Position numbers and translations under genes: made by a program. The notes beneath the pieces were generated by a model. That model was not told where the DNA came from and made no database searches. It saw only the letters and a program-made list of their open reading frames with translations. A stretch of 64,000 nucleotides of DNA, taken from Chelatococcus reniformis. Lineage in GTDB: Bacteria > Pseudomonadota > Alphaproteobacteria > Rhizobiales > Beijerinckiaceae. The stretch is from positions 3,935 to 67,934 of the forward strand of contig NZ_BMGG01000012.1 of the NCBI RefSeq assembly GCF_014640075.1. Direction: 5' to 3'. This document shows, piece after piece, positions 1-64,000 of the stretch. Every line of letters starts with the position of its first letter. Positions within the stretch are counted from its first letter, which is position 1.

Positions 1-103
1 ACCGACGCCGGTCTCGTCCGCCCACCCGGCACCCCCGCCGCTCGCTCATCTCGAAGGCTTCGGCGAGATACGCCACAGCCTCCCGTCGCGCTGCGGGCGT
101 CAC
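1..103 (-). CDS. IS3-family transposase OrfB, N-terminal part only (cut by the window)
   Basis: It begins with a GTG at 103 that overlaps the orfA stop by four bases. The visible translation starts VTPAARREAVAYLAEAFEMS and continues SERRGCRVGG, matching the N-terminal helix of IS407-type OrfB (SERRACRV-like). The DDE catalytic core would lie to the left of the window. Confidence 0.75.
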   Translation of the reverse strand, partial: MTPAARREAVAYLAEAFEMSERRGCRVGGRDRRR

Positions 104-366
104 CACTTTTTTCCCAGAAGATCCTTCAGCGCGGCGTTGTCGAGCATCGCGTCCGCCAGCATCCGCTTCAGCCGGCCGTTCTCGTCCTCAAGCCCCTTCA
201 GACGCCGCGCCTCCGAGACGTCGAGCCCGCCGAACTTGGCCTTCCACTTGTAAAACGTCGCCGAACTGACGCCGTGCTTCCGGCAGACCTCCGCGGTCGC
301 GACGCCAGCCTCCTGCTCCCGCAGGATCGCAATGATCTGCTCTTCCGTGAACCGTGACTTCTTCAT
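100..366 (-). CDS. IS3-family transposase OrfA
   Basis: An 88-residue protein with the HTH_Tnp_1 pattern: KKSRFTEEQIIAILREQEAG at the N-terminus, then a helix-turn-helix (EVCRKHGVSSATFYKWKAKF) and a short leucine-zipper-like C-terminus. This is the DNA-binding half of an IS407-group transposase. It recognises the element ends and pairs with OrfB by -1 frameshifting at the A6G run close to its 3' end. The ATG at 366 follows the terminal sequence by about 60 bases, as expected. The reading frame is intact. Whether the element can still move depends on the missing right part. Confidence 0.9.
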   Translation of the reverse strand: MKKSRFTEEQIIAILREQEAGVATAEVCRKHGVSSATFYKWKAKFGGLDVSEARRLKGLEDENGRLKRMLADAMLDNAALKDLLGKKW

Positions 367-564
367 CCGTCCGTCCCTCGTGCTGGGGCGGACTCTAACT
401 ATCCGTGGAGGAGTTTCAGGGGCTCACGTCATAGTCTCTCATGTTCCCAGTCAAGTGCAGAAGGCGAGCGGGATTCACTGCCCTTCGCTTGCGCGAAGCA
501 GTGGTGTTCGGCTGAAGCTGCACAGGGCTGGAGGTGGAGCTCGAGACGACGGTTGATCAGACTC

Positions 565-1026
565 TCATCCGCGGATTGGATACCGCCTTCCGTGTTTCGT
601 CTTGGGGCTAGCCGAGCATGGCGTTACAGGTGAAACTCGGTGCCATGAACTGACGATCAGACCCGGCTTGCCACACCGCTCGACGATGGCCGCCCCCCGC
701 TGCCGGCGCCGTCCCGAGATCGAGGTGTCAGGGGATGGCGCCGAGGCATTGCTTGGTGGCGTCGTCGACGATGTGCACGAAGTCGATCGACCAGCGGGCA
801 TTCGGCTTCGCCTCCAGAACGATCGACACTCGCGTGCCGACAACCTTGCGGCGCGCGTGTCGCTTGCGCACCGAGAGCCCTTCCTCGCGATAGAGCCGGT
901 GAATGCGGTTGATGCCCGACGGCTCACCTTCCCGCCGCAACAGGACGAGAAGCCGCCGGTAGCCCATCATCATCCGGTCCGCCCTTACGATACTCCGCGT
1001 GGAGGAGAAACTCAGTGGCAGGTCAC
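565..1026 (-). pseudogene. Second IS3-family remnant: element end fused to a decayed orfB
   Basis: An IS-end-like sequence near 1025 (minus strand TGACCTGCCACTGAGTTTC) is followed at once by orfB coding sequence (MGYRRLLVLLRREGEPSGIN, then a stretch ending IDFVH at about 770). OrfA and the N-terminal part of orfB are missing. At about 770 the text jumps from DFVH straight to IVDDATKQCLGAIP, losing the dozen or so residues usually found there. The frame then shifts, and the sequence near 600-680 is only recognisable in pieces (AIVERCGKPGLIVS). This is a dead copy carrying at least two deletions and a frameshift. Confidence 0.75.
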
Positions 1027-1248
1027 GTGCTAGATGATTACGTTGAACGCACTCATCGCCACGCGATCCATCGCGGAGATCACGACATCATCCTACCGCA
1101 GTCATTCTTTCAGCCGGGCAGAAATAAGAACGTTTGATCGCACAACGAGGTTGGCACACCCATACTTTTAAACTGATTTTTCGCCAACTCTGACAGCTTG
1201 CTAGACATATAAATCGGCGTCGGAAGCGCCCCACGGCTCAGATGCAAC

Positions 1249-4200
1249 TCATCGGCTCCCAGGCTGCCAACTCGCCAGCTGCTCCCACCTCTTGCTGCCC
1301 CCTGCAGGGACTGTTTCCTTGAGGACCGGCCTATCCTTCCCTTCGATGACAATGTCATCTAGCATAGCCAAGGCCTCCAAGACCTGTTCTTCCGTGATCT
1401 CCGCAATGCAGCTGCATCTGCCTGCACGAAATCTCGTTCCTGCCTCACTGGCGTGCATCTCGCACGGCGCACAGTCCTTATCGACGGCAATCGATAAGCT
1501 CGTCTCGGCCAGCGGTCCACGCGTGACCACGTTGGTAGGGCCGAAGAGCGCCAGCAGGGGAATGCCGAGGGCATTGGCCAGGTTCATCACCCCGCTATCG
1601 TTGGCGATGAACCTGCTGCAGGAGAGGAGCTGATCTGTCATCTCTTCGATCGAGCCGCCCGTAAGGTCGATAGTCCCAGGAATATACTCCTCAGGCGTGC
1701 CAAACGATGCGACACGCTCACCCCGATCCATAAGTCGTTTGGCGAGCAGCTCGAAATGCGGCCAGCGCTTGCTCGCCCAAATGCCACCCTTGGAACCCGC
1801 GTGTATCCCAATCAATGGGTCGGTCGGCCTGGTGTAATGATGGTCACCGACGAAGTATCCCTTTATATCGTCAGGGCTGTATGGTATGTTCAGTAACTCC
1901 TGGGCCGCCGCCAGATTGAATTCCGCTTCATGAAGCTCGTGCGCCCCGTCGAACAGATCCCAGCTACGAGAGTTGACGACTCGCCGCGCGGCGAAGCGCG
2001 GTGTCAAGAAGCCGAAGCTGTGCGTCAGAAAGACGGTGTCATATCTGCGATTAAGCACCGCATCGCCCAGCAAGAAAACATGATTAACATATTCGCGATT
2101 TGAGACGCAGAATAACAGATCAGCGTAGTCTCCTGCTACGACAACATCCACGCGATGCCCCAGCCTTCTTGCCATATTTCTAATTAGCGGGGTTGTGTGT
2201 ATTACATTCCCGAGCCCGCTGCCGACCCCGATGAGCACCGGAGACTTAGCAGCCGTCACCAGCCGCTCTAGCCGTTCGAACTGCTTGTCGAACGCGTATC
2301 GCTTGGAATTCTCAATTGCCAAGCTCGATCGCCACTCCCAATAGGCAACGTCTGAGGTCAAACGTTGCACTTCTTCTGCCCATTTTTTTGCATCCTCTGG
2401 CAGAGCGACGCCACTCTCCGTGAGTAGGGCCGGAACATTGCCTCGATCCGAGCCCACAACAGGCACGCCAAACCGATGGGCTTCTATCACGACACGACTG
2501 AACGTCTCCACAAACCTATAGCTAGGGACCATAACGACCCTAACTTTCTGATAGAGAGCCGCCATGTCGGTAACGCGCGCCAGAATGGTTACATTCGGTA
2601 GCGAGCGTCGCGTGACGGCATAGTTAGCCGCAGCCTCGCCCGATTGCGACGCAATCGCGAAGAACTGGACCTCGGGCAACCGCTCCGCGACATCCAGCAA
2701 CACCGAAAAACCTTTGTCAACGCGCGCATTTGCAAGCAAAACACCATCTCGTTTGGCAAATGGCGCGACATCTCGCTCCACTAGGTCGTCCGGCAACGAA
2801 TAGATGACTGGAGTTCGGATACCGAAATTACGCTCGACAATCTGCCGCGTATATATCGAATTGCTGTATATCCCGCTAAAATCCTCGAGTATAAGTTGGA
2901 ACTCTGCGCGAGGCGTCTGCCGCCGATCGATGTCGGGGAAATAGCCTGAAGCGGGCGTTGGGTTTATGAACAACTCACGCCAGAAATGTATCCCAAAAAT
3001 AAGACACAGATCAAGGTGCCTCATTGCGACCGAAATTTCATACCCGAGTCCAGACACCACGTGGACAAGACGGGCCTTTTCTTCGAGTGCCAGCCGAAAG
3101 AGATCATCAGGATCGCTCTCTACAAAGGCATACCGAATTTTGCCGGCTTCCCCCCTCGTCCCAGCAAACTCCGATCTCGTTCCAACCAACAGAACGTCGT
3201 AACCGAGGCCCACATAGAGATTGCCCATCTGCTCCAGGAATTGCTCTGCGCCTCCGAACTTGTGGATCCCGAACTGCGAAACGAGTAGCGCAACGGGCCG
3301 GCCGACGACCTCGCGAGCACTCGCGTCTGCGCGGCTAGTTGCTCCACGGACTGCCGCCTGCTCCAAGAAGGAATCGAGTGTCGCCTCGCTATCGAAGAGG
3401 CCCGTGGAGAGCATCCTAAGCAGAAAACTTCTGCGCCAGATATAACTGCGGGCCTCCGATGCTGCTTCCGGAACGACGCTGGCTGCCCATGGAAAGCCGC
3501 GCGCTTCCACTTGAATCAGCAGTTCGGACACCCGGGCCTTCTCCGACCAGGTAACCCACTCACTGTCGAGATTGGCTAGCTCGGCCTCTAGCCCCAGGGC
3601 ACTCCAAGGAGCGGCATCGCGCCTATGGGACGTAGTCTTCAAAATAGAGACGGTGGGTTCCCGAGCTATCTGAGAGGATCTAAATCGTTGCATCACCCTC
3701 AGACCGAACTTCGCCCAATCATTGTCCGGAGCTATCTCATTTGCGGCTGACAGCGCTGTCCGCGCCTCATCAAAGCGGTTCAGCTGAACACAGATCTGCG
3801 CAAGAGTTTGCCAAGCGGGCGGCGAGTCCGAGCTCCGTTCCACCGCCCTCCGTGCGGTCTCGTATGCAGCGGAAAGATCTCCCTTATGTGCGTAGATGCC
3901 CGCCAGCTCTCGAAGTGGCCGAAAATCGTTGCTTGCGAGATCGGCGCTTCGTTTTAGATGATCTACTGCGGTAGAAACAAATTCTTCCCTGTGCTCAAAG
4001 ACCCCGTAGCCACCGAATGCAATATTCGTGGCAGCACGCCCTGCCTCCAGTTGGTATTTAAACTCGTCCTCTTTATGCGACAGACAGAAACTAAAGACAT
4101 CGTATGCTTCGTCGAAGCGCTGCAATTTGCTCAGCGCGAGGCCGAGATAATAGATGGCTCCATGCCGCTTTGGCTCCAACTCGCGAAGTCGTTCAAGCAC

Positions 4201-5088
4201 CGCGATCGCATCGCCATGACGCCCCATATATATGAGCGCGCGTCCAAGAAAATTTAGAAGTCTATAGCTCTCCTTCACGTGCGCGCGTGCGGCGCCGCCG
4301 ATTAGGATGACCTCGTCATATCTTTTGGCTTTGAACAAGACGTCCAGAATCGGTGCAATCTGCGGCTCAGTGAGCTTCCCGGAATCGATTAGCTGCTCGA
4401 CGATGCTTTGGACACTTTCGATTTCCAGGCTTCGCGGCCCCGTGGCACCGGGTCGCGGGTTGTTGTGCTGCGCCCGGGCGACAAGTGTACTCGGCGACGC
4501 GGCGCGGCGGCGTGGCGCGATCGTCTTTTTTGGGCCCGAGGTAGGGCCGCCAGGGACCATTGGCTTACCCCGCTCAAGATCCTTCTTGCCGGGAGAACGC
4601 CCGCCGGCAAGCTGGTCTTTGCCTCCCTGGGAGTTCGAACTGAGCGGCGAGCTTCCGCTGGATTCACTCTTGCTCGGCTGCGGCTTTGTGCCCGCTCGCT
4701 GGGTTGTCGCGGTGCGCCCAGAGGGCACCTTCCCAACGGTGTTATTTTGAGGCACTTCGCGGAACACGCGAAGAACCTCGGCTTGGCTCGGGCTCCTTCC
4801 GCGGAAGGTTAAGCACTCAGGGCGGGGCGTGTATGGCTTATCTGTCACGATCTCGATGACGTTCTCGTCATCTAAGAGCCACCCGTCTTCGAGTGGCACA
4901 CGAAACAGATGGTCGCCATCGCCGATGCCATGCTCCTTCAGGTCCCCCCGACGCTGATTCGCTTTAAATGTGCCAATGTTGACGCCGTTGATAAACAGAT
5001 CGAACTCGACATGATGCGTCGGGCTCTCGTCATCCCACAGCCAACCAACAATTGCTCCCTCACGGATATACTCGAGCTTCCCGCGCAT
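1249..5088 (-). CDS. Giant multidomain glycosyltransferase (beta domain, TPR, GT4, GT9)
   Basis: 1279 residues. Residues 1-95 form a beta-rich domain (KLEYIREGAIVGWLWDDESP) like those at the front of some polysaccharide glycosyltransferases. Residues about 100-215 are a low-complexity Ser/Pro/Lys linker. About 220-470 is a run of TPR helices (LLNFLGRALIYMGRHGDAIA and following). About 600-960 is a GT-B fold of family GT4, with QFGIHKFGGAEQFLEQ at its start and ANARVDKGFSVLLDV and RVVIEAHRFGVPVVGSDRG in its nucleotide-sugar half. About 965-1240 is a GT9/heptosyltransferase-like domain (GVGSGLGNVIHTTPLI, IGIHAGSKGGIWASKRWP, SRFIANDSGVMNLANALGIP). The likely role is cytoplasmic assembly of a surface glycan or protein glycosylation, with two transferase activities in one chain. 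The ATG at 5088 was chosen because GGGGGA lies just upstream. The preceding TTG is a possible alternative. G+C looks lower than in the core genes, which fits an island gene. Confidence 0.85.
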   Translation of the reverse strand: MRGKLEYIREGAIVGWLWDDESPTHHVEFDLFINGVNIGTFKANQRRGDLKEHGIGDGDHLFRVPLEDGWLLDDENVIEIVTDKPYTPRPECLTFRGRSPSQAEVLRVFREVPQNNTVGKVPSGRTATTQRAGTKPQPSKSESSGSSPLSSNSQGGKDQLAGGRSPGKKDLERGKPMVPGGPTSGPKKTIAPRRRAASPSTLVARAQHNNPRPGATGPRSLEIESVQSIVEQLIDSGKLTEPQIAPILDVLFKAKRYDEVILIGGAARAHVKESYRLLNFLGRALIYMGRHGDAIAVLERLRELEPKRHGAIYYLGLALSKLQRFDEAYDVFSFCLSHKEDEFKYQLEAGRAATNIAFGGYGVFEHREEFVSTAVDHLKRSADLASNDFRPLRELAGIYAHKGDLSAAYETARRAVERSSDSPPAWQTLAQICVQLNRFDEARTALSAANEIAPDNDWAKFGLRVMQRFRSSQIAREPTVSILKTTSHRRDAAPWSALGLEAELANLDSEWVTWSEKARVSELLIQVEARGFPWAASVVPEAASEARSYIWRRSFLLRMLSTGLFDSEATLDSFLEQAAVRGATSRADASAREVVGRPVALLVSQFGIHKFGGAEQFLEQMGNLYVGLGYDVLLVGTRSEFAGTRGEAGKIRYAFVESDPDDLFRLALEEKARLVHVVSGLGYEISVAMRHLDLCLIFGIHFWRELFINPTPASGYFPDIDRRQTPRAEFQLILEDFSGIYSNSIYTRQIVERNFGIRTPVIYSLPDDLVERDVAPFAKRDGVLLANARVDKGFSVLLDVAERLPEVQFFAIASQSGEAAANYAVTRRSLPNVTILARVTDMAALYQKVRVVMVPSYRFVETFSRVVIEAHRFGVPVVGSDRGNVPALLTESGVALPEDAKKWAEEVQRLTSDVAYWEWRSSLAIENSKRYAFDKQFERLERLVTAAKSPVLIGVGSGLGNVIHTTPLIRNMARRLGHRVDVVVAGDYADLLFCVSNREYVNHVFLLGDAVLNRRYDTVFLTHSFGFLTPRFAARRVVNSRSWDLFDGAHELHEAEFNLAAAQELLNIPYSPDDIKGYFVGDHHYTRPTDPLIGIHAGSKGGIWASKRWPHFELLAKRLMDRGERVASFGTPEEYIPGTIDLTGGSIEEMTDQLLSCSRFIANDSGVMNLANALGIPLLALFGPTNVVTRGPLAETSLSIAVDKDCAPCEMHASEAGTRFRAGRCSCIAEITEEQVLEALAMLDDIVIEGKDRPVLKETVPAGGSKRWEQLASWQPGSR

Positions 5089-5831
5089 CAATTCCCCCGA
5101 ATCTACCCAGCCGAGAGCATGTACTCTTTGAGCTGCCCCTAGGATGTAGACAATGCACCGAACGTGCCACCGATAGCGGGGCGCAATCGCCGCGCCTGTC
5201 TGGCATGTTCGTATGCATTCGTCATCTCAGCTTTATAGAGGCCATTGATAACCTGAGCCCAACAGACCGATCGGCGATCCCAGCGGCTCTGAGACGGCGC
5301 TTGCGGAATCTGTGCCTACCGTGCCGCGGTTGATTGAAAGCGCACATACATATCCCTCGCCGAGCGGAACGATCCGCCCCTGTTGTAACGGACTGACGCC
5401 GTCCTTCAACCCGATGCCCGCGTCTAATAGGAGCGCGGCCCCTCCGACTTGGATCGAGGCCGCGGCGACGTCGCCTCAGAGCACGATCGTTCACAGCCGG
5501 GGAGACTTAGGCAAACTGCGTGACAGTTGGACAAACCCTCCCGCCTATTGGAGCGCGGCGGGGGGCGACATAGTGCCTCTGGCGCGTTGACCCGTTTGGG
5601 TCCTTGCTCCAGCAGGCCGGCATGCTCAAAATTCCGGCACGCAACTTTCAATGGGGCCCAGACCATCATGCACGCGTCGCGCGCCTCCGCGACAACATCT
5701 ACCCGCGCCCGCGCCTATAGCCAAGCCAGAGAGATCCTGGCAGGGTCTGAGGGTCTGGAATGGCCAAAGTGTGACGAGGTCGCTCACGTCAAAGTGCCGG
5801 CGGCTCGTTACGAGGGCGGAGGTGGCGGTCA
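5089..5831. other. Intergenic stretch without a recognisable gene
   Basis: About 740 bases between the divergent glycosyltransferase and acyltransferase genes. Short ORFs on both strands lack the core codon bias and match no family I know. It probably contains the divergent promoters and eroded sequence. Confidence 0.4.
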
Positions 5832-6605
5832 GTGGAGATACCTATATCCCAGAGCTTGCTCGATCTATTTAAGGAACGGAGGATATATTTATCGACGGGG
5901 CGTCAGTCCAGATTTTTGTCAGGAGAATACATTTCCATCTTAGCCGACGCGGAGCTGGAGATGTATAGCCACATACTATCGGGTCGAACGCTTCCGCACA
6001 GAATCGGCTCGTTTAGCTATTCATACTCGTCGTTAGGCGTGGACGCTCGGATAGGCCGCTACTGCTCTATTTCGACCAATGTGCGCATTATGATGACCGA
6101 GCCGCAGGCGGAATTGCTAAGCAATTCTCCCGCTTGGTACGCTGACCCCGCGCTACCGGGAGGGTTGGAATTTTTAGATGACCTAGGGGTTAACCCGCAC
6201 GCTCGATTGCCCGTGCCCCTCAAGGTCGAGCCCGTATCAGTTGGGCATGATGTAAGAATCGGAGAAGCGGCCTTGCTTAAGTGCGGCGTGTGCATTGGAG
6301 ACGGCGCACTCATTTTCCCCCGCACAGTAGTCACGAATAATGTTCCACCGTATGCCATCGTCGCGGGCAACCCCGGAGAGATCATCGATTTTCGCTTCCC
6401 CGAGAGGATTGTCGAAAGGCTTTTGGAGGCTCGGTGGTGGCGCTACCATTTTCATGCGATTCAGGAGCTTGGGCCGGAGAATGTGCCCGCCTTCTTGGAC
6501 CGATTGGAATTGGCGATTGCGGACCGCGCCGTGCGTGAGTTTACACCCGGCGCGTTGATTGGAGCAGCCGTGATCGGCTCTAGCTGCTGTGATCGGTACG
6601 ACTGA
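5832..6605 (+). CDS. Left-handed beta-helix acyltransferase (CatB/XAT type)
   Basis: 257 residues. The central part has hexapeptide repeats (IGSFSYSYSSLGVDARIGRY, then CSISTNVRIMM; later SVGHDVRIGEAALLKCGVCI). It closes with the family signature VPPYAIVAGNPGEIIDFRFP, typical of CatB/VatD xenobiotic acyltransferases and of capsule or LPS O-acetyltransferases. It would transfer an acyl group from acyl-CoA as a trimer. The catalytic His is normally in the loop before the GNP motif; SVGHDVRIG offers a candidate. The start is GTG with GGAGG-like sequence about nine bases upstream. Beside a glycosyltransferase, it is more likely to modify a surface sugar than an antibiotic. Base composition is AT-richer than the core genes. 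Confidence 0.85.
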   Translation: MEIPISQSLLDLFKERRIYLSTGRQSRFLSGEYISILADAELEMYSHILSGRTLPHRIGSFSYSYSSLGVDARIGRYCSISTNVRIMMTEPQAELLSNSPAWYADPALPGGLEFLDDLGVNPHARLPVPLKVEPVSVGHDVRIGEAALLKCGVCIGDGALIFPRTVVTNNVPPYAIVAGNPGEIIDFRFPERIVERLLEARWWRYHFHAIQELGPENVPAFLDRLELAIADRAVREFTPGALIGAAVIGSSCCDRYD

Positions 6606-7049
6606 TATCAGGCGCGAAGATAGAGTAACTTACGCGTTGCTGATGCCATGTGGGATCGAAGTAGAATGCGTTATTTCGGATCGGCCGATTAGGGAGAGGC
6701 AGGAAACTGTCTTCCGGCAATCGGCGGCGCCGGATCATGCTTGGCGCCGGCAAAGATTTAATATGTCGAAGAGTTCGCGGAAGTGTTGCAGAATTGGCGT
6801 GTCACACGCAAGTCGCCATCAATGGCGCGGTCTCGAAGACCGGCAAAAGGTGCCCAAGATCGCCACCGAAGGGGCGCACGCCCCGACACGTCAGTTACGA
6901 GATCTCGTCGCACCCCAGGGTCCGGAGCCAACAAGCAGGGGCGCAGATCCGCGGAACCGGCTGTCCGATTTTCAGCCTTTACAGGCAGGCCTCATCCCGC
7001 AGTTCACGCACCGTGCAGCTTTCTGAGGAGGCAAGTCCACTGCCGGGAT
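6606..7049. other. Intergenic stretch without a recognisable gene
   Basis: About 440 bases between the acyltransferase and the decayed SRAP gene. No frame keeps coding bias for long, and no family is recognisable. Confidence 0.35.
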
Positions 7050-7330
7050 GACCAGATCGTGCCAGGTCATCCGTTGATCTTGCGGCAGCCCCGCCACTTG
7101 GTGATCATGGTATGGCGCAATCATCGTTCGCCAGAATCGTCAGGCTGCCGTACGCTTCTGGCCAATCTCGCGACGCGAGCCTTCAGATGCCCACGAGATA
7201 GAACCAGTCGCCGTCGGCGAGCGAAAAGCTATACCGCTTGTCCTCGCGCCGGTGGCGAAATTCGGAGGCGGGCGCCAGACAGCGGTGGCTGGGAAAGGTC
7301 GTGTCCCCTTGAGTGGTGTAGCTCTGCGCC
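7050..7330 (-). pseudogene. Decayed SRAP (YedK/HMCES-like) gene fragment
   Basis: Reading leftwards, one frame gives the SRAP landmark HRCLAPASEFRH, then KRYSFSLADGDWFYLVGI and a stop at about 7194. A shifted frame continues EAYGSLTILAND. After another shift comes APYHDHQVAGLPQDQRMTW, which fits the conserved 'PYHDR-P-VL' region of the family. SRAP proteins crosslink abasic sites in single-stranded DNA through an N-terminal cysteine. That part is not recognisable here, so the remnant is a broken middle and end. At least one stop and two frameshifts are needed to read it. Confidence 0.6.
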
Positions 7331-7350
7331 AGCGGAGGCGGTCGCACGGT

Positions 7351-7593
7351 GTGAGCACGGCGGCCAAGGCTTATGTGGCCTGCCCCTACGTGATCGCCGG
7401 CGTGGCCATCGCGGCCGCCACCGACGACGCCAAGACCCAGAGCGCCGCCGCCCAGGTAGCGCCTGCGGTCATCTCCACCTACACCGCGCTCCAGGCCGGC
7501 CAGATCGTCGACGTTCAGTCGGCCGGCGCCGAGCGCGACATGCATGCCGCCGGCATCATAATGCCGGAACACCGTATCGGGGAGAGCCGCTAA
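7351..7593 (+). CDS. Small ORF with coding-like composition, function unknown
   Basis: An 80-residue, Ala-rich reading frame from a GTG (STAAKAYVACPYVIAGVAIA at its N-terminus) to a TAA at 7593. It keeps strong GC3 bias throughout, unlike the surrounding eroded sequence, and an AG-rich stretch (GCGGAGGCG) lies about 12-20 bases upstream. A hydrophobic segment (residues about 10-22) is followed by a polar tail. I recognise no family. It overlaps the 5' side of the decayed SRAP gene on the other strand, so it may itself be a fragment. Confidence 0.35.
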   Translation: MSTAAKAYVACPYVIAGVAIAAATDDAKTQSAAAQVAPAVISTYTALQAGQIVDVQSAGAERDMHAAGIIMPEHRIGESR

Positions 7594-7734
7594 AGATCTG
7601 ACCACTACATCCGATCCCTCGAGTAAAATTGTCGGCGGCGCGTAGGTCAGAATTCGCGGTCCGGCCCAGCGGATGGGCCACTTGTTAACAGCGAGTAGGA
7701 ATACATAGGACTGTACGAAGGAGATTAAGTCGGA

Positions 7735-8044
7735 TGCGAGGTAGGAACAACGTTCGAGTACTATCTTTTCGGCGACGAGACATATTCCTCTTTACTAGAT
7801 TTTTCCGTTGATCGAGATCCCTTGCCTGTCTGCTTCCTTCCCGGAACTCTCTATCGCGATGCCGTTAGGCAAACGCCGAGTTGAAGAGCTTGATGCTAGC
7901 AACGCGGTGATGACCGCTGATGGCGAGACCCGCCCCGTGCTGTGGGTCGGCCGCCAGACCATTGTGACCGCTTTGGGCCTCGGGCTGGCACGCCTTCCGC
8001 CAGCGCGCCAACGATCTGGGTTCGTGCGGGCGGTCGCCGCCTAA
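7735..8044 (+). pseudogene. Remnant of a Hint-domain (Hedgehog/intein fold) protein
   Basis: One plus-strand frame reads GTTFEYYLFGDETYSSLLDF, then DPLPVCFLPGTLYRDAV, and reaches a stop at about 7884. The other frame then gives VEELDASNAVMTADGETRP and VLWVGRQTI. These line up with the start of the intact Hint protein at 54951-55868 (CFLAGTRIATPDG, VEDLVRGDLVLTADGRSR, ILWIGRQAV). The conserved Cys at the start of the Hint fold is present, but the frame breaks about ten residues after it, and the His-containing second half is gone. Confidence 0.65.
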
Positions 8045-9099
8045 CGCCACACCTATCCGCTTCTCACATCTCGCCCCAGCACCGTGAGTTGACCGGGGCT
8101 TTCGGCGTCGGATTATGCGGATCCTTTGCGCTTTCGTGGGTCCCGGGCGCCCCGTCTTGTCGCCAGCCAGTCGTGCGAGACGCGCAACCCGTCGTCGATC
8201 AAAATGATGTCGGCGTAGGGCGGCAGCTGGATGCCGCGGTAATCTTGCATTGCATGTTCCCTAGCGACTTGAAGGCGGAGGTCGCTATATGCCGCTTGTG
8301 TAATGCCAGTGACCAAGTCGGGGATCAATTCGCCTCTCATTCGGCGCAGCCGTTCCGCAACATCGCTCCTGAGCCCGTCCTGTGTTAGCAGTGCTGAAAC
8401 ACCAAGTATCGAGGTGAGCAGGACCCTCTCGCTGAGAATATCGAGTGCTACAAGCCTTCACTTCGAATAGGGGCGAACCTTGCCCTTGTCGCTATTGTCG
8501 TTCGCGGTCCCAGGAGGACTAGCTCCCTTCAGCGCCTGTTGGCGGGCAGCTTGTCGGCGCGTGTCCGGAGGCCGAAATCGTTTTCCTTGGGGTGGCGGAG
8601 CAAATCCCCTTGCTCCTGGTGCTTGGCCCGTAGGGTAGCGCTAGCCTCGGCATTCGGTGCGCTGATCAGACTCGCAGGTCGGCGCACATCGCGGCCTCGA
8701 GTGCTCAAATCACCTGCTTGCATTCGCGTTTCGTCGGGCATCTTTGTCTGTTCGCAGCTGAGAGGCGCCCTCCAACCGTCCTATTTCACCGAAATACGTC
8801 TCTTTAGTTCTACTATTCAGCTAATCGCCTTCCATCTGATCGAGTATCGAGGCATCACGCATCAGGTATGAGCCTCGCATATCAATCTGGGATGATTTTG
8901 GAGGATTGTTCCTGTGGCATATTTCAGGCGCTGCCGCAGCTTCGTTGTCTTGATCTGCCGAGAGTTCGAGACTTGTCCGTGAGCCCCCCAGAACGGGCCT
9001 TGCAGAGCGGGCCAGATCGAGCGATTCTACGCTTGGCGCGCGCGCTTGCGCGCTTGGCCGCCCGAGATTGCTACGCCGCCGTGCTGGCGAGGACTGAGG
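8045..9099. other. Eroded stretch upstream of the serine recombinase
   Basis: About 1 kb with no convincing complete gene apart from the uncertain minus-strand ORF at 8113-8340. On the minus strand 8465-8640 gives a coding-like tail (KGASPPGTANDNSDKGKV) that ends at a stop near 8465. It could be the C-terminus of a lost gene. Confidence 0.3.
8113..8340 (-). CDS. Hypothetical protein or gene fragment
   Basis: 75 residues from ATG, beginning MRGELIPDLVTGITQAAYSD. The open frame continues upstream without a stop to about 8455 (including VSALLTQDGLRSDVAERLRR), so the real gene may once have been longer. No family is recognised. It sits between the Hint remnant and the recombinase, in a zone of decayed genes. 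Confidence 0.3.
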   Translation of the reverse strand: MRGELIPDLVTGITQAAYSDLRLQVAREHAMQDYRGIQLPPYADIILIDDGLRVSHDWLATRRGARDPRKRKGSA

Positions 9100-10734
9100 A
9101 TGCGGAGCGCGATCTATACAAGGTACTCGACCGATTTACAGAACGAGAAGTCGATCGAGGATCAGGTTGCGCTGTGCCGCGCCTACGCCGCCCGTGAGGG
9201 GTTGAGCGTCGCGGCGGTCTACGAGGACCGCGCTCGGTCGGGCGGCTCCATCCTAGGCCGAGACGGCCTCATGCAGCTGATGGAGCGTGCCCGAGCTGGC
9301 GATTTCGACGTCGTCATCGTCGAGGCACTGGACCGGATGTCGCGCGACATGGAGGACCTCGCCGGCATCCACAAGCGCCTCACCTTCATGGGTGTGGAAA
9401 TCCGCGCCGTGCACGAGGGCGCCGTCAACACGGTGCTGGTCGGGCTTCGCGGCTTGGTCGGTCAGCTCTACCGCGAGGACGGCGCGCTCAAGGTGAGGCG
9501 TGGGATGTCTGGCGTCGTCCGCGACGGACGCCACGCTGGCGGCCGCGCATATGGATATCGAGCCGATCCCCGCAGCAAGGGCGAGCTCGTCGTCGACGAG
9601 GCGGAGGCGGCCGTTGTCCTGCGCATCTTCACGGAATACGCCGCCGGCGCGACGCCGCGCGATATTGCTCATGGTCTGAATCGCGCGCGGATTTTACCGC
9701 CGCGCGGACGCAGCTGGAACGCCTCGACGATCAACGGCAATACCCAGCGCGGCAATGGCATCCTGCGCAACCGACTCTACGTCGGGGAGATCGTCTGGAA
9801 TAAGGTCCGCATGGTCAAGGACCCTGACACCGGCCGCAGGGTGTCGCGGCCGAATCCGGAAAGCGCCTGGCAGACCGCAAAAGCTGATGACCTAGCTATC
9901 GTGCCGCTCGACCTATTTGCGGCCGCGCAGGAGCGCAAGGCGATCAACGCCCCCGTCAAGGCCGAGCATCAACGCCGACCGCGGCACATGCTGTCCGGCT
10001 TGCTGCGCTGCGGCTGCTGCGGCGCCGGCATGTCGACGAATGGAAAGGACAAGTCCGGCCGGATCAGGATCAGGTGTTCTGCCGCTGCGGAGAACGGCAC
10101 CTGTCCCGACCCGAAGACCTTCTATCTCATCGCTGTCGAGAACGCTGTGCTGGAAGGCCTGCGGGCCGAGCTGAGCCATCCCAAGGTCCTCGCTGAGTAC
10201 GTGCGCGAGTTCCATGCCGAGATGCGGCGTCTTCATGCGAAGGCGGGGGCGCAGCGCAGCAGGATCGAGCGGCGCCTGTCGGAGATTGATCGCGACCAGA
10301 ATGCGAACACCGACCACCTGCTTAAGCAGGTGCCAGGCAGCGCCCCTGCCGCTCGGATCGCGGCTCGGATGGATGAGCTTCAAACCGAGGAGAATCGGCT
10401 ACGAATCGAGCTTGGCGCCGCGCCGGAGTTGCCGCCGCTGATCGCGCTGCATCCGACGGCCCTCGTTCAATATGAGCGCCAGCTCGAGCGCCTCCAGGAG
10501 GCGGTGACAGCCGGCATCGCCGCGGGCGATGGGGAAGCGGCGGCAGCATTGCGCGACTTGGTGGAGCGGGTGACGGTCCACCGTAACCCGGACATCGCCG
10601 GCGGCGTGAAGATCGAGATCAAAGGCAGGCTCAACGCACTCTTGGGGGAAGCCGCTTGTCCGAACCGCGTGAGAGGAGTGTGGGGAGCGGTGGTAGCGGA
10701 GGAGGGACTCGAACCCCCGACACGCGGATTATGA
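9100..10734 (+). CDS. Large serine recombinase (site-specific integrase/resolvase family)
   Basis: 544 residues. The N-terminal resolvase domain (3-140) starts RSAIYTRYSTDLQNEKSIED, with nucleophile Ser10, and includes VIVEALDRMSRDMEDLAGIH. A 'Recombinase' domain follows (about 160-265; GRAYGYRAD, ATPRDIAHGLNRARI). Next is a zinc ribbon (about 300-340; LLRCGCCGAGMSTNG with a later RIRCSAAAENGTC), then a coiled coil. It cuts and joins DNA at attachment sites through a phosphoserine link. ATG 9100 is preferred to the ORF's first start (9046) because the family begins directly with the YxRYS strand. The last 15 codons read antisense into the tRNA-Met gene (EEGLEPPTRGL), as expected if the element integrated at the tRNA 3' end and the attachment site lies inside the gene. 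Confidence 0.93.
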   Translation: MRSAIYTRYSTDLQNEKSIEDQVALCRAYAAREGLSVAAVYEDRARSGGSILGRDGLMQLMERARAGDFDVVIVEALDRMSRDMEDLAGIHKRLTFMGVEIRAVHEGAVNTVLVGLRGLVGQLYREDGALKVRRGMSGVVRDGRHAGGRAYGYRADPRSKGELVVDEAEAAVVLRIFTEYAAGATPRDIAHGLNRARILPPRGRSWNASTINGNTQRGNGILRNRLYVGEIVWNKVRMVKDPDTGRRVSRPNPESAWQTAKADDLAIVPLDLFAAAQERKAINAPVKAEHQRRPRHMLSGLLRCGCCGAGMSTNGKDKSGRIRIRCSAAAENGTCPDPKTFYLIAVENAVLEGLRAELSHPKVLAEYVREFHAEMRRLHAKAGAQRSRIERRLSEIDRDQNANTDHLLKQVPGSAPAARIAARMDELQTEENRLRIELGAAPELPPLIALHPTALVQYERQLERLQEAVTAGIAAGDGEAAAALRDLVERVTVHRNPDIAGGVKIEIKGRLNALLGEAACPNRVRGVWGAVVAEEGLEPPTRGL

Positions 10735-10767
10735 TTCCGCTGCTCTAACCAGCTGAGCTACCCCGCC
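10691..10767 (-). tRNA. tRNA-Met (anticodon CAT), probably elongator
   Basis: 77 bases on the minus strand, starting GGCGGGGTAGCTCAGCTGG. The anticodon stem is GCGGA/TCCGC with loop ATCATAA, the T arm contains GGTTCGAGTCC, the discriminator base is A and CCA is encoded. The acceptor stem pairs apart from two G-U wobbles. CAT could also belong to tRNA-Ile2 (lysidine-modified), but the sequence looks like the alphaproteobacterial elongator Met tRNA. Its 3' half is overlapped by the recombinase ORF and is the probable attachment site of the island to the left. Confidence 0.93.
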
Positions 10768-10969
10768 TCGGCACCGCCGATGGAAGGTGCGCATATAAGG
10801 AACGGGACCGAAGCCTGTCAAGGAATGGGGCGGGCGCGCCCACATTTTTGTCCGTTTATCCGCCGGGCCCAATCGGGAACGCTGGTACGTGTGAGGATGC
10901 CAGCCGGAGCGCCAGGCGCCGGTCGGTCTGGCTCAGTGGCCGTCTTCCCGCTGCGGCCGCGAGCCGGCT

Positions 10970-12664
10970 CTACGCCGTCTCGGCGCCCTTCAGCCCGAGC
11001 CGCTCCTCGACGACCTCCCGCATCTTGAACTTCTGCGCCTTGCCGGTGACGGTCATGGGGAAGTCGTTCACGAACTCGATGTAGCGCGGGATCTTCTGGT
11101 GCGCGATCTGGCCCTGGCAGAAGGCGCGCACCTCGTCCTCCGCCATCGCCTCGCCGTCCCGCAGCCGGATCCAGACGCAGAGCTCCTCGCCGTACTTGGC
11201 GTCGGCGACGCCGAAGGCCTGCACCTCCTGGATCTTGGGGTGGCGGAAGAGAAACTCCTCGATCTCGCGCGGGTAGAGGTTCTCGCCGCCGCGGATCACC
11301 ATGTCCTTGATGCGGCCGACGATGTTGCAGTAGCCATCCTCGTCCAGGGTGGCGAGGTCGCCGGTGTGCATCCAGCCGGCCGCGTCGAGCACCTGGGCGG
11401 TCTTCTCCGCCTCGTCCCAGTAGCCGAGCATGACGGAATAGCCGCGCGTGCACAGCTCGCCCCGCTCGCCGCGGGGCACCACGCGCCCCGTCTCGTCGAC
11501 GATCTTCACCTCGGTATGCGGATGGATCCGGCCGACGGTGGAGACACGCCGCGCCAGCGGATCGTCGACGGCGCTCTGGAAGCTGACCGGGCTCGTCTCC
11601 GTCATGCCGTAGGCGATGGTGACCTCGCCCATGTGCATGCGCTCGGCCACCCGCCGCATCACCTCGATCGGACACGGCGCCCCCGCCATGATGCCGGTGC
11701 GCAGGGACTTGAGGTCGAAGCGCGCGAACTCCGGGTGGTCGAGCTCGGCAATGAACATCGTCGGCACGCCGTAAAGCGCCGTGCAGCGTTCCGCCTCGAT
11801 CGTCTCCAACGTGGCGAGCGGGTCGAAGCCCTCGCCCGGGTAGACCATGGCGCAGCCGTGGGTCACCGCTGCGAGGTTGCCCATGACCATGCCGAAGCAG
11901 TGGTAGAGCGGCACCGGGATGCAGATGCGGTCGGCTGCCGTCAGCCGCATGGCGCGGCCGACGAAATAGCCGTTGTTGAGGATGTTGTGGTGCGTCAGCG
12001 TGACGCCCTTGGGCGAGCCGGTGGTGCCGCTGGTGAACTGGATGTTGGCCGCGTCGTCGAACTGAAGGCGGCCGGCGATCGCGGCAAGCTCCGCCCGCTC
12101 GGCCTCGCCGCCAAGGCCCTCCACCGCCTCGAAAGCGATCGCGCCGGGAACCGGCGGGCCACCGATCTGGATCACGGTCCGCAGGTCCGGCAGCCGCGCG
12201 GCGGCCAGCCCGCCCGGCGCCGCCCCCGCGAGCTCGGGCGCCAGCGCGCGCACCATGTCGATATATTCGCTGGTCTTGAACGCCGTCGCCGTCACCAGGG
12301 CGGCACAGCCGACCTTGTTGAGGGCGAATTCCAGCTCGAAGAGACGGTAGGCGGGATTGATCGTCACCAGGATCAGTCCCGCCTTGGCGGCGGCGAACTG
12401 CGTCAGCGCCCATTCGGCGCGGTTGAGCGACCAGATGCCGATCCGGTCCCCGGGCCGCAGCCCCAGCGCCAGCAGGCCGGCGGCGAGGGCATCGGCCCGG
12501 GCCTCCAGCACCCGCCAGGTCCAGCGGACACCCTGGGTGGGCGAGATCAGCGCGATCTGGTCGCCCCATTCCGCGACCGCGCGGTCAAGGGCCTGGCCGA
12601 TGGTGCGGCCGAGCAGCGGCTCTGCGACGGCGCCGTGGACATAGCTCCCCGCACGACCCGTCAT
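10970..12664 (-). CDS. Acyl-CoA synthetase (AMP-binding, fatty-acid type)
   Basis: 564 residues. Motifs run in order: the ATP/AMP P-loop [16 protein letters not shown], the [11 protein letters not shown] core, the [16 protein letters not shown] adenylate-binding Asp, the hinge [20 protein letters not shown] and the catalytic Lys in [14 protein letters not shown]. The enzyme activates a carboxylic acid as an acyl-adenylate and moves it to CoA. The [18 protein letters not shown]-like region (here [16 protein letters not shown]) and overall layout suggest medium- or long-chain fatty acid substrates, as in FadD/AcsF2-type enzymes. Substrate is inferred only. It stands alone, followed by a 200-base gap to the tRNA, with its ATG at 12664 downstream of GGGAGGAC. 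Confidence 0.92.
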
Positions 12665-12746
12665 GCTGTCCTCCCTGGTTCACCTGGCGAGTCGTGCGGG
12701 CGAGGAGCATGGAGCCGCGGGAGCGCCCTCCAAGTCGCCCGCCGGC

Positions 12747-13421
12747 TCAGGCCCGCTTCCTGAGCCGCAGCACCTTGAAGAAGCCGCCCGGCGGCATGGG
12801 GTCGACGGCGACGACATCGACATCGCCGCAGGCCTTGGCCCAGCTCTCGATGCGAGCGATCTTGAACGCCGACGACCAGCCCACCTTGGTGGCGAGCGGC
12901 GCCACCGCCTCCTCGATGCGCGCCACCGGGCCGTCCGCCACGCCGAAATGGTTGACGAGGATGATCTCGCCCCCCGGCTTGACCACGCGCTTGAATTCGT
13001 CGAGCGCCCCCTCCGGATCGGGCACGAGCGTGATCAGCATCTGCGCGCTCACCGCGTCGAAGGCGCCGTCGGGAAAGCCCAGTCGGCAGGCGTCCATCAC
13101 GGCGATGCCCTTGACGTGGCTGAGGCCATGCTTCTTCACCTTCTCCACGGAGAGCGCCAGCATGTCCGGCGACAGGTCCGTGGCGATCACGTTGCAGTCG
13201 CGCGGATAGTCCTCCAGCGCCATGCCGGTGCCGACGCCCACCTCGAGGATATTGGGGCCGCAGGCGACCGCCGCCCTGACCGCCGCCAGGCGCCCGGGTG
13301 CGGTGAGCCGCCGATAGGTGAGGTCATAGAACGGCGCCCAGCGTGCGTAGGCCTTCTTCATCAAGGCCATGTCCGGCTGCCGAAGCGTCTGCCCCTTGGG
13401 CTCTTCCGACGTCAGCGTCAT
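12747..13421 (-). CDS. pmtA: Phosphatidylethanolamine N-methyltransferase, Sinorhizobium type
   Basis: 224 residues. After a short lead comes YARWAPFYDLTYRRLTAPGR, then the class I SAM-binding loop ILEVGVGTGMALEDYP, ATDLSPDMLALSVEKVKKHG and FDAVSAQMLITLVPDPEGAL, ending KVLRLRKRA. This is the soluble PmtA of Rhizobiales, which methylates phosphatidylethanolamine stepwise to phosphatidylcholine at the inner membrane. ATG 13421 was chosen because AGGAG sits directly upstream and the frame further out lacks family similarity. An alternative is the later Met at MALMKKAY. It lies downstream of mnmA on the same strand, about 210 bases away. Confidence 0.85.
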   Translation of the reverse strand: MTLTSEEPKGQTLRQPDMALMKKAYARWAPFYDLTYRRLTAPGRLAAVRAAVACGPNILEVGVGTGMALEDYPRDCNVIATDLSPDMLALSVEKVKKHGLSHVKGIAVMDACRLGFPDGAFDAVSAQMLITLVPDPEGALDEFKRVVKPGGEIILVNHFGVADGPVARIEEAVAPLATKVGWSSAFKIARIESWAKACGDVDVVAVDPMPPGGFFKVLRLRKRA

Positions 13422-13629
13422 CTCCTGCCCCACCCCACTGCCGATATGCCTGCCGGAGCCCCCAGGCGTCCGCAGCGCTCCATGCTCCACAACCAAGGCC
13501 TGGCCGGTCCGCGTGATCCGATGGTGACATCCGATCGGGACCTGCTCCAGCCCATCCCGCCCACCTATCGCAACCGCATGACCGTAGCGCAAAACCGCTT
13601 GCCCGACCGCCATCGGTTGCCACCGAGGG

Positions 13630-14811
13630 TCAGACAGCCGTCGCCGCAAGGACCTGCGGGCGCGGGCGCGGCACGGCCGCGATGGTGCCGCCGCCGAGCA
13701 CCCGCGCTGTCCCGTCGGCGCTGTCGTAGATGACGCAGGCCTGCCCCGGCGCTACGCCCTGCTCGCCCTCGGCGAGCTCGATCTCGGCCACGCCGCCGCC
13801 CAGACGGAACAGGCGCGCCGGCCGCGGCGGCCGTGTGGAGCGCACCCTGACCGCCACCTCCAGTCCATCCTCGGGCAGCGCCTGCCACGGCTGGTCGCCG
13901 ATCCAGGCGAGCTCGCGCAGGCCGATGCGGCTGGTCGCCAGCGCGTCGCGCGGCCCCACCACCACCTGGGCGCGCGCGGCATCGAGCGCCACCACATAGA
14001 GCGGCTCGCTGCTGGCGATGCCGAGGCCGCGCCGCTGGCCCACGGTGAAGCGGATGATGCCGTCGTGACGGCCGAGCACGCGCCCGTCGAGGTGCACGAT
14101 TTCGCCCGGCGACACCGCCTCGGGCTTCAGCCGCTCGATCAGCTGGGCGTAGCGGCCGTTGGGCACGAAGCAGATGTCCTGGCTGTCGCTCTTGTCGGCG
14201 ACGGCGAGGCCGAACGAGCGCGCCAGTTCCCGCGTTTCCAGCTTGGTCATGTCGCCGAGCGGAAAGCGCAGCATGTCGAGCTGCTCCTGCGTGGTGGCAT
14301 AGAGGAAATAGCTTTGGTCCCGATCCGCATCGGCGGCCCGGAACAAGCCGCGGCTGCCGCTCGGCAGCCGCCGGCTCGCCACGTAGTGGCCGGTCGCCAG
14401 CACGTCTGCACCGATGTCGCGCGCCGTCTCCAGCAGATCGGCGAACTTGATCGAGCGGTTGCACTCGATGCAGGGGATCGGCGTCTCGCCGGCGAGGTAG
14501 GCGTCGGCGAAACGGTCGATCACGGCGGCGCGGAAGCGGTCCTCGTAATTGAGCACGTAGTGGGGGATACCGAGCCGGTCGGCCACCCGACGGGCGTCAT
14601 GGATGTCCTGGCCGGCGCAGCAGGCCCCCTTGCGGTGCGTCGCCTCCCCGTGGTCGTAGAGCTGCAACGTGATGCCGGTCACGTCGTAACCCGCCTCGGT
14701 CAGCAAGGCCGCCACCACGGACGAGTCGACGCCGCCCGACATGGCGACGACCACGCGCGTGTCGTGCGGCGGCTTTGGTAGGTCGAGACTGTTCAGGGGC
14801 GGGCTGCTCAT
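13630..14811 (-). CDS. mnmA: tRNA-uridine 2-sulfurtransferase
   Basis: 393 residues. The PP-loop [18 protein letters not shown] binds ATP. The signatures [19 protein letters not shown] and [17 protein letters not shown] follow, the latter with the catalytic Cys. [17 protein letters not shown] carries the second catalytic Cys. The C-terminal beta-barrel ends [20 protein letters not shown]. The enzyme thiolates U34 of tRNAs for Lys, Glu and Gln in the cytoplasm. The start is placed at 14811 ([13 protein letters not shown]). An in-frame ATG at 14838 is possible, and neither has a strong ribosome-binding site. Confidence 0.95.
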
Positions 14812-15022
14812 CACACGGCACTCGAAAGGGCGGCGCATTCCGATCTGATGCGGTCGTCCGCTTGGCGCCCCACCTGTCTTATCGCGTCCGCTGCGGCGGC
14901 GCCACCGCGGCGGCGTCCAGCCGCCCCGGCTGTGCCAACCTGGGGCAATGAGCCCTCGCCGCGGGACGAATCGCAACGGCCCGTTCACCAAGTTCAAGCC
15001 AGCCCTGACGTCAAGTCCCATT

Positions 15023-15037
15023 TTAGGTAAATTTTAA
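15023..15037. promoter_or_regulatory. Candidate CtrA box upstream of sciP
   Basis: The sequence is TTAG-N7-TTAA, one mismatch from the CtrA consensus TTAA-N7-TTAA. It lies about 60 bases before the sciP start in an otherwise GC-rich region. The ctrA gene itself is 3.5 kb away. Binding is inferred, not shown. Confidence 0.45.
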
Positions 15038-15096
15038 AGGCGCGGACCTAGGCTCCGGAGCATCGACATGGGGTCAGTTGAGTTTGTGAGCGTACC

Positions 15097-15372
15097 ATGA
15101 GCGAAGGCCATCGCCCGAGGGTCAAATACGTCATCGGGCCCGACGGCAGTCCCCTCACCATTGCGGACCTGCCCCCGGCCAACACGCGGCGCTGGGTCAT
15201 CCGGCGCAAGGCGGAAGTCGTCGCGGCCGTCCGCGGCGGCCTGCTCAGCCTGGAGGAAGCCTGCAGCCGCTACACCTTGACGGTGGAGGAATTCCTCAGC
15301 TGGCAGCAGTCGATCGAGGAGCACGGCTTGCCGGGGCTGCGCACCACGCGCATCCAGCTCTACCGGCAGTAG
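15097..15372 (+). CDS. sciP: SciP (DUF1153), inhibitor of CtrA activity
   Basis: 91 residues with the DUF1153 helix-turn-helix pattern: PRVKYVIGPDGSPLTIADLP, RWVIRRKAEVVAAVRGGLLS, then SRYTLTVEEFLSWQQ and the C-terminal GLPGLRTTRIQLYRQ. In Caulobacter SciP binds CtrA and blocks its recruitment of RNA polymerase, and it can also bind DNA. Family length is about 90 residues, so the gene is complete. It is monocistronic and ends in a strong hairpin at 15390. The CtrA-like box upstream would make the usual feedback loop. ATG 15097 has only a weak ribosome-binding site. Confidence 0.95.
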   Translation: MSEGHRPRVKYVIGPDGSPLTIADLPPANTRRWVIRRKAEVVAAVRGGLLSLEEACSRYTLTVEEFLSWQQSIEEHGLPGLRTTRIQLYRQ

Positions 15373-15389
15373 TCACCGCCGAACGACAG

Positions 15390-15411
15390 ATGGCCGGGTT
15401 CGCCCGGCCAT
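15390..15411. terminator. Hairpin between convergent sciP and methyltransferase genes
   Basis: A perfect 9-bp stem (ATGGCCGGG / CCCGGCCAT) closed by the extra-stable TTCG tetraloop, followed by TTTCT on the plus strand. It sits 18 bases after the sciP stop and 15 before the stop of the opposing gene, so it can serve both. Confidence 0.75.
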
Positions 15412-15426
15412 TTCTGCATGTGAGCC

Positions 15427-16344
15427 TCATCGCTTTCTCAGCCAGAGGCTGGTCTCGTAGGCGCCCGGCAACAGCGGCAGCGCGCCGACGGCGCGCTGGA
15501 CCGCCTCGGCCATACGCGTCCTGGCATACCAGCTGGCGAACACGATCTCGTAGCCGCCGCCCTGCACCAAAGCGCCGATGGCGATCTGCTCGTTGTAGCC
15601 GCGCCAGCCCCACGACTCGGGGTAGGGATCGGGCAGGAACACGTCATGCACGTGGATGTGGACGCCCGACGGCAATTGCGGCAGCACGTCGAGCAGCAGC
15701 CGGTCCACGTCGGTCCCGGGCATGGCGATATGGCTGGAATCGATGAACAGCACGTCGCCGGGCCCGAGCTCGGCAAATACGCCGGCTTCGACATCTTCGG
15801 CGCGCGCCGCGATGTGGCGCACCGATGCCAGGTCGAGCGCCGCCCGCGGCGCCGGATCGATGGCCACCAGCGCTCCGCCATGACCGCCGTCCTGGAGCGC
15901 CCGCATCAGGAAGCGTGTGGAGTGGCCCGACCCCACCTCGACGATCAGCCGCGGCGACAGCCGGCGCACCGTGACATAGGCGGCCGCCGCATCCAGCCGC
16001 GGAAACCAGCTTTGCGACCAGCGCAGGCCCGGTCCGTCGGGGGGGATGGCGCGAAGCGCCGTCTGCGCCTGCCTGATATCGTCGAGCAGCCGCTCCATCC
16101 CCGGACGGGCGGCGTCGAACAGGGCTTCCAGGGCGGGGTAGGCCGGGCGGCGGCCGGGCTGGGCATAGCGGTAGGGGATGAACCAGCCACCGCCGTCGCG
16201 GCCCGCCAGCGCCCTGAGCCCGAGCTTCAGCCGGCGCAGCCCCTGCGCGAGGCCGGGCCCGAGCTGCCCGGCAAGCTGGCGGCCGTAGCCGGCGAGGATG
16301 GCGCGGCTTTCTCTCGCGCCCGTTTCGGGCGACAGCCCGCTCAT
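15427..16344 (-). CDS. Class I SAM-dependent methyltransferase-like protein
   Basis: 305 residues. The Rossmann start is RLIVEVGSGHSTRFLMRAL, then GALVAIDPAPRAAL, an acidic strand LGPGDVLFIDSSHIAMPGTD, and VHIHVHDVFLPDPYPESWGW. This is the Methyltransf_24-like group seen near polysaccharide genes. Target unknown. It begins 11 bases after the stop of the upstream flippase-like gene, so the two form an operon. ATG 16344 (MSGLSPETG) was taken as the start because the open frame beyond it lies inside the neighbour. Confidence 0.75.
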   Translation of the reverse strand: MSGLSPETGARESRAILAGYGRQLAGQLGPGLAQGLRRLKLGLRALAGRDGGGWFIPYRYAQPGRRPAYPALEALFDAARPGMERLLDDIRQAQTALRAIPPDGPGLRWSQSWFPRLDAAAAYVTVRRLSPRLIVEVGSGHSTRFLMRALQDGGHGGALVAIDPAPRAALDLASVRHIAARAEDVEAGVFAELGPGDVLFIDSSHIAMPGTDVDRLLLDVLPQLPSGVHIHVHDVFLPDPYPESWGWRGYNEQIAIGALVQGGGYEIVFASWYARTRMAEAVQRAVGALPLLPGAYETSLWLRKR

Positions 16345-16354
16345 GGGGCGGCTC

Positions 16355-17380
16355 TCATGCCGCCTTGTCGTTGCCCGGGCTGGGGAGGCGCGCCGGCACG
16401 GCGACCGGCGCCGATGCGGCGGCGGTCGGGTTGCTCTGGGCGAGCCGCTCCTGCAGCGTCTGCGCCAGGCGCGAGCGCTCGAACAGCACCACCACGATGA
16501 GCGCGAAGGCGAGCGGAATGATGAGGTAGAGCAGCCGGAACACCAACAGCGCGACGAGAACCTCGGCTTTGGGCACGCCGGGCATGGCGGTGATGAACAC
16601 CGCCTCCAGCACGCCCAGGCCGCCGGGCGCGTGCGAGGCCAGCGCCGCGGAGAACGAGGCAAGGAACACCCCGAGGACGACGAAATAACCGGGATTGCTC
16701 GCATCCGGCAGTGCGAAATAGATGATCGCAGCGGCACCGAGCAGCTCCAGCGGCGCCGCCAGCAGCTGCCGCCCGACGATCGGCAGCCGGGGATAATAGA
16801 TGGCAAAACTACCGATCTTGATGGGCTGGAACTCGAGCCACGAGCCCACGACGTACAGGACGACCAGGGCCAGCATGCCCACGCCCAGCGCCACCGCCGA
16901 CCAGCTCGGCATGTCGAACAGGCGGTAGACGATCTCCGGGTCGAACACCAGCACCAGGCCGCCGAGCAGCACCGTGCCCAGGCCGAAGGTGAACGAGCAG
17001 AGCGCCACGAGCACGCCGACCTCGGCGATGCTGAGCCCCATGGTGCCGTAGGCGCGCAGGCGCACCATGGCGCCGGACAGCACCGAGGCACCGATGCTGT
17101 GCGAGAGGGCGTAGGTGGTGAAGGAGACGAGGGAGATCACCGGCCACGGCAGATGCTTGCCGAGGTGCAGCAGGGCGATGCGGTCGTACCAGGCAAGCGC
17201 GGCGTACGCGATCGCCGTACCTGCCAGCGCACCCAGCCAATGCAGGGGCGAGATCGACAGGAAGGCGTTGCTCACGTCGGCAAACGAAATGCCCGCCAGC
17301 TCGCGGTAGAGCAGCCAGCCGGAAAAGACGACGGCGCCCAGCCCGATCACGGGCCAGACGTATTCGAGATATTTCTTCAT
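16355..17380 (-). CDS. Integral membrane protein, UPF0104 / LPG-synthase flippase-like
   Basis: 341 residues with about eight membrane helices (VWPVIGLGAVVFSGWLLYRE is the first). Family landmarks are TTYALSHSIGASVLSGAMVR, the RLRAYGTMGLS loop and HAPGGLGVLEAVFI. These match the flippase half of lysyl-phosphatidylglycerol synthases (MprF) without the synthase domain. Stand-alone members are thought to move lipids or lipid-linked sugars. ATG 17380 (MKKYLEYV) precedes the first helix; the longer frame upstream is unlikely. It is the first gene of an operon with the methyltransferase. Confidence 0.8.
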   Translation of the reverse strand: MKKYLEYVWPVIGLGAVVFSGWLLYRELAGISFADVSNAFLSISPLHWLGALAGTAIAYAALAWYDRIALLHLGKHLPWPVISLVSFTTYALSHSIGASVLSGAMVRLRAYGTMGLSIAEVGVLVALCSFTFGLGTVLLGGLVLVFDPEIVYRLFDMPSWSAVALGVGMLALVVLYVVGSWLEFQPIKIGSFAIYYPRLPIVGRQLLAAPLELLGAAAIIYFALPDASNPGYFVVLGVFLASFSAALASHAPGGLGVLEAVFITAMPGVPKAEVLVALLVFRLLYLIIPLAFALIVVVLFERSRLAQTLQERLAQSNPTAAASAPVAVPARLPSPGNDKAA

Positions 17381-17618
17381 GCTCAGCCGGGCTCGCGCTT
17401 GGCGCGCTCTGGAAGCTGCGGGCGTTGCAGCCATCTGTGCCCGACGCTCCCGGCCGCCGCAAGTCGCTTGTGCCAATGGGTCGCGCCAAGCGGCGACGGC
17501 GCCGCTTGGCGCACAACTCGGCCCGGGAGGGGTTGGCGCGGGCCCTGCCCGGCTCGGGAGCGCGAGGCCGGCAGCGCCGGGGTCCCCCTCGCCGGGACGG
17601 GCCCGGCAAGGGCGTGCC

Positions 17619-18017
17619 TCAGGCGCCGGCGCGGCTCATGCGACCGCCGCTCGCGCGGGCCTCGGGCGCGCGCCAATCGTCGCTAGCGCGCTCACGGTCG
17701 TCGAGGCTCTCCGCCTTCCCCAGCTCGTCGAGCGCTTCGGCCAGCTCGGCCTTGGCTTCGCTCAGCTGCCCCTTCAGCTCGCTCGCCGAACTGACGAGGT
17801 TGTCGCGGCGGGTGCGTGCCGCCTTGGCATAGGTGGGGTAGGCAAAATGACTGGGGTCGGAGAAGCCCGAGCGCTCCTCCTCCTGGGCGATCTCGCGGTC
17901 GAGGTCCCCGGCCATGCGCTCGAATTCCGCGATCATCATCTCGATCTGCGCGGCTCGGCGGCGCTTCTCCTGAGCCTGGAAGCGCTTCAAACGCAGAAGC
18001 GTATCACGCGATTTCAT
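17619..18017 (-). CDS. FliJ-like coiled-coil protein
   Basis: 132 residues, almost entirely charged helix: KSRDTLLRLKRFQAQEKRRR, then RAAQIEMMIAEFERMAGDLD and DNLVSSASELKGQLSEAKAE. The start and heptad pattern match alphaproteobacterial FliJ, the flagellar export chaperone that contacts FliI. It lies head-to-head with ctrA, a neighbourhood common in Rhizobiales, where CtrA controls flagellar genes. No fliI is visible. ATG 18017 fits the family N-terminus. The last 15 residues (APEARASGGRMSRAGA) are low complexity. Confidence 0.75.
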   Translation of the reverse strand: MKSRDTLLRLKRFQAQEKRRRAAQIEMMIAEFERMAGDLDREIAQEEERSGFSDPSHFAYPTYAKAARTRRDNLVSSASELKGQLSEAKAELAEALDELGKAESLDDRERASDDWRAPEARASGGRMSRAGA

Positions 18018-18571
18018 CGGCACCTCGACGTCAGCCCCGGAACATATCGCCGAGCCGGCTCCAGCCGTTGCCTCCGGAGCGCCGCTCGGCGACCGGGCGG
18101 TCCCACCCGACCGCCAAGCGCTCGCGTGGGCCCTCGTCGCCCATGTCCCGTCGGCGGTAACCATGACGAGAAGAGGTTGAGCCTTCCTTACCGCCGTGGC
18201 GCCACGATCTGGCCGCCTGCGCGCTCGAATCGCCACAGCCCGGCAACCTTTTGTTTACCGAGGGTGGCGACAGTGGCCGGCGCGGGCCTTGCCGAAGCGC
18301 AGCCGCCGGCCCGAGTCTATTGAATCACTTATAGCAGCTCGTTAATGCAACGGTTTAAGTATGTCGAATTCAGGAAATATAAGCTTGTGTAGATACTTAG
18401 GATAAATTCCGGCGGTAATGTGCCCGGCGCCCTTGCCTGGACTTATCAGTTTTTGTTAACCCTTGTCCGTTAACGTTCGAATCGGATCGACATGGGGCGA
18501 ACCACGCGGGACAGGCGGGGGGCGTCGACAGGCGGCATCGCCCATGGCCGAGGCGACGTTGGGGAGCTGAC
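18018..18571. promoter_or_regulatory. Intergenic promoter region of ctrA and fliJ-like gene with GANTC sites
   Basis: About 550 bases between divergent genes. The AT-rich core (about 18315-18410) holds CcrM-type GANTC sites at 18313-18317 (GAGTC), 18322-18326 (GAATC) and 18479-18483 (GAATC). In Caulobacter and Brucella, ctrA promoters carry GANTC and CtrA sites. Here TTAA half-sites occur (around 18345-18360 and 18455-18475), but none have the exact 7-base spacing. Confidence 0.5.
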
Positions 18572-19273
18572 ATGCGCGTTCTGCTCATTGAAGACGATAG
18601 CGCGACAGCGCAAAGCATCGAGCTGATGCTCAAGTCCGAGAGCTTCAATGTCTATGTCACCGACCTGGGTGAAGAAGGCGTCGACCTCGGCAAGCTCTAC
18701 GATTACGACATCATCCTGCTCGATCTGAACCTGCCGGACATGTCCGGCTACGAGGTGCTGCGATCGCTGCGGGTGGCCAAGGTGAAGACGCCGATCCTGA
18801 TCCTGTCGGGCCTTGCGGGCACGGAGGACAAGGTTCGCGGCCTGGGCTTCGGGGCTGACGACTACCTGACCAAGCCGTTCCACAAGGACGAGCTCGTCGC
18901 CCGCATCCACGCCATCGTCCGCCGCTCCAAGGGCCACGCCCAATCGGTGATCACCACCGGCGACCTCGTCGTCAACCTGGACACGAAGACCGTCGAGGTG
19001 GATACTCAGCGCGTGCATCTGACCGGCAAGGAATATCAGATGCTGGAGCTGCTCAGCCTGCGCAAGGGCACCACCCTGACCAAGGAGATGTTCCTCAATC
19101 ATCTCTACGGCGGCATGGACGAGCCCGAGCTCAAGATCATCGACGTGTTCATCTGCAAGCTGCGCAAGAAGCTCGCCAACGCCTCCGAAGGCAAGAACTA
19201 CATCGAGACGGTGTGGGGCCGCGGCTACGTGCTGCGCGAGCCCAACGGCGGCGAGGAGCGGGCGACCGCCTGA
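18572..19273 (+). CDS. ctrA: Cell-cycle response regulator CtrA
   Basis: 233 residues. The receiver domain starts [20 protein letters not shown], with the phospho-acceptor Asp51 in [15 protein letters not shown] and the switch Lys in [17 protein letters not shown]. The OmpR-type winged helix follows ([51 protein letters not shown]). CtrA binds TTAA-N7-TTAA boxes and controls cell division, DNA methylation, chemotaxis and motility genes. It is phosphorylated through CckA and ChpT. The C-terminus ends in Ala (ERATA), fitting ClpXP turnover as in Caulobacter. Length and motifs are complete. chpT is convergent with it on the other side of a 200-base gap. Confidence 0.98.
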
Positions 19274-19286
19274 GCATAAATGCCCG

Positions 19287-19306
19287 CCGCCGTGGCGCGA
19301 CGGCGG
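19287..19306. terminator. Hairpin after ctrA
   Basis: A 7-bp GC stem (CCGCCGT / ACGGCGG) with a 6-base loop lies 14 bases after the ctrA stop, without a clear T run. It is a possible weak or Rho-assisted end between convergent ctrA and chpT. Confidence 0.4.
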
Positions 19307-19472
19307 TGACGCCAAGGCCGAGCCCCGCCGCGCGTGGCGAACGGCACAGTACCTCGGTCGGCCAAACCGCGGGCCCCGTCCGCCTTGGACCGCGACGCGC
19401 GGTCGGTCCCGACGGGCCGAAATCTCTCCACGATCGATGCCGAGATCGATGTTCCGCCGCTGCGGCGGCCGA

Positions 19473-20111
19473 TCAGGCCCGCAGACCGGCGGTGATCGTC
19501 ACCACGTCCGCGTCGATGGCAAAGCTCACGTCCATGCCGGCGGCCTCCGCCACCAGGCCCGCATAGAAGGGCTGGATGGCGTGCGCATCGACGGTGCCGT
19601 CGGCGGTGCGACCCGCCATCAGCTCCGGCGCGTGCGGCGGGATGCGTGCGTTGAGCCCCTTGGCCCGGACGACGAAGCGAGCGCCCTCGTCCAGCACCTC
19701 GACGTCGAGCGCGCCGCCGCGGGGAATGGCATTGTCGGCGATGAGGATGAGGTTGAGCAGCAGCTTCACCCGGTTCTTGGGCAGCAGGAGGCGCGAGCCG
19801 GTCCAGCCCAGCGAGGTGTTCTCGTCGCTGACGAAGGCGCGGGCCACCTGCTCGGCATCCCCGGTGTCGATGGCGGCGCCGGCCGAACCGGCGGCGCCGA
19901 AAGCGAGCCGCGCGAATTGCAGCCGCGCCGAGGCTTGCCGTGCGCTCTTGGCGATGAGATCGAACGCGAGCTCGCGCATCGAGGCGTCTTTTTCGTCCTC
20001 CAGCACCTCCAGCCCGTTGACGATCGCGCCGACCGGGCTGATGACGTCATGGCAAACGCGGCTGCACAGCAAGGCGGCGAGGTCGAGCGCTTCGAGCGTC
20101 ACGGCGGTCAT
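19473..20111 (-). CDS. chpT: Histidine phosphotransferase ChpT
   Basis: 212 residues. The DHp-like helix carries His21 in LLCSRVCHDVISPVGAIVNG, followed by GLEVLEDEKDASMRELAFDL. The degenerate ATPase-like C-terminal half includes PKNRVKLLLNLILIADNAIP and RGGALDVEVLDEGARFVVRA. ChpT passes phosphate from the hybrid kinase CckA to CtrA and CpdR. This family is confined to alphaproteobacteria. The start at MTAVTLEALDLAA (20111) places the His at the usual position, and the long upstream extension of the open frame is not family-like. Confidence 0.93.
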   Translation of the reverse strand: MTAVTLEALDLAALLCSRVCHDVISPVGAIVNGLEVLEDEKDASMRELAFDLIAKSARQASARLQFARLAFGAAGSAGAAIDTGDAEQVARAFVSDENTSLGWTGSRLLLPKNRVKLLLNLILIADNAIPRGGALDVEVLDEGARFVVRAKGLNARIPPHAPELMAGRTADGTVDAHAIQPFYAGLVAEAAGMDVSFAIDADVVTITAGLRA

Positions 20112-20250
20112 GCGAACCTCTCGGCGATTGTCGCGGCGCGACGGCCTGGTCTGGATGGAGATGGCCCCGGACTCTATGTCCATCCTGTCGGGACGCCGCA
20201 GGGCGCGCTCTGATACACGCCTGCCGCCCGATTGAAAAGGCAAGGAGCAC

Positions 20251-21147
20251 ATGAACGCCATGAGCGAGGCACCTGCGCCGGGCCGCACCGGGGACAACGG
20301 CGGGCGATCCGCAAGCGACCGCGAGGCCCTGGCCGAGGCTCTCGGTGCCATTGCCCGCCTCGCCGGCGGCGTGATCATCGAGGTCGCGCGCAAGGGCCTC
20401 CAGGAGCGGGAGAAGCCCGATGGCAGCCTGTGCACGGCGGCCGACATCGCCGCCGAGGAGCTGATTGTCGACGCCCTCGCCCGGGACTTTCCCGACGTGC
20501 CCGTCATCGCCGAGGAGAGCGCCGCGGGGTTCGAGGGCGAGCTCGCCTCCCGCTTCTTCCTGGTCGACCCGATCGACGGCACGAGCGATTTCGTGGCCGG
20601 CACCGGCTCCTACACGGTCAATATCGCCCTGGTGGAGAATGGCCGGCCCGTGGCCGGCACCATCTATGCGCCGCGCGCCAAGCGCCTGTGGGTCGGCGGC
20701 GAAAGCGCCCGGGTCATCGATTGCGAGGCGGATGCCAGCCCGCTCGCGGGTAACTGGACCACGCTGCGCACCCGCCGCGCGCCGGCGGACGGCCTGGTCG
20801 CGGTGGCAAGCCTGCGGCACGGCGATGCAGTTACCGAGCGGTTCCTGGCGGGGCTGCCGATTCGCGCCCGCTCAGGTGCGTCGTCGTCGCTCAAGTTCTG
20901 CGCCGTCGCAGCCGGAGAGGCCGACGTCTATCCGCGCTTCGGCCGGACCATGGAATGGGACACGGCGGCGGGCCAAGCCATCCTGGAGGCGGCCGGCGGC
21001 GTCGTCGTCGACGGCGAGGGCCGGCCGTTCCGCTACGGCGCGGTGCAGGACAGCTTCGCCAACGGCCCGTTCATCGTCTGGGGCGACCCGGAGGCGGCCG
21101 TCCGCTACATGAGCCCGCATGCGGACCCCGCACCGGGCCACCGCTGA
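20251..21147 (+). CDS. cysQ: 3'(2'),5'-bisphosphate nucleotidase / inositol monophosphatase family
   Basis: 298 residues. It has the metal-binding signature of the FIG superfamily: the Glu-Glu pair in VPVIAEESAAGFEGE, FLVDPIDGTSDFVAGTGSYT (the DPxDGT motif) and the second metal site MEWDTAAGQAILEAAGG. CysQ-type enzymes remove the 3' phosphate from PAP/PAPS formed in sulfate assimilation. A plain inositol monophosphatase cannot be excluded by eye. ATG 20251 follows AGGAGC at good distance. It is transcribed away from chpT. Confidence 0.85.
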   Translation: MNAMSEAPAPGRTGDNGGRSASDREALAEALGAIARLAGGVIIEVARKGLQEREKPDGSLCTAADIAAEELIVDALARDFPDVPVIAEESAAGFEGELASRFFLVDPIDGTSDFVAGTGSYTVNIALVENGRPVAGTIYAPRAKRLWVGGESARVIDCEADASPLAGNWTTLRTRRAPADGLVAVASLRHGDAVTERFLAGLPIRARSGASSSLKFCAVAAGEADVYPRFGRTMEWDTAAGQAILEAAGGVVVDGEGRPFRYGAVQDSFANGPFIVWGDPEAAVRYMSPHADPAPGHR

Positions 21148-21340
21148 CCCCGGTGCGGGCAAGATTTGCCGCAGCGGCGCCTTGGCGGCGTCACGATTGG
21201 CGGCTGTGGTGGTTCGACGCATCCCGCTCCCCGTTGAGGGCCTTCGGACATCGCGAGCCGAGAGCTTCTTCGTGCGACCTCCGATCCCCATCCGCCCGCC
21301 GCGCCCCACCGACGCCAGCATCCAGCCCAACGAGGCCCCC

Positions 21341-21913
21341 ATGACAGCGATCGTCCGCGCCATCCTGGTCTCCGTCCTCGTCGCCTTGGCCGTGCCCGCG
21401 CTCGCTCAGAGCCCGCGCATCCGCGAGGGCGACACCTTCAAGCCGGAGGAGATCATCCAGTCCGGCCACAAGTTCTTCGGCACCGTCTCGCGCGGCGTCG
21501 CGCTCACCGTGCAGGAGGCCTTCAAGCGGTGGGGCGAGCCGAACGGCTACATCCTTGGCCAGGAGGGCGCGGGCGCGTTCTTCGGCGGCCTGCGCTTCGG
21601 CGAGGGCGTGCTCTACACGCGCAACGCGGGCGACCTGCGGGTGTACTGGCAGGGACCGTCGGTCGGCTTCGACTTCGGCGGCGAAGGCGCGCGCACCATG
21701 ATGCTGGTCTACAATCTGCCGGCCACCGAGGGCATCTTCGGCCGCTTCCTGGGCCTCGACGGCTCCGCCTATTTCGTCGGCGGCTTTGGCATGACGGCGG
21801 CGGTTCGCGATAATATGATCGTGGTCCCCATCCGCACCGGCGTGGGTGCCCGGCTCGGCGTCAACATCGGCTATCTGAAGTTCACCCCCACGGCGACGTG
21901 GAACCCCTTCTGA
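21341..21913 (+). CDS. eipA: Envelope integrity protein EipA (DUF1134)
   Basis: 190 residues. A signal peptide (AIVRAILVSVLVALAVPALA) is followed by the DUF1134 body: GDTFKPEEIIQSGHKFFGTV, SRGVALTVQEAFKRWGEPNG, GEGVLYTRNAGDLRVYWQGP and the C-terminal VVPIRTGVGARLGVNIGYLK. In Brucella, EipA is a small periplasmic beta-barrel protein that supports cell envelope integrity and is needed with normal O-polysaccharide. ATG 21341 is set by the signal peptide; the frame is open upstream to the end of cysQ. Confidence 0.92.
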   Translation: MTAIVRAILVSVLVALAVPALAQSPRIREGDTFKPEEIIQSGHKFFGTVSRGVALTVQEAFKRWGEPNGYILGQEGAGAFFGGLRFGEGVLYTRNAGDLRVYWQGPSVGFDFGGEGARTMMLVYNLPATEGIFGRFLGLDGSAYFVGGFGMTAAVRDNMIVVPIRTGVGARLGVNIGYLKFTPTATWNPF

Positions 21914-21932
21914 CGGTCCAGAACGTCGCAGG

Positions 21933-21974
21933 TGTGGACGCCGGTTTTGAGACTGTGGACGCCAGTTTTGGGAC
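21933..21974. repeat. Two tandem 21-bp repeats
   Basis: TGTGGACGCCGGTTTTGAGAC is followed directly by a second copy with two changes. The sequence just after it (to about 22030) reads coding-like leftwards (LPLYRFASASQSWHTIVPKL). Stacked end repeats occur in IS21-type elements, so this may be a stub of one. That link is only a guess. Confidence 0.45.
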
Positions 21975-22086
21975 GATCGTATGCCAGGACTGCGATGCTG
22001 AGGCGAAGCGATAGAGCGGCAGGTCCGATTCCACCGGAGCCTCTGCCGCTCGCGCGCGACCGGCGCGAATCCCCAGGAGCTTGCCC

Positions 22087-23436
22087 GTGATCCAAACGGC
22101 GATGATCTTCGCTCTCGGATTCTTCACCGCCACCTTCTTCGCGGTGCTGGCGGTGCCGGCCATCAACGCGCGGGCCGAGCGGCTGGCCAGGCGCCGGGCG
22201 CAGGCGCAGTTCCCGCTGTCGCTGGACGAGATCGCGGCCGAGCGCGATCACCTGCGCGCCGAGTTCGCCGTCTCCGCACGCCAGCTGGAGCGCCGCAACG
22301 AGGCGCTCCTCGGCGAGAAGACGCAAGCGCTGGGCGAGGTCGGCCGCCAGCATGCCGCCCTCAAAAGCCTTTCAGAGGAACTGGCGGCGACGAAGGGAAG
22401 CCTCACGCAGGTTCGCGGCGAGGCCGCCGATCTGACGAGCGAGCTCGCCGGCACGCGCGAGCGGCTCGCCCGCACCGAGGCCGACCTGGCGGACAACCGC
22501 AAGTCGCTGAGCGTGCGGGAAGCTGCGCTGGAACGGCTGGAAGCGGACAACCACCAGTTCCACAACACGGTGGAGAGCCAGCGCATCGTCATCGCCGAGT
22601 TCGAGGCCAAGGTCACCTCGCTCGAGGGAAACCTCGCCAGCGATGCCCAGGTGTTCGCCAAGCTCACCCGCGACCTCGCCATCCAGAAGGAGGCCAACGC
22701 CGAGCTGGAGCGGGCGCGAGCGGCCGACCGCAAGGCGGCGGCGACGCTGGCCGAGCGGATCGCCAGCCTGGAGCGCCTGCGCGACGACCAGAGCGAGCGC
22801 ATCACCGGCCTGGAGAAGGCCGAGCGCGAACTGGCACGCCGGCTGACCGATGCCAGTGTCGCCGCCTCGCGCCAGACCGAGGCGCTCAAGGCCAACGCCG
22901 CGCGGCTGGCCTGGCTCAGCAGCGAGCTCGAGGCGGCGAAGGGGACCCTCAAGAGCAATGCCGAGGCGGCACGCGCCTCCGTGCGCACCGCGACCGACGA
23001 CGTGGAGATGATGCGGGCGGAGAAGTCGTCGCTCGAAGGCGCGCTGGACCAGGCCCGCAGCGACCGTCTGGCGCTGCAGCGCGAGGTCACCCAGCTGAAG
23101 CGCGAGCTCGCCGGGCGCATTGGCTCCGGCGGCCGCCGCGGCGGCCCGCGCGGCGCCGCTCTGAACGGCGGCGCGAACGAGGCCCCGACGGCTGAGCCCA
23201 CCGCCGCGGACGGCGTCGACGAGGTCGGCGCCCTGCGCGCGGACCGCGCCAACCTGCAGCGCGAGGTGACGCGGCTGAAGCACGATCTGTCGGCCGGCCA
23301 GACCGAGGTCGAGGCCAGCAATGCGGCGCTGCGCCATCGCATCGAGCAGGTCGCCGATGCCATCATGCGCCGGCCGCCGGCCAAGCCCGGTCCCGCCAAG
23401 CTGACACGCCCCAAGTCCGGACGCGCCAGAACCTGA
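22087..23436 (+). CDS. Membrane-anchored coiled-coil protein
   Basis: 449 residues. One N-terminal membrane helix (AMIFALGFFTATFFAVLAVP), then about 330 residues of Ala/Glu/Leu-rich coiled coil (DEIAAERDHLRAEFAVSARQ at its start, many RAEL/LEAD heptads), a Gly/Ala break near 345-370, a second short coil and a basic tail (KPGPAKLTRPKSGRART). Rhizobiales genomes carry such a protein, but I know of no proven function. A structural or scaffolding role at the inner membrane is plausible. GTG 22087 was chosen because AGGAG lies seven bases upstream; ATG 22102 is the alternative. Confidence 0.75.
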   Translation: MIQTAMIFALGFFTATFFAVLAVPAINARAERLARRRAQAQFPLSLDEIAAERDHLRAEFAVSARQLERRNEALLGEKTQALGEVGRQHAALKSLSEELAATKGSLTQVRGEAADLTSELAGTRERLARTEADLADNRKSLSVREAALERLEADNHQFHNTVESQRIVIAEFEAKVTSLEGNLASDAQVFAKLTRDLAIQKEANAELERARAADRKAAATLAERIASLERLRDDQSERITGLEKAERELARRLTDASVAASRQTEALKANAARLAWLSSELEAAKGTLKSNAEAARASVRTATDDVEMMRAEKSSLEGALDQARSDRLALQREVTQLKRELAGRIGSGGRRGGPRGAALNGGANEAPTAEPTAADGVDEVGALRADRANLQREVTRLKHDLSAGQTEVEASNAALRHRIEQVADAIMRRPPAKPGPAKLTRPKSGRART

Positions 23437-23455
23437 TCGACGGCACGGTCGCGGT

Positions 23456-23613
23456 CCGGTTTCGGAGCATTTCGATCCGACCGAACGACTGCATCTGATC
23501 GGGCCAAGCTCCAAGGCGCTTCGCGATTGGGCGAAATCCCCGATCGGAAGAGACGCGCTTCGGATTCAAAGGCTGAAGCATTTCTCTGCAATCGGATGAT
23601 GCTCATCCGATTG
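23456..23613. repeat. Intergenic repeat-like block with hairpin between convergent genes
   Basis: The block starts GGAGCATTTCGATCCGACC, contains a second stem (TGATCGGG around 23497 with CCCGATCG around 23540) and ends in a perfect 11-bp hairpin: CAATCGGATGA at 23589-23599, loop TGC, and its complement at 23603-23613. It separates the coiled-coil gene from the convergent acyl-CoA ligase gene and probably ends both transcripts. No T run is present. Confidence 0.55.
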
Positions 23614-23627
23614 CGACGTGCTCCAGG

Positions 23628-25523
23628 TCAGCCGGCGCCCGCGAGCACCTCGTGGCGCAGCTGCAGACGCGACAGGTTGGCCCGCAGTTCCTCCAGTTGC
23701 TGGGCGCCGACGGGCCCGTCGAGGCGGATCGAGGCGAAGCTGCCGTGCTGGGGATGCGGCCCCACCTCCACATGCACCGGCACGCCGTCGCCGACGAGTG
23801 CCCGCGTCAGCCGCTCCAGGGTGATCTGCGCGGCGAGATGGCGCAGCTGGGGCTTGAAGATCTTGCCGACTGCGGTGAGCGGCATCAGCGGCAGCACGAT
23901 GATCTCCACCGGCACCGCCGCTCGCTCGGCGATGTGCTGGCGGGCGAAGTCCTGGATCGCCTCGGGCGATGCCTCGGCCCCCGCCTTGAGCTGCACGAAG
24001 CCGATCGGCAGCTCGCCGGCGTAGCCGTCCGGCCGCCCGACGGCCGCGGCCGACTCCACCGCCGGATGGGCGTGCAGCACCTCCTCGATGACCGCCGGGT
24101 CGATGTTGTGGCCGCTGCGGATGATGATGTCCTTGGCCCGGCCAGTGAGCCAGACGTAGCCGTCCTCGTCCAGGCGGCCGAGGTCGCCCGTGTCGAGCCA
24201 CGGCCCGCCGCGGCTCCAGGCCGGCCTGGTCTCGGCCGCCATCGGCTCGACCCACGCCTGGCGGTTGTAGGCGTCGTCGGCGTAGCCGCCGAACAGCTGC
24301 CGGCCGCGCACCAGCACGTGGCCGATCTCGCCGGCGGGAAGAACGCGCTGCACGGCGCCGTCGGCCACGTCGGCGACGATGAGCTCCGTGTAGGGCACGC
24401 GCAGGCCGATGGAGCCCAGCCGGCAGTCGCCGAGACCCGGGTTCATGGTGGCGAAGCCGTGCGTCTCGGTCATGCCCCAGCCCTCCACCAGCGGAGCACC
24501 GACATTGTCGCGCACCGCTTTGGCGACCTCGGGCGCGATCGCCGAGCCGCCGCTCTGGCAGATCTTGAGGCTCGACAGATCGAAGCCCTCGGTGGGCACG
24601 TTGAGGGCCGCGCCCCAGCTCGTCGGCACCATGCCCAGCACCGTGGGCCGGAAGCGCTGCACCAAGCCCCAGAGGTTCTTGACCACGACCGGGTTGCGGT
24701 AGCCGGCGGCGGTGGGGATGACCACGGTGGCTCCTTGCGAGAACGGTACCAGCCCGGCGCAGGTGGCGCCCCCCACGTGGAACGGCGGCAAGCCGTTGAA
24801 CCAGGTCTGATCCGGGCCGGTGAGCATCACCTCGGCGTTGGTCCAACTCTGCGCCAGCAGGCCGCGATGGGTGTGGCGGGCGAGCTTGGGCGCGCTCGTG
24901 GTGCCGCCGGTGTGGAACAGAGAGGCGATGTCGTCGGGCTTGATGTCCCGCGTAAAGCTCAGCGTCGCAGGCTGGCGGGCCAGCTCGGTCTCGAAATGCA
25001 GCGCGTCGATGTCCGCCCGCTCGGCCGGGCCGCCGACGCGGATCACGGCGGCGAGGTTCGGCAGCTCGGCGCGCACCGCCTCGACCTTGGCCCAGATTCC
25101 CGGAAACAGCTCCGGGTCCGGCCCCAGCAGCACCTTGGCGCCGGCGCTGCGCAGCAGGCCGACGATGTGCTCTTTCTCGAGCAGGAAATTGATGGGGTTG
25201 GCCATGCCGGCGTATTGGGCGCCGAACAGTGCGACGAACGTCTCCGGCGCCACCGGCAGCAGCATCGACACGGCGTCCTGCGGCCCGACGCCCAGGGCGT
25301 GGAACAGGTTCGCAGCCTGGATGATCTGGCGGCCGAAGGCCGCATAGGTGATGTCCCGGCTCGGCTCGTCGACGAGCCCTTCGCGCAGGAAGCGGATGGC
25401 GAGCCGGTCCGGATGGCGCGCGCACACGCCCGCCAGCAGCTCGAACACGGACGTGGCCGCAACGCGCGCCTCGAACGGCACGCCCTCGAGCGCCTCGACG
25501 TCAGCCAGGTTTCGGATCGGCAT
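23628..25523 (-). CDS. Acyl-CoA ligase (AMP-binding), paralogue A
   Basis: 631 residues. The P-loop is the unusual LFHTGGTTSAPKLARHTH instead of the common TSGTTGxPKG. EGWGMTETHGFATMNPG is the adenylation core, PWLDTGDLGRLDEDGY carries the ribose-binding Asp, GRAKDIIIRSGHNIDPAVIE is the hinge and MPLTAVGKIFKPQLRHLAAQ has the catalytic Lys. About 70 residues follow the Lys, ending in a novel tail (VEVGPHPQHGSFASIRLDGP). The start is ATG 25523 with GGGAG upstream. Same length as, and nearly identical to, the protein at 32815-34710. Substrate unknown; this branch includes alicyclic and aromatic acid ligases. It is transcribed away from the urea operon. Confidence 0.88.
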   Translation of the reverse strand: MPIRNLADVEALEGVPFEARVAATSVFELLAGVCARHPDRLAIRFLREGLVDEPSRDITYAAFGRQIIQAANLFHALGVGPQDAVSMLLPVAPETFVALFGAQYAGMANPINFLLEKEHIVGLLRSAGAKVLLGPDPELFPGIWAKVEAVRAELPNLAAVIRVGGPAERADIDALHFETELARQPATLSFTRDIKPDDIASLFHTGGTTSAPKLARHTHRGLLAQSWTNAEVMLTGPDQTWFNGLPPFHVGGATCAGLVPFSQGATVVIPTAAGYRNPVVVKNLWGLVQRFRPTVLGMVPTSWGAALNVPTEGFDLSSLKICQSGGSAIAPEVAKAVRDNVGAPLVEGWGMTETHGFATMNPGLGDCRLGSIGLRVPYTELIVADVADGAVQRVLPAGEIGHVLVRGRQLFGGYADDAYNRQAWVEPMAAETRPAWSRGGPWLDTGDLGRLDEDGYVWLTGRAKDIIIRSGHNIDPAVIEEVLHAHPAVESAAAVGRPDGYAGELPIGFVQLKAGAEASPEAIQDFARQHIAERAAVPVEIIVLPLMPLTAVGKIFKPQLRHLAAQITLERLTRALVGDGVPVHVEVGPHPQHGSFASIRLDGPVGAQQLEELRANLSRLQLRHEVLAGAG

Positions 25524-25824
25524 GATGTTCCACTCCCTCTGTCTTGAGCCGGGTGCTTCGCCCCGCTTTGGCGCGCAAGTGACCACGGCGCAGCGCGGGA
25601 GATCAAGTGATCTGATGACCGCGATCAAGCGAAGGGCAGAACAAGCGTAATTTGCAGGCAATTGACTACGAAACGACCCATATGGGCAACGATTAGCCAG
25701 CAATCGCGCTCCGCACGCATGGTGCGGCCGTGTCACTGTGGCGCCGCGGCGCCGCGGCGCCAGATAGCCATCCCCTCCGGATCGAACCGACCGCTCGCAG
25801 CCGCCGGAGAGCCACGGCGCGCGC

Positions 25825-25840
25825 TGGCACGGGGCTTGCT
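25825..25840 (+). promoter_or_regulatory. Sigma-54 promoter of the urea transport operon
   Basis: TGGCACGGGGCTTGCT matches the -24/-12 consensus TGGCACG-N4-TTGCW exactly, with the GG and GC elements ten bases apart. The predicted start lies about 28 bases before the urtA ATG. Sigma-54 control with NtrC is the expected nitrogen regulation of urea uptake. A dyad CCGCAC-N5-GTGCGG at 25711-25727 could be an activator site, although its spacing is two bases shorter than a classic NtrC box. Confidence 0.8.
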
Positions 25841-25878
25841 GCTGCCCACGCGATAGCCATTCTGGCGGGAGGCAAGAG

Positions 25879-27168
25879 ATGAAATGGGGTGTGAAACAGC
25901 TGATGGCGGTGCTTGCCATCGGCGGCGGCATCGCGGCGGCGGCAGCGCCGGCGCAGGCGCAGGAGACGATCAAGGTCGGCATCCTGCACTCGCTTTCCGG
26001 CACCATGGCCATCAGCGAGACCACGCTCAAGGACGTGATGCTGATGCTGATCGAGGAGCAGAACAAGAAGGGCGGCGTGCTCGGCAAGAAACTCGAGGCG
26101 GTCGTCGTCGATCCGGCCTCCAACTGGCCACTGTTCGCCGAGAAGGCGCGGGAGTTGATCACCAAGGACAAGGTCTCGGTCGTGTTCGGCTGCTGGACCT
26201 CGGTCTCGCGCAAGTCGGTGCTGCCGGTGTTCAAGGAACTCAACTCGATCCTGTTCTATCCCGTCCAGTACGAAGGCGAGGAGAGCGAGCGCAACGTGTT
26301 CTACACCGGCGCCGCCCCCAACCAGCAGGCGATCCCGGCCGTCGACTACCTGATGAAGGATGAGGGCGTGAAGCGCTGGGTGCTGGCCGGCACCGACTAC
26401 GTCTATCCGCGCACCACCAATAAGATCCTCGAGGCGTACCTCAAGTCGAAGGGCGTTGCCGCGGAGGACATCATGATCAACTACACGCCGTTCGGGCACT
26501 CCGACTGGCAGACGATCGTCGCCGACATCAAGAAGTTCGGCTCCGCCGGCAAGAAGACGGCGGTGGTCTCGACCATCAACGGCGACGCCAACGTGCCCTT
26601 CTACAAGGAGCTCGGCAACCAGGGCATCAAGGCGACCGACATCCCGGTGGTGGCCTTCTCCGTCGGCGAGGAGGAGCTCGCCGGTCTCGACACCAAGCCC
26701 CTCGTCGGCCATCTCGCCGCCTGGAACTACTTCGAGTCGATCAAGACGCCGGCCAACGAAGCCTTCATCAAGGCCTGGCACGACTTCACCAAGAACCCCA
26801 AGCGCGTCACCAACGACCCGATGGAGGCCCACTACATCGGCTTCAACATGTGGGTGAAGGCGGTGGAGAAGGCCAAGTCGACCGATCCGGACAAGGTTAT
26901 CGCGGCGCTGCCGGGCACCAAGCAGGACAACCTCACCGGCGGCACCTCGGAGATGCTCGCCAACCACCACATCACCAAGCCGGTTTATATCGGCGAGATC
27001 GAGGCCGACGGCCAGTTCGACGTCGTCTGGAAGACCACCGAGCTGATCCCCGGCGCAGCCTGGTCGCCCTTCCTGGAAGGCTCCAAGGACCTCAAGGCCG
27101 ACTGGGTCGAGCTCAAGTGCGGCAACTTCAACACCAAGACCAACAAGTGCGGCGGCGCGTCCAACTAG
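25879..27168 (+). CDS. urtA: Urea ABC transporter, periplasmic binding protein UrtA
   Basis: 429 residues. A signal peptide (MAVLAIGGGIAAAAAPAQA) precedes ETIKVGILHSLSGTMAISET, the standard start of the UrtA/amide-binding branch of branched-chain amino acid binding proteins. Other typical stretches are VFGCWTSVSRKSVLPVFKEL, LNSILFYPVQYEGEESERNV, RWVLAGTDYVYPRTTNKILE and GHLAAWNYFESIKTPANEAF. It binds urea in the periplasm and hands it to UrtBC. ATG 25879 follows GGGAGGC. The stop codon TAG is formed by the edge of a dispersed repeat. It is separated from urtB by a 340-base repeat-filled gap, so the binding protein may be expressed more strongly than the rest. Confidence 0.95.
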   Translation: MKWGVKQLMAVLAIGGGIAAAAAPAQAQETIKVGILHSLSGTMAISETTLKDVMLMLIEEQNKKGGVLGKKLEAVVVDPASNWPLFAEKARELITKDKVSVVFGCWTSVSRKSVLPVFKELNSILFYPVQYEGEESERNVFYTGAAPNQQAIPAVDYLMKDEGVKRWVLAGTDYVYPRTTNKILEAYLKSKGVAAEDIMINYTPFGHSDWQTIVADIKKFGSAGKKTAVVSTINGDANVPFYKELGNQGIKATDIPVVAFSVGEEELAGLDTKPLVGHLAAWNYFESIKTPANEAFIKAWHDFTKNPKRVTNDPMEAHYIGFNMWVKAVEKAKSTDPDKVIAALPGTKQDNLTGGTSEMLANHHITKPVYIGEIEADGQFDVVWKTTELIPGAAWSPFLEGSKDLKADWVELKCGNFNTKTNKCGGASN

Positions 27169-27270
27169 AGCGCTTTCGAGCGAAGTGGACGCCGGTTCAC
27201 GTGAAGAAAACGCGATAAATCAAACAGTTAGAGCATTTCGACGATTCGAATGAACACAGAAATGCTCTAG
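27165..27270 (+). repeat. Dispersed ~100-bp repeat, copy 1 (after urtA)
   Basis: It runs CTAGAGCGCTTTCGAGCG, then GTGGACGCCGGTTCACGTGA and AAGAAAACGCGATAAATC, to GAAATGCTCTAG. Its right part is an imperfect hairpin (GAGCATTTCGAC...). The TAG at its left edge is the urtA stop. Further copies lie at 40007-40111, 50174-50271 and 60421-60511. Confidence 0.85.
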
Positions 27271-27313
27271 CGGCACTGCACGCGTGCACTTGAGGGTGCG
27301 TCCCCTCACCCGT

Positions 27314-27430
27314 CATGGCCGGGCTTGACCCGGCCATCCCTCCCCTGAGGACGCGCCCTTCAGTCAGCCCTCTCGGGCCGACGTTTGCCCTGTCGATCGA
27401 TGGCCGGCTCAAGCCCGGCCATGACGCGGG
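27314..27430. repeat. Pair of GGCCGGGC hairpins in inverted order between urtA and urtB
   Basis: GTCATGGCCGGGC with its complement nearby makes a hairpin at about 27317-27341. A second such unit (GCCCGGCCATGACGCGG side last) is at about 27401-27431. Together they also form a long inverted pair. They probably weaken read-through from urtA into urtB. Confidence 0.65.
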
Positions 27431-27508
27431 GAGGATATAGGGCAGCACCTGCCCGCGCCGGCGCCCGCGCCGGTCCCCTTGACCGCTTGGTAGTTGGCGG
27501 AGGTCCGT

Positions 27509-29107
27509 ATGGTGCGCCTGTTCGCGCTCGTTCTGTTGCTCGTCGGCGCCTTCGCCGGCCGTCCCGCCTGCGCGCAGGACCTCGACGCCGCCCTCGCCAA
27601 GCTCGCCGGCGCCAGCGGCTACGCGGAGATCGACGCCGGCGTCGCGGCGCTCGCGGCCACCGGCTCGCCGGACGCCTTGCCGATCATCGAAGCCCTGGGC
27701 GAGGGCCGCCTCTACGTCGACCCGCAGAGCGGGGTGCTCGTCCTCAAGACGGCGGATGGGCGCACCGTCGACGCCAAATCCGGTGCCGCCGTGAGCGCCA
27801 ACGCCGCCCAGCTCGCCGCGGTCCGCGTCAACAACCGGGTGCGACGGGCGATCGAATCCAGCATGGGCGCACTGCGGCTGGTCGCCAAGGACAGCGCCGT
27901 CCGCGCCGCCGCGGCGGACGCCGTGTTCAAGGCCCGCGATCCCGCCGCACTGCCGGCCATCGACCGAGCGCTGGCGCGCGAGACCGATGCCGGCGTCAAG
28001 CAGAAGCTCACCGAGGCGCAGGCCGCCGCCCGGCTGATGGACGGGGCCACCGGCGATGCCGACAAGATCGCGGCGGTCGCCGTCGTCTCCAAGCGCGGCG
28101 ATCAGGATGCGCTCAGCCTGCTGGGCGCCGCCGGCGCCCAGGCGAGCCCGGCGGTGAAGCCGGCCATCGAGAGCGCCACCGCCACGATCCAGAGCCGGCT
28201 CGCGCTGCTCGAGAACGTCCAGAACGTCTGGTACGGCATCTCGCTCGGCTCGGTGCTGCTGCTCGCCGCCATCGGGCTCGCCATCACCTTCGGCGTCATG
28301 GGCATCATCAACATGGCCCACGGCGAGATGGTCATGCTCGGCGCCTACACCACCTACGTGGTGCAGGAGGCCTCCCGCATCTATGCGCCGGGCCTGTTCG
28401 GCTGGACCCTGCCGGTCGCGGTGCCGCTCGCCTTCCTGATCGCCGGGCTGGTGGGGGTGCTGATCGAACGCACCGTGATCCGCTATCTCTACGGCCGGCC
28501 GCTGGAGACGCTGCTGGCCACCTGGGGCATCAGCCTGATCCTGCAGCAGGCCGTGCGCTCGGTGTTCGGACCCACCAACCGCGAGGTCGGCGCCCCCTCC
28601 TACATGTCGGGCTCGTTCGACGTCTTCGGCCTGTCGATCACCTATGGCCGCATGTGGATCGTGCTGTTCAGCCTGGTGGTCTTCCTGGGCCTGCTCGCCG
28701 TCCTGCGCGGCACCTCGTTCGGGCTGAAGATGCGGGCAGTGACCCAGAACCGGCGTATGGCCTCGTCCATGGGCATCCGCACGCCCTGGATCGACACCTT
28801 CGCCTTCGGCCTGGGCTCCGGCATCGCCGGCATCGCCGGCGTCGCCCTCGCTCAGATCGACAACGTCTCGCCCAACCTGGGCCAGGGTTACATCATCGAC
28901 AGCTTTCTGGTGGTGGTGTTCGGCGGCGTCGGCAATCTCTGGGGCACGCTGGTGGCGGCCCTGACGCTGGGTGTCGCCAACAAGCTGCTGGAACCCTTTG
29001 CCGGCGCGGTGCTCGGCAAGATCCTGCTGCTCATTTTCATCATCCTGTTCATCCAGCGGCGGCCGCGCGGGCTCTTCGCCCAGAAGGGCCGGGCGGTGGA
29101 AGCATGA
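27509..29107 (+). CDS. urtB: Urea ABC transporter, permease UrtB
   Basis: 532 residues. An N-terminal signal-like helix (LFALVLLLVGAFAGRPACA) is followed by a ~200-residue helical extracytoplasmic region typical of UrtB, then the LivH-type permease (GVMGIINMAHGEMVMLGAYT, LLATWGISLILQQAVRSVFG, LGQGYIIDSFLVVVFGGVGN). It forms the membrane channel together with UrtC. ATG 27509 has GGAGG about seven bases upstream; the TTG at 27494 is less likely. Its stop overlaps the urtC ATG (ATGA), so translation is coupled. Confidence 0.95.
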   Translation: MVRLFALVLLLVGAFAGRPACAQDLDAALAKLAGASGYAEIDAGVAALAATGSPDALPIIEALGEGRLYVDPQSGVLVLKTADGRTVDAKSGAAVSANAAQLAAVRVNNRVRRAIESSMGALRLVAKDSAVRAAAADAVFKARDPAALPAIDRALARETDAGVKQKLTEAQAAARLMDGATGDADKIAAVAVVSKRGDQDALSLLGAAGAQASPAVKPAIESATATIQSRLALLENVQNVWYGISLGSVLLLAAIGLAITFGVMGIINMAHGEMVMLGAYTTYVVQEASRIYAPGLFGWTLPVAVPLAFLIAGLVGVLIERTVIRYLYGRPLETLLATWGISLILQQAVRSVFGPTNREVGAPSYMSGSFDVFGLSITYGRMWIVLFSLVVFLGLLAVLRGTSFGLKMRAVTQNRRMASSMGIRTPWIDTFAFGLGSGIAGIAGVALAQIDNVSPNLGQGYIIDSFLVVVFGGVGNLWGTLVAALTLGVANKLLEPFAGAVLGKILLLIFIILFIQRRPRGLFAQKGRAVEA

Positions 29108-30303
29108 GCGGCGCGGGGACGAACTCCATGGGGCGCCGGCCGCTTCTGCTCAGCCTGATCGACGGCAAGGGCTGGATCTTCCTGGCGGTGGTCGCCGCCG
29201 CCGCCGTGCTGGTGCCGCTGCTCAATCTGGCGGTGCCGGAGGGCTCGGCCTTCCACGTGCCGACCTACGTCGTGGCGCTGCTGGGCAAATACCTCTGCTA
29301 CGCCCTGCTCGCGCTCGCCCTCGACCTGGTCTGGGGCTATTGCGGCATCCTCTCGCTCGGCCACGGCGCCTTCTTCGCCCTCGGCGGCTACGCCATGGGC
29401 ATGTATTTGATGCGCCAGATCGGCCCGCGCGGCGTCTACGCCAACCCGCTCCTGCCCGACTTCATGGTGTTCCTGAACTGGAAGGAGCTGCCGTGGTACT
29501 GGCACGGCTTCGACAGTTTCCCGTTCGCCGCGCTCATGGTGCTGCTGGTGCCCGGCCTGCTGGCGCTGGTGTTCGGCTGGCTGGCCTTCCGCTCGCGCGT
29601 CACCGGCGTCTACCTCTCGATCATGACGCAGGCGATGACCTTCGCCCTGCTGCTCGCCTTCTTCCGCAACGACATGGGTTTCGGCGGCAACAACGGCCTC
29701 ACCGATTTCAAGGACATCCTGGGCTTCAACGTGCAGGCGCAGACGACGCGTTGCGCCCTCTTCGTCGCCACCGCCATCGCGCTCGTGCTGGGCTACCTGG
29801 TCGCGCGCTACATGGTGACATCGACCTATGGCAAGGTGCTGGTCGCCATCCGCGACGCGGAATCGCGCACGCGGTTCCTCGGCTACCGGGTCGAGACCTA
29901 CAAGGTCGTCGCGTTCGTCGTCTCGGCCATGATGGCGGGCGTCGCCGGCGCGCTCTACGTGCCGCAGGTCGGCATCATCAACCCGTCGGAATTCTCGCCC
30001 GCCAATTCCATCGAGGCGGTGATCTGGGTCGCGGTGGGCGGCCGCGGCACCCTCGTCGGAGCCGCGCTCGGCGCCGTCCTCGTCAACTTCGGCAAGACCT
30101 ACCTCACCGGCGCGCTGCCGGAGATCTGGTTGTTTGCGTTGGGCCTGCTGTTCGTCGTGGTCACCCTGTTCCTGCCCAAGGGCATCGTCGGCCTGCTGAC
30201 GCAGAAGCGCCAGCAACGCCAGGAGATCTCGCCCCGGGACGAGAGCCTCGCCGCCGAAGCCGGCATCGGCGAGGCCGGCGCGGTGGAAGGAGGCAAAGCA
30301 TGA
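29104..30303 (+). CDS. urtC: Urea ABC transporter, permease UrtC
   Basis: 399 residues, LivM-type permease with about ten helices. Landmarks are LGKYLCYALLALALDLVWGY, CGILSLGHGAFFALGGYAMG, DMGFGGNNGLTDFKDILGF and VAIRDAESRTRFLGYRVETY. It pairs with UrtB. ATG 29104 overlaps the urtB stop; the Met at 29128 is a weaker alternative. The cytoplasmic tail (KRQQRQEISPRDESLAAEAG) is longer than the core needs. The stop overlaps the urtD start. Confidence 0.95.
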   Translation: MSGAGTNSMGRRPLLLSLIDGKGWIFLAVVAAAAVLVPLLNLAVPEGSAFHVPTYVVALLGKYLCYALLALALDLVWGYCGILSLGHGAFFALGGYAMGMYLMRQIGPRGVYANPLLPDFMVFLNWKELPWYWHGFDSFPFAALMVLLVPGLLALVFGWLAFRSRVTGVYLSIMTQAMTFALLLAFFRNDMGFGGNNGLTDFKDILGFNVQAQTTRCALFVATAIALVLGYLVARYMVTSTYGKVLVAIRDAESRTRFLGYRVETYKVVAFVVSAMMAGVAGALYVPQVGIINPSEFSPANSIEAVIWVAVGGRGTLVGAALGAVLVNFGKTYLTGALPEIWLFALGLLFVVVTLFLPKGIVGLLTQKRQQRQEISPRDESLAAEAGIGEAGAVEGGKA

Positions 30304-31058
30304 TCCCGGACCGAGGGCTCACCAACACCGTCCTCTACCTCGACGGCGTGTCGAAGACCTTCGATGGCTTCCGCGCCATCAACAATCTGGCCCTGACCCT
30401 CGAGCACGGCGAAATGCGGGCCATCATCGGCCCCAACGGCGCCGGCAAGACGACGATGATGGACATCATCACCGGCAAGACCAAGCCCGACGAGGGAGAC
30501 GTCTACTTCGACGGCACCACAGATCTCACGACCCTCGACGAGGCATCGATCGCCAACCTCGGCATCGGCCGCAAGTTCCAGAAGCCGACCGTGTTCGAGA
30601 GCCACACGGTGGCCGACAACATCCGCCTGGCGCTGAAGGACGAGCGGGGGCCCTGGTCGGCCCTGTTCGGCGCCCGCAACCGCATCGCGCCGGAACGCAT
30701 CGAGCACATCCTGGAGATCGTACGGCTGATCGACCACCACGAACGCCTGGCCGCCGACCTCTCGCACGGACAGAAGCAGTGGCTGGAGATCGGCATGCTG
30801 CTGGCCCAGGACCCCAAGCTGCTGCTCGTCGACGAGCCGGTGGCCGGCATGACCGACGCGGAGACCGCCGACACAGCGCGCCTGCTGCGCGAGATCGCCC
30901 GCGACCATTCGGTGGTGGTGGTGGAGCACGACATGGCCTTCGTGCGCGACCTCGACTGCAAGGTCACGGTGTTGCACGAAGGCTCGGTGCTGGCCGAAGG
31001 CACCATCGACGCGGTCTCCAGCAACGAGCGCGTCATCGAAGTGTATTTGGGGCGTTGA
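30300..31058 (+). CDS. urtD: Urea ABC transporter, ATPase UrtD
   Basis: 252 residues. Walker A is IIGPNGAGKTTMMDIITGKT, the Q loop is in FQKPTVFESHTVADNI, the ABC signature is the variant LSHGQKQWLEIGMLLAQDPK, and Walker B is LLLVDEPVAGMTDAET followed by the switch His in VVVVEHDMAFVRDLD. LSHGQKQWLEIGM is characteristic of UrtD and distinguishes it from LivG. It powers urea import at the cytoplasmic face. ATG 30300 overlaps the urtC stop by four bases. urtE starts eight bases downstream. Confidence 0.96.
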   Translation: MIPDRGLTNTVLYLDGVSKTFDGFRAINNLALTLEHGEMRAIIGPNGAGKTTMMDIITGKTKPDEGDVYFDGTTDLTTLDEASIANLGIGRKFQKPTVFESHTVADNIRLALKDERGPWSALFGARNRIAPERIEHILEIVRLIDHHERLAADLSHGQKQWLEIGMLLAQDPKLLLVDEPVAGMTDAETADTARLLREIARDHSVVVVEHDMAFVRDLDCKVTVLHEGSVLAEGTIDAVSSNERVIEVYLGR

Positions 31059-31066
31059 GGTCGGGC

Positions 31067-31762
31067 ATGCTGAACGTCGAAGCCATCGACCTCTACTACG
31101 GCGCCTCCCAGGCCCTGCGCGGCGTTTCGCTCCAGGCCCAGATCGGCCAGGTGACCTCAGTGCTCGGGCGCAACGGGGTCGGCAAGACCTCGCTGATGCG
31201 CGCCATCGTCGGCCAGCAGCCGATCGCCAGGGGCGCCGTGGTGTGGAACGGCGAGAACATCTCCAAGCTCGCCCCCTACGACCGCGCCCGGCGGGGCATC
31301 GCGGTGGTGCCGCAGGGGCGCGAGATCTTCCCGCTGCTCAGCGTCAAGGAGAACCTGGAGACCGGGTTTGCGCCCCTGCCCGCCAAGCAGCGCTTCGTGC
31401 CGCCCGAGATCTTCGAGCTGTTTCCCGTGCTCAAGGACATGCTCGGCCGCCGCGGCGGCGACCTCTCCGGCGGCCAGCAGCAGCAACTCGCCATCGGCCG
31501 CGCCCTGGTGACACGCCCGCGCCTGCTCGTCCTCGACGAGCCGACCGAGGGCATTCAGCCGTCGATCATCAAGCAGATCGGCCACGCCATCGACACCCTG
31601 CGCAAGGGCGGCCAGATGGCGATCGTGCTGGTCGAGCAATATTTCGAGTTCGCCCGCGACCTCTGCGACACCTATGCCGTCATGGACAGGGGCCAGGTCG
31701 TGCTGGCGGGCACGCGGGCGGGCATGGTCGAGGCCGACGTCCGTCAGCGTCTCTCCGTCTGA
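31067..31762 (+). CDS. urtE: Urea ABC transporter, ATPase UrtE
   Basis: 231 residues. Walker A is VLGRNGVGKTSLMRAIVGQQ, the signature LSGGQQQQLAIGRALVTRP, and Walker B RLLVLDEPTEGIQPSIIKQI. It belongs to the LivF branch, as UrtE does (VNVEAIDLYYGASQ-type start, here MLNVEAIDLYYGASQALRG). It forms the heterodimeric ATPase with UrtD. ATG 31067 follows GAGGTCGGGC. The operon appears to end here or to run on into ureE, 226 bases further. Confidence 0.95.
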   Translation: MLNVEAIDLYYGASQALRGVSLQAQIGQVTSVLGRNGVGKTSLMRAIVGQQPIARGAVVWNGENISKLAPYDRARRGIAVVPQGREIFPLLSVKENLETGFAPLPAKQRFVPPEIFELFPVLKDMLGRRGGDLSGGQQQQLAIGRALVTRPRLLVLDEPTEGIQPSIIKQIGHAIDTLRKGGQMAIVLVEQYFEFARDLCDTYAVMDRGQVVLAGTRAGMVEADVRQRLSV

Positions 31763-31988
31763 GTTCCGCGAACGCCGATCGCCGGTGCAGCGCCGGCGGC
31801 GGCCGCGTTGCCCTTCGCCCCGCGTTCCTTCCTGTTCTGAGCAGCGCCGCCGATCCCGACGGCGCCGGGCATGTCGCGCCGCGGACGCCCAAATCGCGCG
31901 GCCTGATGCGAGCGCGCGCTTTTGGGTATAGTTCAGGATGCCGGCCGGGTGTCGTCCGGCCTCATCGTGAGTTCGGAGCCGATCGCCC

Positions 31989-32606
31989 ATGAACCGTGCC
32001 ACCGCCATCGTCCGCCGCCCGGCCGTCAAGGCCGAGCGCGTCGTCGACACGCTCACCCTGGACCACGAGGCCCGGCAGAAGCGGCGGGTTGCGCTGACCG
32101 CCGAGGGCGGGCTGGAGCTGCTCGTCGATCTGGACAAGGCGACGCTGATCGACGACGGCGACGCGCTCAAGCTGGAGGACGGCCGGCTGGTCCAGGTCAA
32201 GGCCGCCGCCGAGGATCTGCTCGAGATCCGCGCCGAAAGCCCGCTGCGGCTGCTCAAGGCCGCCTGGCACATCGGCAACCGCCACACGCCGGCGGAGATC
32301 ACCGTGGAGGCGCTCTACATCGAGGCCGACCACGTGCTGGCCGAGATGGTGCGGGGCCAGGGCTGCAGCGTCACGCCGGTCAAGCGGCCATTCCGCCCCG
32401 AGCGGGGCGCCTACGAGACGGCCTGCGAGCACGACCATCACGGGCACCAGGCGCACGGCCACGGCCATGGCCATGGCCATGATCACGCGCATGAGCATGC
32501 ACACGCCAGCCATGATCACCATGGGCACGATCACCATGACCATGACTGCGGCTGCGGCCACGACCACCATGATCACGCGCGCGACCACCGCCACGCGCAC
32601 AAGTGA
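31989..32606 (+). CDS. ureE: Urease accessory protein UreE, nickel metallochaperone
   Basis: 205 residues. The N-terminal domain (DTLTLDHEARQKRRVALTAE, KATLIDDGDALKLEDGRLVQ) and the metal-binding domain (LRLLKAAWHIGNRHTPAEIT, EADHVLAEMVRGQGCSV) are complete. From about residue 145 the protein is a His-rich tail, alternating GHGHGHGHDHAHEHAHA-like and DHHDHDCGC blocks, with some 27 His. UreE delivers nickel to urease. The structural ureABC genes and ureFGD are not in the window, so ureE here belongs to the uptake block or its partners lie elsewhere. Acyl-CoA ligase B is convergent, 208 bases away. Confidence 0.95.
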   Translation: MNRATAIVRRPAVKAERVVDTLTLDHEARQKRRVALTAEGGLELLVDLDKATLIDDGDALKLEDGRLVQVKAAAEDLLEIRAESPLRLLKAAWHIGNRHTPAEITVEALYIEADHVLAEMVRGQGCSVTPVKRPFRPERGAYETACEHDHHGHQAHGHGHGHGHDHAHEHAHASHDHHGHDHHDHDCGCGHDHHDHARDHRHAHK

Positions 32607-32814
32607 TGGAGGCGGGCGCGCCGCTGCTGGTCTGGCTGCCGCCGGCGTTTCGCCTATTCGCATGCGCTGGAATGGGCACATGAGGCCGGTCTAAAGGCCT
32701 GAGCCACGGCGCGCCGCGCAACGACGCCAGCCCCTGCTGGCGCGGGCGAGCAGGCGGCGCCGGCCGGCCGCGAACGGCACGTGGAGGCCGCGACCCGGGC
32801 GCCGCGGGGTTCGA

Positions 32815-34710
32815 TCAGTTGGCGTCGACCAGCACCTCGTGGCGCAGTTGCAGCTTGGCCAAGCTGGCACGCAGATCCTCGAGCTGCCGGGCTCCGACCG
32901 GGCCGGTCAGCCGGATCGAGGCGAAGCTGCCGTGCTGAGGATGCGCACCCACCTCGACCTGCACCGGCACGCCGTCGCCCACGAGCGCCCGCGCGAGGCG
33001 CTCGAGCGTCATCTGCGCGGCGAGATGGCGAAGCTGCGGCTTGAAGATCTTGCCGACCGCGGTCAGCGGCATCAGCCGCAGGATGATGATCTCCACCGGC
33101 ACCGCTGCCCGCTCGGCGATGCGCTGGCGGGCGAAGTCCTGGATCTCCGCGGGAGAGACCGCAGCATCGGCCTTGAGCTGCACGAAGCCAACCGGCAACT
33201 CGCCGGCATAGCCGTCGGGACGGCCAACGGCCGCCGCCGATTCCACGTCGGGGTGAGCGTGCAGCACCTCCTCGATGACCTGCGGATCGATATTGTGGCC
33301 GCCGCGAATGATGATGTCCTTGGCCCGTCCGGTAAGCCAGACGTAGCCGTCCGCGTCGAGGCGGCCGAGGTCGCCGGTGTCGAGCCATGGACCGCCCGGG
33401 CTCCAGGCCGGCCTGGCCTCATCCGCCATCGGCTCGACCCATGCGCCGCGGTTGTGAGCCTCGTCGGCGTAGCCGCCGAACAGCTGCCGGCCGCGCACCA
33501 GCACGTGGCCGATCTCCCCCGGCGGAAGGACACGCTGGACCACCCCGTCGGCCACGTCCGCGACGACGAGTTCCAGATAGGGGACGCGCAGGCCGATGGA
33601 GCCCAGCCGGCATTCGCCGAGGCCTGGGTTCATGAGGCCCATGCCGTGCACCTCGGTCATGCCCCAGCCTTCCATCAGCGGCGCGCCGACCGCCTCGGTC
33701 ACCGCCTTGGCGACCTCCGGCGCGATCGCCGAGCCGCCGCTCTGGCAGATCTTGATGCTCGACAGGTCGAAGCCGTCGGTCGGCACGTTGAGCGCCGCGC
33801 CCCAGCTGGTCGGCACCATGCCGAGGACCGTCGGCTTGAACCGATGCACCAGCGCCCACAGGTTCTTGACCACGACCGGGCTGCGATAGCCGGCAGCGGT
33901 GAGGATCACGACCGTTGCGCCCTGCCCGAACGGCACCAGAGCGGAGAGGGTGGCGCCGCCGACGTGGAACGGCGGCAGGCCGTTGAACCACGTCTGCTCC
34001 GGGCCGGTCAGCATCACCTCGGCGTTGGTCCAGCTCTGCACCAGGAGGCCGCCGTGGGTATGGCGGGCGAGCTTGGGTGCGCTCGTGGTGCCGCCGGTGT
34101 GGAACAGGGAGGCCACGTCGTCGCGCTTGATGTCGCGCCTGAAGGCCAGCGTCCCAGGCTGGCGCGCGAGCTCGGTCTCGAAATGCAGCGCGTCGATCTC
34201 CGGTCGTTCAACCGGGCCGCCGACGCGGATCACGGCCGCCAAGCCCGGCAGCTCGGCGCGAACCGCCTCGACCTTGGCCCAGACGCCGGGAAACAGCTCG
34301 GGATCGGGCCCCAGCAGCACCTTGGCGCCGGCGCTGCGCAGGAGGCCGACGATATGCTCCTTCTCGAGCAGGAAGTTGATGGGATTGGCCACCCCGGCGT
34401 ATTGGGCGCCGAACAGGGCAACAAATGTCTCGGGCGCGACAGGTAGCAGCATCGAGACAGCATCGTGCGGGCCGACGCCCAGCGCCCGGAACAGGTTCGC
34501 CGCTTGGACGAGCTGACGACCGAACGCCGCGTAGGTCACGTCCCGGCTCGGCTCGTCGGGCAAGCCCTCGCGCAGGAAGCGCATAGCGAGCCGGTCCGGA
34601 TGGCGGGTGCATACGCCCTGAAGCAACTCGAACACGGACGTCGCGGTGACCCGTTCCTCGAAAGGAACGCTCTCGAGCGCTTCCACATCCGCCAGATTTC
34701 GGATCGCCAT
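32815..34710 (-). CDS. Acyl-CoA ligase (AMP-binding), paralogue B
   Basis: 631 residues, colinear with paralogue A and identical at most positions by eye: LFHTGGTTSAPKLARHTHGG, EGWGMTEVHGMGLMNPGLGE, GRAKDIIIRGGHNIDPQVIE, MPLTAVGKIFKPQLRHLAAQ. The differences cluster in conservative substitutions. The same novel C-terminal tail is present (VEVGAHPQHGSFASIRLTGP). It is divergent from the biotin-dependent carboxylase gene, with a strong palindrome in between, so the likely role is to activate an acid that the carboxylase then handles. That is inference from context. ATG 34710 follows AGAGGGAGCAGAC. Confidence 0.88.
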   Translation of the reverse strand: MAIRNLADVEALESVPFEERVTATSVFELLQGVCTRHPDRLAMRFLREGLPDEPSRDVTYAAFGRQLVQAANLFRALGVGPHDAVSMLLPVAPETFVALFGAQYAGVANPINFLLEKEHIVGLLRSAGAKVLLGPDPELFPGVWAKVEAVRAELPGLAAVIRVGGPVERPEIDALHFETELARQPGTLAFRRDIKRDDVASLFHTGGTTSAPKLARHTHGGLLVQSWTNAEVMLTGPEQTWFNGLPPFHVGGATLSALVPFGQGATVVILTAAGYRSPVVVKNLWALVHRFKPTVLGMVPTSWGAALNVPTDGFDLSSIKICQSGGSAIAPEVAKAVTEAVGAPLMEGWGMTEVHGMGLMNPGLGECRLGSIGLRVPYLELVVADVADGVVQRVLPPGEIGHVLVRGRQLFGGYADEAHNRGAWVEPMADEARPAWSPGGPWLDTGDLGRLDADGYVWLTGRAKDIIIRGGHNIDPQVIEEVLHAHPDVESAAAVGRPDGYAGELPVGFVQLKADAAVSPAEIQDFARQRIAERAAVPVEIIILRLMPLTAVGKIFKPQLRHLAAQMTLERLARALVGDGVPVQVEVGAHPQHGSFASIRLTGPVGARQLEDLRASLAKLQLRHEVLVDAN

Positions 34711-34767
34711 GGGCGTCTGCTCCCTCTGTTTGTCCGGCTGCGGCCGCAATCGTTCCGCTCCGATGTT

Positions 34768-34789
34768 GAAGTTATCAACTGATAACTTC
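34768..34789. promoter_or_regulatory. Perfect palindrome, candidate operator upstream of ligase B
   Basis: Two 10-base arms, GAAGTTATCA (34768-34777) and TGATAACTTC (34780-34789), are separated by AC. The element is AT-rich in a GC-rich region and lies 58 bases before the ligase start, in the 416-base gap shared with the divergent carboxylase gene. Its size and symmetry suit a TetR- or MarR-type dimer. No such regulator gene is adjacent. Confidence 0.7.
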
Positions 34790-35126
34790 GTACTCCACAA
34801 GTTCAAGTGAGCCAGGCGACGGCCTGCGGGACGAGCGCCGCCGCCGCCGCCCTCGCCGGCTGACGCAGAAGGCATCACCGCATGCGGCGCGCCTGGCGCA
34901 TGGCCAGGGACTGCGTCATGCGCGCCCGTGCGCCCGGAGCGGACCGAAAGGGGTGTTCACCGCGCCAGAACATGTTTTAAGAACGGCCCAGACCCGCCGC
35001 GCGGCCCGCGCATGCGGCGGCGCATGCTCCGTCCGAATGCCGAAGCCTGAGCTGTGAGCACCGGACGCATGCAGCGCCGGAACAAGGAGAGCGGCCGTCA
35101 GGCCCCCCTGCATAGGAGGAACGAGT

Positions 35127-38100
35127 TTGGCCACGAGCCTCGCCACGAAGTCCGCGTCGCCGGCGCCCGCCACGATCTCCAAGCTGCTGATCGCCAACCG
35201 CGGCGAGATCGCCATCCGGATCGCCCGGGCGGCGGGCGAGCTGCGCATCCCCACCGTCGCCGTCTACACGGCCGACGACGAGCTGTCGCTGCACACCCGC
35301 AAGGCCGACGAAGCCCACGCGCTCGCGGGGCGCGGGGCGCGGGGCTATCTCGACGTGGCGGCGATCATCGCCGCGGCCAAGGCGACCGGCTGCGACGGGC
35401 TGCATCCGGGCTACGGTTTCCTCAGCGAGAACGTGGCGCTGGCCGAGGCCTGTGCCGAAAACGGCATCGTCTTCGTCGGCCCCTCGCCCACGGCGCTCGG
35501 CCTGTTCGGCGACAAGACGGCGGCGCGGGAGCTGGCCCAGAAGGTCGGCGTGCCCGTCATCCCGGGCACCACGGGCGCCACCACCCTGGAGGAGGCCACC
35601 GCCTTCTTCGACGGCCTCGGCGAAGGCGCCGCGATCATGATCAAGGCCATCGCCGGCGGCGGCGGCCGCGGCATGCGGCCGGTGACGACGCGGGAGGAAC
35701 TGGCCGAAGCCTACGCCCGCTGCCGCTCCGAGGCGAAGGCGGCGTTCGGTGACGAGGCGGTCTATGTCGAGCGGCTGATGCGCAACGCGCGCCATATCGA
35801 GGTGCAGATCATCGGCGACCGCGCCGGCAACATCAGCCATCTCTACGAGCGCGAATGCACCATCCAGCGGCGCAACCAGAAGATCGTCGAGGTGGCGCCG
35901 AGCCCGGCGCTGACGCCGGCGCTGCGCGAGCGCATCACGCTGGCGGCCCGCGAGCTGGCCGCCGCCGCCCACTATGACAACCTCGGCACCTTCGAGTTCC
36001 TGCTCGATGCGGCGCCGGGTGAGGGCGAGCCGTTCTTCGCCTTCATCGAGGCCAACCCCCGCCTCCAGGTGGAGCACACGGTCACGGAAGCGGTCCTGGG
36101 CGTCGATCTCGTCCAGGCGCAACTCCAGATCGCCGCCGGCCGCTCGCTCGCCGACCTCGGCCTCTTGCAGACCAGCATCCCGCAGCCGCGCGGCTACGCG
36201 GTGCAGTTGCGCATCAACATGGAGGCGATGGACGAGAAAGGCCTGGTCAAGCCGCAGGGCGGCACGCTCGCCGTGTTCGAGCCGCCGTCGGGGCCAGGGC
36301 TGCGGGTCGACACCTTCGGCTATGCCGGCTACCGCACCAGCGCCGCCTTCGATTCGCTGCTCGCCAAGCTGATCGTGCACTCCGGCTCGCCGCAGTTCAC
36401 CGACGCTGTCGCCAAGGCCTATCGCGCTGCCTGCGAGTTCCGCATCGAGGGCGTCGGCACCAACCTGCCCTTCCTCAAGGCGCTGCTCCAACACCCGGCC
36501 GTCGCCGCCAACGCAGTGACCACCCGCTTCGTCGAGGAGCATGTGGCGGAGCTGGTGCGCGCCGGCCGCGACGGCACCCACCGCCAGCTGTTCTTCGCGC
36601 CCGAGGCGCCCGCCGGCGCCGGCGCGGCGAGCAGCGAGCGGCCCTCCGCCCCGTCCGGCACCGAGCCGGTGCCCGCCCCCATGCAGGGCACCATCGTCTC
36701 CATCGACGTCGCCGTCGGCGACCTGGTGCGGCCGGGCCAGCAGGTCGCGGTGCTCGAAGCCATGAAGATGGAGCACCTGATCAGCGCCGGCCGCGGCGGC
36801 ATCGTCCGCGGCCTGGCGGCCGCCAAGGGCGACACCTTGATGAGCGGCGAGAGCATCCTGTTCGTCGAGCCGGCCGACGTCGAAGGCCAAACCGACCAGT
36901 CGGCGGAAGCGGTCGACCTCGACGCCATTCGCGCGGACCTCGCCCACGTGCTGGCGCGCCAGGCGAACCTGCTCGACGCCAACCGTCCCCAGTCGGTGGA
37001 GCGCCGGCGCAAGACCAACCAGCGCACCGCGCGCGAGAACATCGAGCAGCTCGTCGATCCCGGCACGTTCATGGAATACGGCGGCCTCGCCATCGCCGCC
37101 CAGGCGCGCCGGCGCAGTCTCGACGATCTGATCATCAACACCCCGGCCGACGGCCTGATCGTGGGCACCGCCTCCATCAACGGCACGCAGGTCCCGGCCG
37201 AGCGGGCGCGCAGCATGGTCGTCGCCTACGACTACACCGTGCTCGCCGGCACCCAGGGCAAGCGCAACCATAAGAAGCTCGACCGCGCGTTGCACCTGGC
37301 ACAGCAGTGGGAACTGCCGCTGGTGCTCTACGCGGAAGGCGGCGGCGGCCGCCCGGGCGACACCGACGGGGCCGGCCTGACCGGCCTCGACACCACCAGC
37401 TTCGTGGAGTTCGCCCGGCTGTCCGGCACGGTGCCGATCGTCGGCGTCGTCTCCGGTTATTGCTTTGCCGGCAACGCCGCCTTGCTCGGCTGCTGCGACG
37501 TGATCATCGCCACCAGGAATTCGTCGATCGGCATGGGCGGCCCGGCCATGATCGAAGGCGGCGGCCTGGGCGTTTACCATCCCGCCGAGGTCGGCCCCGT
37601 CTCCACCCAGGTGCCGAACGGCGTCATCGACGTGCTGGTGGAGGACGAGATCGAGGCGACGGAGGTCGCCCGCAAGTATCTGTCCTACTTCCAAGGACCG
37701 ATCGCCGAGTGGGAGGCGGCCGACCAGCGCCTGCTGCGCCGCGCCATTCCCGAGAACCGCCTGCGCGTCTACGAGGTGCGCGACGTGATCGAGCTTCTCG
37801 CCGACACCGGCTCGGTGCTCGAGCTCAGGCCCGAGTTCGGCGTCGGCATCGTCACCGCTTTCGTGCGCATCGAGGGCAAACCGTTCGGCCTGATCGCCAA
37901 CAATCCCAAGCACCTGGGCGGCGCCATCGACGCACCGGCGGGCGACAAGGCGGCACGCTTCATCCAGATGTGCGACGCCTTCGACCTGCCGATCATCTCG
38001 CTCTGCGACACGCCCGGCTTCATGGTCGGCCCGGAAGCGGAGAAGACCGGCGTGGTGCGCCACGTCTGCCGCATGTTCCTGGCCGGCGCCAACGCCACCG

Positions 38101-38483
38101 TGCCGGTGTTCACCGTGGTGCTGCGCAAGGGCTACGGCCTGGGCGCCCAGGGCATGGCGGCCGGCGGCTTCCAAGCCCCGTTCTTCACCGTCGCTTGGCC
38201 GACCGGCGAGTTCGGCGGCATGGGCCTGGAGGGTTACGTGCGGCTGGGCTACCGCAAGGAGATGGAGGCAATCGACGATCCCGTCGAGCGGCAGGCCTAT
38301 TACGAGATGATGGTGGCCAGGAAGTACGAGGAGGGCAAGGCGACCTCGATCGCCACGGTGCTGGAGATCGACAACGTCATCGACCCGGCCGAGACGCGCA
38401 GCTGGCTGCTGCGCGGCCTGGCATCGACGCCGGCGCCCAAGCCCGTCCCCGGCGGCAAGCGCGCCTACATCGACGCGTTCTGA
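35127..38483 (+). CDS. Single-chain biotin-dependent acyl-CoA carboxylase (BC-BCCP-CT)
   Basis: 1118 residues. The biotin carboxylase domain (about 17-460) has KLLIANRGEIAIRIARAAGE, the ATP-grasp glycine loop MIKAIAGGGGRGMRPV, and EANPRLQVEHTVTEAVLG. BCCP (about 527-598) has the biotinyl Lys547 in VLEAMKMEHLI. The carboxyltransferase (about 605-1118) contains RTARENIEQLVDPGTFMEYG, GVVSGYCFAGNAALLGCCDV and LPIISLCDTPGFMVGPEAEK. All three activities in one chain match the homohexameric long-chain acyl-CoA carboxylases (LCC) of Rhodopseudomonas and Mycobacterium, which accept short to long acyl-CoAs. The TTG start is supported by AGGAGG seven bases upstream. It is divergent from ligase B. Confidence 0.92.
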   Translation: MATSLATKSASPAPATISKLLIANRGEIAIRIARAAGELRIPTVAVYTADDELSLHTRKADEAHALAGRGARGYLDVAAIIAAAKATGCDGLHPGYGFLSENVALAEACAENGIVFVGPSPTALGLFGDKTAARELAQKVGVPVIPGTTGATTLEEATAFFDGLGEGAAIMIKAIAGGGGRGMRPVTTREELAEAYARCRSEAKAAFGDEAVYVERLMRNARHIEVQIIGDRAGNISHLYERECTIQRRNQKIVEVAPSPALTPALRERITLAARELAAAAHYDNLGTFEFLLDAAPGEGEPFFAFIEANPRLQVEHTVTEAVLGVDLVQAQLQIAAGRSLADLGLLQTSIPQPRGYAVQLRINMEAMDEKGLVKPQGGTLAVFEPPSGPGLRVDTFGYAGYRTSAAFDSLLAKLIVHSGSPQFTDAVAKAYRAACEFRIEGVGTNLPFLKALLQHPAVAANAVTTRFVEEHVAELVRAGRDGTHRQLFFAPEAPAGAGAASSERPSAPSGTEPVPAPMQGTIVSIDVAVGDLVRPGQQVAVLEAMKMEHLISAGRGGIVRGLAAAKGDTLMSGESILFVEPADVEGQTDQSAEAVDLDAIRADLAHVLARQANLLDANRPQSVERRRKTNQRTARENIEQLVDPGTFMEYGGLAIAAQARRRSLDDLIINTPADGLIVGTASINGTQVPAERARSMVVAYDYTVLAGTQGKRNHKKLDRALHLAQQWELPLVLYAEGGGGRPGDTDGAGLTGLDTTSFVEFARLSGTVPIVGVVSGYCFAGNAALLGCCDVIIATRNSSIGMGGPAMIEGGGLGVYHPAEVGPVSTQVPNGVIDVLVEDEIEATEVARKYLSYFQGPIAEWEAADQRLLRRAIPENRLRVYEVRDVIELLADTGSVLELRPEFGVGIVTAFVRIEGKPFGLIANNPKHLGGAIDAPAGDKAARFIQMCDAFDLPIISLCDTPGFMVGPEAEKTGVVRHVCRMFLAGANATVPVFTVVLRKGYGLGAQGMAAGGFQAPFFTVAWPTGEFGGMGLEGYVRLGYRKEMEAIDDPVERQAYYEMMVARKYEEGKATSIATVLEIDNVIDPAETRSWLLRGLASTPAPKPVPGGKRAYIDAF

Positions 38484-38528
38484 GCACACCGGCCGGCCGG
38501 GTCGACGACGACCCGGCCGCTTGCCCGT

Positions 38529-39956
38529 TCATTCGCCCGGTACCGAGCTCGGCACGACCGGTGCCGGCGTGGAGGCCTGCGCCCGCTTCGGCTGACGCAG
38601 CAGCAGGAGCGGCACGAGACCGGCCAAGGCGACGACGGCAATGGCCCACCACGCACCCTGAAAAGCCTGCAGGCGCTCTGTCGGCGTCTGTGGCGATCCA
38701 ATCAGGGCGACGCAGACCGCGACGCCGATGGCCATGCCGGTCTGGCGGATCATGTTGAGCACGCCCGACCCGGTGGCGAAGGCTGACGGCGGCAGGGCTG
38801 CGGCGCCAGCCCCCATCAGCGTCGGTAAAGCGAGGCCGACGCCGATCCCCATCAGCACCATGGACGCCAACGTCCCTGCAAGGTCGGGCTGCAGCCCCGT
38901 GCCGGCCGCCCACGAGGCGGAGCTCAGGGCGACGAACGCCAACCCGGCCGCGCCGACGGGAGCGATGCCGAAGCGGGCGATCAGGCGTCCGGTGATCAGA
39001 ATGGACACGGCCGGCACGGTCAAAGGCCCGATGGCGATCGCGAGGCCGGTCTTCAGCGCCGACCATTCCCACCCCACCTGCGGCCACAGCATGACCGCGA
39101 GCAGCGATGCGGCAAAGGCGGCGGAGAACGGCGCCAACACCAGCACGGCACCCCGGAACTGGCGGATACGGAACAGCGCCGGATCGACGAAGGGGTTGGC
39201 CGAGCGCAGGCAGTGGGTGACAAACAGGGCCAGCAGCACCGCCGAGGAGGCCAGGGCCAGGCCGACGCCGGCGGAGCTCCAGCCCCATTCGCTGATCTTC
39301 ATGATGCCGAAGGTCAGCGTGGCGATGCCGGCTGTCACCAAAAGGGCCGCCCCGGGATTCGGCTTGGGGACGTCATGGCCGGGAATGGCGGGGAGCCTGC
39401 GCCAGCCGATGATCAGCGCCGCGATGCCGATGGGGATGTTCACCAGAAAGATCCAGCGCCAACTGGCGGAGACCAGCAAGCCCCCGAGCGGGGGACCGAA
39501 CGCTGCGGCAAAGCCGCCGACGGCGGTCCACATGCGGACCGCGCCGCCCCGCCGCTCCGCGGGAAACGAGGCCAGCAGCAATCCCAGCGAGGTTGGCGTC
39601 ATCAACGCGGCCCCCGCCGCCTGCGCGACACGGAAGACGATCAGCATCTCGACGCTGACGGCCGCGGCGCAGGCCGCCGAAGCGGCCGTGAACAGCGCAA
39701 CGCCAAGGAGAAAGCTCCTGTCGCGGCGAAACCGCTCCGCCAACCGTCCGAAGAAGATCAGCAGCGCCGCATAGGCGATGGCATAGCCGTTCAGGATCCA
39801 GGACAGCTTTTCGAGACTGGCATCGGGAAAAGCGCTGGAGATGTCAGGCAGCGCGACATTGACGATGAACAGGTCGAGGTTGGCGAGCACGATGCCGACG
39901 CAGGCGATGGCCAGGACCTGGCCGGGCGAGGTGTTGCGAGCTTCAGGTGGGGGCAC
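38529..39956 (-). CDS. MFS drug exporter, DHA2 (EmrB/QacA) family
   Basis: 475 residues with 14 predicted membrane helices. Motifs: GIVLANLDLFIVNVALPDIS (helix 1 motif D1), LNGYAIAYAALLIFFGRLAE and RFRRDRSFLLGV (motif A), and the antiporter motif C-like GGFAAAFGPPLGGLLVSASW. It probably exports toxic compounds with proton exchange. Start GTG 39956, with GAGGT upstream. The Rrf2-type regulator is the next gene upstream on the same strand. Confidence 0.88.
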   Translation of the reverse strand: MPPPEARNTSPGQVLAIACVGIVLANLDLFIVNVALPDISSAFPDASLEKLSWILNGYAIAYAALLIFFGRLAERFRRDRSFLLGVALFTAASAACAAAVSVEMLIVFRVAQAAGAALMTPTSLGLLLASFPAERRGGAVRMWTAVGGFAAAFGPPLGGLLVSASWRWIFLVNIPIGIAALIIGWRRLPAIPGHDVPKPNPGAALLVTAGIATLTFGIMKISEWGWSSAGVGLALASSAVLLALFVTHCLRSANPFVDPALFRIRQFRGAVLVLAPFSAAFAASLLAVMLWPQVGWEWSALKTGLAIAIGPLTVPAVSILITGRLIARFGIAPVGAAGLAFVALSSASWAAGTGLQPDLAGTLASMVLMGIGVGLALPTLMGAGAAALPPSAFATGSGVLNMIRQTGMAIGVAVCVALIGSPQTPTERLQAFQGAWWAIAVVALAGLVPLLLLRQPKRAQASTPAPVVPSSVPGE

Positions 39957-40006
39957 GATCTACCTCATTTAATACGAAACATGATTTGTTTTATTAAAGT
40001 CTGCGC

Positions 40007-40111
40007 CTAGAGCATTTTCGAGCGAAGGGACGCCGGTTCGCGCGAAAGAAATGCGACAAAACAGATAAGTAGAGTATTTCCGAGATCCGGAGACATGCGG
40101 AAATACTCTAG
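40007..40111 (+). repeat. Dispersed ~100-bp repeat, copy 2 (between MFS and rrf2-type gene)
   Basis: It runs CTAGAGCATTTTCGAGCG, then GACGCCGGTTCGCGCGAAAG, to the hairpin GAGTATTTCCG ... CGGAAATACTC, ending TAG. Its right edge supplies the TAG stop of the regulator gene on the minus strand. The A/G changes in both hairpin arms (GTATT for GCATT) are compensatory. Confidence 0.85.
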
Positions 40112-40512
40112 TCGATCGCGGCCAGCAGGGCGGCCAATTTGGTGCGCCGGAAGGTCTGGTCGACGGCCTCGCTCGCCGCATCGAAGACCGGCGTCAGCGA
40201 GCCTGCCATGGCCCGATAGATCGGACAGCGCGGATTGCCCGTGGGCCGCAGCGCGAACAAGTCGCCGCCGACGGCCTTGTGAACATCCTCGAGCGTGATC
40301 TCGGCCGCCGGACGCCGGAGCGCCACGCCGCCGTGGCGGCCCGCTCGCAGGTCGACGATCCCGGCTCGCTCCAGGGACTTCAGGATGCGCCTCACCACCA
40401 CCGGATTGGTCTTGAGGCTCTTGGCGATGGCAGCCGACGTCGTGCTGTCGCCGACGCGGGCGATGAAGCAGAGGATCTGGGTCGCGCCGGCGAGAAGGCT
40501 GTTGGCCGCCAT
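40108..40512 (-). CDS. Rrf2-family transcriptional regulator
   Basis: 134 residues. The winged helix is AGATQILCFIARVGDSTTSA, AIAKSLKTNPVVVRRILKSL and ERAGIVDLRAGRHGGVALRR, the last being the Rrf2 wing. LEDVHKAVGGDLFAL follows. The three Cys of the IscR/NsrR iron-sulfur site are not present as a group; there is a single Cys in NPRCPIYRAM. It therefore resembles cluster-free members such as YwnA. A 9-bp palindrome covers its start codon, suggesting autorepression. It probably also controls the MFS gene downstream. ATG 40512. Confidence 0.88.
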   Translation of the reverse strand: MAANSLLAGATQILCFIARVGDSTTSAAIAKSLKTNPVVVRRILKSLERAGIVDLRAGRHGGVALRRPAAEITLEDVHKAVGGDLFALRPTGNPRCPIYRAMAGSLTPVFDAASEAVDQTFRRTKLAALLAAID

Positions 40513-40539
40513 AAATAGAACCGTAGTTGATCTATTTAT
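40511..40539. promoter_or_regulatory. Palindrome at the Rrf2 gene start, candidate autoregulatory operator
   Basis: Arms ATAAATAGA (40511-40519) and TCTATTTAT (40531-40539) are perfect complements 11 bases apart, starting at the ATG itself. This AT-rich dyad stands out from its surroundings. A looser inverted repeat (AATACGAAACA / TTTGTTTTATT, about 39971-39995) lies upstream of the MFS gene. Confidence 0.6.
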
Positions 40540-40570
40540 CCAGTCAAGTCCGGGCGCCAGGCGCCTCGCC

Positions 40571-41368
40571 TCACCGTCCCTTGAAGCGAGGCGGCCGGCG
40601 CTCGAGGAAGGCGGCGACACCTTCGCGATGGTCCTCCGTCAGGCTGGCGAGCGCGAACTGGTCGACGTCCATGTGGCTCGCCAGGTCATCGAAGGCGTGA
40701 GCCACGCGATCGACCGTCCGCTTGGTCATGGCGACCGACAGCGGCGGCAGCGCCGCGATGCGCTCCGCCATGGCCAGCGCCGCGGCGAACGTGTCCCCAT
40801 CCGGCACCACCTCCTCGACCAGGCCCCAGGCCAGCGCGGCGCCTGCGCTGATGCGGTCGTTGGCCAGGATGACCGCCTGCTTGGTGCGGGCCGGGCCGAC
40901 GAGCTGGACCAGGCGGGGGATGGTCTGCCAGCTCATGTTCATGCCCAGGGCGACCTCCGGCACACGCATATGGGCGCCCGCCGCCATGATGCGGAAGTCC
41001 AGCGCCACGGCCAGGGCCACGCCGCCGCCGACGCAGAAGCCCTCGATGGCGGCGATGGTCACCTGCTCCATGTCCTCCCACGCCTTGGTCAGCCGCGGCC
41101 CGAGCCGCAGGTGCCGGCGCCGGGCGCCGAGGTCCATGTCGGCGCGGGCGCGGCCTTCCGGGTCCTTCAGATCGAAGCCGGCGCTGAACGCCCGATCGGC
41201 CCCGGCGAGGACCACCACGGAGGTCGCCGCGTCGTCTTCGAAGCTACGCGCCGCATCGGTAAGCTGCCGCAGCGCCTCCGGCGAGAGAGCGTTGACGCCG
41301 TCGCCGCGGTCGAACCGCACGACGGCGATGCGGCCGTCCGGGCCGCGTCCCTTCTCAATGGTGATCAT
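40571..41368 (-). CDS. Enoyl-CoA hydratase/isomerase family protein
   Basis: 265 residues with the crotonase fold. DRAFSAGFDLKDPEGRARAD is the first oxyanion-hole region, AAIEGFCVGGGVALAVALDF the second, followed by RIMAAGAHMRVPEVALGMNM. The catalytic Glu positions of hydratases are not obvious (VPEVALGMNMSW), so the reaction could be hydration, isomerisation or CoA-ester cleavage. The C-terminus FLERRPPRFKGR is typical of the family. ATG 41368 follows GGGGAGGAC. It may take part in breakdown of the acyl-CoAs made by the local ligases. Confidence 0.85.
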   Translation of the reverse strand: MITIEKGRGPDGRIAVVRFDRGDGVNALSPEALRQLTDAARSFEDDAATSVVVLAGADRAFSAGFDLKDPEGRARADMDLGARRRHLRLGPRLTKAWEDMEQVTIAAIEGFCVGGGVALAVALDFRIMAAGAHMRVPEVALGMNMSWQTIPRLVQLVGPARTKQAVILANDRISAGAALAWGLVEEVVPDGDTFAAALAMAERIAALPPLSVAMTKRTVDRVAHAFDDLASHMDVDQFALASLTEDHREGVAAFLERRPPRFKGR

Positions 41369-41832
41369 GCGTCCTCCCCGTTCACTATGCCCTTCCCGAC
41401 GGGGCGTGGCCCGCTGGAGCCGGCCGGAGCACACGTGCCATCGAATACCCTGCGATAGGTGGGCCAACCTGCACCATGAACGTTAAACTAGCCCGATTGT
41501 CGGAGCGATGTCTCGGCCTTGCGGCCGGACTGCTGCGGATACCTCTGCCATGGCCGCCGCCAGCCCGCGCCGGCGCAACGAGGTCGAGCGATGCAGATGG
41601 ACGGTCACGGACGGCGCCAGGCTCGACCCCTGCCGACGAACTGGCGCGGCGACTGCGCGCGGAGCCGGTGAACGCTCCGTCCGCTCGACGACGTACCGCC
41701 TGCATCCGCGGCGTGCGCGCGGGCCAGGCCAGGCCTGTGCTCGCCGGAACGTGATCCCAGAGAGTAGAGATCGCCTCCTGGGCAAGATCACGCTCAATAA
41801 AGCGCGTGGACCTGGATGAGTGCCTGAAGGCG
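41369..41832. other. Intergenic stretch without a recognisable gene
   Basis: About 460 bases. Open frames on both strands are arginine-rich shadows and no family is visible. The part next to 41368 must hold the promoter of the hydratase gene. Confidence 0.4.
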
Positions 41833-42696
41833 TCATCCCGCGGCAGTGGGCTCTCGATGCTCACGGAACGCTGCCGCCAGCACCCGCAGGGCTGCCCGCG
41901 ATCGCTGGTCCGTCAGGGACGAATGGAGTACGACGTCGGATGACGGGAGCTGAGGAAGTCCAAAGCGCCCCCCGATATCGACCGTGCCGGCGGGGGCAAT
42001 TCGATAAGAGAGGGGTGCAACCGCCACTCCCGCCGCGACGGCGGCATGCACAGCCGAAGACCCGCCTCCCAGGAATACTTCGGTCCATTTTATCCCCGCG
42101 GCATCGAGCAAGCGCGTGGCCGTATCACGAACGCCGCAGGTGGGGCTGAGAGCAGCCAAGCGAAGCGGCTCGCCCTGGCGGTGCTCGAAACCTTGCGTGG
42201 CGAACCAGCCCGCGCGCTCGCGCGCCAGCATCTCTCCATCTCGTCGATCATCCTCGCGCTGGACAATCGCCGCGTCGAGCCTGCCTTGATCGAACAAGTC
42301 AAGGAGCCTGCGCGAACTATCAAGCTGCACTTCGATGGTCAGGTGCGGGTCGTGAGCGTGCAGCCGCCCCAGCAGCGTCGGGACCTCCGGCCCCGCCACA
42401 TGCGCAGCAATGCCGAGGCCAAAGCGTCTCGGGGGCGAATTCAGTCCCGCAACGGCGCGCTCGTGAGCCGAAATCAGCTCGCGCGCCCCTTCCAGAAAAG
42501 CGGCCCCTTGCGCCGAAAGCCGTACCGACCGCGGCGTTCGCTCAAGCAGTCGACTGCCGATGCGATCCTCTAACCGCTTGAGCTTCACGCTGATCGCACC
42601 CTGCGTGGTGCCCAGTGCATCGGCTGCCCGCGTGAAGCTGCGAAGCTCGGCAACCATCACGAAGACCCTCACGGCCTCGATATCGAGTGTCAGCAT
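41833..42696 (-). CDS. LysR-family transcriptional regulator
   Basis: 287 residues. The N-terminal HTH is LDIEAVRVFVMVAELRSFTR, AADALGTTQGAISVKLKRLE and DRIGSRLLERTPRSVRLSAQ. The effector domain follows (LGIAAHVAGPEVPTLLGRLH, LRLAALSPTCGVRDTATRLL, GGGSSAVHAAVAAGVAVAPL). It is divergent from an MFS exporter and a DUF4865 gene, which it probably activates. ATG 42696 is preferred to an upstream start because family members begin just before the first helix. The 137-base gap holds both promoters. Confidence 0.92.
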   Translation of the reverse strand: MLTLDIEAVRVFVMVAELRSFTRAADALGTTQGAISVKLKRLEDRIGSRLLERTPRSVRLSAQGAAFLEGARELISAHERAVAGLNSPPRRFGLGIAAHVAGPEVPTLLGRLHAHDPHLTIEVQLDSSRRLLDLFDQGRLDAAIVQREDDRRDGEMLARERAGWFATQGFEHRQGEPLRLAALSPTCGVRDTATRLLDAAGIKWTEVFLGGGSSAVHAAVAAGVAVAPLSYRIAPAGTVDIGGRFGLPQLPSSDVVLHSSLTDQRSRAALRVLAAAFREHREPTAAG

Positions 42697-42833
42697 GGAT
42701 CTATCCGAATTTGTTATCTCTAAAATACATATCAATCAGGTTCTGTTGTGATCAAGCGCCTCCTATGTTCGCCCGCACTCGCCGCGGAGCGGAGCCCCCC
42801 GTGTCGGGGGGATGTGGGTCGGAGCCAAAAGTC

Positions 42834-44378
42834 ATGACAAGTCCGAAGACGGGCGGGAACGCGGTCGCGCTAGCGTCTGTCTGCCTTGCGTCCCTCATGT
42901 TCGGGCTGGAGATTTCCAGCGTTCCGACGATCCTACCAACCATCGAGGCCGTGCTGCATGCCGACTTCAAGCAACTTCAATGGATCATGAACGCCTACAC
43001 GATCGCGGTCACGACGGTCTTGATGGCGACGGGGGCGCTCGCCGATCGGTACGGCAGGAAGCGAATCTTCGTCGGCGCCATCGTCATCTTCGGCCTCGCA
43101 TCTCTGATCTGCGGCTTGGCGCCCAATGCCCCCGTTCTCATCCTGAGCCGATTTCTCCAGGGAATGAGTGGCGGGGCGATGCTGATCTGCCAGGTCGCCA
43201 TCCTCTCGCATCAGTTCCGGGAGGGGGCGGAACGCGCTCGTGCTTTTGCCGCATGGGGGATCATATTTGGGATCGGCCTGGGCTTCGGTCCGATCATCGG
43301 CACGGCAATAGTCGCCATCTCCAACTGGCAATGGGTCTTTCTGATCCACGCGATTTTCGCCATCGTCACCGCCGTCCTTGCTGCGGGCAGCGTACGGGAA
43401 TCGCGCGATCCCGATGCGGGGCATCTCGATCTCGCGGGCATCGTGACCCTTTCGACAGCAGTATTCTGCGTGACCTTCTACATCACGCAAGGGCCTGAAC
43501 TGGGCTTCTTTGGTCCGGCAGGACTCGCTGTTGCTTTCGTTGCCGCGCTTAGCTTGCTTGCTTTCGTGCTGGTGGAAACACGGAGCAGCCGTCCGATGTT
43601 CGACTTCTCGGTCTTTCGGGAGCGCGCCTTCTCTGGCGCGCTCCTGGGCTCGATGGGCATGAACTTCAGCTTCTGGCCCTTCATGATCTATCTTCCGATC
43701 TTCTTTCAGAGCGCCATCGGCTACGACAATGTTGCGGCGGGCGCGGCACTGCTAACCTACACTTTGCCCACGCTTGTCGTGCCGCCCCTCGGCGAGCGGA
43801 TCCTGCTCCGCTTCCAGGCCGGGATTGCGATCCCGACGGGCCTCTTTGTCATCGGCCTTGGATTTATCCTGATGTGGGCGGGCAGCGGACTTGAGCAGGC
43901 GAGCTGGCTGACCTTGTTGCCGGGCTGTCTGACCGCCGGTATCGGGCTGGGCCTGACGAACACACCCGTGACCAACACGACGACGGCGGCGGTGTCGAGC
44001 GCGCGCGCCGGCATGGCCTCGGGCATCGACATGAGCGCCCGGATGATTTCGCTGGCGATCAACATCGCGCTGATGGGATTCATTCTGACCGCGGGCATAT
44101 CCTCGTGGCTGCGCAGCGCCGTGCCAGGAGCGATCGAGGCCTCGCGCCTGCAAGCTCTCGCCGAGAGGATTGCAGCTGGAAGCCTCGTTACATCGGACGT
44201 CCCCGAACTCCATTCCATGGCGTCGCCCGACGCTATCGTCCACGCGTCTTTGGTTCACGGCTTTGGTCTGGTGATGCTGTATGGCGGCATATGCGTCTGG
44301 GTGCTGGCCCTGTTGAGTTTCCTGACCTTTGGCCGCGCGCCCGGAAAATCCGAGCTGTCGCTCGCGAACGAAGTGTAG
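42834..44378 (+). CDS. MFS exporter, DHA2 family
   Basis: 514 residues with about 14 helices. Motifs: VCLASLMFGLEISSVPTILP in helix 1, WIMNAYTIAVTTVLMATGAL and ADRYGRKRIFVGA (motif A), and GIIFGIGLGFGPIIGTAIVA (motif C), marking a proton-driven exporter. A cytoplasmic or loop segment precedes the last helix (VPELHSMASPDAIVHASLVH). ATG 42834 has GGAGCC nine bases upstream; an earlier ATG (42765) is possible. Codon bias and G+C are a little lower than in the core, as in the adjacent LysR and DUF4865 genes. The three may have moved together. Confidence 0.88.
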   Translation: MTSPKTGGNAVALASVCLASLMFGLEISSVPTILPTIEAVLHADFKQLQWIMNAYTIAVTTVLMATGALADRYGRKRIFVGAIVIFGLASLICGLAPNAPVLILSRFLQGMSGGAMLICQVAILSHQFREGAERARAFAAWGIIFGIGLGFGPIIGTAIVAISNWQWVFLIHAIFAIVTAVLAAGSVRESRDPDAGHLDLAGIVTLSTAVFCVTFYITQGPELGFFGPAGLAVAFVAALSLLAFVLVETRSSRPMFDFSVFRERAFSGALLGSMGMNFSFWPFMIYLPIFFQSAIGYDNVAAGAALLTYTLPTLVVPPLGERILLRFQAGIAIPTGLFVIGLGFILMWAGSGLEQASWLTLLPGCLTAGIGLGLTNTPVTNTTTAAVSSARAGMASGIDMSARMISLAINIALMGFILTAGISSWLRSAVPGAIEASRLQALAERIAAGSLVTSDVPELHSMASPDAIVHASLVHGFGLVMLYGGICVWVLALLSFLTFGRAPGKSELSLANEV

Positions 44379-44430
44379 GAAATCGTGCTCCATCCCTCGC
44401 CAGCCCCCACAACTCGTTGAGGCTTCGACG

Positions 44431-45003
44431 ATGATCATTGCCCACTACGCGCACCGTCTGCCGGCGCAGTACGATCTGGACGCTCTCCGGAGGCGGTCCA
44501 AAGAGCGCGCTGCCGTCTGGGACGTGGCACCCGAGCTATACTTCAAGGCCTTCCTGCTCCGCGAGACGGGCCGCTTCGGCGCGATCGCGAACAGCTTTTC
44601 GTCGCTCTATCTCTGGCGACAGGACAAGGCGCTCCGCGATTGGCTGATGCGGGGCGGCTACGAGGTCGTCACGCAATCATTCGGTCGCGCCGAGATTGAG
44701 ACGTTCTTCGCGCTCGACGCCTTCCGGGGCAGAGCCGGAGGAGCTCGCTTCCTCTACCGGAACGATGTCGCCGTTCGGCTCGATGCCGATCTGACCGCGG
44801 CCTTCGCGGCCGAGGTCGATTTGGCGCGGACGTACGCGACGGCGCCGGACGTCCGCGCAGCCATCGTCGGCCTCGACCCTCGGCACTGGAGATTCGTGCG
44901 GGTCGTGTTGTCCGAGGCGGAGCTGGATGGAAGCGAATTCGGCGCCGCCTATCAGATTGCGCATCTTTCGAGCCCACTCCTCGACACGTTGCCCTCAGGT
45001 TGA
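44431..45003 (+). CDS. DUF4865 family protein
   Basis: 190 residues starting IIAHYAHRLPAQYDLDALRR, with FKAFLLRETGRFGAIANSFS and SSLYLWRQDKALRDWLMRGG. This is the layout of DUF4865, a family often next to LysR genes and small-molecule exporters. The fold may be a ferredoxin-like or monooxygenase-like cover, but no activity is proven. It lies 52 bases after the MFS gene and probably shares its transcript. Confidence 0.75.
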   Translation: MIIAHYAHRLPAQYDLDALRRRSKERAAVWDVAPELYFKAFLLRETGRFGAIANSFSSLYLWRQDKALRDWLMRGGYEVVTQSFGRAEIETFFALDAFRGRAGGARFLYRNDVAVRLDADLTAAFAAEVDLARTYATAPDVRAAIVGLDPRHWRFVRVVLSEAELDGSEFGAAYQIAHLSSPLLDTLPSG

Positions 45004-45381
45004 GGCGCTTTCCGGGGGCCACCTCCGCCCTCGGGGAAGTCGGTAGACAGCTTCGGCGCGCCGCAGTCGTGCGGGATGACCGCCGCCGCCGGCGATCGCA
45101 GCACCCGCGCACATGCGGCTGGGACCGTCATTCGGGCAGAGGCTGGGGCACGAGCGATCCCATGTGGAAAAAACGACTTTGATTACATATTCTTGCGCGA
45201 CTGATCGGGACCTGCCAGACGCCCGACGCCCGGGCGTCGCCGATGGGCTATGCTCGACAGGCTTGCGCGGCGTGAAGCCCTGTCCCATGGACAAGCGCTT
45301 CAGGTGCGCGTTCGATGGCCGAGGGGGGTTCGCGTGCGGGTTCGTGCCGGGCGTCGAGGCGGCCAAACCATGGGACGAGGG
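45004..45381. other. Intergenic stretch without a recognisable gene
   Basis: About 380 bases before the decayed response regulator. It probably held that gene's promoter. No ORF keeps the core codon bias. Confidence 0.35.
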
Positions 45382-45579
45382 ATGACCAGAGCGATAAGGC
45401 GCGTATTGATCGTCGAAGACGTTCCGTCGCTCGCCGAGACCTACGCTCCCTATCTGGCCACGGAGCCGGTGGAGACGACCGTCGCCCACACGGGGGCCGC
45501 GGCGCGGGACGTGAGCCCGTCGACACTCTACCGCATCCAGGCGTGGCAGGACGCTGCCCAGCAGCCGACTTATCTATAA
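45382..45579 (+). pseudogene. Relic of an NtrC-type response regulator with a large internal deletion
   Basis: The 65-codon frame joins the first ~38 residues of a receiver domain (RRVLIVEDVPSLAETYAPYL, with the acidic pair) to the end of a Fis-type HTH (ARDVSPSTLYRIQAWQDAAQ). The phosphorylation Asp, the whole AAA+ sigma-54 domain and the first HTH helix are missing. A Lys usually present in TLYRKIQAW is lost as well. The frame stays open, so a fused micro-ORF remains. Its TAA stop lies inside the BioR box of the next gene. Confidence 0.7.
45570..45579. promoter_or_regulatory. BioR box upstream of bioR
   Basis: TTATCTATAA fits the published BioR consensus TTATMKATAA exactly and lies 11 bases before the bioR ATG, pointing to autorepression. 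Confidence 0.85.
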
Positions 45580-45589
45580 TATCGACGCG

Positions 45590-46249
45590 ATGAGCACGCC
45601 CCCCGACGAGACCGTGGCCGCCCGCATCAGCCGGACCTTGGCCGACCGCATCATCGCCGGCGCCCTGGCGCCGGGCGAGCGCCTGCGGCAGGACCACATC
45701 GCCGAGGAGTTCGGGGCCAGCCACGTGCCGGTGCGCGAGGCGTTCCGTCGCCTGGAAGCGCAGGGGCTTGCCGTCAGCATTCCCCGCCGCGGCGTACGGG
45801 TCGCCTCGTTCGACCTCAACGAGGTGAAGGAGGTGGCCCAGATGCGCGCGGCGCTGGAGACGCTGGCGCTGCGCCATGCCGTGCCGCACCTGACCCCGGC
45901 GATCCTGGACCAGGCCGAGCAGGCCACCGCCTTCGGCGATACCTGCAAGGACGTGCGTTCGTGGGAGGAGGCGAACCGCACCTTCCACCGGCTGCTGCTG
46001 ACGCCCTGCCGCATGCCGCGGCTGCTGTCCTCGATCGCCGACCTGCAGGCGGCGAGCGCCCGCTTTCTCTTCGCCGCCTGGCGCTCGACCTGGGACGCCC
46101 GCACCGATCACGATCATCGGGCCATCCTGGCGGCACTGCGCCAGGGCAAGTCCGACATCGCGCTCGCCACGCTCACCCGGCATGTCCTGCGCGTCGGCAC
46201 GCCCGTGGCGGCCGGCGCCAAGGCCAGGCAGCCGGTTCCCCTGGGCTGA
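45590..46249 (+). CDS. bioR: BioR, GntR-family repressor of biotin genes
   Basis: 219 residues. The GntR winged helix is ISRTLADRIIAGALAPGERL, RQDHIAEEFGASHVPVREAF and RRLEAQGLAVSIPRRGVRVA. A FadR/FCD-type all-helical domain follows (EVAQMRAALETLALRHAVPH, TFHRLLLTPCRMPRLLSSIA, DHRAILAALRQGKSDIALAT). Alphaproteobacterial BioR represses biotin synthesis and uptake genes through TTATMKATAA sites. Such sites lie upstream of this gene and of bioB next door, which makes the assignment strong. Confidence 0.93.
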   Translation: MSTPPDETVAARISRTLADRIIAGALAPGERLRQDHIAEEFGASHVPVREAFRRLEAQGLAVSIPRRGVRVASFDLNEVKEVAQMRAALETLALRHAVPHLTPAILDQAEQATAFGDTCKDVRSWEEANRTFHRLLLTPCRMPRLLSSIADLQAASARFLFAAWRSTWDARTDHDHRAILAALRQGKSDIALATLTRHVLRVGTPVAAGAKARQPVPLG

Positions 46250-46398
46250 CCGCGGCGCCCCCGGGGCCCCTCCCACCTTCGCAGCATTGATCGCCGTCGG
46301 ATCGGGCGCGGCCGCAAGATCGGCGCGGCCGGCGGCCGCGCTTGCCCGGCTTGCGCCGCCGGTCAAGCTCAGCCAACATAGGAGATAAATGTTATAAA

Positions 46399-46408
46399 TT
46401 ATCTATAA
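46399..46408. promoter_or_regulatory. BioR box upstream of bioB
   Basis: TTATCTATAA, identical to the box before bioR, sits 12 bases before the bioB ATG and abuts the AGGAG ribosome-binding site, where bound BioR would block transcription. The TTATAAATTATC just before it adds an overlapping half-site. Confidence 0.88.
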
Positions 46409-46420
46409 AAGGAGAACCAG

Positions 46421-47461
46421 ATGAGCATGACGGTCGAAAGCACTGACGCGAATCTCCGCCGACCGCCCCTTCCCCAGCGGGAGGAGTCGCGGCTGCGCCA
46501 CGATTGGACGCTCGCCGAGGCGATGGAGCTCTACCGCGCGCCGCTCAACGACCTGCTGTTCCTTGCCCATCGCCTGCACCGCTCCTACTTCGAGCCCAAC
46601 GAGGTGCAGCTGGCACGCCTGCTCAGCATCAAGACCGGAGGCTGTCCCGAGGACTGCGGCTATTGCAGCCAGTCCGCCCACCACAAGACCGGCGTCAAGG
46701 CGACGAAGCTGGCCGAGGTCGAAACCGTGCTGCGCGAGGCTCGCAAGGCCAAGGAGGCGGGTGCCACGCGCTATTGCATGGGCGCCGCCTGGCGCAACCC
46801 CAAGGCCCGCGACATGGATGCCGTCGTCGCCATGATCAAGGGCGTGCGGGAGATGGGCATGGAGACCTGCGTCACCCTGGGCATGCTCACGGCGCACGAC
46901 GCGGCCCGCCTGAAGGAGGCTGGGCTCGACTACTACAACCACAACATCGACACCTCGCCGCGCTACTACCGCGACGTCATCACCACGCGCACCTTCGCCG
47001 ACCGGCTCGACACCCTGAGCACGGTGCGCGAGGCCGGCATCAACGTGTGCTGCGGCGGCATCGTGGGCATGGGAGAGACGGCCGAGGACCGCGCCGACAT
47101 GCTGGTCACGCTGGCCAACCTGCCCGACCACCCGGAGAGCGTGCCGATCAACATGCTGATCGCCGTGCCCGGCACGCCCCTGGCGGGCGCCGCGCCGCTC
47201 GATCCCATCGACTTCGTCCGCACCGCGGCCCTGGCTCGCATCATGATGCCGGCGTCCACGGTGCGCATCGCCGCCGGCCGCAAGGGCATGAGCACGGAGC
47301 TGCAGGCCTTGTGCTTCTTCGCCGGGGTCAACTCGATCTTCGTCGGCGAGACGCTGCTGACGGCGGGCAATCCGGAGGAGCAGAGCGACGCGGCTCTGTT
47401 CGCTCGGCTAGGGCTGACCGCGGCCGCGGCGGCCCCCGCACGGCGCCACGGCCGCGCCTGA
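46421..47461 (+). CDS. bioB: Biotin synthase
   Basis: 346 residues, a radical-SAM enzyme. Cys75, Cys79 and Cys82 in [20 protein letters not shown] bind the 4Fe-4S cluster. The 2Fe-2S ligands are in the usual places ([19 protein letters not shown], and a later Arg in [16 protein letters not shown]). [20 protein letters not shown] is the family signature. It inserts sulfur into dethiobiotin. Rhizobiales often have bioBFDA in one operon; here bioB stands alone behind its own BioR box and AGGAG. The next bases form a 12-bp hairpin. Confidence 0.97.
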
Positions 47462-47475
47462 GCAGACGACGACGC

Positions 47476-47515
47476 GCGTCATGGCCGAGCCCGCCGCTCA
47501 GCCCGGCCATGACGC
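47476..47515. terminator. Hairpin after bioB
   Basis: A perfect 12-bp inverted repeat (GCGTCATGGCCG and its complement, 16-base loop) starts 15 bases after the bioB stop. It belongs to the same GGCCG hairpin family seen after sciP, urtA and rpoH. There is no T run. Confidence 0.6.
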
Positions 47516-47833
47516 AACGAGCGTGGCAAGGCAGGTGGAACGCCTGCTCCGTACAATCGTTCTTTCGTAGGGTCGGCGAATTGTCGCGCGTACGAGACGG
47601 ATTTATCCGCCTCGGCCAGGCTTTCCAGCTGGAGCTGGTCAGCAAAACGCGCCTGATCTATCGGCAGTATGCCAAAACGAATTGCAGATCAGCAACGTAA
47701 GATATTGTTGCACGATCTCCACAGGGCACGATTGTTACGGCTCCGCACTCCCTGAACTTACCCGGCAGGAGGGTTGACCATTCGTTAACCTTCTGCGCCC
47801 ATGCTCCTTCGCGACAAGAACGAAGGGGCTGCG
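47516..47833. other. Intergenic stretch without a recognisable gene
   Basis: About 320 bases with an AT-rich part (47600-47720) that could hold promoters for the small gene at 47834. No conserved family is visible. Confidence 0.4.
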
Positions 47834-47968
47834 ATGCAGTCGATCCACCTCCGAGAATTCATCATCGCCGCCGGCCTCGTGGCGATGGTGGCCGCCGCGG
47901 TCGGCCTCCAGCTGACCGCAGCGGGAATCGCCGCTCGTCCCACGGCGCAAGCAGCCAAGCTTCAGTAG
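47834..47968 (+). CDS. Small membrane protein, 44 residues
   Basis: ATG follows GAAGGGG at good spacing. The product begins MQSIHLREFIIAAGLVAMVA and continues as one hydrophobic helix to about residue 32, ending with a short polar tail (PTAQAAKLQ). GC3 bias is as in core genes. It stands alone in a long gap and is too short for family assignment. It could be a genuine small inner-membrane protein. Confidence 0.5.
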   Translation: MQSIHLREFIIAAGLVAMVAAAVGLQLTAAGIAARPTAQAAKLQ

Positions 47969-48339
47969 ACCCCGCCGGGCGCGGCGCATCGCGGCGGGCC
48001 CCGCACGGGCCCCATCCAACACGCCGGGCCGGAACGGCGTCCGGCTGGCGGGTTGCCACCCCGTCCCGTGGCATCGTCCGCACCTCGGTGTCGCCGCAAG
48101 CCGGCAGGACCGGTCCGCACAGATGTCGAACCCACCGGGCCCAAGATCTCGGCGGGCCGTGCCCTGCATCCCATAGACTTTCCGCCAAGATCATCGGCGA
48201 ATTCACCGGCGAGCATCTGTCGATCGCCTGACGCCCGCAATCGTTAACCCTATCGATACGTGCTCCAGGCTATTTGCTGACTCTGCATGGCGCCGGGATC
48301 TCCCTCGGCGCCCGATGGACTGCCGGGTAGCGGACACAG
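47969..48339. other. Intergenic stretch without a recognisable gene
   Basis: About 370 GC-rich bases. Nothing supported beyond the presumed promoter of the ParA-like gene close to 48240-48330 (ATCGTTAACCCTATCGATACG). Confidence 0.35.
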
Positions 48340-49002
48340 ATGGGATCGACGTTCATCATCGCCGTGGTGCAGCGGAAGGGCGGGGTCGGCAAGACCACCG
48401 TCGCCGTGAACGTCGCGGGCGAACTCGTGCGGCTCGGGCACAGCGTGACCTTGATCGATGCCGACCCGCAGAAGTCGGCGTTCGCCTGGGCCAATCCGCG
48501 GCGCCTGCGCTTTCCGGTCCGCCACCACGCCTACAGCTCGGCGCGCATCACCGCCTGGATCAAGGCGATCTACACGTCCGGCACCGATGTCACCATCATC
48601 GACACGCCAGGGGACCTGGGCTCGGTGTCGCGCACGGCGATCGAGCTCGCCGACATGATCATCATGCCGTGCGGACCGTCGAGCCTCGACATCAATTCGG
48701 CCAAGCAGACGCTGGACAAGATCGACGAGCTGTCGCGCTGGCCCGGTGCCGCCATGCCGCGCATCGTCATCGTGCCGACGCGCGTCGACGCGCAGACCCT
48801 GGAGGGCCAGTTGATCGCCCAGGAGCTGGCGGAGCTGGGCCACGACGTCGGGCCGGTCCTGAGCTACGATACGAACTTCGTGCGGGCTTTCGCCGAAGGC
48901 CTGACGGTCACCGACTTCGCTCCGGGCTCGGCGGCCGAGCACGAAGTCCGCGATGTCGTCAGCTTCATGCTGACGCCGGCGCAGGCGCAGCCGGCGATGT
49001 AG
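48340..49002 (+). CDS. Orphan ParA/MinD-type ATPase
   Basis: 220 residues. Deviant Walker A IIAVVQRKGGVGKTTVAVNV, A' motif VTLIDADPQKSAFAW and Walker B VTIIDTPGDLGSVSRTAIEL, with a C-terminal Asp-rich switch. The substitution VVQRKGG for the usual ASQKGG keeps both lysines. No ParB or parS-like site is nearby. Orphan ParA ATPases position chromosomes, chemoreceptors, polar complexes or plasmids. Starting at ATG 48340 leaves no room for a ParA N-terminal HTH, so it is a small single-domain type. Confidence 0.85.
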   Translation: MGSTFIIAVVQRKGGVGKTTVAVNVAGELVRLGHSVTLIDADPQKSAFAWANPRRLRFPVRHHAYSSARITAWIKAIYTSGTDVTIIDTPGDLGSVSRTAIELADMIIMPCGPSSLDINSAKQTLDKIDELSRWPGAAMPRIVIVPTRVDAQTLEGQLIAQELAELGHDVGPVLSYDTNFVRAFAEGLTVTDFAPGSAAEHEVRDVVSFMLTPAQAQPAM

Positions 49003-49050
49003 CCTCGAGGCGGCACTGGGCCGACCAGCCCGGCGCGGCGTCGCTCGGCG

Positions 49051-49641
49051 ATGCACGCCTGGGCACGGGGAGCAGCGGGTCGGGTGCCGATCTCCAATGA
49101 TGCCTTCGTCGGATGGGTTCTGGCCAACCCGGCCAACGCCGCAATCATCGAGCGGCTGCCGCGCCTCGGCCTGCCACAGTGTGTCCTGACCGCCGGCTCC
49201 CTGTTCCAGACCGTCTGGAACCGGCGCTGCGGGCGCCCGGCGGCAGCCGGCATCAAGGACTACGACGTCTTCTATTTCGACGACCGCGACCTCTCGTGGG
49301 CCGCGGAAGACGCCGTCATCCGGCAGGCTGCGGACCTCTTCAAGGACCTCGGCGTCTCGGTCGAGATCAGGAACCAGGCACGCGTCCATCTCTGGTACGG
49401 CGATCGGTTCGGCGGCGCCTATCCACCGCTGGGCTCGGCGAGGGAGGGCATCGACCGGTTCCTCGTGCGCTGCACATGCGTCGGCCTGGACGCTGCCGGC
49501 GATCTCTATGCGCCCAATGGGCTCGACGAGCTGTGGGAGGGCGTGCTGCGGATTAATCCCAAGCATGCCCGCCCCGAGCTGTTTCGCCGCAAGGCCGAGG
49601 CCTACCGCGCCCGCTGGCCGTGGCTGACCATCGCCGGTTGA
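49051..49641 (+). CDS. Nucleotidyltransferase-like protein (COG3575 / DUF925 type)
   Basis: 196 residues. LTAGSLFQTVWNRRCGRPAA is the family's GxL-F-TVWN stretch. KDYDVFYFDDRDLSWAAEDA carries the Asp pair expected in the active site, and later come VHLWYGDRFGGAYPPLGSAR, LVRCTCVG and YAPNGLDELWEGVLRINPKH. These proteins have a nucleotidyltransferase fold; the substrate is unknown. The frame starts at ATG 49051 without a clear ribosome-binding site. It is 48 bases downstream of the ParA-like gene and may share its transcript. Confidence 0.75.
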   Translation: MHAWARGAAGRVPISNDAFVGWVLANPANAAIIERLPRLGLPQCVLTAGSLFQTVWNRRCGRPAAAGIKDYDVFYFDDRDLSWAAEDAVIRQAADLFKDLGVSVEIRNQARVHLWYGDRFGGAYPPLGSAREGIDRFLVRCTCVGLDAAGDLYAPNGLDELWEGVLRINPKHARPELFRRKAEAYRARWPWLTIAG

Positions 49642-49925
49642 CGATAGGATGCGACCAATAAGTGCCATTCCCGGGCCAAAGCGGGGCGGCTACGTCAGGG
49701 CTGCGGCCAACCGGCGCTTCTCGCGCGTCGCGCGATGGGGCGAACTGATCCGATCGCAAGAGGCGCTTCAGGTTGGCTGGTTTGGAGCCTGTCGGGGCAA
49801 CTGGATGCCGTCATCCAGTCGCAACATGCCCGAAGAGGGGTGCGGTCGATGCTGACCTTCAATTCACGGCGCTCGCGCCGGTCCGCGGTGCTCGGCACCC
49901 CCATCATGACGAGCGGGGGCCGGCC

Positions 49926-50177
49926 ATGAACATCGCTGGCAGCGCCTTCGACCGGCTCGACCCCGATGCCGGCCTGCCGCCCGCCGGCGGCGCCGACCTG
50001 GCGCGTGATCTGCGGGCCGACATGCCCTGGCTCTCCGGCCAACAGATTCAGACGATCGTCGACCGCGACCGCGAGCTGCGGCGGCGTATCGACACCTTCG
50101 GCCATCTGTCGAGCCTCATGTGGCTGCTCGGCACGGCGGGCGCGGCCGCCCTGATCCTGCTGACGCTGCGGTTCTAG
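49926..50177 (+). CDS. Small protein with C-terminal membrane helix
   Basis: 83 residues. A soluble part (LARDLRADMPWLSGQQIQTI, DRDRELRRRIDTFGH) is followed by a membrane helix (LSSLMWLLGTAGAAALILLT) and LRF. No family is known to me. The TAG stop is formed by the edge of repeat copy 3. ATG 49926 starts the part with good codon bias; the frame is open upstream. Confidence 0.55.
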   Translation: MNIAGSAFDRLDPDAGLPPAGGADLARDLRADMPWLSGQQIQTIVDRDRELRRRIDTFGHLSSLMWLLGTAGAAALILLTLRF

Positions 50178-50271
50178 AGCATTTCCGCGTTTCTTCGAAT
50201 CGCCGCAATGCTCTATCTGTTTGCGTTTTCTTCACGCGAACCGGCGTCCACTTCGCTCGAAAACGCGCTAG
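50174..50271 (-). repeat. Dispersed ~100-bp repeat, copy 3
   Basis: Inverted relative to copies 1 and 2: hairpin CTAGAGCATTTCCGCG ... GCAATGCTCTA first, then ACGCGAACCGGCGTCCACTT and the end GCGCTAG. The TAG at its left edge closes the small membrane protein gene. A different element (GAGCATGATCCC...) follows directly and ends near 50345. Confidence 0.85.
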
Positions 50272-50537
50272 AGCATGATCCCAAAAGGCCGGTACCGGTC
50301 TGGGCAAGTTTCCCAAACAAAGACTTGGAACGGGATGATCGTTCAATGAAAATCATCTCGCTTTCGACGCTGGGGCGGCCTCCCACCGATCGGGTGGACG
50401 GCCCGTCGGGACAAGATGTGCGTCCGCACGGGCAGCGCGAGCCTGCGGGTGGGCCATGCCGGGGCCGCCGTGCCATGCGCAGCCCGAGGTTGATGGGTGG
50501 CCGGGAATGATTAAAATCGCTCCGAATGGGAGGAGCG
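50272..50537. other. Second repeat-like element and gap
   Basis: AGAGCATGATCCCAAAAGG, CCGGTACCGG and GGGATGATCG (50272-50340) resemble the GAGCATGATCC... palindromes common in Rhizobiales genomes. The rest is unassigned. Confidence 0.45.
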
Positions 50538-50915
50538 ATGGACGTGTTCGACGAAGTCGAGGCGGGATCTATTTCGCCTGACGGATCGCGGTTGGTGATC
50601 GAGCTCGTCGGGCCGAACGGTACAGCGCCGATCTCGCTCCCGGTCACCGAGATCAGCGGCCTGGTCAATCTGTCCCTCCGCTTGTCGACGGCGATCGCCG
50701 AGCGCCATGGCACCGACCCGTGCCTGCCGGTCGTCGCCTGCGCGATCGGCTCGGACCGCGACGGCCATGTGACCCTCGCCTTCGGCCTGGAAGGCGAGGC
50801 GGAGATCACCGTCAAGATTCACCAGGATTCGGCCAAGGAGATCGCCGACACGATCCTCGACATCCTGGAACGGCGCGCGCTCGCCGAGCGCCTGCGCGCC
50901 GCCAACCTGCCCTGA
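50538..50915 (+). CDS. Hypothetical protein
   Basis: 125 residues starting DVFDEVEAGSISPDGSRLVI, with a beta-strand pattern (RLVIELVGPNGTAPISLPV, LPVVACAIGSDRDGHVTLAF) and a helical end (KEIADTILDILERRALAERL). No family known to me. ATG 50538 has GGGAGGAG just before it and is preferred to the in-frame ATG at 50526. GC3 bias is typical of core genes, so it is likely real. Confidence 0.65.
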   Translation: MDVFDEVEAGSISPDGSRLVIELVGPNGTAPISLPVTEISGLVNLSLRLSTAIAERHGTDPCLPVVACAIGSDRDGHVTLAFGLEGEAEITVKIHQDSAKEIADTILDILERRALAERLRAANLP

Positions 50916-51078
50916 CCCCACCGCCAGCGCCGACGCGGCGGGCGGCGTCTCTGCCGATCCTTGTGCAGCGCCGGATGCCTCGGGCTGCAGCTGGTAAACC
51001 CGTCATGGTCGCAGAAGCGGACGTGGCGGCCGTCAAGCCCAACCAGCCATCGTCCCCTCCGTGTCGCCAAGCGGCGCG

Positions 51079-52398
51079 TCACGTCGGACCCATGACGTAG
51101 TTGGGAAGCCACGTGGCAACGCCCGGAAAGATGCTCAGGATCACGATCCCGAGCAGCATGAGCAGGACATAGGGCAGCGATCCGGTCAGCACTTGCTGCG
51201 CCGGTACCTGCGGGGCGATGGCCTTGACCACGAACAGGTTGAGCCCGACGGGCGGCGTGATGAGGCCGATCTCCATGTTGACCGTCAGGATCACCGCGAA
51301 CCAATAGGGATCGAAGCCGGAGGAGACGATGATCGGGTAAAGCAGCGGCGCCGACATCACGATGATGGCGACCGGCGGCAAGAACATGCCGGCCACCAGC
51401 AAGAACAGGTTGATCAGCGCCATCAGCACCCAGCGGTTCACCTCCAGGGACGCGATGGCCCCCGCCACGGTCTGGGTGATGAAGAGCGAGGAGAGGGCGA
51501 AGGCGAAGAGCTCCGCCGAGGCCATGATCATCATGATCATGACGCTCTCGCGCAGCGTCGACGAAAAGATGTCGAAGATCGGCTTCGGCCGGAACAGCCG
51601 GTACATCACGATGACGACACCGAGCGTCAGGAAGGCGCCCGCGCCCGCCGCTTCCGAAGGCGTGGCCACGCCGCCATAGAGCACGTACAGCGTGCCGAGG
51701 ATGATGATGAGGAAGGGCGTGACCTTCGGCAGCGCCGCCAGCTTCTGGCCGAGACTGAAGCGCTTGCTGCGCACGTCGAAATCAAAGTTCTTGCGGCGGC
51801 AGTCGTAGAGCGCCCAGGCCATGAACATCGCCGTGAGCATGAGACCGGGCATCACGCCCGCCAGGAACAAACGGCCGATCGAGGTCTCCGTGGCGATCCC
51901 GTAGACGATCATCGTCACCGAGGGCGGGATGAGGATGCCGAGCGTCCCGCCCGCGCAGATTGATCCTGTGGCGACCGAAGCCGGATAGCCTCGCCTCAAC
52001 ATCTCGGGGATGCCCATCTTGCCGATGGCCGCGCAGGTCGCCGGGCTCGAGCCCGTCATGCCGGCGAAGATGGCGCAGGCGCCGATGTTCGAGAGCACCA
52101 ACCCGCCGGGGACACGGTTGAGCCAGCGGTCGAGCGCCTCGTAGAGGTCGCGCCCCGCGGGGGTGGCGGCCACCGCCGCCCCCATCAGCACGAACATCGG
52201 GATGGAGACATAGGCGAGGTTGGCGATGCCCGCGAACATGGTCTCGGCCAGTACCTCGAAGACGCCGATACCGTTGGCGATCAAGAGGCCGCAGATCGCG
52301 GTCAGGCCGAGCGCGAAGGCGATGGGCATGCCGGTGGCCAGCAGCACGAACAGCAGACCGATGACGAGCAGGCCGGAGGACGTGGGCGAGAGGCTCAT
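51079..52398 (-). CDS. dctM: TRAP transporter, large permease (DctM)
   Basis: 439 residues with 12 or so helices. Landmarks: GLLFVLLATGMPIAFALGLT, LAYVSIPMFVLMGAAVAATP, GMTGSSPATCAAIGKMGIPE, YPASVATGSICAGGTLGILI (the most conserved DctM stretch) and NMEIGLITPPVGLNLFVVKA. It is the sodium-driven channel subunit. The ATG at 52398 overlaps the dctQ stop (TGATG), so translation is coupled. It is the last gene of the operon. Confidence 0.95.
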   Translation of the reverse strand: MSLSPTSSGLLVIGLLFVLLATGMPIAFALGLTAICGLLIANGIGVFEVLAETMFAGIANLAYVSIPMFVLMGAAVAATPAGRDLYEALDRWLNRVPGGLVLSNIGACAIFAGMTGSSPATCAAIGKMGIPEMLRRGYPASVATGSICAGGTLGILIPPSVTMIVYGIATETSIGRLFLAGVMPGLMLTAMFMAWALYDCRRKNFDFDVRSKRFSLGQKLAALPKVTPFLIIILGTLYVLYGGVATPSEAAGAGAFLTLGVVIVMYRLFRPKPIFDIFSSTLRESVMIMMIMASAELFAFALSSLFITQTVAGAIASLEVNRWVLMALINLFLLVAGMFLPPVAIIVMSAPLLYPIIVSSGFDPYWFAVILTVNMEIGLITPPVGLNLFVVKAIAPQVPAQQVLTGSLPYVLLMLLGIVILSIFPGVATWLPNYVMGPT

Positions 52399-52904
52399 CA
52401 CACGTGGCCTTCGGCTTCAATTGGGCCACTGACGCGGCGGATGAGTTCGGCGACGTACTGGAGCGACAGCAGAGCGAAGCTGACCGGCAGCGGCAGGAGC
52501 GGGATCCATAGGGTGATGGCCGCCACCGTCGAGGTGTGCCAGTCGTTGACATACGCCTCGTGGAAGAAGGTCGCGCTTGCGATCGTCATCATCAGCGCGA
52601 AGAGCAGGCCAAGGACGCCGCCGACGATGCCGACGACGCGCCGGGGTCCCTCCGGCAGCGCGGTCTCGATCACGTCGACTCCCACGTGCCCGCTGGTCTT
52701 CAGCACATAAGGCGCACCAAGGAACATGGCCGCGGTAGCCGAGAAGACGACGAAGTCCGTCTGCCAGATGGTCGGCGCGCGAAACACGTACCGCAGGAAG
52801 ATCATCTCGCAGATCACCAGCATCGCCGCGATTAGCATCAGGCCGGCGACGACCGCCGCAACCTTCGAGATGAGGTCGACCGCTCGCAGGAACAGGCTGA
52901 TCAT
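52398..52904 (-). CDS. dctQ: TRAP transporter, small permease (DctQ)
   Basis: 168 residues, four helices: VVAGLMLIAAMLVICEMIFL, IWQTDFVVFSATAAMFLGAP (with the family W-T-D-FVV motif), VVGIVGGVLGLLFALMMTIA and LWIPLLPLPVSFALLSLQYV. It pairs with DctM. Start ATG 52904 (MISLFLRAV). The frame is open upstream, but those residues are not membrane-like. Confidence 0.9.
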   Translation of the reverse strand: MISLFLRAVDLISKVAAVVAGLMLIAAMLVICEMIFLRYVFRAPTIWQTDFVVFSATAAMFLGAPYVLKTSGHVGVDVIETALPEGPRRVVGIVGGVLGLLFALMMTIASATFFHEAYVNDWHTSTVAAITLWIPLLPLPVSFALLSLQYVAELIRRVSGPIEAEGHV

Positions 52905-53046
52905 GGGAGACTTTCGCTTATCGGGATGATCGGTGCGCGGCGGGACTGGACGCCGCATCCGCCGCGTAGCGGCTACGGGCCGTCGATCGTCCGTCGGCGC
53001 AGGCGTTCCGCGGCCTCCCGGCGCAGGTGCCGCGGCGGTGGCGCGG

Positions 53047-54051
53047 TCACTGGACGGCGAGAGCCTTCTTGATCAGTTCGCCGCCACCCTTCACCTTCTC
53101 GGCGTAGTTCTTGTAGGAGCTTTCCTGCGCCACCTTGAGCCAGGCGTCGTAATCGGACGCGGACATCTCCACCACCTCGACGCCGGCCTTCTTGTAGGCG
53201 TCGATCAGCTTCTGATCACCCTTGCGCACCTCCTGCGCGAACCAGGTCTGTGCCTTCTTGCCGGCGTCCAGGATGGCTTTCTGCTGCGCGGGGCTCAGCC
53301 GGTTGAACACCTGCTTGGACATCAGCACGGGCTCGTACATGAACCATAGGGCGTTGGCCCCCGGCGCCGTCAGGCACTTCACCTGCTCGTAGAGGCGGTA
53401 GGAGACGAAGCTCTCGGACGAGGTGTTGGTCGCGTCGAGCACGCCCGTCTGCATGCCCGAATAGATTTCCGAGGATGGCATGGACGAGATGGAGGCGCCC
53501 GCTGCGGCGAGCATCTGCTCGAAGGCGGGGCCGGCGGCTCGGGTGACCTGCCCCTTGATGCTGTCGGGACCGGTGATGCAGCCCTTCTTGGAAGCGAAGG
53601 CGCCGGACAACCAGGCATCGGCGATCACGATGGCGCCCTGCTTGTCGACGATCGCCTTGATCTCCTGCATGAAAGGCGAGTCGTTCAGGCGCTCGGCGCG
53701 ATCGAAGTTCCGCACCAGGCCCGGCATCAGCGTGGCCGAGAACTGGGGCACGCGGCCGGAGGCGTAGTCGAGCGGGAAGGACGACATGTCGAGCTGGCCC
53801 TTGGTCAGCGCGCCCCACTGCTCGTTGGCCTTGAACAGCGACGAGCCGGGGAAGACCTGGACCTTGAGGCCGACTTTGGCCGCCTCGACGTCGCGGGCGA
53901 TCATCTGCACCATCTCGTCGCGGGGATCGCCCTTGCCGCCCGGAAACTGGTGGGACGCACGCAGCGTGACGTCCTGCGCGAAGGACGAGGTGGCAAATGC
54001 CAATGCGCAGCCTACGGTCAGAGCGCGCGCAATCGAACGCGTACCGGCCAT
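53047..54051 (-). CDS. dctP: TRAP transporter, solute-binding protein (DctP)
   Basis: 334 residues. A signal peptide (RSIARALTVGCALAFATSSF, cleavage near AQD) precedes the DctP fold: VTLRASHQFPGGKGDPRDEM, LKVQVFPGSSLFKANEQWGA, and the ligand-binding loop MPSSEIYSGMQTGVLDATNT with a conserved Arg earlier (GPDSIKGQVTRAAGPAFEQM). It captures an organic acid in the periplasm and loads DctQM. The ligand is unknown. It heads the operon, 142 bases before dctQ, with GGAGGAC before ATG 54051. Confidence 0.92.
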   Translation of the reverse strand: MAGTRSIARALTVGCALAFATSSFAQDVTLRASHQFPGGKGDPRDEMVQMIARDVEAAKVGLKVQVFPGSSLFKANEQWGALTKGQLDMSSFPLDYASGRVPQFSATLMPGLVRNFDRAERLNDSPFMQEIKAIVDKQGAIVIADAWLSGAFASKKGCITGPDSIKGQVTRAAGPAFEQMLAAAGASISSMPSSEIYSGMQTGVLDATNTSSESFVSYRLYEQVKCLTAPGANALWFMYEPVLMSKQVFNRLSPAQQKAILDAGKKAQTWFAQEVRKGDQKLIDAYKKAGVEVVEMSASDYDAWLKVAQESSYKNYAEKVKGGGELIKKALAVQ

Positions 54052-54950
54052 GCTGTCCTCCTCTTTTGCCGCCTGGCGGCGGGCGGTTGACGTTTCCTCA
54101 ACGTATTCTTGACCGGGCGGTTGATCCGCCCGCCCTGTTCCGGTTGCCCGGAGCCGAACCCACCCTAGGCGATCCGGCGATAAATGTCCTTTGGCGGTCG
54201 TGTAGGACGTTCGTCTGAACCTCGCCCCCGCGCGGCAGGTGGCGACGCGCCCGCCGGCGTGCCATTGATCGCCGCGCCGGAAGCAAAAACGCATCGGCGC
54301 GGCCGCCCTGATAGGCCGAAAACTCCGTCACCACTCGACCCGCTACTATTGCTCCAGCAGAATGATGATCTATCCAATATGGTCCGAGTTGGTCGTGGGC
54401 CGGACTTCAGCCGATGCTGCGGCCGAACGGCGTGCCTTGCTGCCGCTGCCCGTCTTCGGCATAGGCGTGCTTCACCGGCAGTGAGGGACGCCGAGCCGCC
54501 CACGCTCCGCCTCGTCATGCTCGCGGCCATCCTCGGCCTCAGGCGGCGCGGCGAACGATGCGAGGCGGCGAGACGCGGGACGGGCAAAACGACGTCAAAT
54601 AGACAATCTGCTCTCCACAGCTGCTTCTGTAGCGAATTCTCGCGCCAGCACGCTATGAGGCAGCTCTGGCATCGCCTCTCCGACACGTCACCACAACTGT
54701 TGCAAGCCTGAAACTCGCGCTTTGAAAAGCTTCGATGCCCCGCCGAGACAGGCGCCCCCAAGTCCAACGTCGTCTTATGACGGGTTCAGAAGCGGGGACT
54801 GGCGCCATGTTCCGATCAGACGGGCTCATCCAATCGAGGCGAATGTCCGCATTTCTAAACCCGTTCGCACTTGCCTGACCTCTGAGGCTTCTGACGTTGC
54901 GCCGTCGCGAGCGGTGCCAGGGCAGATGGTGATGCTCAGATCACGGGGGG
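54052..54950. other. Long gap between the TRAP operon and the Hint gene
   Basis: About 900 bases with no convincing gene. It probably includes the dctP promoter and the left, unmarked border of the decayed island that ends at tRNA-Glu. I could not find a copy of the tRNA-Glu 3' end here. Confidence 0.4.
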
Positions 54951-55868
54951 CTAGGCGGCCGCGGCGCCGACGAAGCCCAGCGCCTCGGCCCGCGTCGCGA
55001 GCCGTTCTCGTACGGCCCGCGGCAGCTGGCGCGCCGACTTGATGCGCGGCAGCTCCAATTCCGGCAGCCGCGCCTCGCATGCACCGAACAGCGCCTCGTA
55101 CTCGGCGTAATTGTCGAAGCGGCGGCGGGTGACGTTGTCGACGAATGTTTCGGCCGGCGCGCCCTCGGCGAGCACCAGCGCGTGGTCCTCCAGTTCGATG
55201 TGGTAGTAGGTGAAGCGCTCCTCAGGCTGCTCCACGCGGGTGATCGTAGTGCCATTCACCAAGGCGCCGGCCTGTACCAAAACGTCGTCGACCAGCAGGG
55301 CGTGGTCGGGCGAGACGTAGAGGTCACGGACGGGCACGCCCTCGGCCAGGGCCCCGGCCATGATGCGAACGGGATAGCACGTTGAGGGATCGGCGAACGT
55401 CGCGGCCACCGCTTGACGCCCGATCCAAAGGATATGCCGGCTCCGGCCATCGGCGGTGAGAACCAGGTCGCCTCTGACGAGATCCTCGACTGCAACGTCG
55501 CCATCCGGTGTAGCGATTCGTGTGCCAGCCAAGAAGCAGGCAACGAATTCGCCGGAGTTCGTGATCTGGAAGCTGCCCGCCGTAAATTCCACTGCGAAGC
55601 TTCTCCCCATGATGTCTGCAACAGGAGTTGCCGCTGGCGCGAGAAAGAAAATGGGGTTTGTGCTAGAATTTGATGAGAACTGCGCGAAGACGCTATCTTC
55701 AGAGAAGCCGAGCACCTTTATGGCAAGACCGGTAGCGAGAGGGATGACACTGCCGACCGGATACTCGCCGGGAGAGATGGCATAATTGCCGCCTACTCCG
55801 TTTATCAGAAGAGAATTGCTAACCTGATCGTAACTTCCTGAGTATAGCCTCACCGAATAGTCTGCCAT
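54951..55868 (-). CDS. Hint-domain (Hedgehog/intein-type) protein
   Basis: 305 residues. Residues 1-110 form a beta-rich N-terminal domain (ADYSVRLYSGSYDQVSNSLL). The Hint_2 domain begins with Cys111 in VACFLAGTRIATPDGDVAVE, then DLVRGDLVLTADGRSRHILW and the second motif RDLYVSPDHALLVDDVLVQA (His189), followed by EERFTYYHIELEDHALVLAE. A helical tail ends the protein (LPRAVRERLATRAEALGFVG). Such stand-alone Hint proteins are common in alphaproteobacteria and may self-cleave at the Cys, but their role is unclear. ATG 55868 follows GGGGGGG. The 5' half is AT-richer than the core. A broken relative lies at 7735-8044. Confidence 0.85.
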   Translation of the reverse strand: MADYSVRLYSGSYDQVSNSLLINGVGGNYAISPGEYPVGSVIPLATGLAIKVLGFSEDSVFAQFSSNSSTNPIFFLAPAATPVADIMGRSFAVEFTAGSFQITNSGEFVACFLAGTRIATPDGDVAVEDLVRGDLVLTADGRSRHILWIGRQAVAATFADPSTCYPVRIMAGALAEGVPVRDLYVSPDHALLVDDVLVQAGALVNGTTITRVEQPEERFTYYHIELEDHALVLAEGAPAETFVDNVTRRRFDNYAEYEALFGACEARLPELELPRIKSARQLPRAVRERLATRAEALGFVGAAAA

Positions 55869-56129
55869 GGAGCCCCCCCAACTCTGATTGCGACGGCACA
55901 TCATACGCGCCCAGCCATCTCTCGCATAGGCGAGGCTCTGGCGTGGTACAACGTTGTGGTGCGTCGCACAATGGGGCTCGTCACCAGGTTGTCGATAGTG
56001 GGGCGCCCGACTGTCGGCGGAGCCTTTTGCATTCCGGAACCCGCCCGTCGCAGCTAGCTGCGCGTTAGGCTTCGATCTCGCAGGGCCAGTCTAGCTAGGG
56101 AGGTCTGCCACGAGGGCTGCCCCTCTCGG
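55869..56129. other. Gap without a recognisable gene
   Basis: About 260 bases. No supported feature apart from the presumed Hint gene promoter. Confidence 0.35.
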
Positions 56130-56424
56130 GGCTTCGGATGCGTCGGGGCGCGAATCTCTGCGTCATCGAGAACGGCCCTGGGATGTCCGCGCGGCGGTCG
56201 AGCGCCAAGCCGGCCAGCAGGCCGACCAGCACCATGCCGACCGCTGGCGGGCGGGGCGAACGCCCATCGTGCTGCACCTGGGCGATCATGACCCGTCGGG
56301 CCTGGACATGACCCGCGACAACGGCGAGCGCCTGAGGATGTTCGCACGGTCAGATGTCCGGGTCGTTCGGCTGGCGCTCGACTGGGACCGCTTCTCCAGC
56401 GCGCCCCCTCAAGGAACATTGTGA
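56130..56424 (+). pseudogene. Fragment of a phage-type protein with a TOPRIM-like motif
   Basis: The plus-strand frame ending in a TGA at 56424 reads RTPIVLHLGDHDPSGLDMTR, then DNGERLRMFARSDVRVVRLA. This 'LHLGDHDPSG-DMTRD' block is known to me from hypothetical proteins of phages and prophages of Rhizobiales. The part before about 56130 is missing and the end is abrupt, so only a piece survives. Confidence 0.5.
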
Positions 56425-56669
56425 TGGAGCTGGACAAGGACCTACGTGACGACGCCGAGGGCGAGCTGATCGATGCCCAGAGCTTCGCGTTAACGATCGC
56501 CTGTCGTGGTGGCCGGTGGCAGGTGAGCTGCGTCGATTTCGACGTCCCGGATCCAGAGCCGGATCCCAAGAGCGACCTAATCGAGATGAGCATTGGAGAA
56601 GGGAATAGCTTCACAGAGGCTTGGCACAACCAGGCGCCACCATGGGCCAGGCGGATCTGGGCATCGTGA
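56424..56669 (+). CDS. Small hypothetical protein of the island
   Basis: 81 residues: MELDKDLRDDAEGELIDAQS, then CRGGRWQVSCVDFDVPDPEP and a short acidic end. Its ATG overlaps the stop of the phage-type fragment. No family recognised. It may be an intact phage accessory gene. Confidence 0.4.
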   Translation: MELDKDLRDDAEGELIDAQSFALTIACRGGRWQVSCVDFDVPDPEPDPKSDLIEMSIGEGNSFTEAWHNQAPPWARRIWAS

Positions 56670-56914
56670 TCCTCGACCTCGGCAAGGGCTCCCCGCAACC
56701 GGATCCGAATTCGGCGCCGATCTGTCAACCGGACCCGGAGGGGCCGGCGCCGGCCGCCACCGCGTGCCAGCGCCGTGAGCGCCTGATCGAAGCTCTTCGC
56801 CAACCGCAGCGTGCCGCCCTATCCGACCGCGCGCTCGGCCGGCAGTTCGGCGTCTCGCCGCAGACCGTCACCACCTGGCGCCGGAAGCTCGCCGAGGAGG
56901 CTCTCCAACGATGA
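56642..56914 (+). CDS. Small helix-turn-helix protein of the island
   Basis: 90 residues. The first half is Pro/Asp-rich (DPNSAPICQPDPEGPAPAAT), the second an HTH: RERLIEALRQPQRAALSDRA, LGRQFGVSPQTVTTWRRKLA. Probably a phage regulator. ATG 56642 lies inside the end of the preceding ORF in another frame. Confidence 0.45.
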   Translation: MGQADLGIVILDLGKGSPQPDPNSAPICQPDPEGPAPAATACQRRERLIEALRQPQRAALSDRALGRQFGVSPQTVTTWRRKLAEEALQR

Positions 56915-56971
56915 CGCGCGCAGCTCAATCTGAGCGCCACCTCGCGCTGCCTCGCACCCTGGCGCCGACGC

Positions 56972-57611
56972 ATGCCGGCACCCAAGGAGGTGAAGAAGGG
57001 GCACCACTCGTGGACCCTGGACGAGGTCGAGCAGTTTGAGAGCACCCACCCGTGGCACGAAGGCGAGGCCGGCGACGGCGCTGCTGCTCTATTCGGCCCG
57101 CCGGCGCGAGGACGCCGTGCGGCTCGGCCCGCAGCACATCCGCGGCGGCTGGCTCAAATACACGCAGGCCAAGGGCGAGGATCTTGCCGATCGGGAGCCG
57201 GTCGATGTCGAGGTGCCGGTGCACCCCGATCTCGACGAGGTGATCGCAGGCACCAAGATCACGCACCTCACATTCCTGGCCACCCAGCAAGGACGAGCCA
57301 GAACGCCAGCCGGCTTCGGCAACGTCTTTCGTGAGTGGTGCGACGCGGCTGGGCTACCACATTGCTCGGCGCACGGCCTCCGCCACGCCATGGCCGCGCG
57401 GCTGGCAGAACGCGGAGCTTCACCCCATCAGATCATGTCGGTGACGGGGCACAAGACGCTCGCAGAGGTGCAGCGCTACACCAAGGCGGCGGACCGCCGG
57501 GGCACGGCAAAGGCGGCCATGGGCCTGCTCACCGAGCCTGAAACGGGAACAGAAATTGTCGCACCTCAAGTCGAGGTTCAGAAAAGTGCGACAATTAGGG
57601 GAAAAAGCTGA
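56972..57611 (+). pseudogene. Tyrosine recombinase (phage-type integrase), 5' truncated and frameshifted
   Basis: The first frame gives KKGHHSWTLDEVEQFESTHP and is lost at about 57050. The +1 frame then carries on RGTKARPATALLLYSARRRE, DAVRLGPQHIRGGWLKYTQA and the catalytic core: the Arg in RRREDAVRL, HGLRHAMAARLAERGASPHQ (H-x-x-R), VTGHKTLAEVQRYTKAADRR (H and Tyr). The SAM-like N-terminal domain before KKGHH is missing. All core catalytic residues survive. It lies 26 bases from tRNA-Glu, the probable attachment site of this island. Confidence 0.75.
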
Positions 57612-57637
57612 GGATAATCAACGCGTCTGAAAAGAGG

Positions 57638-57713
57638 TGGCGCTCCCAAGGGGACTCGAACCCCTGTTTTCGCCGTGAGAGGGCGACGTCCTAGACCGCT
57701 AGACGATGGGAGC
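57638..57713 (-). tRNA. tRNA-Glu (anticodon CTC)
   Basis: 76 bases on the minus strand: acceptor GCTCCCA / TGGGAGC, D arm TCTAGCGGTCTAGGA, anticodon arm TCGCC-CTCTCAC-GGCGA with CTC at positions 34-36, T arm AGGGGTTCGAGTCCCCT, encoded GCCA. CTC reads GAG (Glu). Its 3' end faces the broken integrase. Confidence 0.95.
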
Positions 57714-57852
57714 TTCCAAACGCGGAAGCGGTCGTATAACGATATCGCGCCGCGCATTCAAGCGTCTTCTGCCGATCGTGGGCAGCGAAAATGCGCCCGG
57801 CCGCCTCCGCACTCACACATCTCCGATTGGCCACCATCTCTCGCCGCGGCTC

Positions 57853-58992
57853 ATGACATCGCCCCCCGCCAACCAACGACCCATCCGCACCACACCGGCC
57901 GGGGCGGACGACGATGCCGTAGAGGCCGACGTTCTGCCGCTGGAGGACGATGGCGAGGAAGACGTGGGCGAGGAGGACGAGGGCGTGGGCGGCGAGCAGC
58001 ACACGGTCGTGGCCGCGGCGGATGGCCGGCTCGACCGGATCCTCGCGGCGGCGCTGCCGGAGCTGTCGCGCACCCGCCTGCAGCAGCTGGTCCGCGCCGG
58101 GGCCGTCCGCATCGGCGCGGGGCTCGCCGACACCCCGTCGCTGAAGATCGCGGCCGGCGAGACCATCGCCCTGATCGTGCCGCCGCCGAGTCCCGCGGCG
58201 CCCGCGGGCGAAGCCATCCCGCTGACGGTGCTCTATGAGGACGACGAGTTGCTGGTGGTCGACAAGCCGGCGGGCATGGTGGTGCACCCCGCCGCCGGCC
58301 ACCACACCGGCACCCTCGTCAACGCGCTCATCGCCCACTGCGGCGCCTCGCTCTCCGGCATCGGCGGCGTGCGCCGGCCGGGCATCGTGCATCGGCTCGA
58401 CAAGGACACCAGCGGCCTGATGGTGGTGGCCAAGACCGACCGAGCCCATGCCGCCCTGTCGCGGCAATTCGCCGATCACGGCCGGACCGGCCCGCTCGAG
58501 CGGGCCTATCTCGCGCTGGCCTGGGGGGGCTTGCCGGTGGGCGGGCTGAGCATCGACAGGCCGCTCGCCCGCAGCACCCGCAATCGCGAAAAAATTGCCG
58601 TGGCGCCGCCTGGACAGGGGCGTGAGGCGATCACACATGTCGAGGTCGGCGCAATTTGGCCCGCGAGCCAGGAACCGGTGGTTTCGCTTTTGCGTTGTGA
58701 GCTAGAGACCGGTCGAACTCATCAGATTCGCGTACATCTGGCCTCGCTGGGCCATCCGCTGCTGGGCGACCCGCTGTATGGCGGGGGCTTCAGGACCAAG
58801 GCGGCGCTGCTACCGTCCGTCGCGCGCGAGTGCCTGGTGGCGCTGGGCCGTCAGGCGCTCCATGCGGGCGTGCTCGGGTTTGCTCATCCGACGACAGGCG
58901 AGGCTCTTTCCTTCACGAGCGAGCCCCCCGGCGATCTTGCGGCGTTGGCGCAATCGCTCGGTTTCGACACACGGAGCCTGCTTCAGCGCTGA
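57853..58992 (+). CDS. rluD: RNA pseudouridine synthase, RluC/RluD family
   Basis: 379 residues. The acidic N-terminal extension (GEEDVGEEDEGVGGEQHT) precedes an S4 domain (GRLDRILAAALPELSRTRLQ, QLVRAGAVRIGAGLADTPSL). The catalytic domain follows: LYEDDELLVVDKPAGMVVHP, RPGIVHRLDKDTSGLMVVAK with the catalytic Asp, CELETGRTHQIRVHLASLGH and HPLLGDPLYGG. It converts uridines of 23S rRNA; RluD (helix 69) is the likeliest type. ATG 57853 keeps the extension but clears the tRNA. rluD next to rpoH is the usual Rhizobiales order. Confidence 0.92.
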   Translation: MTSPPANQRPIRTTPAGADDDAVEADVLPLEDDGEEDVGEEDEGVGGEQHTVVAAADGRLDRILAAALPELSRTRLQQLVRAGAVRIGAGLADTPSLKIAAGETIALIVPPPSPAAPAGEAIPLTVLYEDDELLVVDKPAGMVVHPAAGHHTGTLVNALIAHCGASLSGIGGVRRPGIVHRLDKDTSGLMVVAKTDRAHAALSRQFADHGRTGPLERAYLALAWGGLPVGGLSIDRPLARSTRNREKIAVAPPGQGREAITHVEVGAIWPASQEPVVSLLRCELETGRTHQIRVHLASLGHPLLGDPLYGGGFRTKAALLPSVARECLVALGRQALHAGVLGFAHPTTGEALSFTSEPPGDLAALAQSLGFDTRSLLQR

Positions 58993-59011
58993 TGTGCGCC
59001 AGCGCACATCA
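58990..59011. terminator. Hairpin over the rluD stop codon
   Basis: Perfect 10-base arms (TGATGTGCGC and its complement) around CA begin at the TGA stop itself. The inner pairs would open to a small loop. Without a T run it may serve to pause or protect the 3' end before rpoH. Confidence 0.5.
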
Positions 59012-59240
59012 TGCCGGTCGCCGACCCGTCATAGTCGCACAACCACGAGCCGCCTCGCCCGCGACAGGGAAAAACTGTCGCCATCGTGACCGACGTCATC
59101 GGATGTCGATCTCACCGAGCAACGGCCACCAGCTGCAGGCCCTCATTCGGCCACCGTCGGTGCAGCACAATGACGAACGGCTGGCACAACCCGCAGCCGT
59201 CCGGGCGCTCGCCTGAAAGGGAGCGCGGAAGGAGGTTCAC

Positions 59241-60158
59241 ATGGCCGCAGCATCTCTTCCGGCGTTAGCCAACGAAGGCGGACTGTCTCGCTACCTCGAG
59301 GAAATCCGCAAGTTCCCCATGCTCGAGCCGCAGCAGGAATTCATGCTGGCCAAGCAGTGGCGTGAACATGGCGACCGCGATGCGGCACACAAGCTCGTAA
59401 CGTCACACCTCCGTCTCGTCGCGAAGATCGCGATGGGCTATCGCGGCTACGGCCTGCCGATCTCCGAGGTGGTGTCCGAGGGCAACGTCGGCCTGATGCA
59501 GGCCGTGCGGCGCTTCGAACCGGATAAGGGCTTCCGCCTTGCCACGTACGCCATGTGGTGGATCAAGGCCGCCATTCAAGAGTATATCCTGAGATCGTGG
59601 TCGCTGGTGAAGATGGGCACCACGGCCAACCAGAAGAAGCTGTTCTTCAACCTGCGCAAGGCCAAGGGCCGCATCTCGGCGCTGGAGGAGGGCGATCTCA
59701 AGCCCGACCAGGTCAAGTACATCGCCGAGAAGCTCGGCGTGCCCGAGCAGGACGTGGTGGACATGAACCGCCGGCTCGGCGGCGACGCCTCGCTCAACTC
59801 GCCCCTGCGGGCAGGGGGTGAAGGCGATGGCGAGTGGCAGGATTGGCTGGTCGACGATAGCGCCAGCCAGGAATCGCTCCTCGTCGCCGACGAGGAGAGC
59901 CAGAACCGGCACAAGGCGCTTCTGGAGGCGCTCGGCGTGCTCAACGAGCGCGAGCGCCGCATCTTCGAGGCGCGGCGCCTGGCGGAGGACCCGATCACCC
60001 TGGAGGAACTCTCCGCGGAGTTCGGCGTGTCGCGCGAGCGGGTGCGCCAGATCGAGGTGCGCGCCTTCGAAAAGGTGCAGGAGGCGGTGAAGAAAGGCGT
60101 CGCGCGGCTCGAAGCGCCTCGCGCGGCGCGGCCGATGCTGGAGGCTTCGCCGTCCTGA
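59241..60158 (+). CDS. rpoH: RNA polymerase heat-shock sigma factor RpoH
   Basis: 305 residues. Region 1.2/2.1 is LSRYLEEIRKFPMLEPQQEF, then RLVAKIAMGYRGYGLPISEV; regions 2.3-2.4 are RRFEPDKGFRLATYAMWWIK, AAIQEYILRSWSLVKMGTTA. The RpoH box QKKLFFNLRKAKGRI is present. Region 4.2 is LEELSAEFGVSRERVRQIEV. It directs transcription of chaperones and proteases. AGGAGG lies before ATG 59241. Rhizobiales often have two RpoH proteins, so this may be one of a pair. A strong terminator follows. Confidence 0.97.
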   Translation: MAAASLPALANEGGLSRYLEEIRKFPMLEPQQEFMLAKQWREHGDRDAAHKLVTSHLRLVAKIAMGYRGYGLPISEVVSEGNVGLMQAVRRFEPDKGFRLATYAMWWIKAAIQEYILRSWSLVKMGTTANQKKLFFNLRKAKGRISALEEGDLKPDQVKYIAEKLGVPEQDVVDMNRRLGGDASLNSPLRAGGEGDGEWQDWLVDDSASQESLLVADEESQNRHKALLEALGVLNERERRIFEARRLAEDPITLEELSAEFGVSRERVRQIEVRAFEKVQEAVKKGVARLEAPRAARPMLEASPS

Positions 60159-60201
60159 CCGGCGGCGTGGCCCGAGGCCGCGCCGTATCGCAGCATACCA
60201 T

Positions 60202-60234
60202 GTATGGCCGGGCCCCGCGCCCGGCCATACTTTT
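60202..60234 (+). terminator. Intrinsic terminator of rpoH
   Basis: A perfect 12-bp stem, GTATGGCCGGGC (60202-60213) with its complement at 60219-60230, loop CCCGC, then TTTT. It lies 43 bases after the rpoH stop. Confidence 0.85.
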
Positions 60235-60420
60235 GCCTGCGGTCCCCCGCGCCCGCGCGTCTCGTCTGGCCGCGAGTGATGGGGGTTCGCGGCAACCGCC
60301 CGAGCAGACCTGGAGCGCTCCTTTAATCAGGTCAGTCGCTCTGATCGGAAAATGCGCATAACCTTTTGAAACCGGCGTGCGTCTCTCGCGATGGGTGCTT
60401 CCCCCCATCGCGAAGCGCCT
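60235..60420. other. Gap before the last repeat copy
   Basis: About 190 bases after the terminator, no gene visible. The short inverted match CGCGATGGG ... CCCATCGCG (about 60390-60413) forms a small hairpin. Confidence 0.4.
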
Positions 60421-60511
60421 GGAGCATTTCCGCGTTCTTCGAATCGCCGAAATGCTCTATCTGTTTGATTTGTCGCATTTTCTTCACGCGAACCGGCCGA
60501 AAACGCTCTAG
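60421..60511 (-). repeat. Dispersed ~100-bp repeat, copy 4
   Basis: Same orientation as copy 3: GGAGCATTTCCGCG ... CGAAATGCTCTA hairpin, CTGTTTGATTTGTCGCATTT, CACGCGAACCGG and the end CGCTCTAG. It lacks the ~9-base GTCCACTTC part seen in copy 3. Its right edge supplies the TAG stop of the minus-strand gene at 60508. Confidence 0.85.
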
Positions 60512-61839
60512 TTGCCTTGCCAGGCATTGAGCGCCTGCGTCACCACGCTGTCACCGCTCGCCCCTTTTTCGAGGGCGAGGACCGCCCGCCGGCCGTTGCC
60601 GTAGCGGATGGGGATGTCGATCCACGGCCGGGTGCGGATCAGGTCGAGATTGCGCTCGATATCCGCCGGCAGGTTCGAGAGCCCGACCAGGAACACCGAA
60701 TCGGTCACCGGCACCGGCAGGCCGGCGAGAGGCACGCCGCGGGCGTTCTCCTCGCCCTTAAACTGCGGCACGCCGACGTCGCGGATGATGCGGTTGTCGG
60801 TGGCCGTTCCGGTCTTGCCGAACGTCATCTCGATGATGTGCGAGGCGGGCAGGGTCGCGTCCGTGTTGCGGCGGATGGTGATGGCCAGCGTCACGCCCGC
60901 CTCCGGCACCTGAACGTCGGCCCGGATCACCGTCTCGAGGGGCTGGCCCTGCCCGGGGCTGGCCGAATCCAGCCGCCACGCCACCTTGCCCTGCAGCACC
61001 GTGGGGTTCTGCGGATTGTCCGGCGTCTCCTCGTAGAGGATGGCGCGCTGCGCGCCGGCGACCGGCTGGGCCGGCGCCGGCTGGGCCGGCCGTTGCGGCG
61101 CCCCCGGCGCCGCCGGCTCGCCGATGCGCTCGTTGTATTTGCGCTCGCCGTCGCTCGGGGGCGCGGTCGTCTCGGGCGAAGCCGCCTGCCGCTGGGGTTG
61201 GTTGACCTTGTTGAGCCAGTAAGCGGCGCCAGCCATGGCCGCGATCGCCACCGCCAATCCACCGCCGATGAGGAGGGTACGCCGGCTCCTGCCTTCGCCC
61301 GGTTGCCGCGACGGCGCGATCCGCGGCCGCCGCACGCCGGCGTCGACCGCCCCGTCACGGGAGGGCGCGCCATCACCGGTGTCGCCGTTGCCCTCCGCAT
61401 CGGCGGCAGCGTCGTCGTCGGGTGGAGCGGTCTCGCGCGCTTCGACGGGCGCCGGCTCGGGCCGGCGGGGGCCGATCGGCGGGCGGCCCGGCGACGCCGG
61501 GAAGGCCGGGCGCAGCGGCTGGCTCGGCGACGGGAGTGGCTGCGGGATGGCCGCCGGCGGCGCGGCGGGCGGAGGGGGCAGCGAAGGCGCAGGCGCGCTG
61601 ACCGGAACTGAGGGCTCGGCCTGTTCGGCGGCGAGATGCTCAGCCTCGATGCGGTCGATCACCTCCTCGAGCGTGACCATTTCCCGCGCGACGTCCTCGT
61701 CGGCCAACGGCGGATCGAGCGCCCGGAGCTGCCGGAGCAGGACGTCCCTCGCCCGCTCGTAGACCGCCTCGCGCGTCTTGGGGTTATTGTCGGGCAGGCC
61801 GCCGACGGCACGCACCAACAGAGGATAAAAGTCCGCCAT
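60508..61839 (-). CDS. Proline-rich single-pass membrane protein
   Basis: 443 residues. N-terminal helical part (ADFYPLLVRAVGGLPDNNPK, REAVYERARDVLLRQLRALD) is followed by a Pro/Ala-rich stretch to about residue 195. Then comes one membrane helix (RTLLIGGGLAVAIAAMAGAA) and a C-terminal domain with beta strands (GVTLAITIRRNTDATLPASH, HIIEMTFGKTGTATDNRIIR, DIPIRYGNGRRAVLALEKGA). Rhizobiales carry this gene beside purA. I know no proven function. ATG 61839 (MADFYPLLV) starts the conserved part; the open frame beyond lies in purA. The gap to purA is 32 bases, so they share a transcript. Confidence 0.75.
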   Translation of the reverse strand: MADFYPLLVRAVGGLPDNNPKTREAVYERARDVLLRQLRALDPPLADEDVAREMVTLEEVIDRIEAEHLAAEQAEPSVPVSAPAPSLPPPPAAPPAAIPQPLPSPSQPLRPAFPASPGRPPIGPRRPEPAPVEARETAPPDDDAAADAEGNGDTGDGAPSRDGAVDAGVRRPRIAPSRQPGEGRSRRTLLIGGGLAVAIAAMAGAAYWLNKVNQPQRQAASPETTAPPSDGERKYNERIGEPAAPGAPQRPAQPAPAQPVAGAQRAILYEETPDNPQNPTVLQGKVAWRLDSASPGQGQPLETVIRADVQVPEAGVTLAITIRRNTDATLPASHIIEMTFGKTGTATDNRIIRDVGVPQFKGEENARGVPLAGLPVPVTDSVFLVGLSNLPADIERNLDLIRTRPWIDIPIRYGNGRRAVLALEKGASGDSVVTQALNAWQGN

Positions 61840-61871
61840 GCCCGCTGGAATCGCCCCCGCCCAGCTTGTTG

Positions 61872-63164
<1,293 letters not shown>

Positions 63165-63289
63165 CGTGCTTCTAGAGCGGCCACCGCCCCGACGAAGCCG
63201 GAGCCACCACCCTATCCCTCTGCTCTGACACCGGACCAGTCCCCAGGCGGCTGTCGCCTCCAGGCCCGATGCCGTAAACCCCTGACAAC

Positions 63290-63315
63290 AAAAAACCCCG
63301 GCTGCAAGGCCGGGG
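63290..63315 (-). terminator. Leftward intrinsic terminator inside the purA leader region
   Basis: On the minus strand the stem CCCCGGC / GCCGGGG (63296-63302 and 63309-63315) with a 6-base loop is followed by six T. It lies upstream of purA and downstream of nothing annotated on that strand, so it either attenuates purA or ends an unseen small RNA from about 63320-63470. Confidence 0.7.
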
Positions 63316-63470
63316 TCCTTGCAGCCCGTCATCGGTTATTCGCTCGGCAAGGTCAAGCGCGCCGTCGCCGGCGGCACCGCGCCGCGTCTGGGCGACCTGC
63401 TCCAGGCAGCGGGCACTTGGCCGGTATGCCCAAAGTTTAGTGCCGCACGCCTAAGCGATAGGCTAAGGCG

Positions 63471-64000
63471 ATGCGCATGTCGTCACCGGCCCTCACGTCC
63501 TCGCGCATCGGCCGCCTGCGCGGCCTTGAGCGCAATGCCTATTTGCTGCTCACGCTCACCGCGCTGATGTGGGCGGGCAACGCCGTCGCCAGCCGCCTGG
63601 CGCCGGGCGAGCTTTCGCCCATGGTGATCACGACGCTGCGTTGGGCCCTCGTGCTGGCGGTCCTCAGCGTCACCTCGCGCCGGACGATCGCGGCCGAGTG
63701 GCGTCAGGTGCTGCCCCAATGGCCGCTGGTGCTGGCGCTCGGCGGGTTGGGCTACACCGCCTTCAACGCGCTGTTCTATGCTGCCGGCCACTACACCAGC
63801 GCCGTCAACATCACCCTGTTTCAGGCCAGCATCCCCATCGTCGTGCTGATCGGCAGCTTTCTCGCCTATCGCACGCCGATCTCGGCCATGCAGGTCGTCG
63901 GCGTCGGCACGACGGTGCTCGGCGTCGTCCTCGCCTCCACCCACGGCGACCTGTCGGTGCTGCGCACCTTCGCTTTCAACATCGGCGACGGCCTCTTGCT
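63471..64000 (+). CDS. EamA/DMT-family permease, cut by the window end
   Basis: 177 residues visible. Helices: [20 protein letters not shown] (the standard EamA first helix), [40 protein letters not shown] and [20 protein letters not shown]. Such ten-helix proteins move amino acids or metabolites. ATG 63471 or 63477 (two in-frame starts). The frame is open to the window edge. Confidence 0.85.

Follow-up and report, generated by a model that had tools for sequence, protein, structure and literature searches.

A repeat at four gene ends

The window, a stretch of 64,000 nucleotides (contig C12, positions 3935-67934), belongs to the 6.81 Mb genome of Chelatococcus reniformis, assembled in 39 contigs. 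Four copies of a repeat were found in it, each overlapping the end of a gene. Copy 1 (27166-27269, + strand) overlaps the gene for a urtA-type substrate-binding protein (25879-27168, + strand; Peripla_BP_5, E 1.9e-162), whose stop codon is the TAG at 27166-27168. An Rrf2-type regulator gene (40108-40512, - strand; Rrf2, E 1.5e-25) ends in copy 2 (40008-40110, + strand), its stop being the CTA at 40108-40110, that is, TAG on the - strand. Copy 3 (50175-50270, - strand) contains the TAG stop (50175-50177) of a predicted gene of 83 amino acids (49926-50177, + strand), and copy 4 (60420/60421-60510, - strand) the stop of a predicted gene of 443 amino acids (60508-61839, - strand; CTA at 60508-60510, TAG on the - strand). 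Neither of these two genes has a Pfam match. The target site reconstructed for copies 1, 2 and 3 is CTAG. Copy 3 is followed by a second repeat at 50269.

The initial annotation had described an edge TAG as the in-frame stop of the adjoining gene in all four copies, and with the predicted genes this is indeed the case. It had also described both edges as shared. The four copies are one repeat (mean column identity 84%, n = 4), but their edges vary: the first edge is TAGAGCATTTTCGAG in copy 2 and TAGCGCGTTTTCGAG in copy 3, and the far edge of copy 4 carries TGGAGC.

The repeat was then characterized in a sample of 1.664 Mb, consisting of 80 stretches of 20 kb spaced by 60 kb on contigs C1-C7, plus the window. 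This sample contained 69 near-full copies with a mean pairwise identity of 0.88, a count that excludes matches below 80 bits such as truncated copies. One match below this threshold, at L077, likewise provides the stop of a predicted gene. The consensus of the 69 copies (TAGAGCGTTTTCGAGCG...GCGGAAATGCTCTA) is 104 bp long, counting the TA at both ends. Its two hairpins are separated by a linker: in the first, positions 5-12 pair with 41-48 and 15-19 with 31-35; in the second, which has TAGAGC and GCTCTA at its feet, 64-74 pair with 94-104. Short, imperfect terminal inverted repeats are present, each end reading TAGAGC(G/A)TTT(T/C)C inward. The element is too short for a transposase gene, and its copies are many and near-identical. 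A 20-base core, allowing at most 3 mismatches, matched 256 times in the genome and the reversed control once; the 6.8-Mb genome thus holds about 250 copies. A search against Rfam assigned the copies to no family and, in the window, matched only two tRNAs.

Edge stop codons and the insertion target

The genes of the sample were predicted with a gene finder trained on the same DNA. In 35 of the 69 copies, the TAG at an edge was exactly the stop of the adjoining gene, and one of these 35 serves genes at both edges. Outside the window the proportion was 31 of 65; the four out of four observed in the window was therefore somewhat lucky, but the pattern itself is not due to chance. No copy lay inside a predicted gene (0/69). 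A converging gene was present within 400 bp of 90 edges; its stop fell exactly at the edge in 36 cases, and in none did the gene enter the element. The two edges provided the stop 20 and 16 times, respectively, so it matters little which way round the element lies relative to the gene.

The reading frame was also assayed independently of gene calls, by taking the best coding open frame in the 150 bases leading to each edge. The frame ending at the edge TAG and the other two frames scored 32:0:0 at the copies (104 of the 136 edges had no coding frame), compared with 155:166:173 at random positions, where the TAG frame makes up about a third, and 60:93:11 at other CTAG sites. Two further genomes gave the same picture, with 4:0:0 in G127 (35 edges) and 3:0:0 in G105 (10 edges). 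A gene finder trained on some 0.2 Mb per genome placed 4 of 15 copies in G105 and 4 of 20 in G127 at stops, and two copies in each genome inside predicted genes. Altogether, 35 of the 290 predicted TAG stops in the sample, about one in eight, are made by the element; stop-codon usage and 3' ends are therefore partly shaped by a mobile element.

The target of each insertion was reconstructed from the base before the left TA and the base after the right TA. Both edges were found in 48 copies; the other 21 of the 69 lack TAG/CTA at one or both edges and are left out of the table. The targets were CTAG in 32 of the 48, CTAA/TTAG in 10 and other tetramers in 6, and GTAG, on either strand, accounted for 3. 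The flanks of two copies, once joined, matched repeats that stand uninterrupted at other places in the genome, one at 82% over 100 bases, the other at 85% over 47.

Occupied and empty versions of a site were found on plasmids. A ROK regulator gene on a plasmid of Rhizobium leguminosarum Vaf-108 has GGC-TAG at its end, followed by TACACC. In strain BIHB 1217, the element lies between GGC-TA and TAG-TACACC, giving GGC-TAG...GCTC-TAG-TACACC, and the annotated coding sequence (CDS) ends at the same base as in Vaf-108. Four empty ROK records were read; the match was base for base on both sides in Vaf-108 only, whereas the other three also end GGC-TAG but differ in the bases right after the stop. 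In another strain, a different double-hairpin element occupies the very same ROK stop. The second pair concerns an L-idonate dehydrogenase gene, which ends TTTTAG at the element in Rhizobium sp. BT04 (occupied) and TTTTAA in R. anhuiense (empty); the right junction in BT04 carries one extra A. The annotated CDS ends are identical in the occupied and empty plasmid records.

These pairs indicate that the TA belongs to the host and is duplicated, that the G comes from the element, and that a TAA stop can become TAG. Duplication of the target TA is thus seen base for base at the ROK gene in one strain, and with an extra A at the dehydrogenase gene. In the genome, the far edge of the stop-site copies reveals the earlier stop, which was TAG in 22 of 28 and TAA in 6 of 28. 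The initial annotation had proposed insertion at stop codons or CTAG targets; this is right, the target being a TA, preferably within CTAG, and in the empty sites the TA already belongs to the host's stop. It had also considered the pattern to be chance if empty sites showed the TAG to be no part of the element. This is half true: the TA is contributed by the host and the G by the element, which therefore share the final TAG.

Empty sites were also sought for the window copies. For copy 2, the Rrf2-type protein gave matches in 24 of the 41 genomes searched, all distant (best identity outside this genome 43%), with no empty site among them. For copy 1, none of the 80 urtA loci kept (75-89% identity) was close enough to serve as an empty site; these loci contained no full copy of the element and four partial matches (L151, L125, L126, L127, Bradyrhizobium).

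Why the copies gather at gene ends

Very probably, the repeat is a non-autonomous miniature transposon which duplicates TA and prefers CTAG, and whose copies at stops persist as harmless insertions. The element would be inserted at TA by a transposase acting in trans, itself TA-duplicating and CTAG-preferring, of the IS630/Tc1-mariner or the IS5/IS427 group. Both ends of the element start with GAGC when read inward, so the junction of TA with G reads TAG. An element entering the TA of a stop, be it TAG or TAA, therefore leaves the protein as it was and TAG as the stop. CTAG is scarce inside genes and comparatively frequent at stop codons; this, together with the G of the element remaking TAG, would make such insertions harmless, and they would persist. 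Insertions in genes or between divergent promoters would be lost to selection, leaving the surviving copies to gather at 3' ends, where roughly one in two sits exactly in a stop codon.

The distribution of copies in the sample was compared with the sites available. Outside copies, CTAG occurs 170 times in genes, 313 times in other sequence and 70 times in stop codons. Among the target-resolved copies, 26 of 48 were at stops, where 7.3 would be expected from tetramer availability outside genes. Only 3 of the 69 copies lacked a converging gene end within 400 bp, compared with 170 of the 383 empty CTAG sites outside genes. By type of intergenic region, 26 copies were convergent, 37 tandem and 2 divergent, and 4 lay at the end of a sample stretch (n = 69), while the intergenic sequence available amounted to 28.7 kb convergent, 130.4 kb tandem and 62.4 kb divergent. 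Close to gene ends (within 50 bp), stop and non-stop CTAG sites stood at 17:6 among those occupied and at 70:24 among those available. Since these ratios are equal, no special recognition of stops is needed. Two filters thus suffice: TA-duplicating insertion with a preference for CTAG, and the disappearance of copies from genes and promoters; the distribution suggests that the second filter is purifying selection. The suggestion in the initial annotation that 3' ends recruiting the element are selected is supported in part by the concentration of copies downstream of genes, but stop and non-stop CTAG are filled as available.

A different explanation is that copies are kept at 3' ends as their hairpins act as two-way terminators or protect mRNA 3' ends, the overlap with stops being a consequence. 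Indeed, shuffled sequence folds less well than any of the four window copies (z -2.9 to -4.3), and the density of copies is highest between convergent genes, with almost none between divergent ones. However, double changes in the two stems were few (9 and 4, eight of the nine falling on one pair), whereas broken cells were many (40 and 63). In shuffles, double changes had means of 2.3 and 1.4 and maxima of 8 and 7. The compensatory pair reported in the initial annotation for copy 2 is real, but it is nearly alone, being one of only 4 double changes in the stem with 63 broken cells; the substitutions give weak support to the view that the fold matters, and we rejected a conserved functional fold on these counts. 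The use of either edge as the stop (20 and 16 times) also speaks against a role of the hairpins. We consider this explanation rather unlikely as the main one, although it fits alongside the transposon and may add to it.

The insertion machinery could also aim at 3' ends or stops, guided by translation termination, transcript ends or convergent supercoiling, with no filtering by selection. The excess of copies at stops (26 against 7.3 expected) would follow naturally, as would the presence of the different double-hairpin element at the same ROK stop in another strain. Yet stop and non-stop CTAG near gene ends are occupied just as they are available, and loss of promoter and coding insertions yields the same picture. 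Aiming is thus improbable.

We also examined whether host genes had been cut short. Seventeen gene ends were typed and 11 followed up, one of which gave no alignment, leaving 10 genes. Their 19 orthologues, from two genomes of the same genus (G001 and G002), were 51-85% identical over the last 80 residues. The length from the start of the match was identical in 14 of the 19 and at most 2 residues apart in 18 of the 19. The orthologues stop with TGA (12), TAG (6) or TAA (1). One of the six with TAG, L268, has a different TAGAGC hairpin at that stop. That copies landed inside genes near their ends and shortened them, the edge TAG being the first stop met, would account for the 35 edge stops in 69 copies but is extremely improbable, as two thirds of the genes should then continue into the element (0 of 36 do, and the frames are 32:0:0), the orthologues end at the same place and the empty sites already have a stop. 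Gene truncation was therefore rejected for the sites examined, and the proteins keep their native C-termini.

The transposase that would move this miniature transposon was sought through two Pfam families, DDE_3 and DDE_Tnp_1. In the genome, 3 DDE_3 and 10 DDE_Tnp_1 matches were examined, and none had the ends of the element. Three of the DDE_Tnp_1 loci lie within inverted ends flanked by C-TA and TA-G (TAGGAGCGTGTC, TAGCAGGGTGTT and TAGAGGCTGTT). No transposase with the element's ends was detected either at 30 loci, out of 76 DDE_Tnp_1 matches, in eight relatives. In another genome, G158, a DDE_Tnp_1 match lies in a stretch of 843 bp with the IS ends TAGAGCGCGTTGACATT, which are not those of the element. 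The candidate IS of G158 is the one with TAGAGCGCGTT ends. Loose scanning for the end sequence produced too much noise to be of use, and there was no autonomous element among the matches listed.

Range of the element and known systems

Among 149 genomes of the family, the core (2 mismatches) matched in 40, and 17, this genome included, had at least 5 matches. Some of the single matches are probably due to chance, since the control also yields single matches in ten genomes. G158 had 113 core matches. With the G127 variant as query, 131 plasmid records matched (56 Sinorhizobium, 49 Rhizobium, 11 Shinella, and others), of which 36 have a place covering at least 80% of the query. Full-length matches occurred in Rhizobium, and the Sinorhizobium matches listed covered about 57-60% of the query.

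Eighteen plasmid regions were read, of which 11 are distinct annotated sites. Of the rest, two were unannotated, one matched in part and four duplicated sites in other strains (H10 with H8; H15, H16 and H21 with H13). A CDS ended exactly at the edge in 7 of these 11, not an unbiased rate as the matches were hand-picked from listings, some for the gene under the match. The seven are from Xanthobacter (H6), Methylovirgula (H24), Rhizobium (H26 and H45) and Shinella (H9, H46 and H47); no CDS stop was at the edge in H7, H8, H12 and H13. In H9 and H47, converging genes end at both edges.

More tentatively, a whole superfamily of double-hairpin mobile elements may have a genuine refuge in the stop codons of Hyphomicrobiales. 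Several families with GA(G)-type ends would turn TAG or TAA into TAG, compete for stops, as with the two elements at one ROK stop, and rewrite stop usage, having evolved as a means of cost-free spread through gene-dense genomes. We regard this wider view as conceivable but doubtful.

By description, the element resembles the intergenic repeats of rhizobia known as RIME: it is 104 bp long with two hairpins, has 0 of 69 copies in predicted genes, and also occurs in Rhizobium (full-length) and, among the records listed, in Sinorhizobium (half-length). RIME1 reportedly measures about 108 bp and has two palindromes, and no report of a target site or of a link to stop codons is known to us for RIME. 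The name stands for Rhizobium-specific intergenic mosaic elements (Osteras 1995, as cited in passages of PMC2573895). Likewise by description only, Bru-RS of a related genus are palindromic repeats of 103-105 bp, and the IS associated with them targets YTAR (passages of PMC2266754 and PMC2267715); size, palindromes and the YTAR-targeting IS partner are the points of likeness.

Passages of PMC3733652 describe GTAG REPs as hairpin repeats located between unidirectional and convergent genes; they are 20-40 bp long, have GTAG at one foot and are linked to tyrosine transposases. The same 2013 report states that REP termini often provide TAG stops. In contrast, our element is 104 bp long, duplicates TA and mostly has C before TAG (GTAG in 3 of 48), and so falls outside the REPs. 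Searching the literature by topic and by sequence letters, we found no description of the element among the papers listed, and the nearest statement is that of PMC3733652.

Regarding the target, IS630 duplicates TA, preferably one that lies within CTAG (passages of PMC2170065 and a title cited there), IS711 has a YTAR target with TA duplicated (passages of PMC2266754), and duplications in the IS427 group are mostly 2-bp (passages of PMC3281130). The target of the element matches those published for IS630 (CTAG) and IS711 (YTAR). The IS630/Tc1-mariner and IS5/IS427 elements are like it in target and duplication; unlike it, they encode a transposase, and none examined has its ends. MITEPsy1 of Pseudomonas syringae is a 100-nt MITE inserting at CTAG or YTAA (passages of PMC3189936). 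It differs in having a 4-nt duplication, other ends and few copies, and the passages of PMC3189936 consulted make no link to stop codons.

The presence of a high-copy repeat in a gene-dense genome is explained if stop codons are neutral docking sites to which the element adds the third base. In any genome, TA-targeting elements with ends starting with G should then sit on stops. TAG stops provided by REPs, a CTAG-targeting MITE and the old class of rhizobial mosaic elements were already known; to these, the present study adds counts and a mechanism documented by empty sites, in which TAA can be converted to TAG.

Occupants of the ROK stop and of other stops

The exact TAG that ends the ROK regulator gene, and that holds the 104-bp element in other strains, is taken in R. 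leguminosarum strain Norway by a second, different double-hairpin element (stretch L388:502-616, compared with L371 and L383 at this ROK stop). This element consists of a GAACAGGAT hairpin, the linker AAATCAAAGAAA and a TAGAGCATGAT hairpin. At the R. brockwellii ROK site, the 104-bp element is absent and the sequence is CTAGAGCCTAG (L385:500-515), which looks like a short remnant left after element excision.

In the own-genome sample, predicted stops were also occupied by hairpins of other families starting with TAGAGC, as exemplified at L032:10669 and L089:16301. AGC directly followed 16 of the 255 other TAG stops in this sample, versus 25 of 923 TGA stops.

Repeats adjoining the element

Stretch L072 carries two tandem copies of the element (874-977 and 976-1079) with one TA common to both, which looks like the outcome of one copy inserting at its neighbour's terminal TA. 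In the window, copy 3 is adjoined by a second repeat starting with TAGAGCATGATCCCAAAA (50269-50340), and a stretch resembling this repeat was present at L046:3254-3359.

Element linker and the IHF consensus

The consensus of the element linker is AATCAAACAGATA. The IHF consensus WATCAANNNNTTR was matched with at most one mismatch by 30 of the 69 element copies (exactly in 1), which amounts to a single observation because the copies are related; among random 104-mers, used as a control, 1% matched at this threshold.
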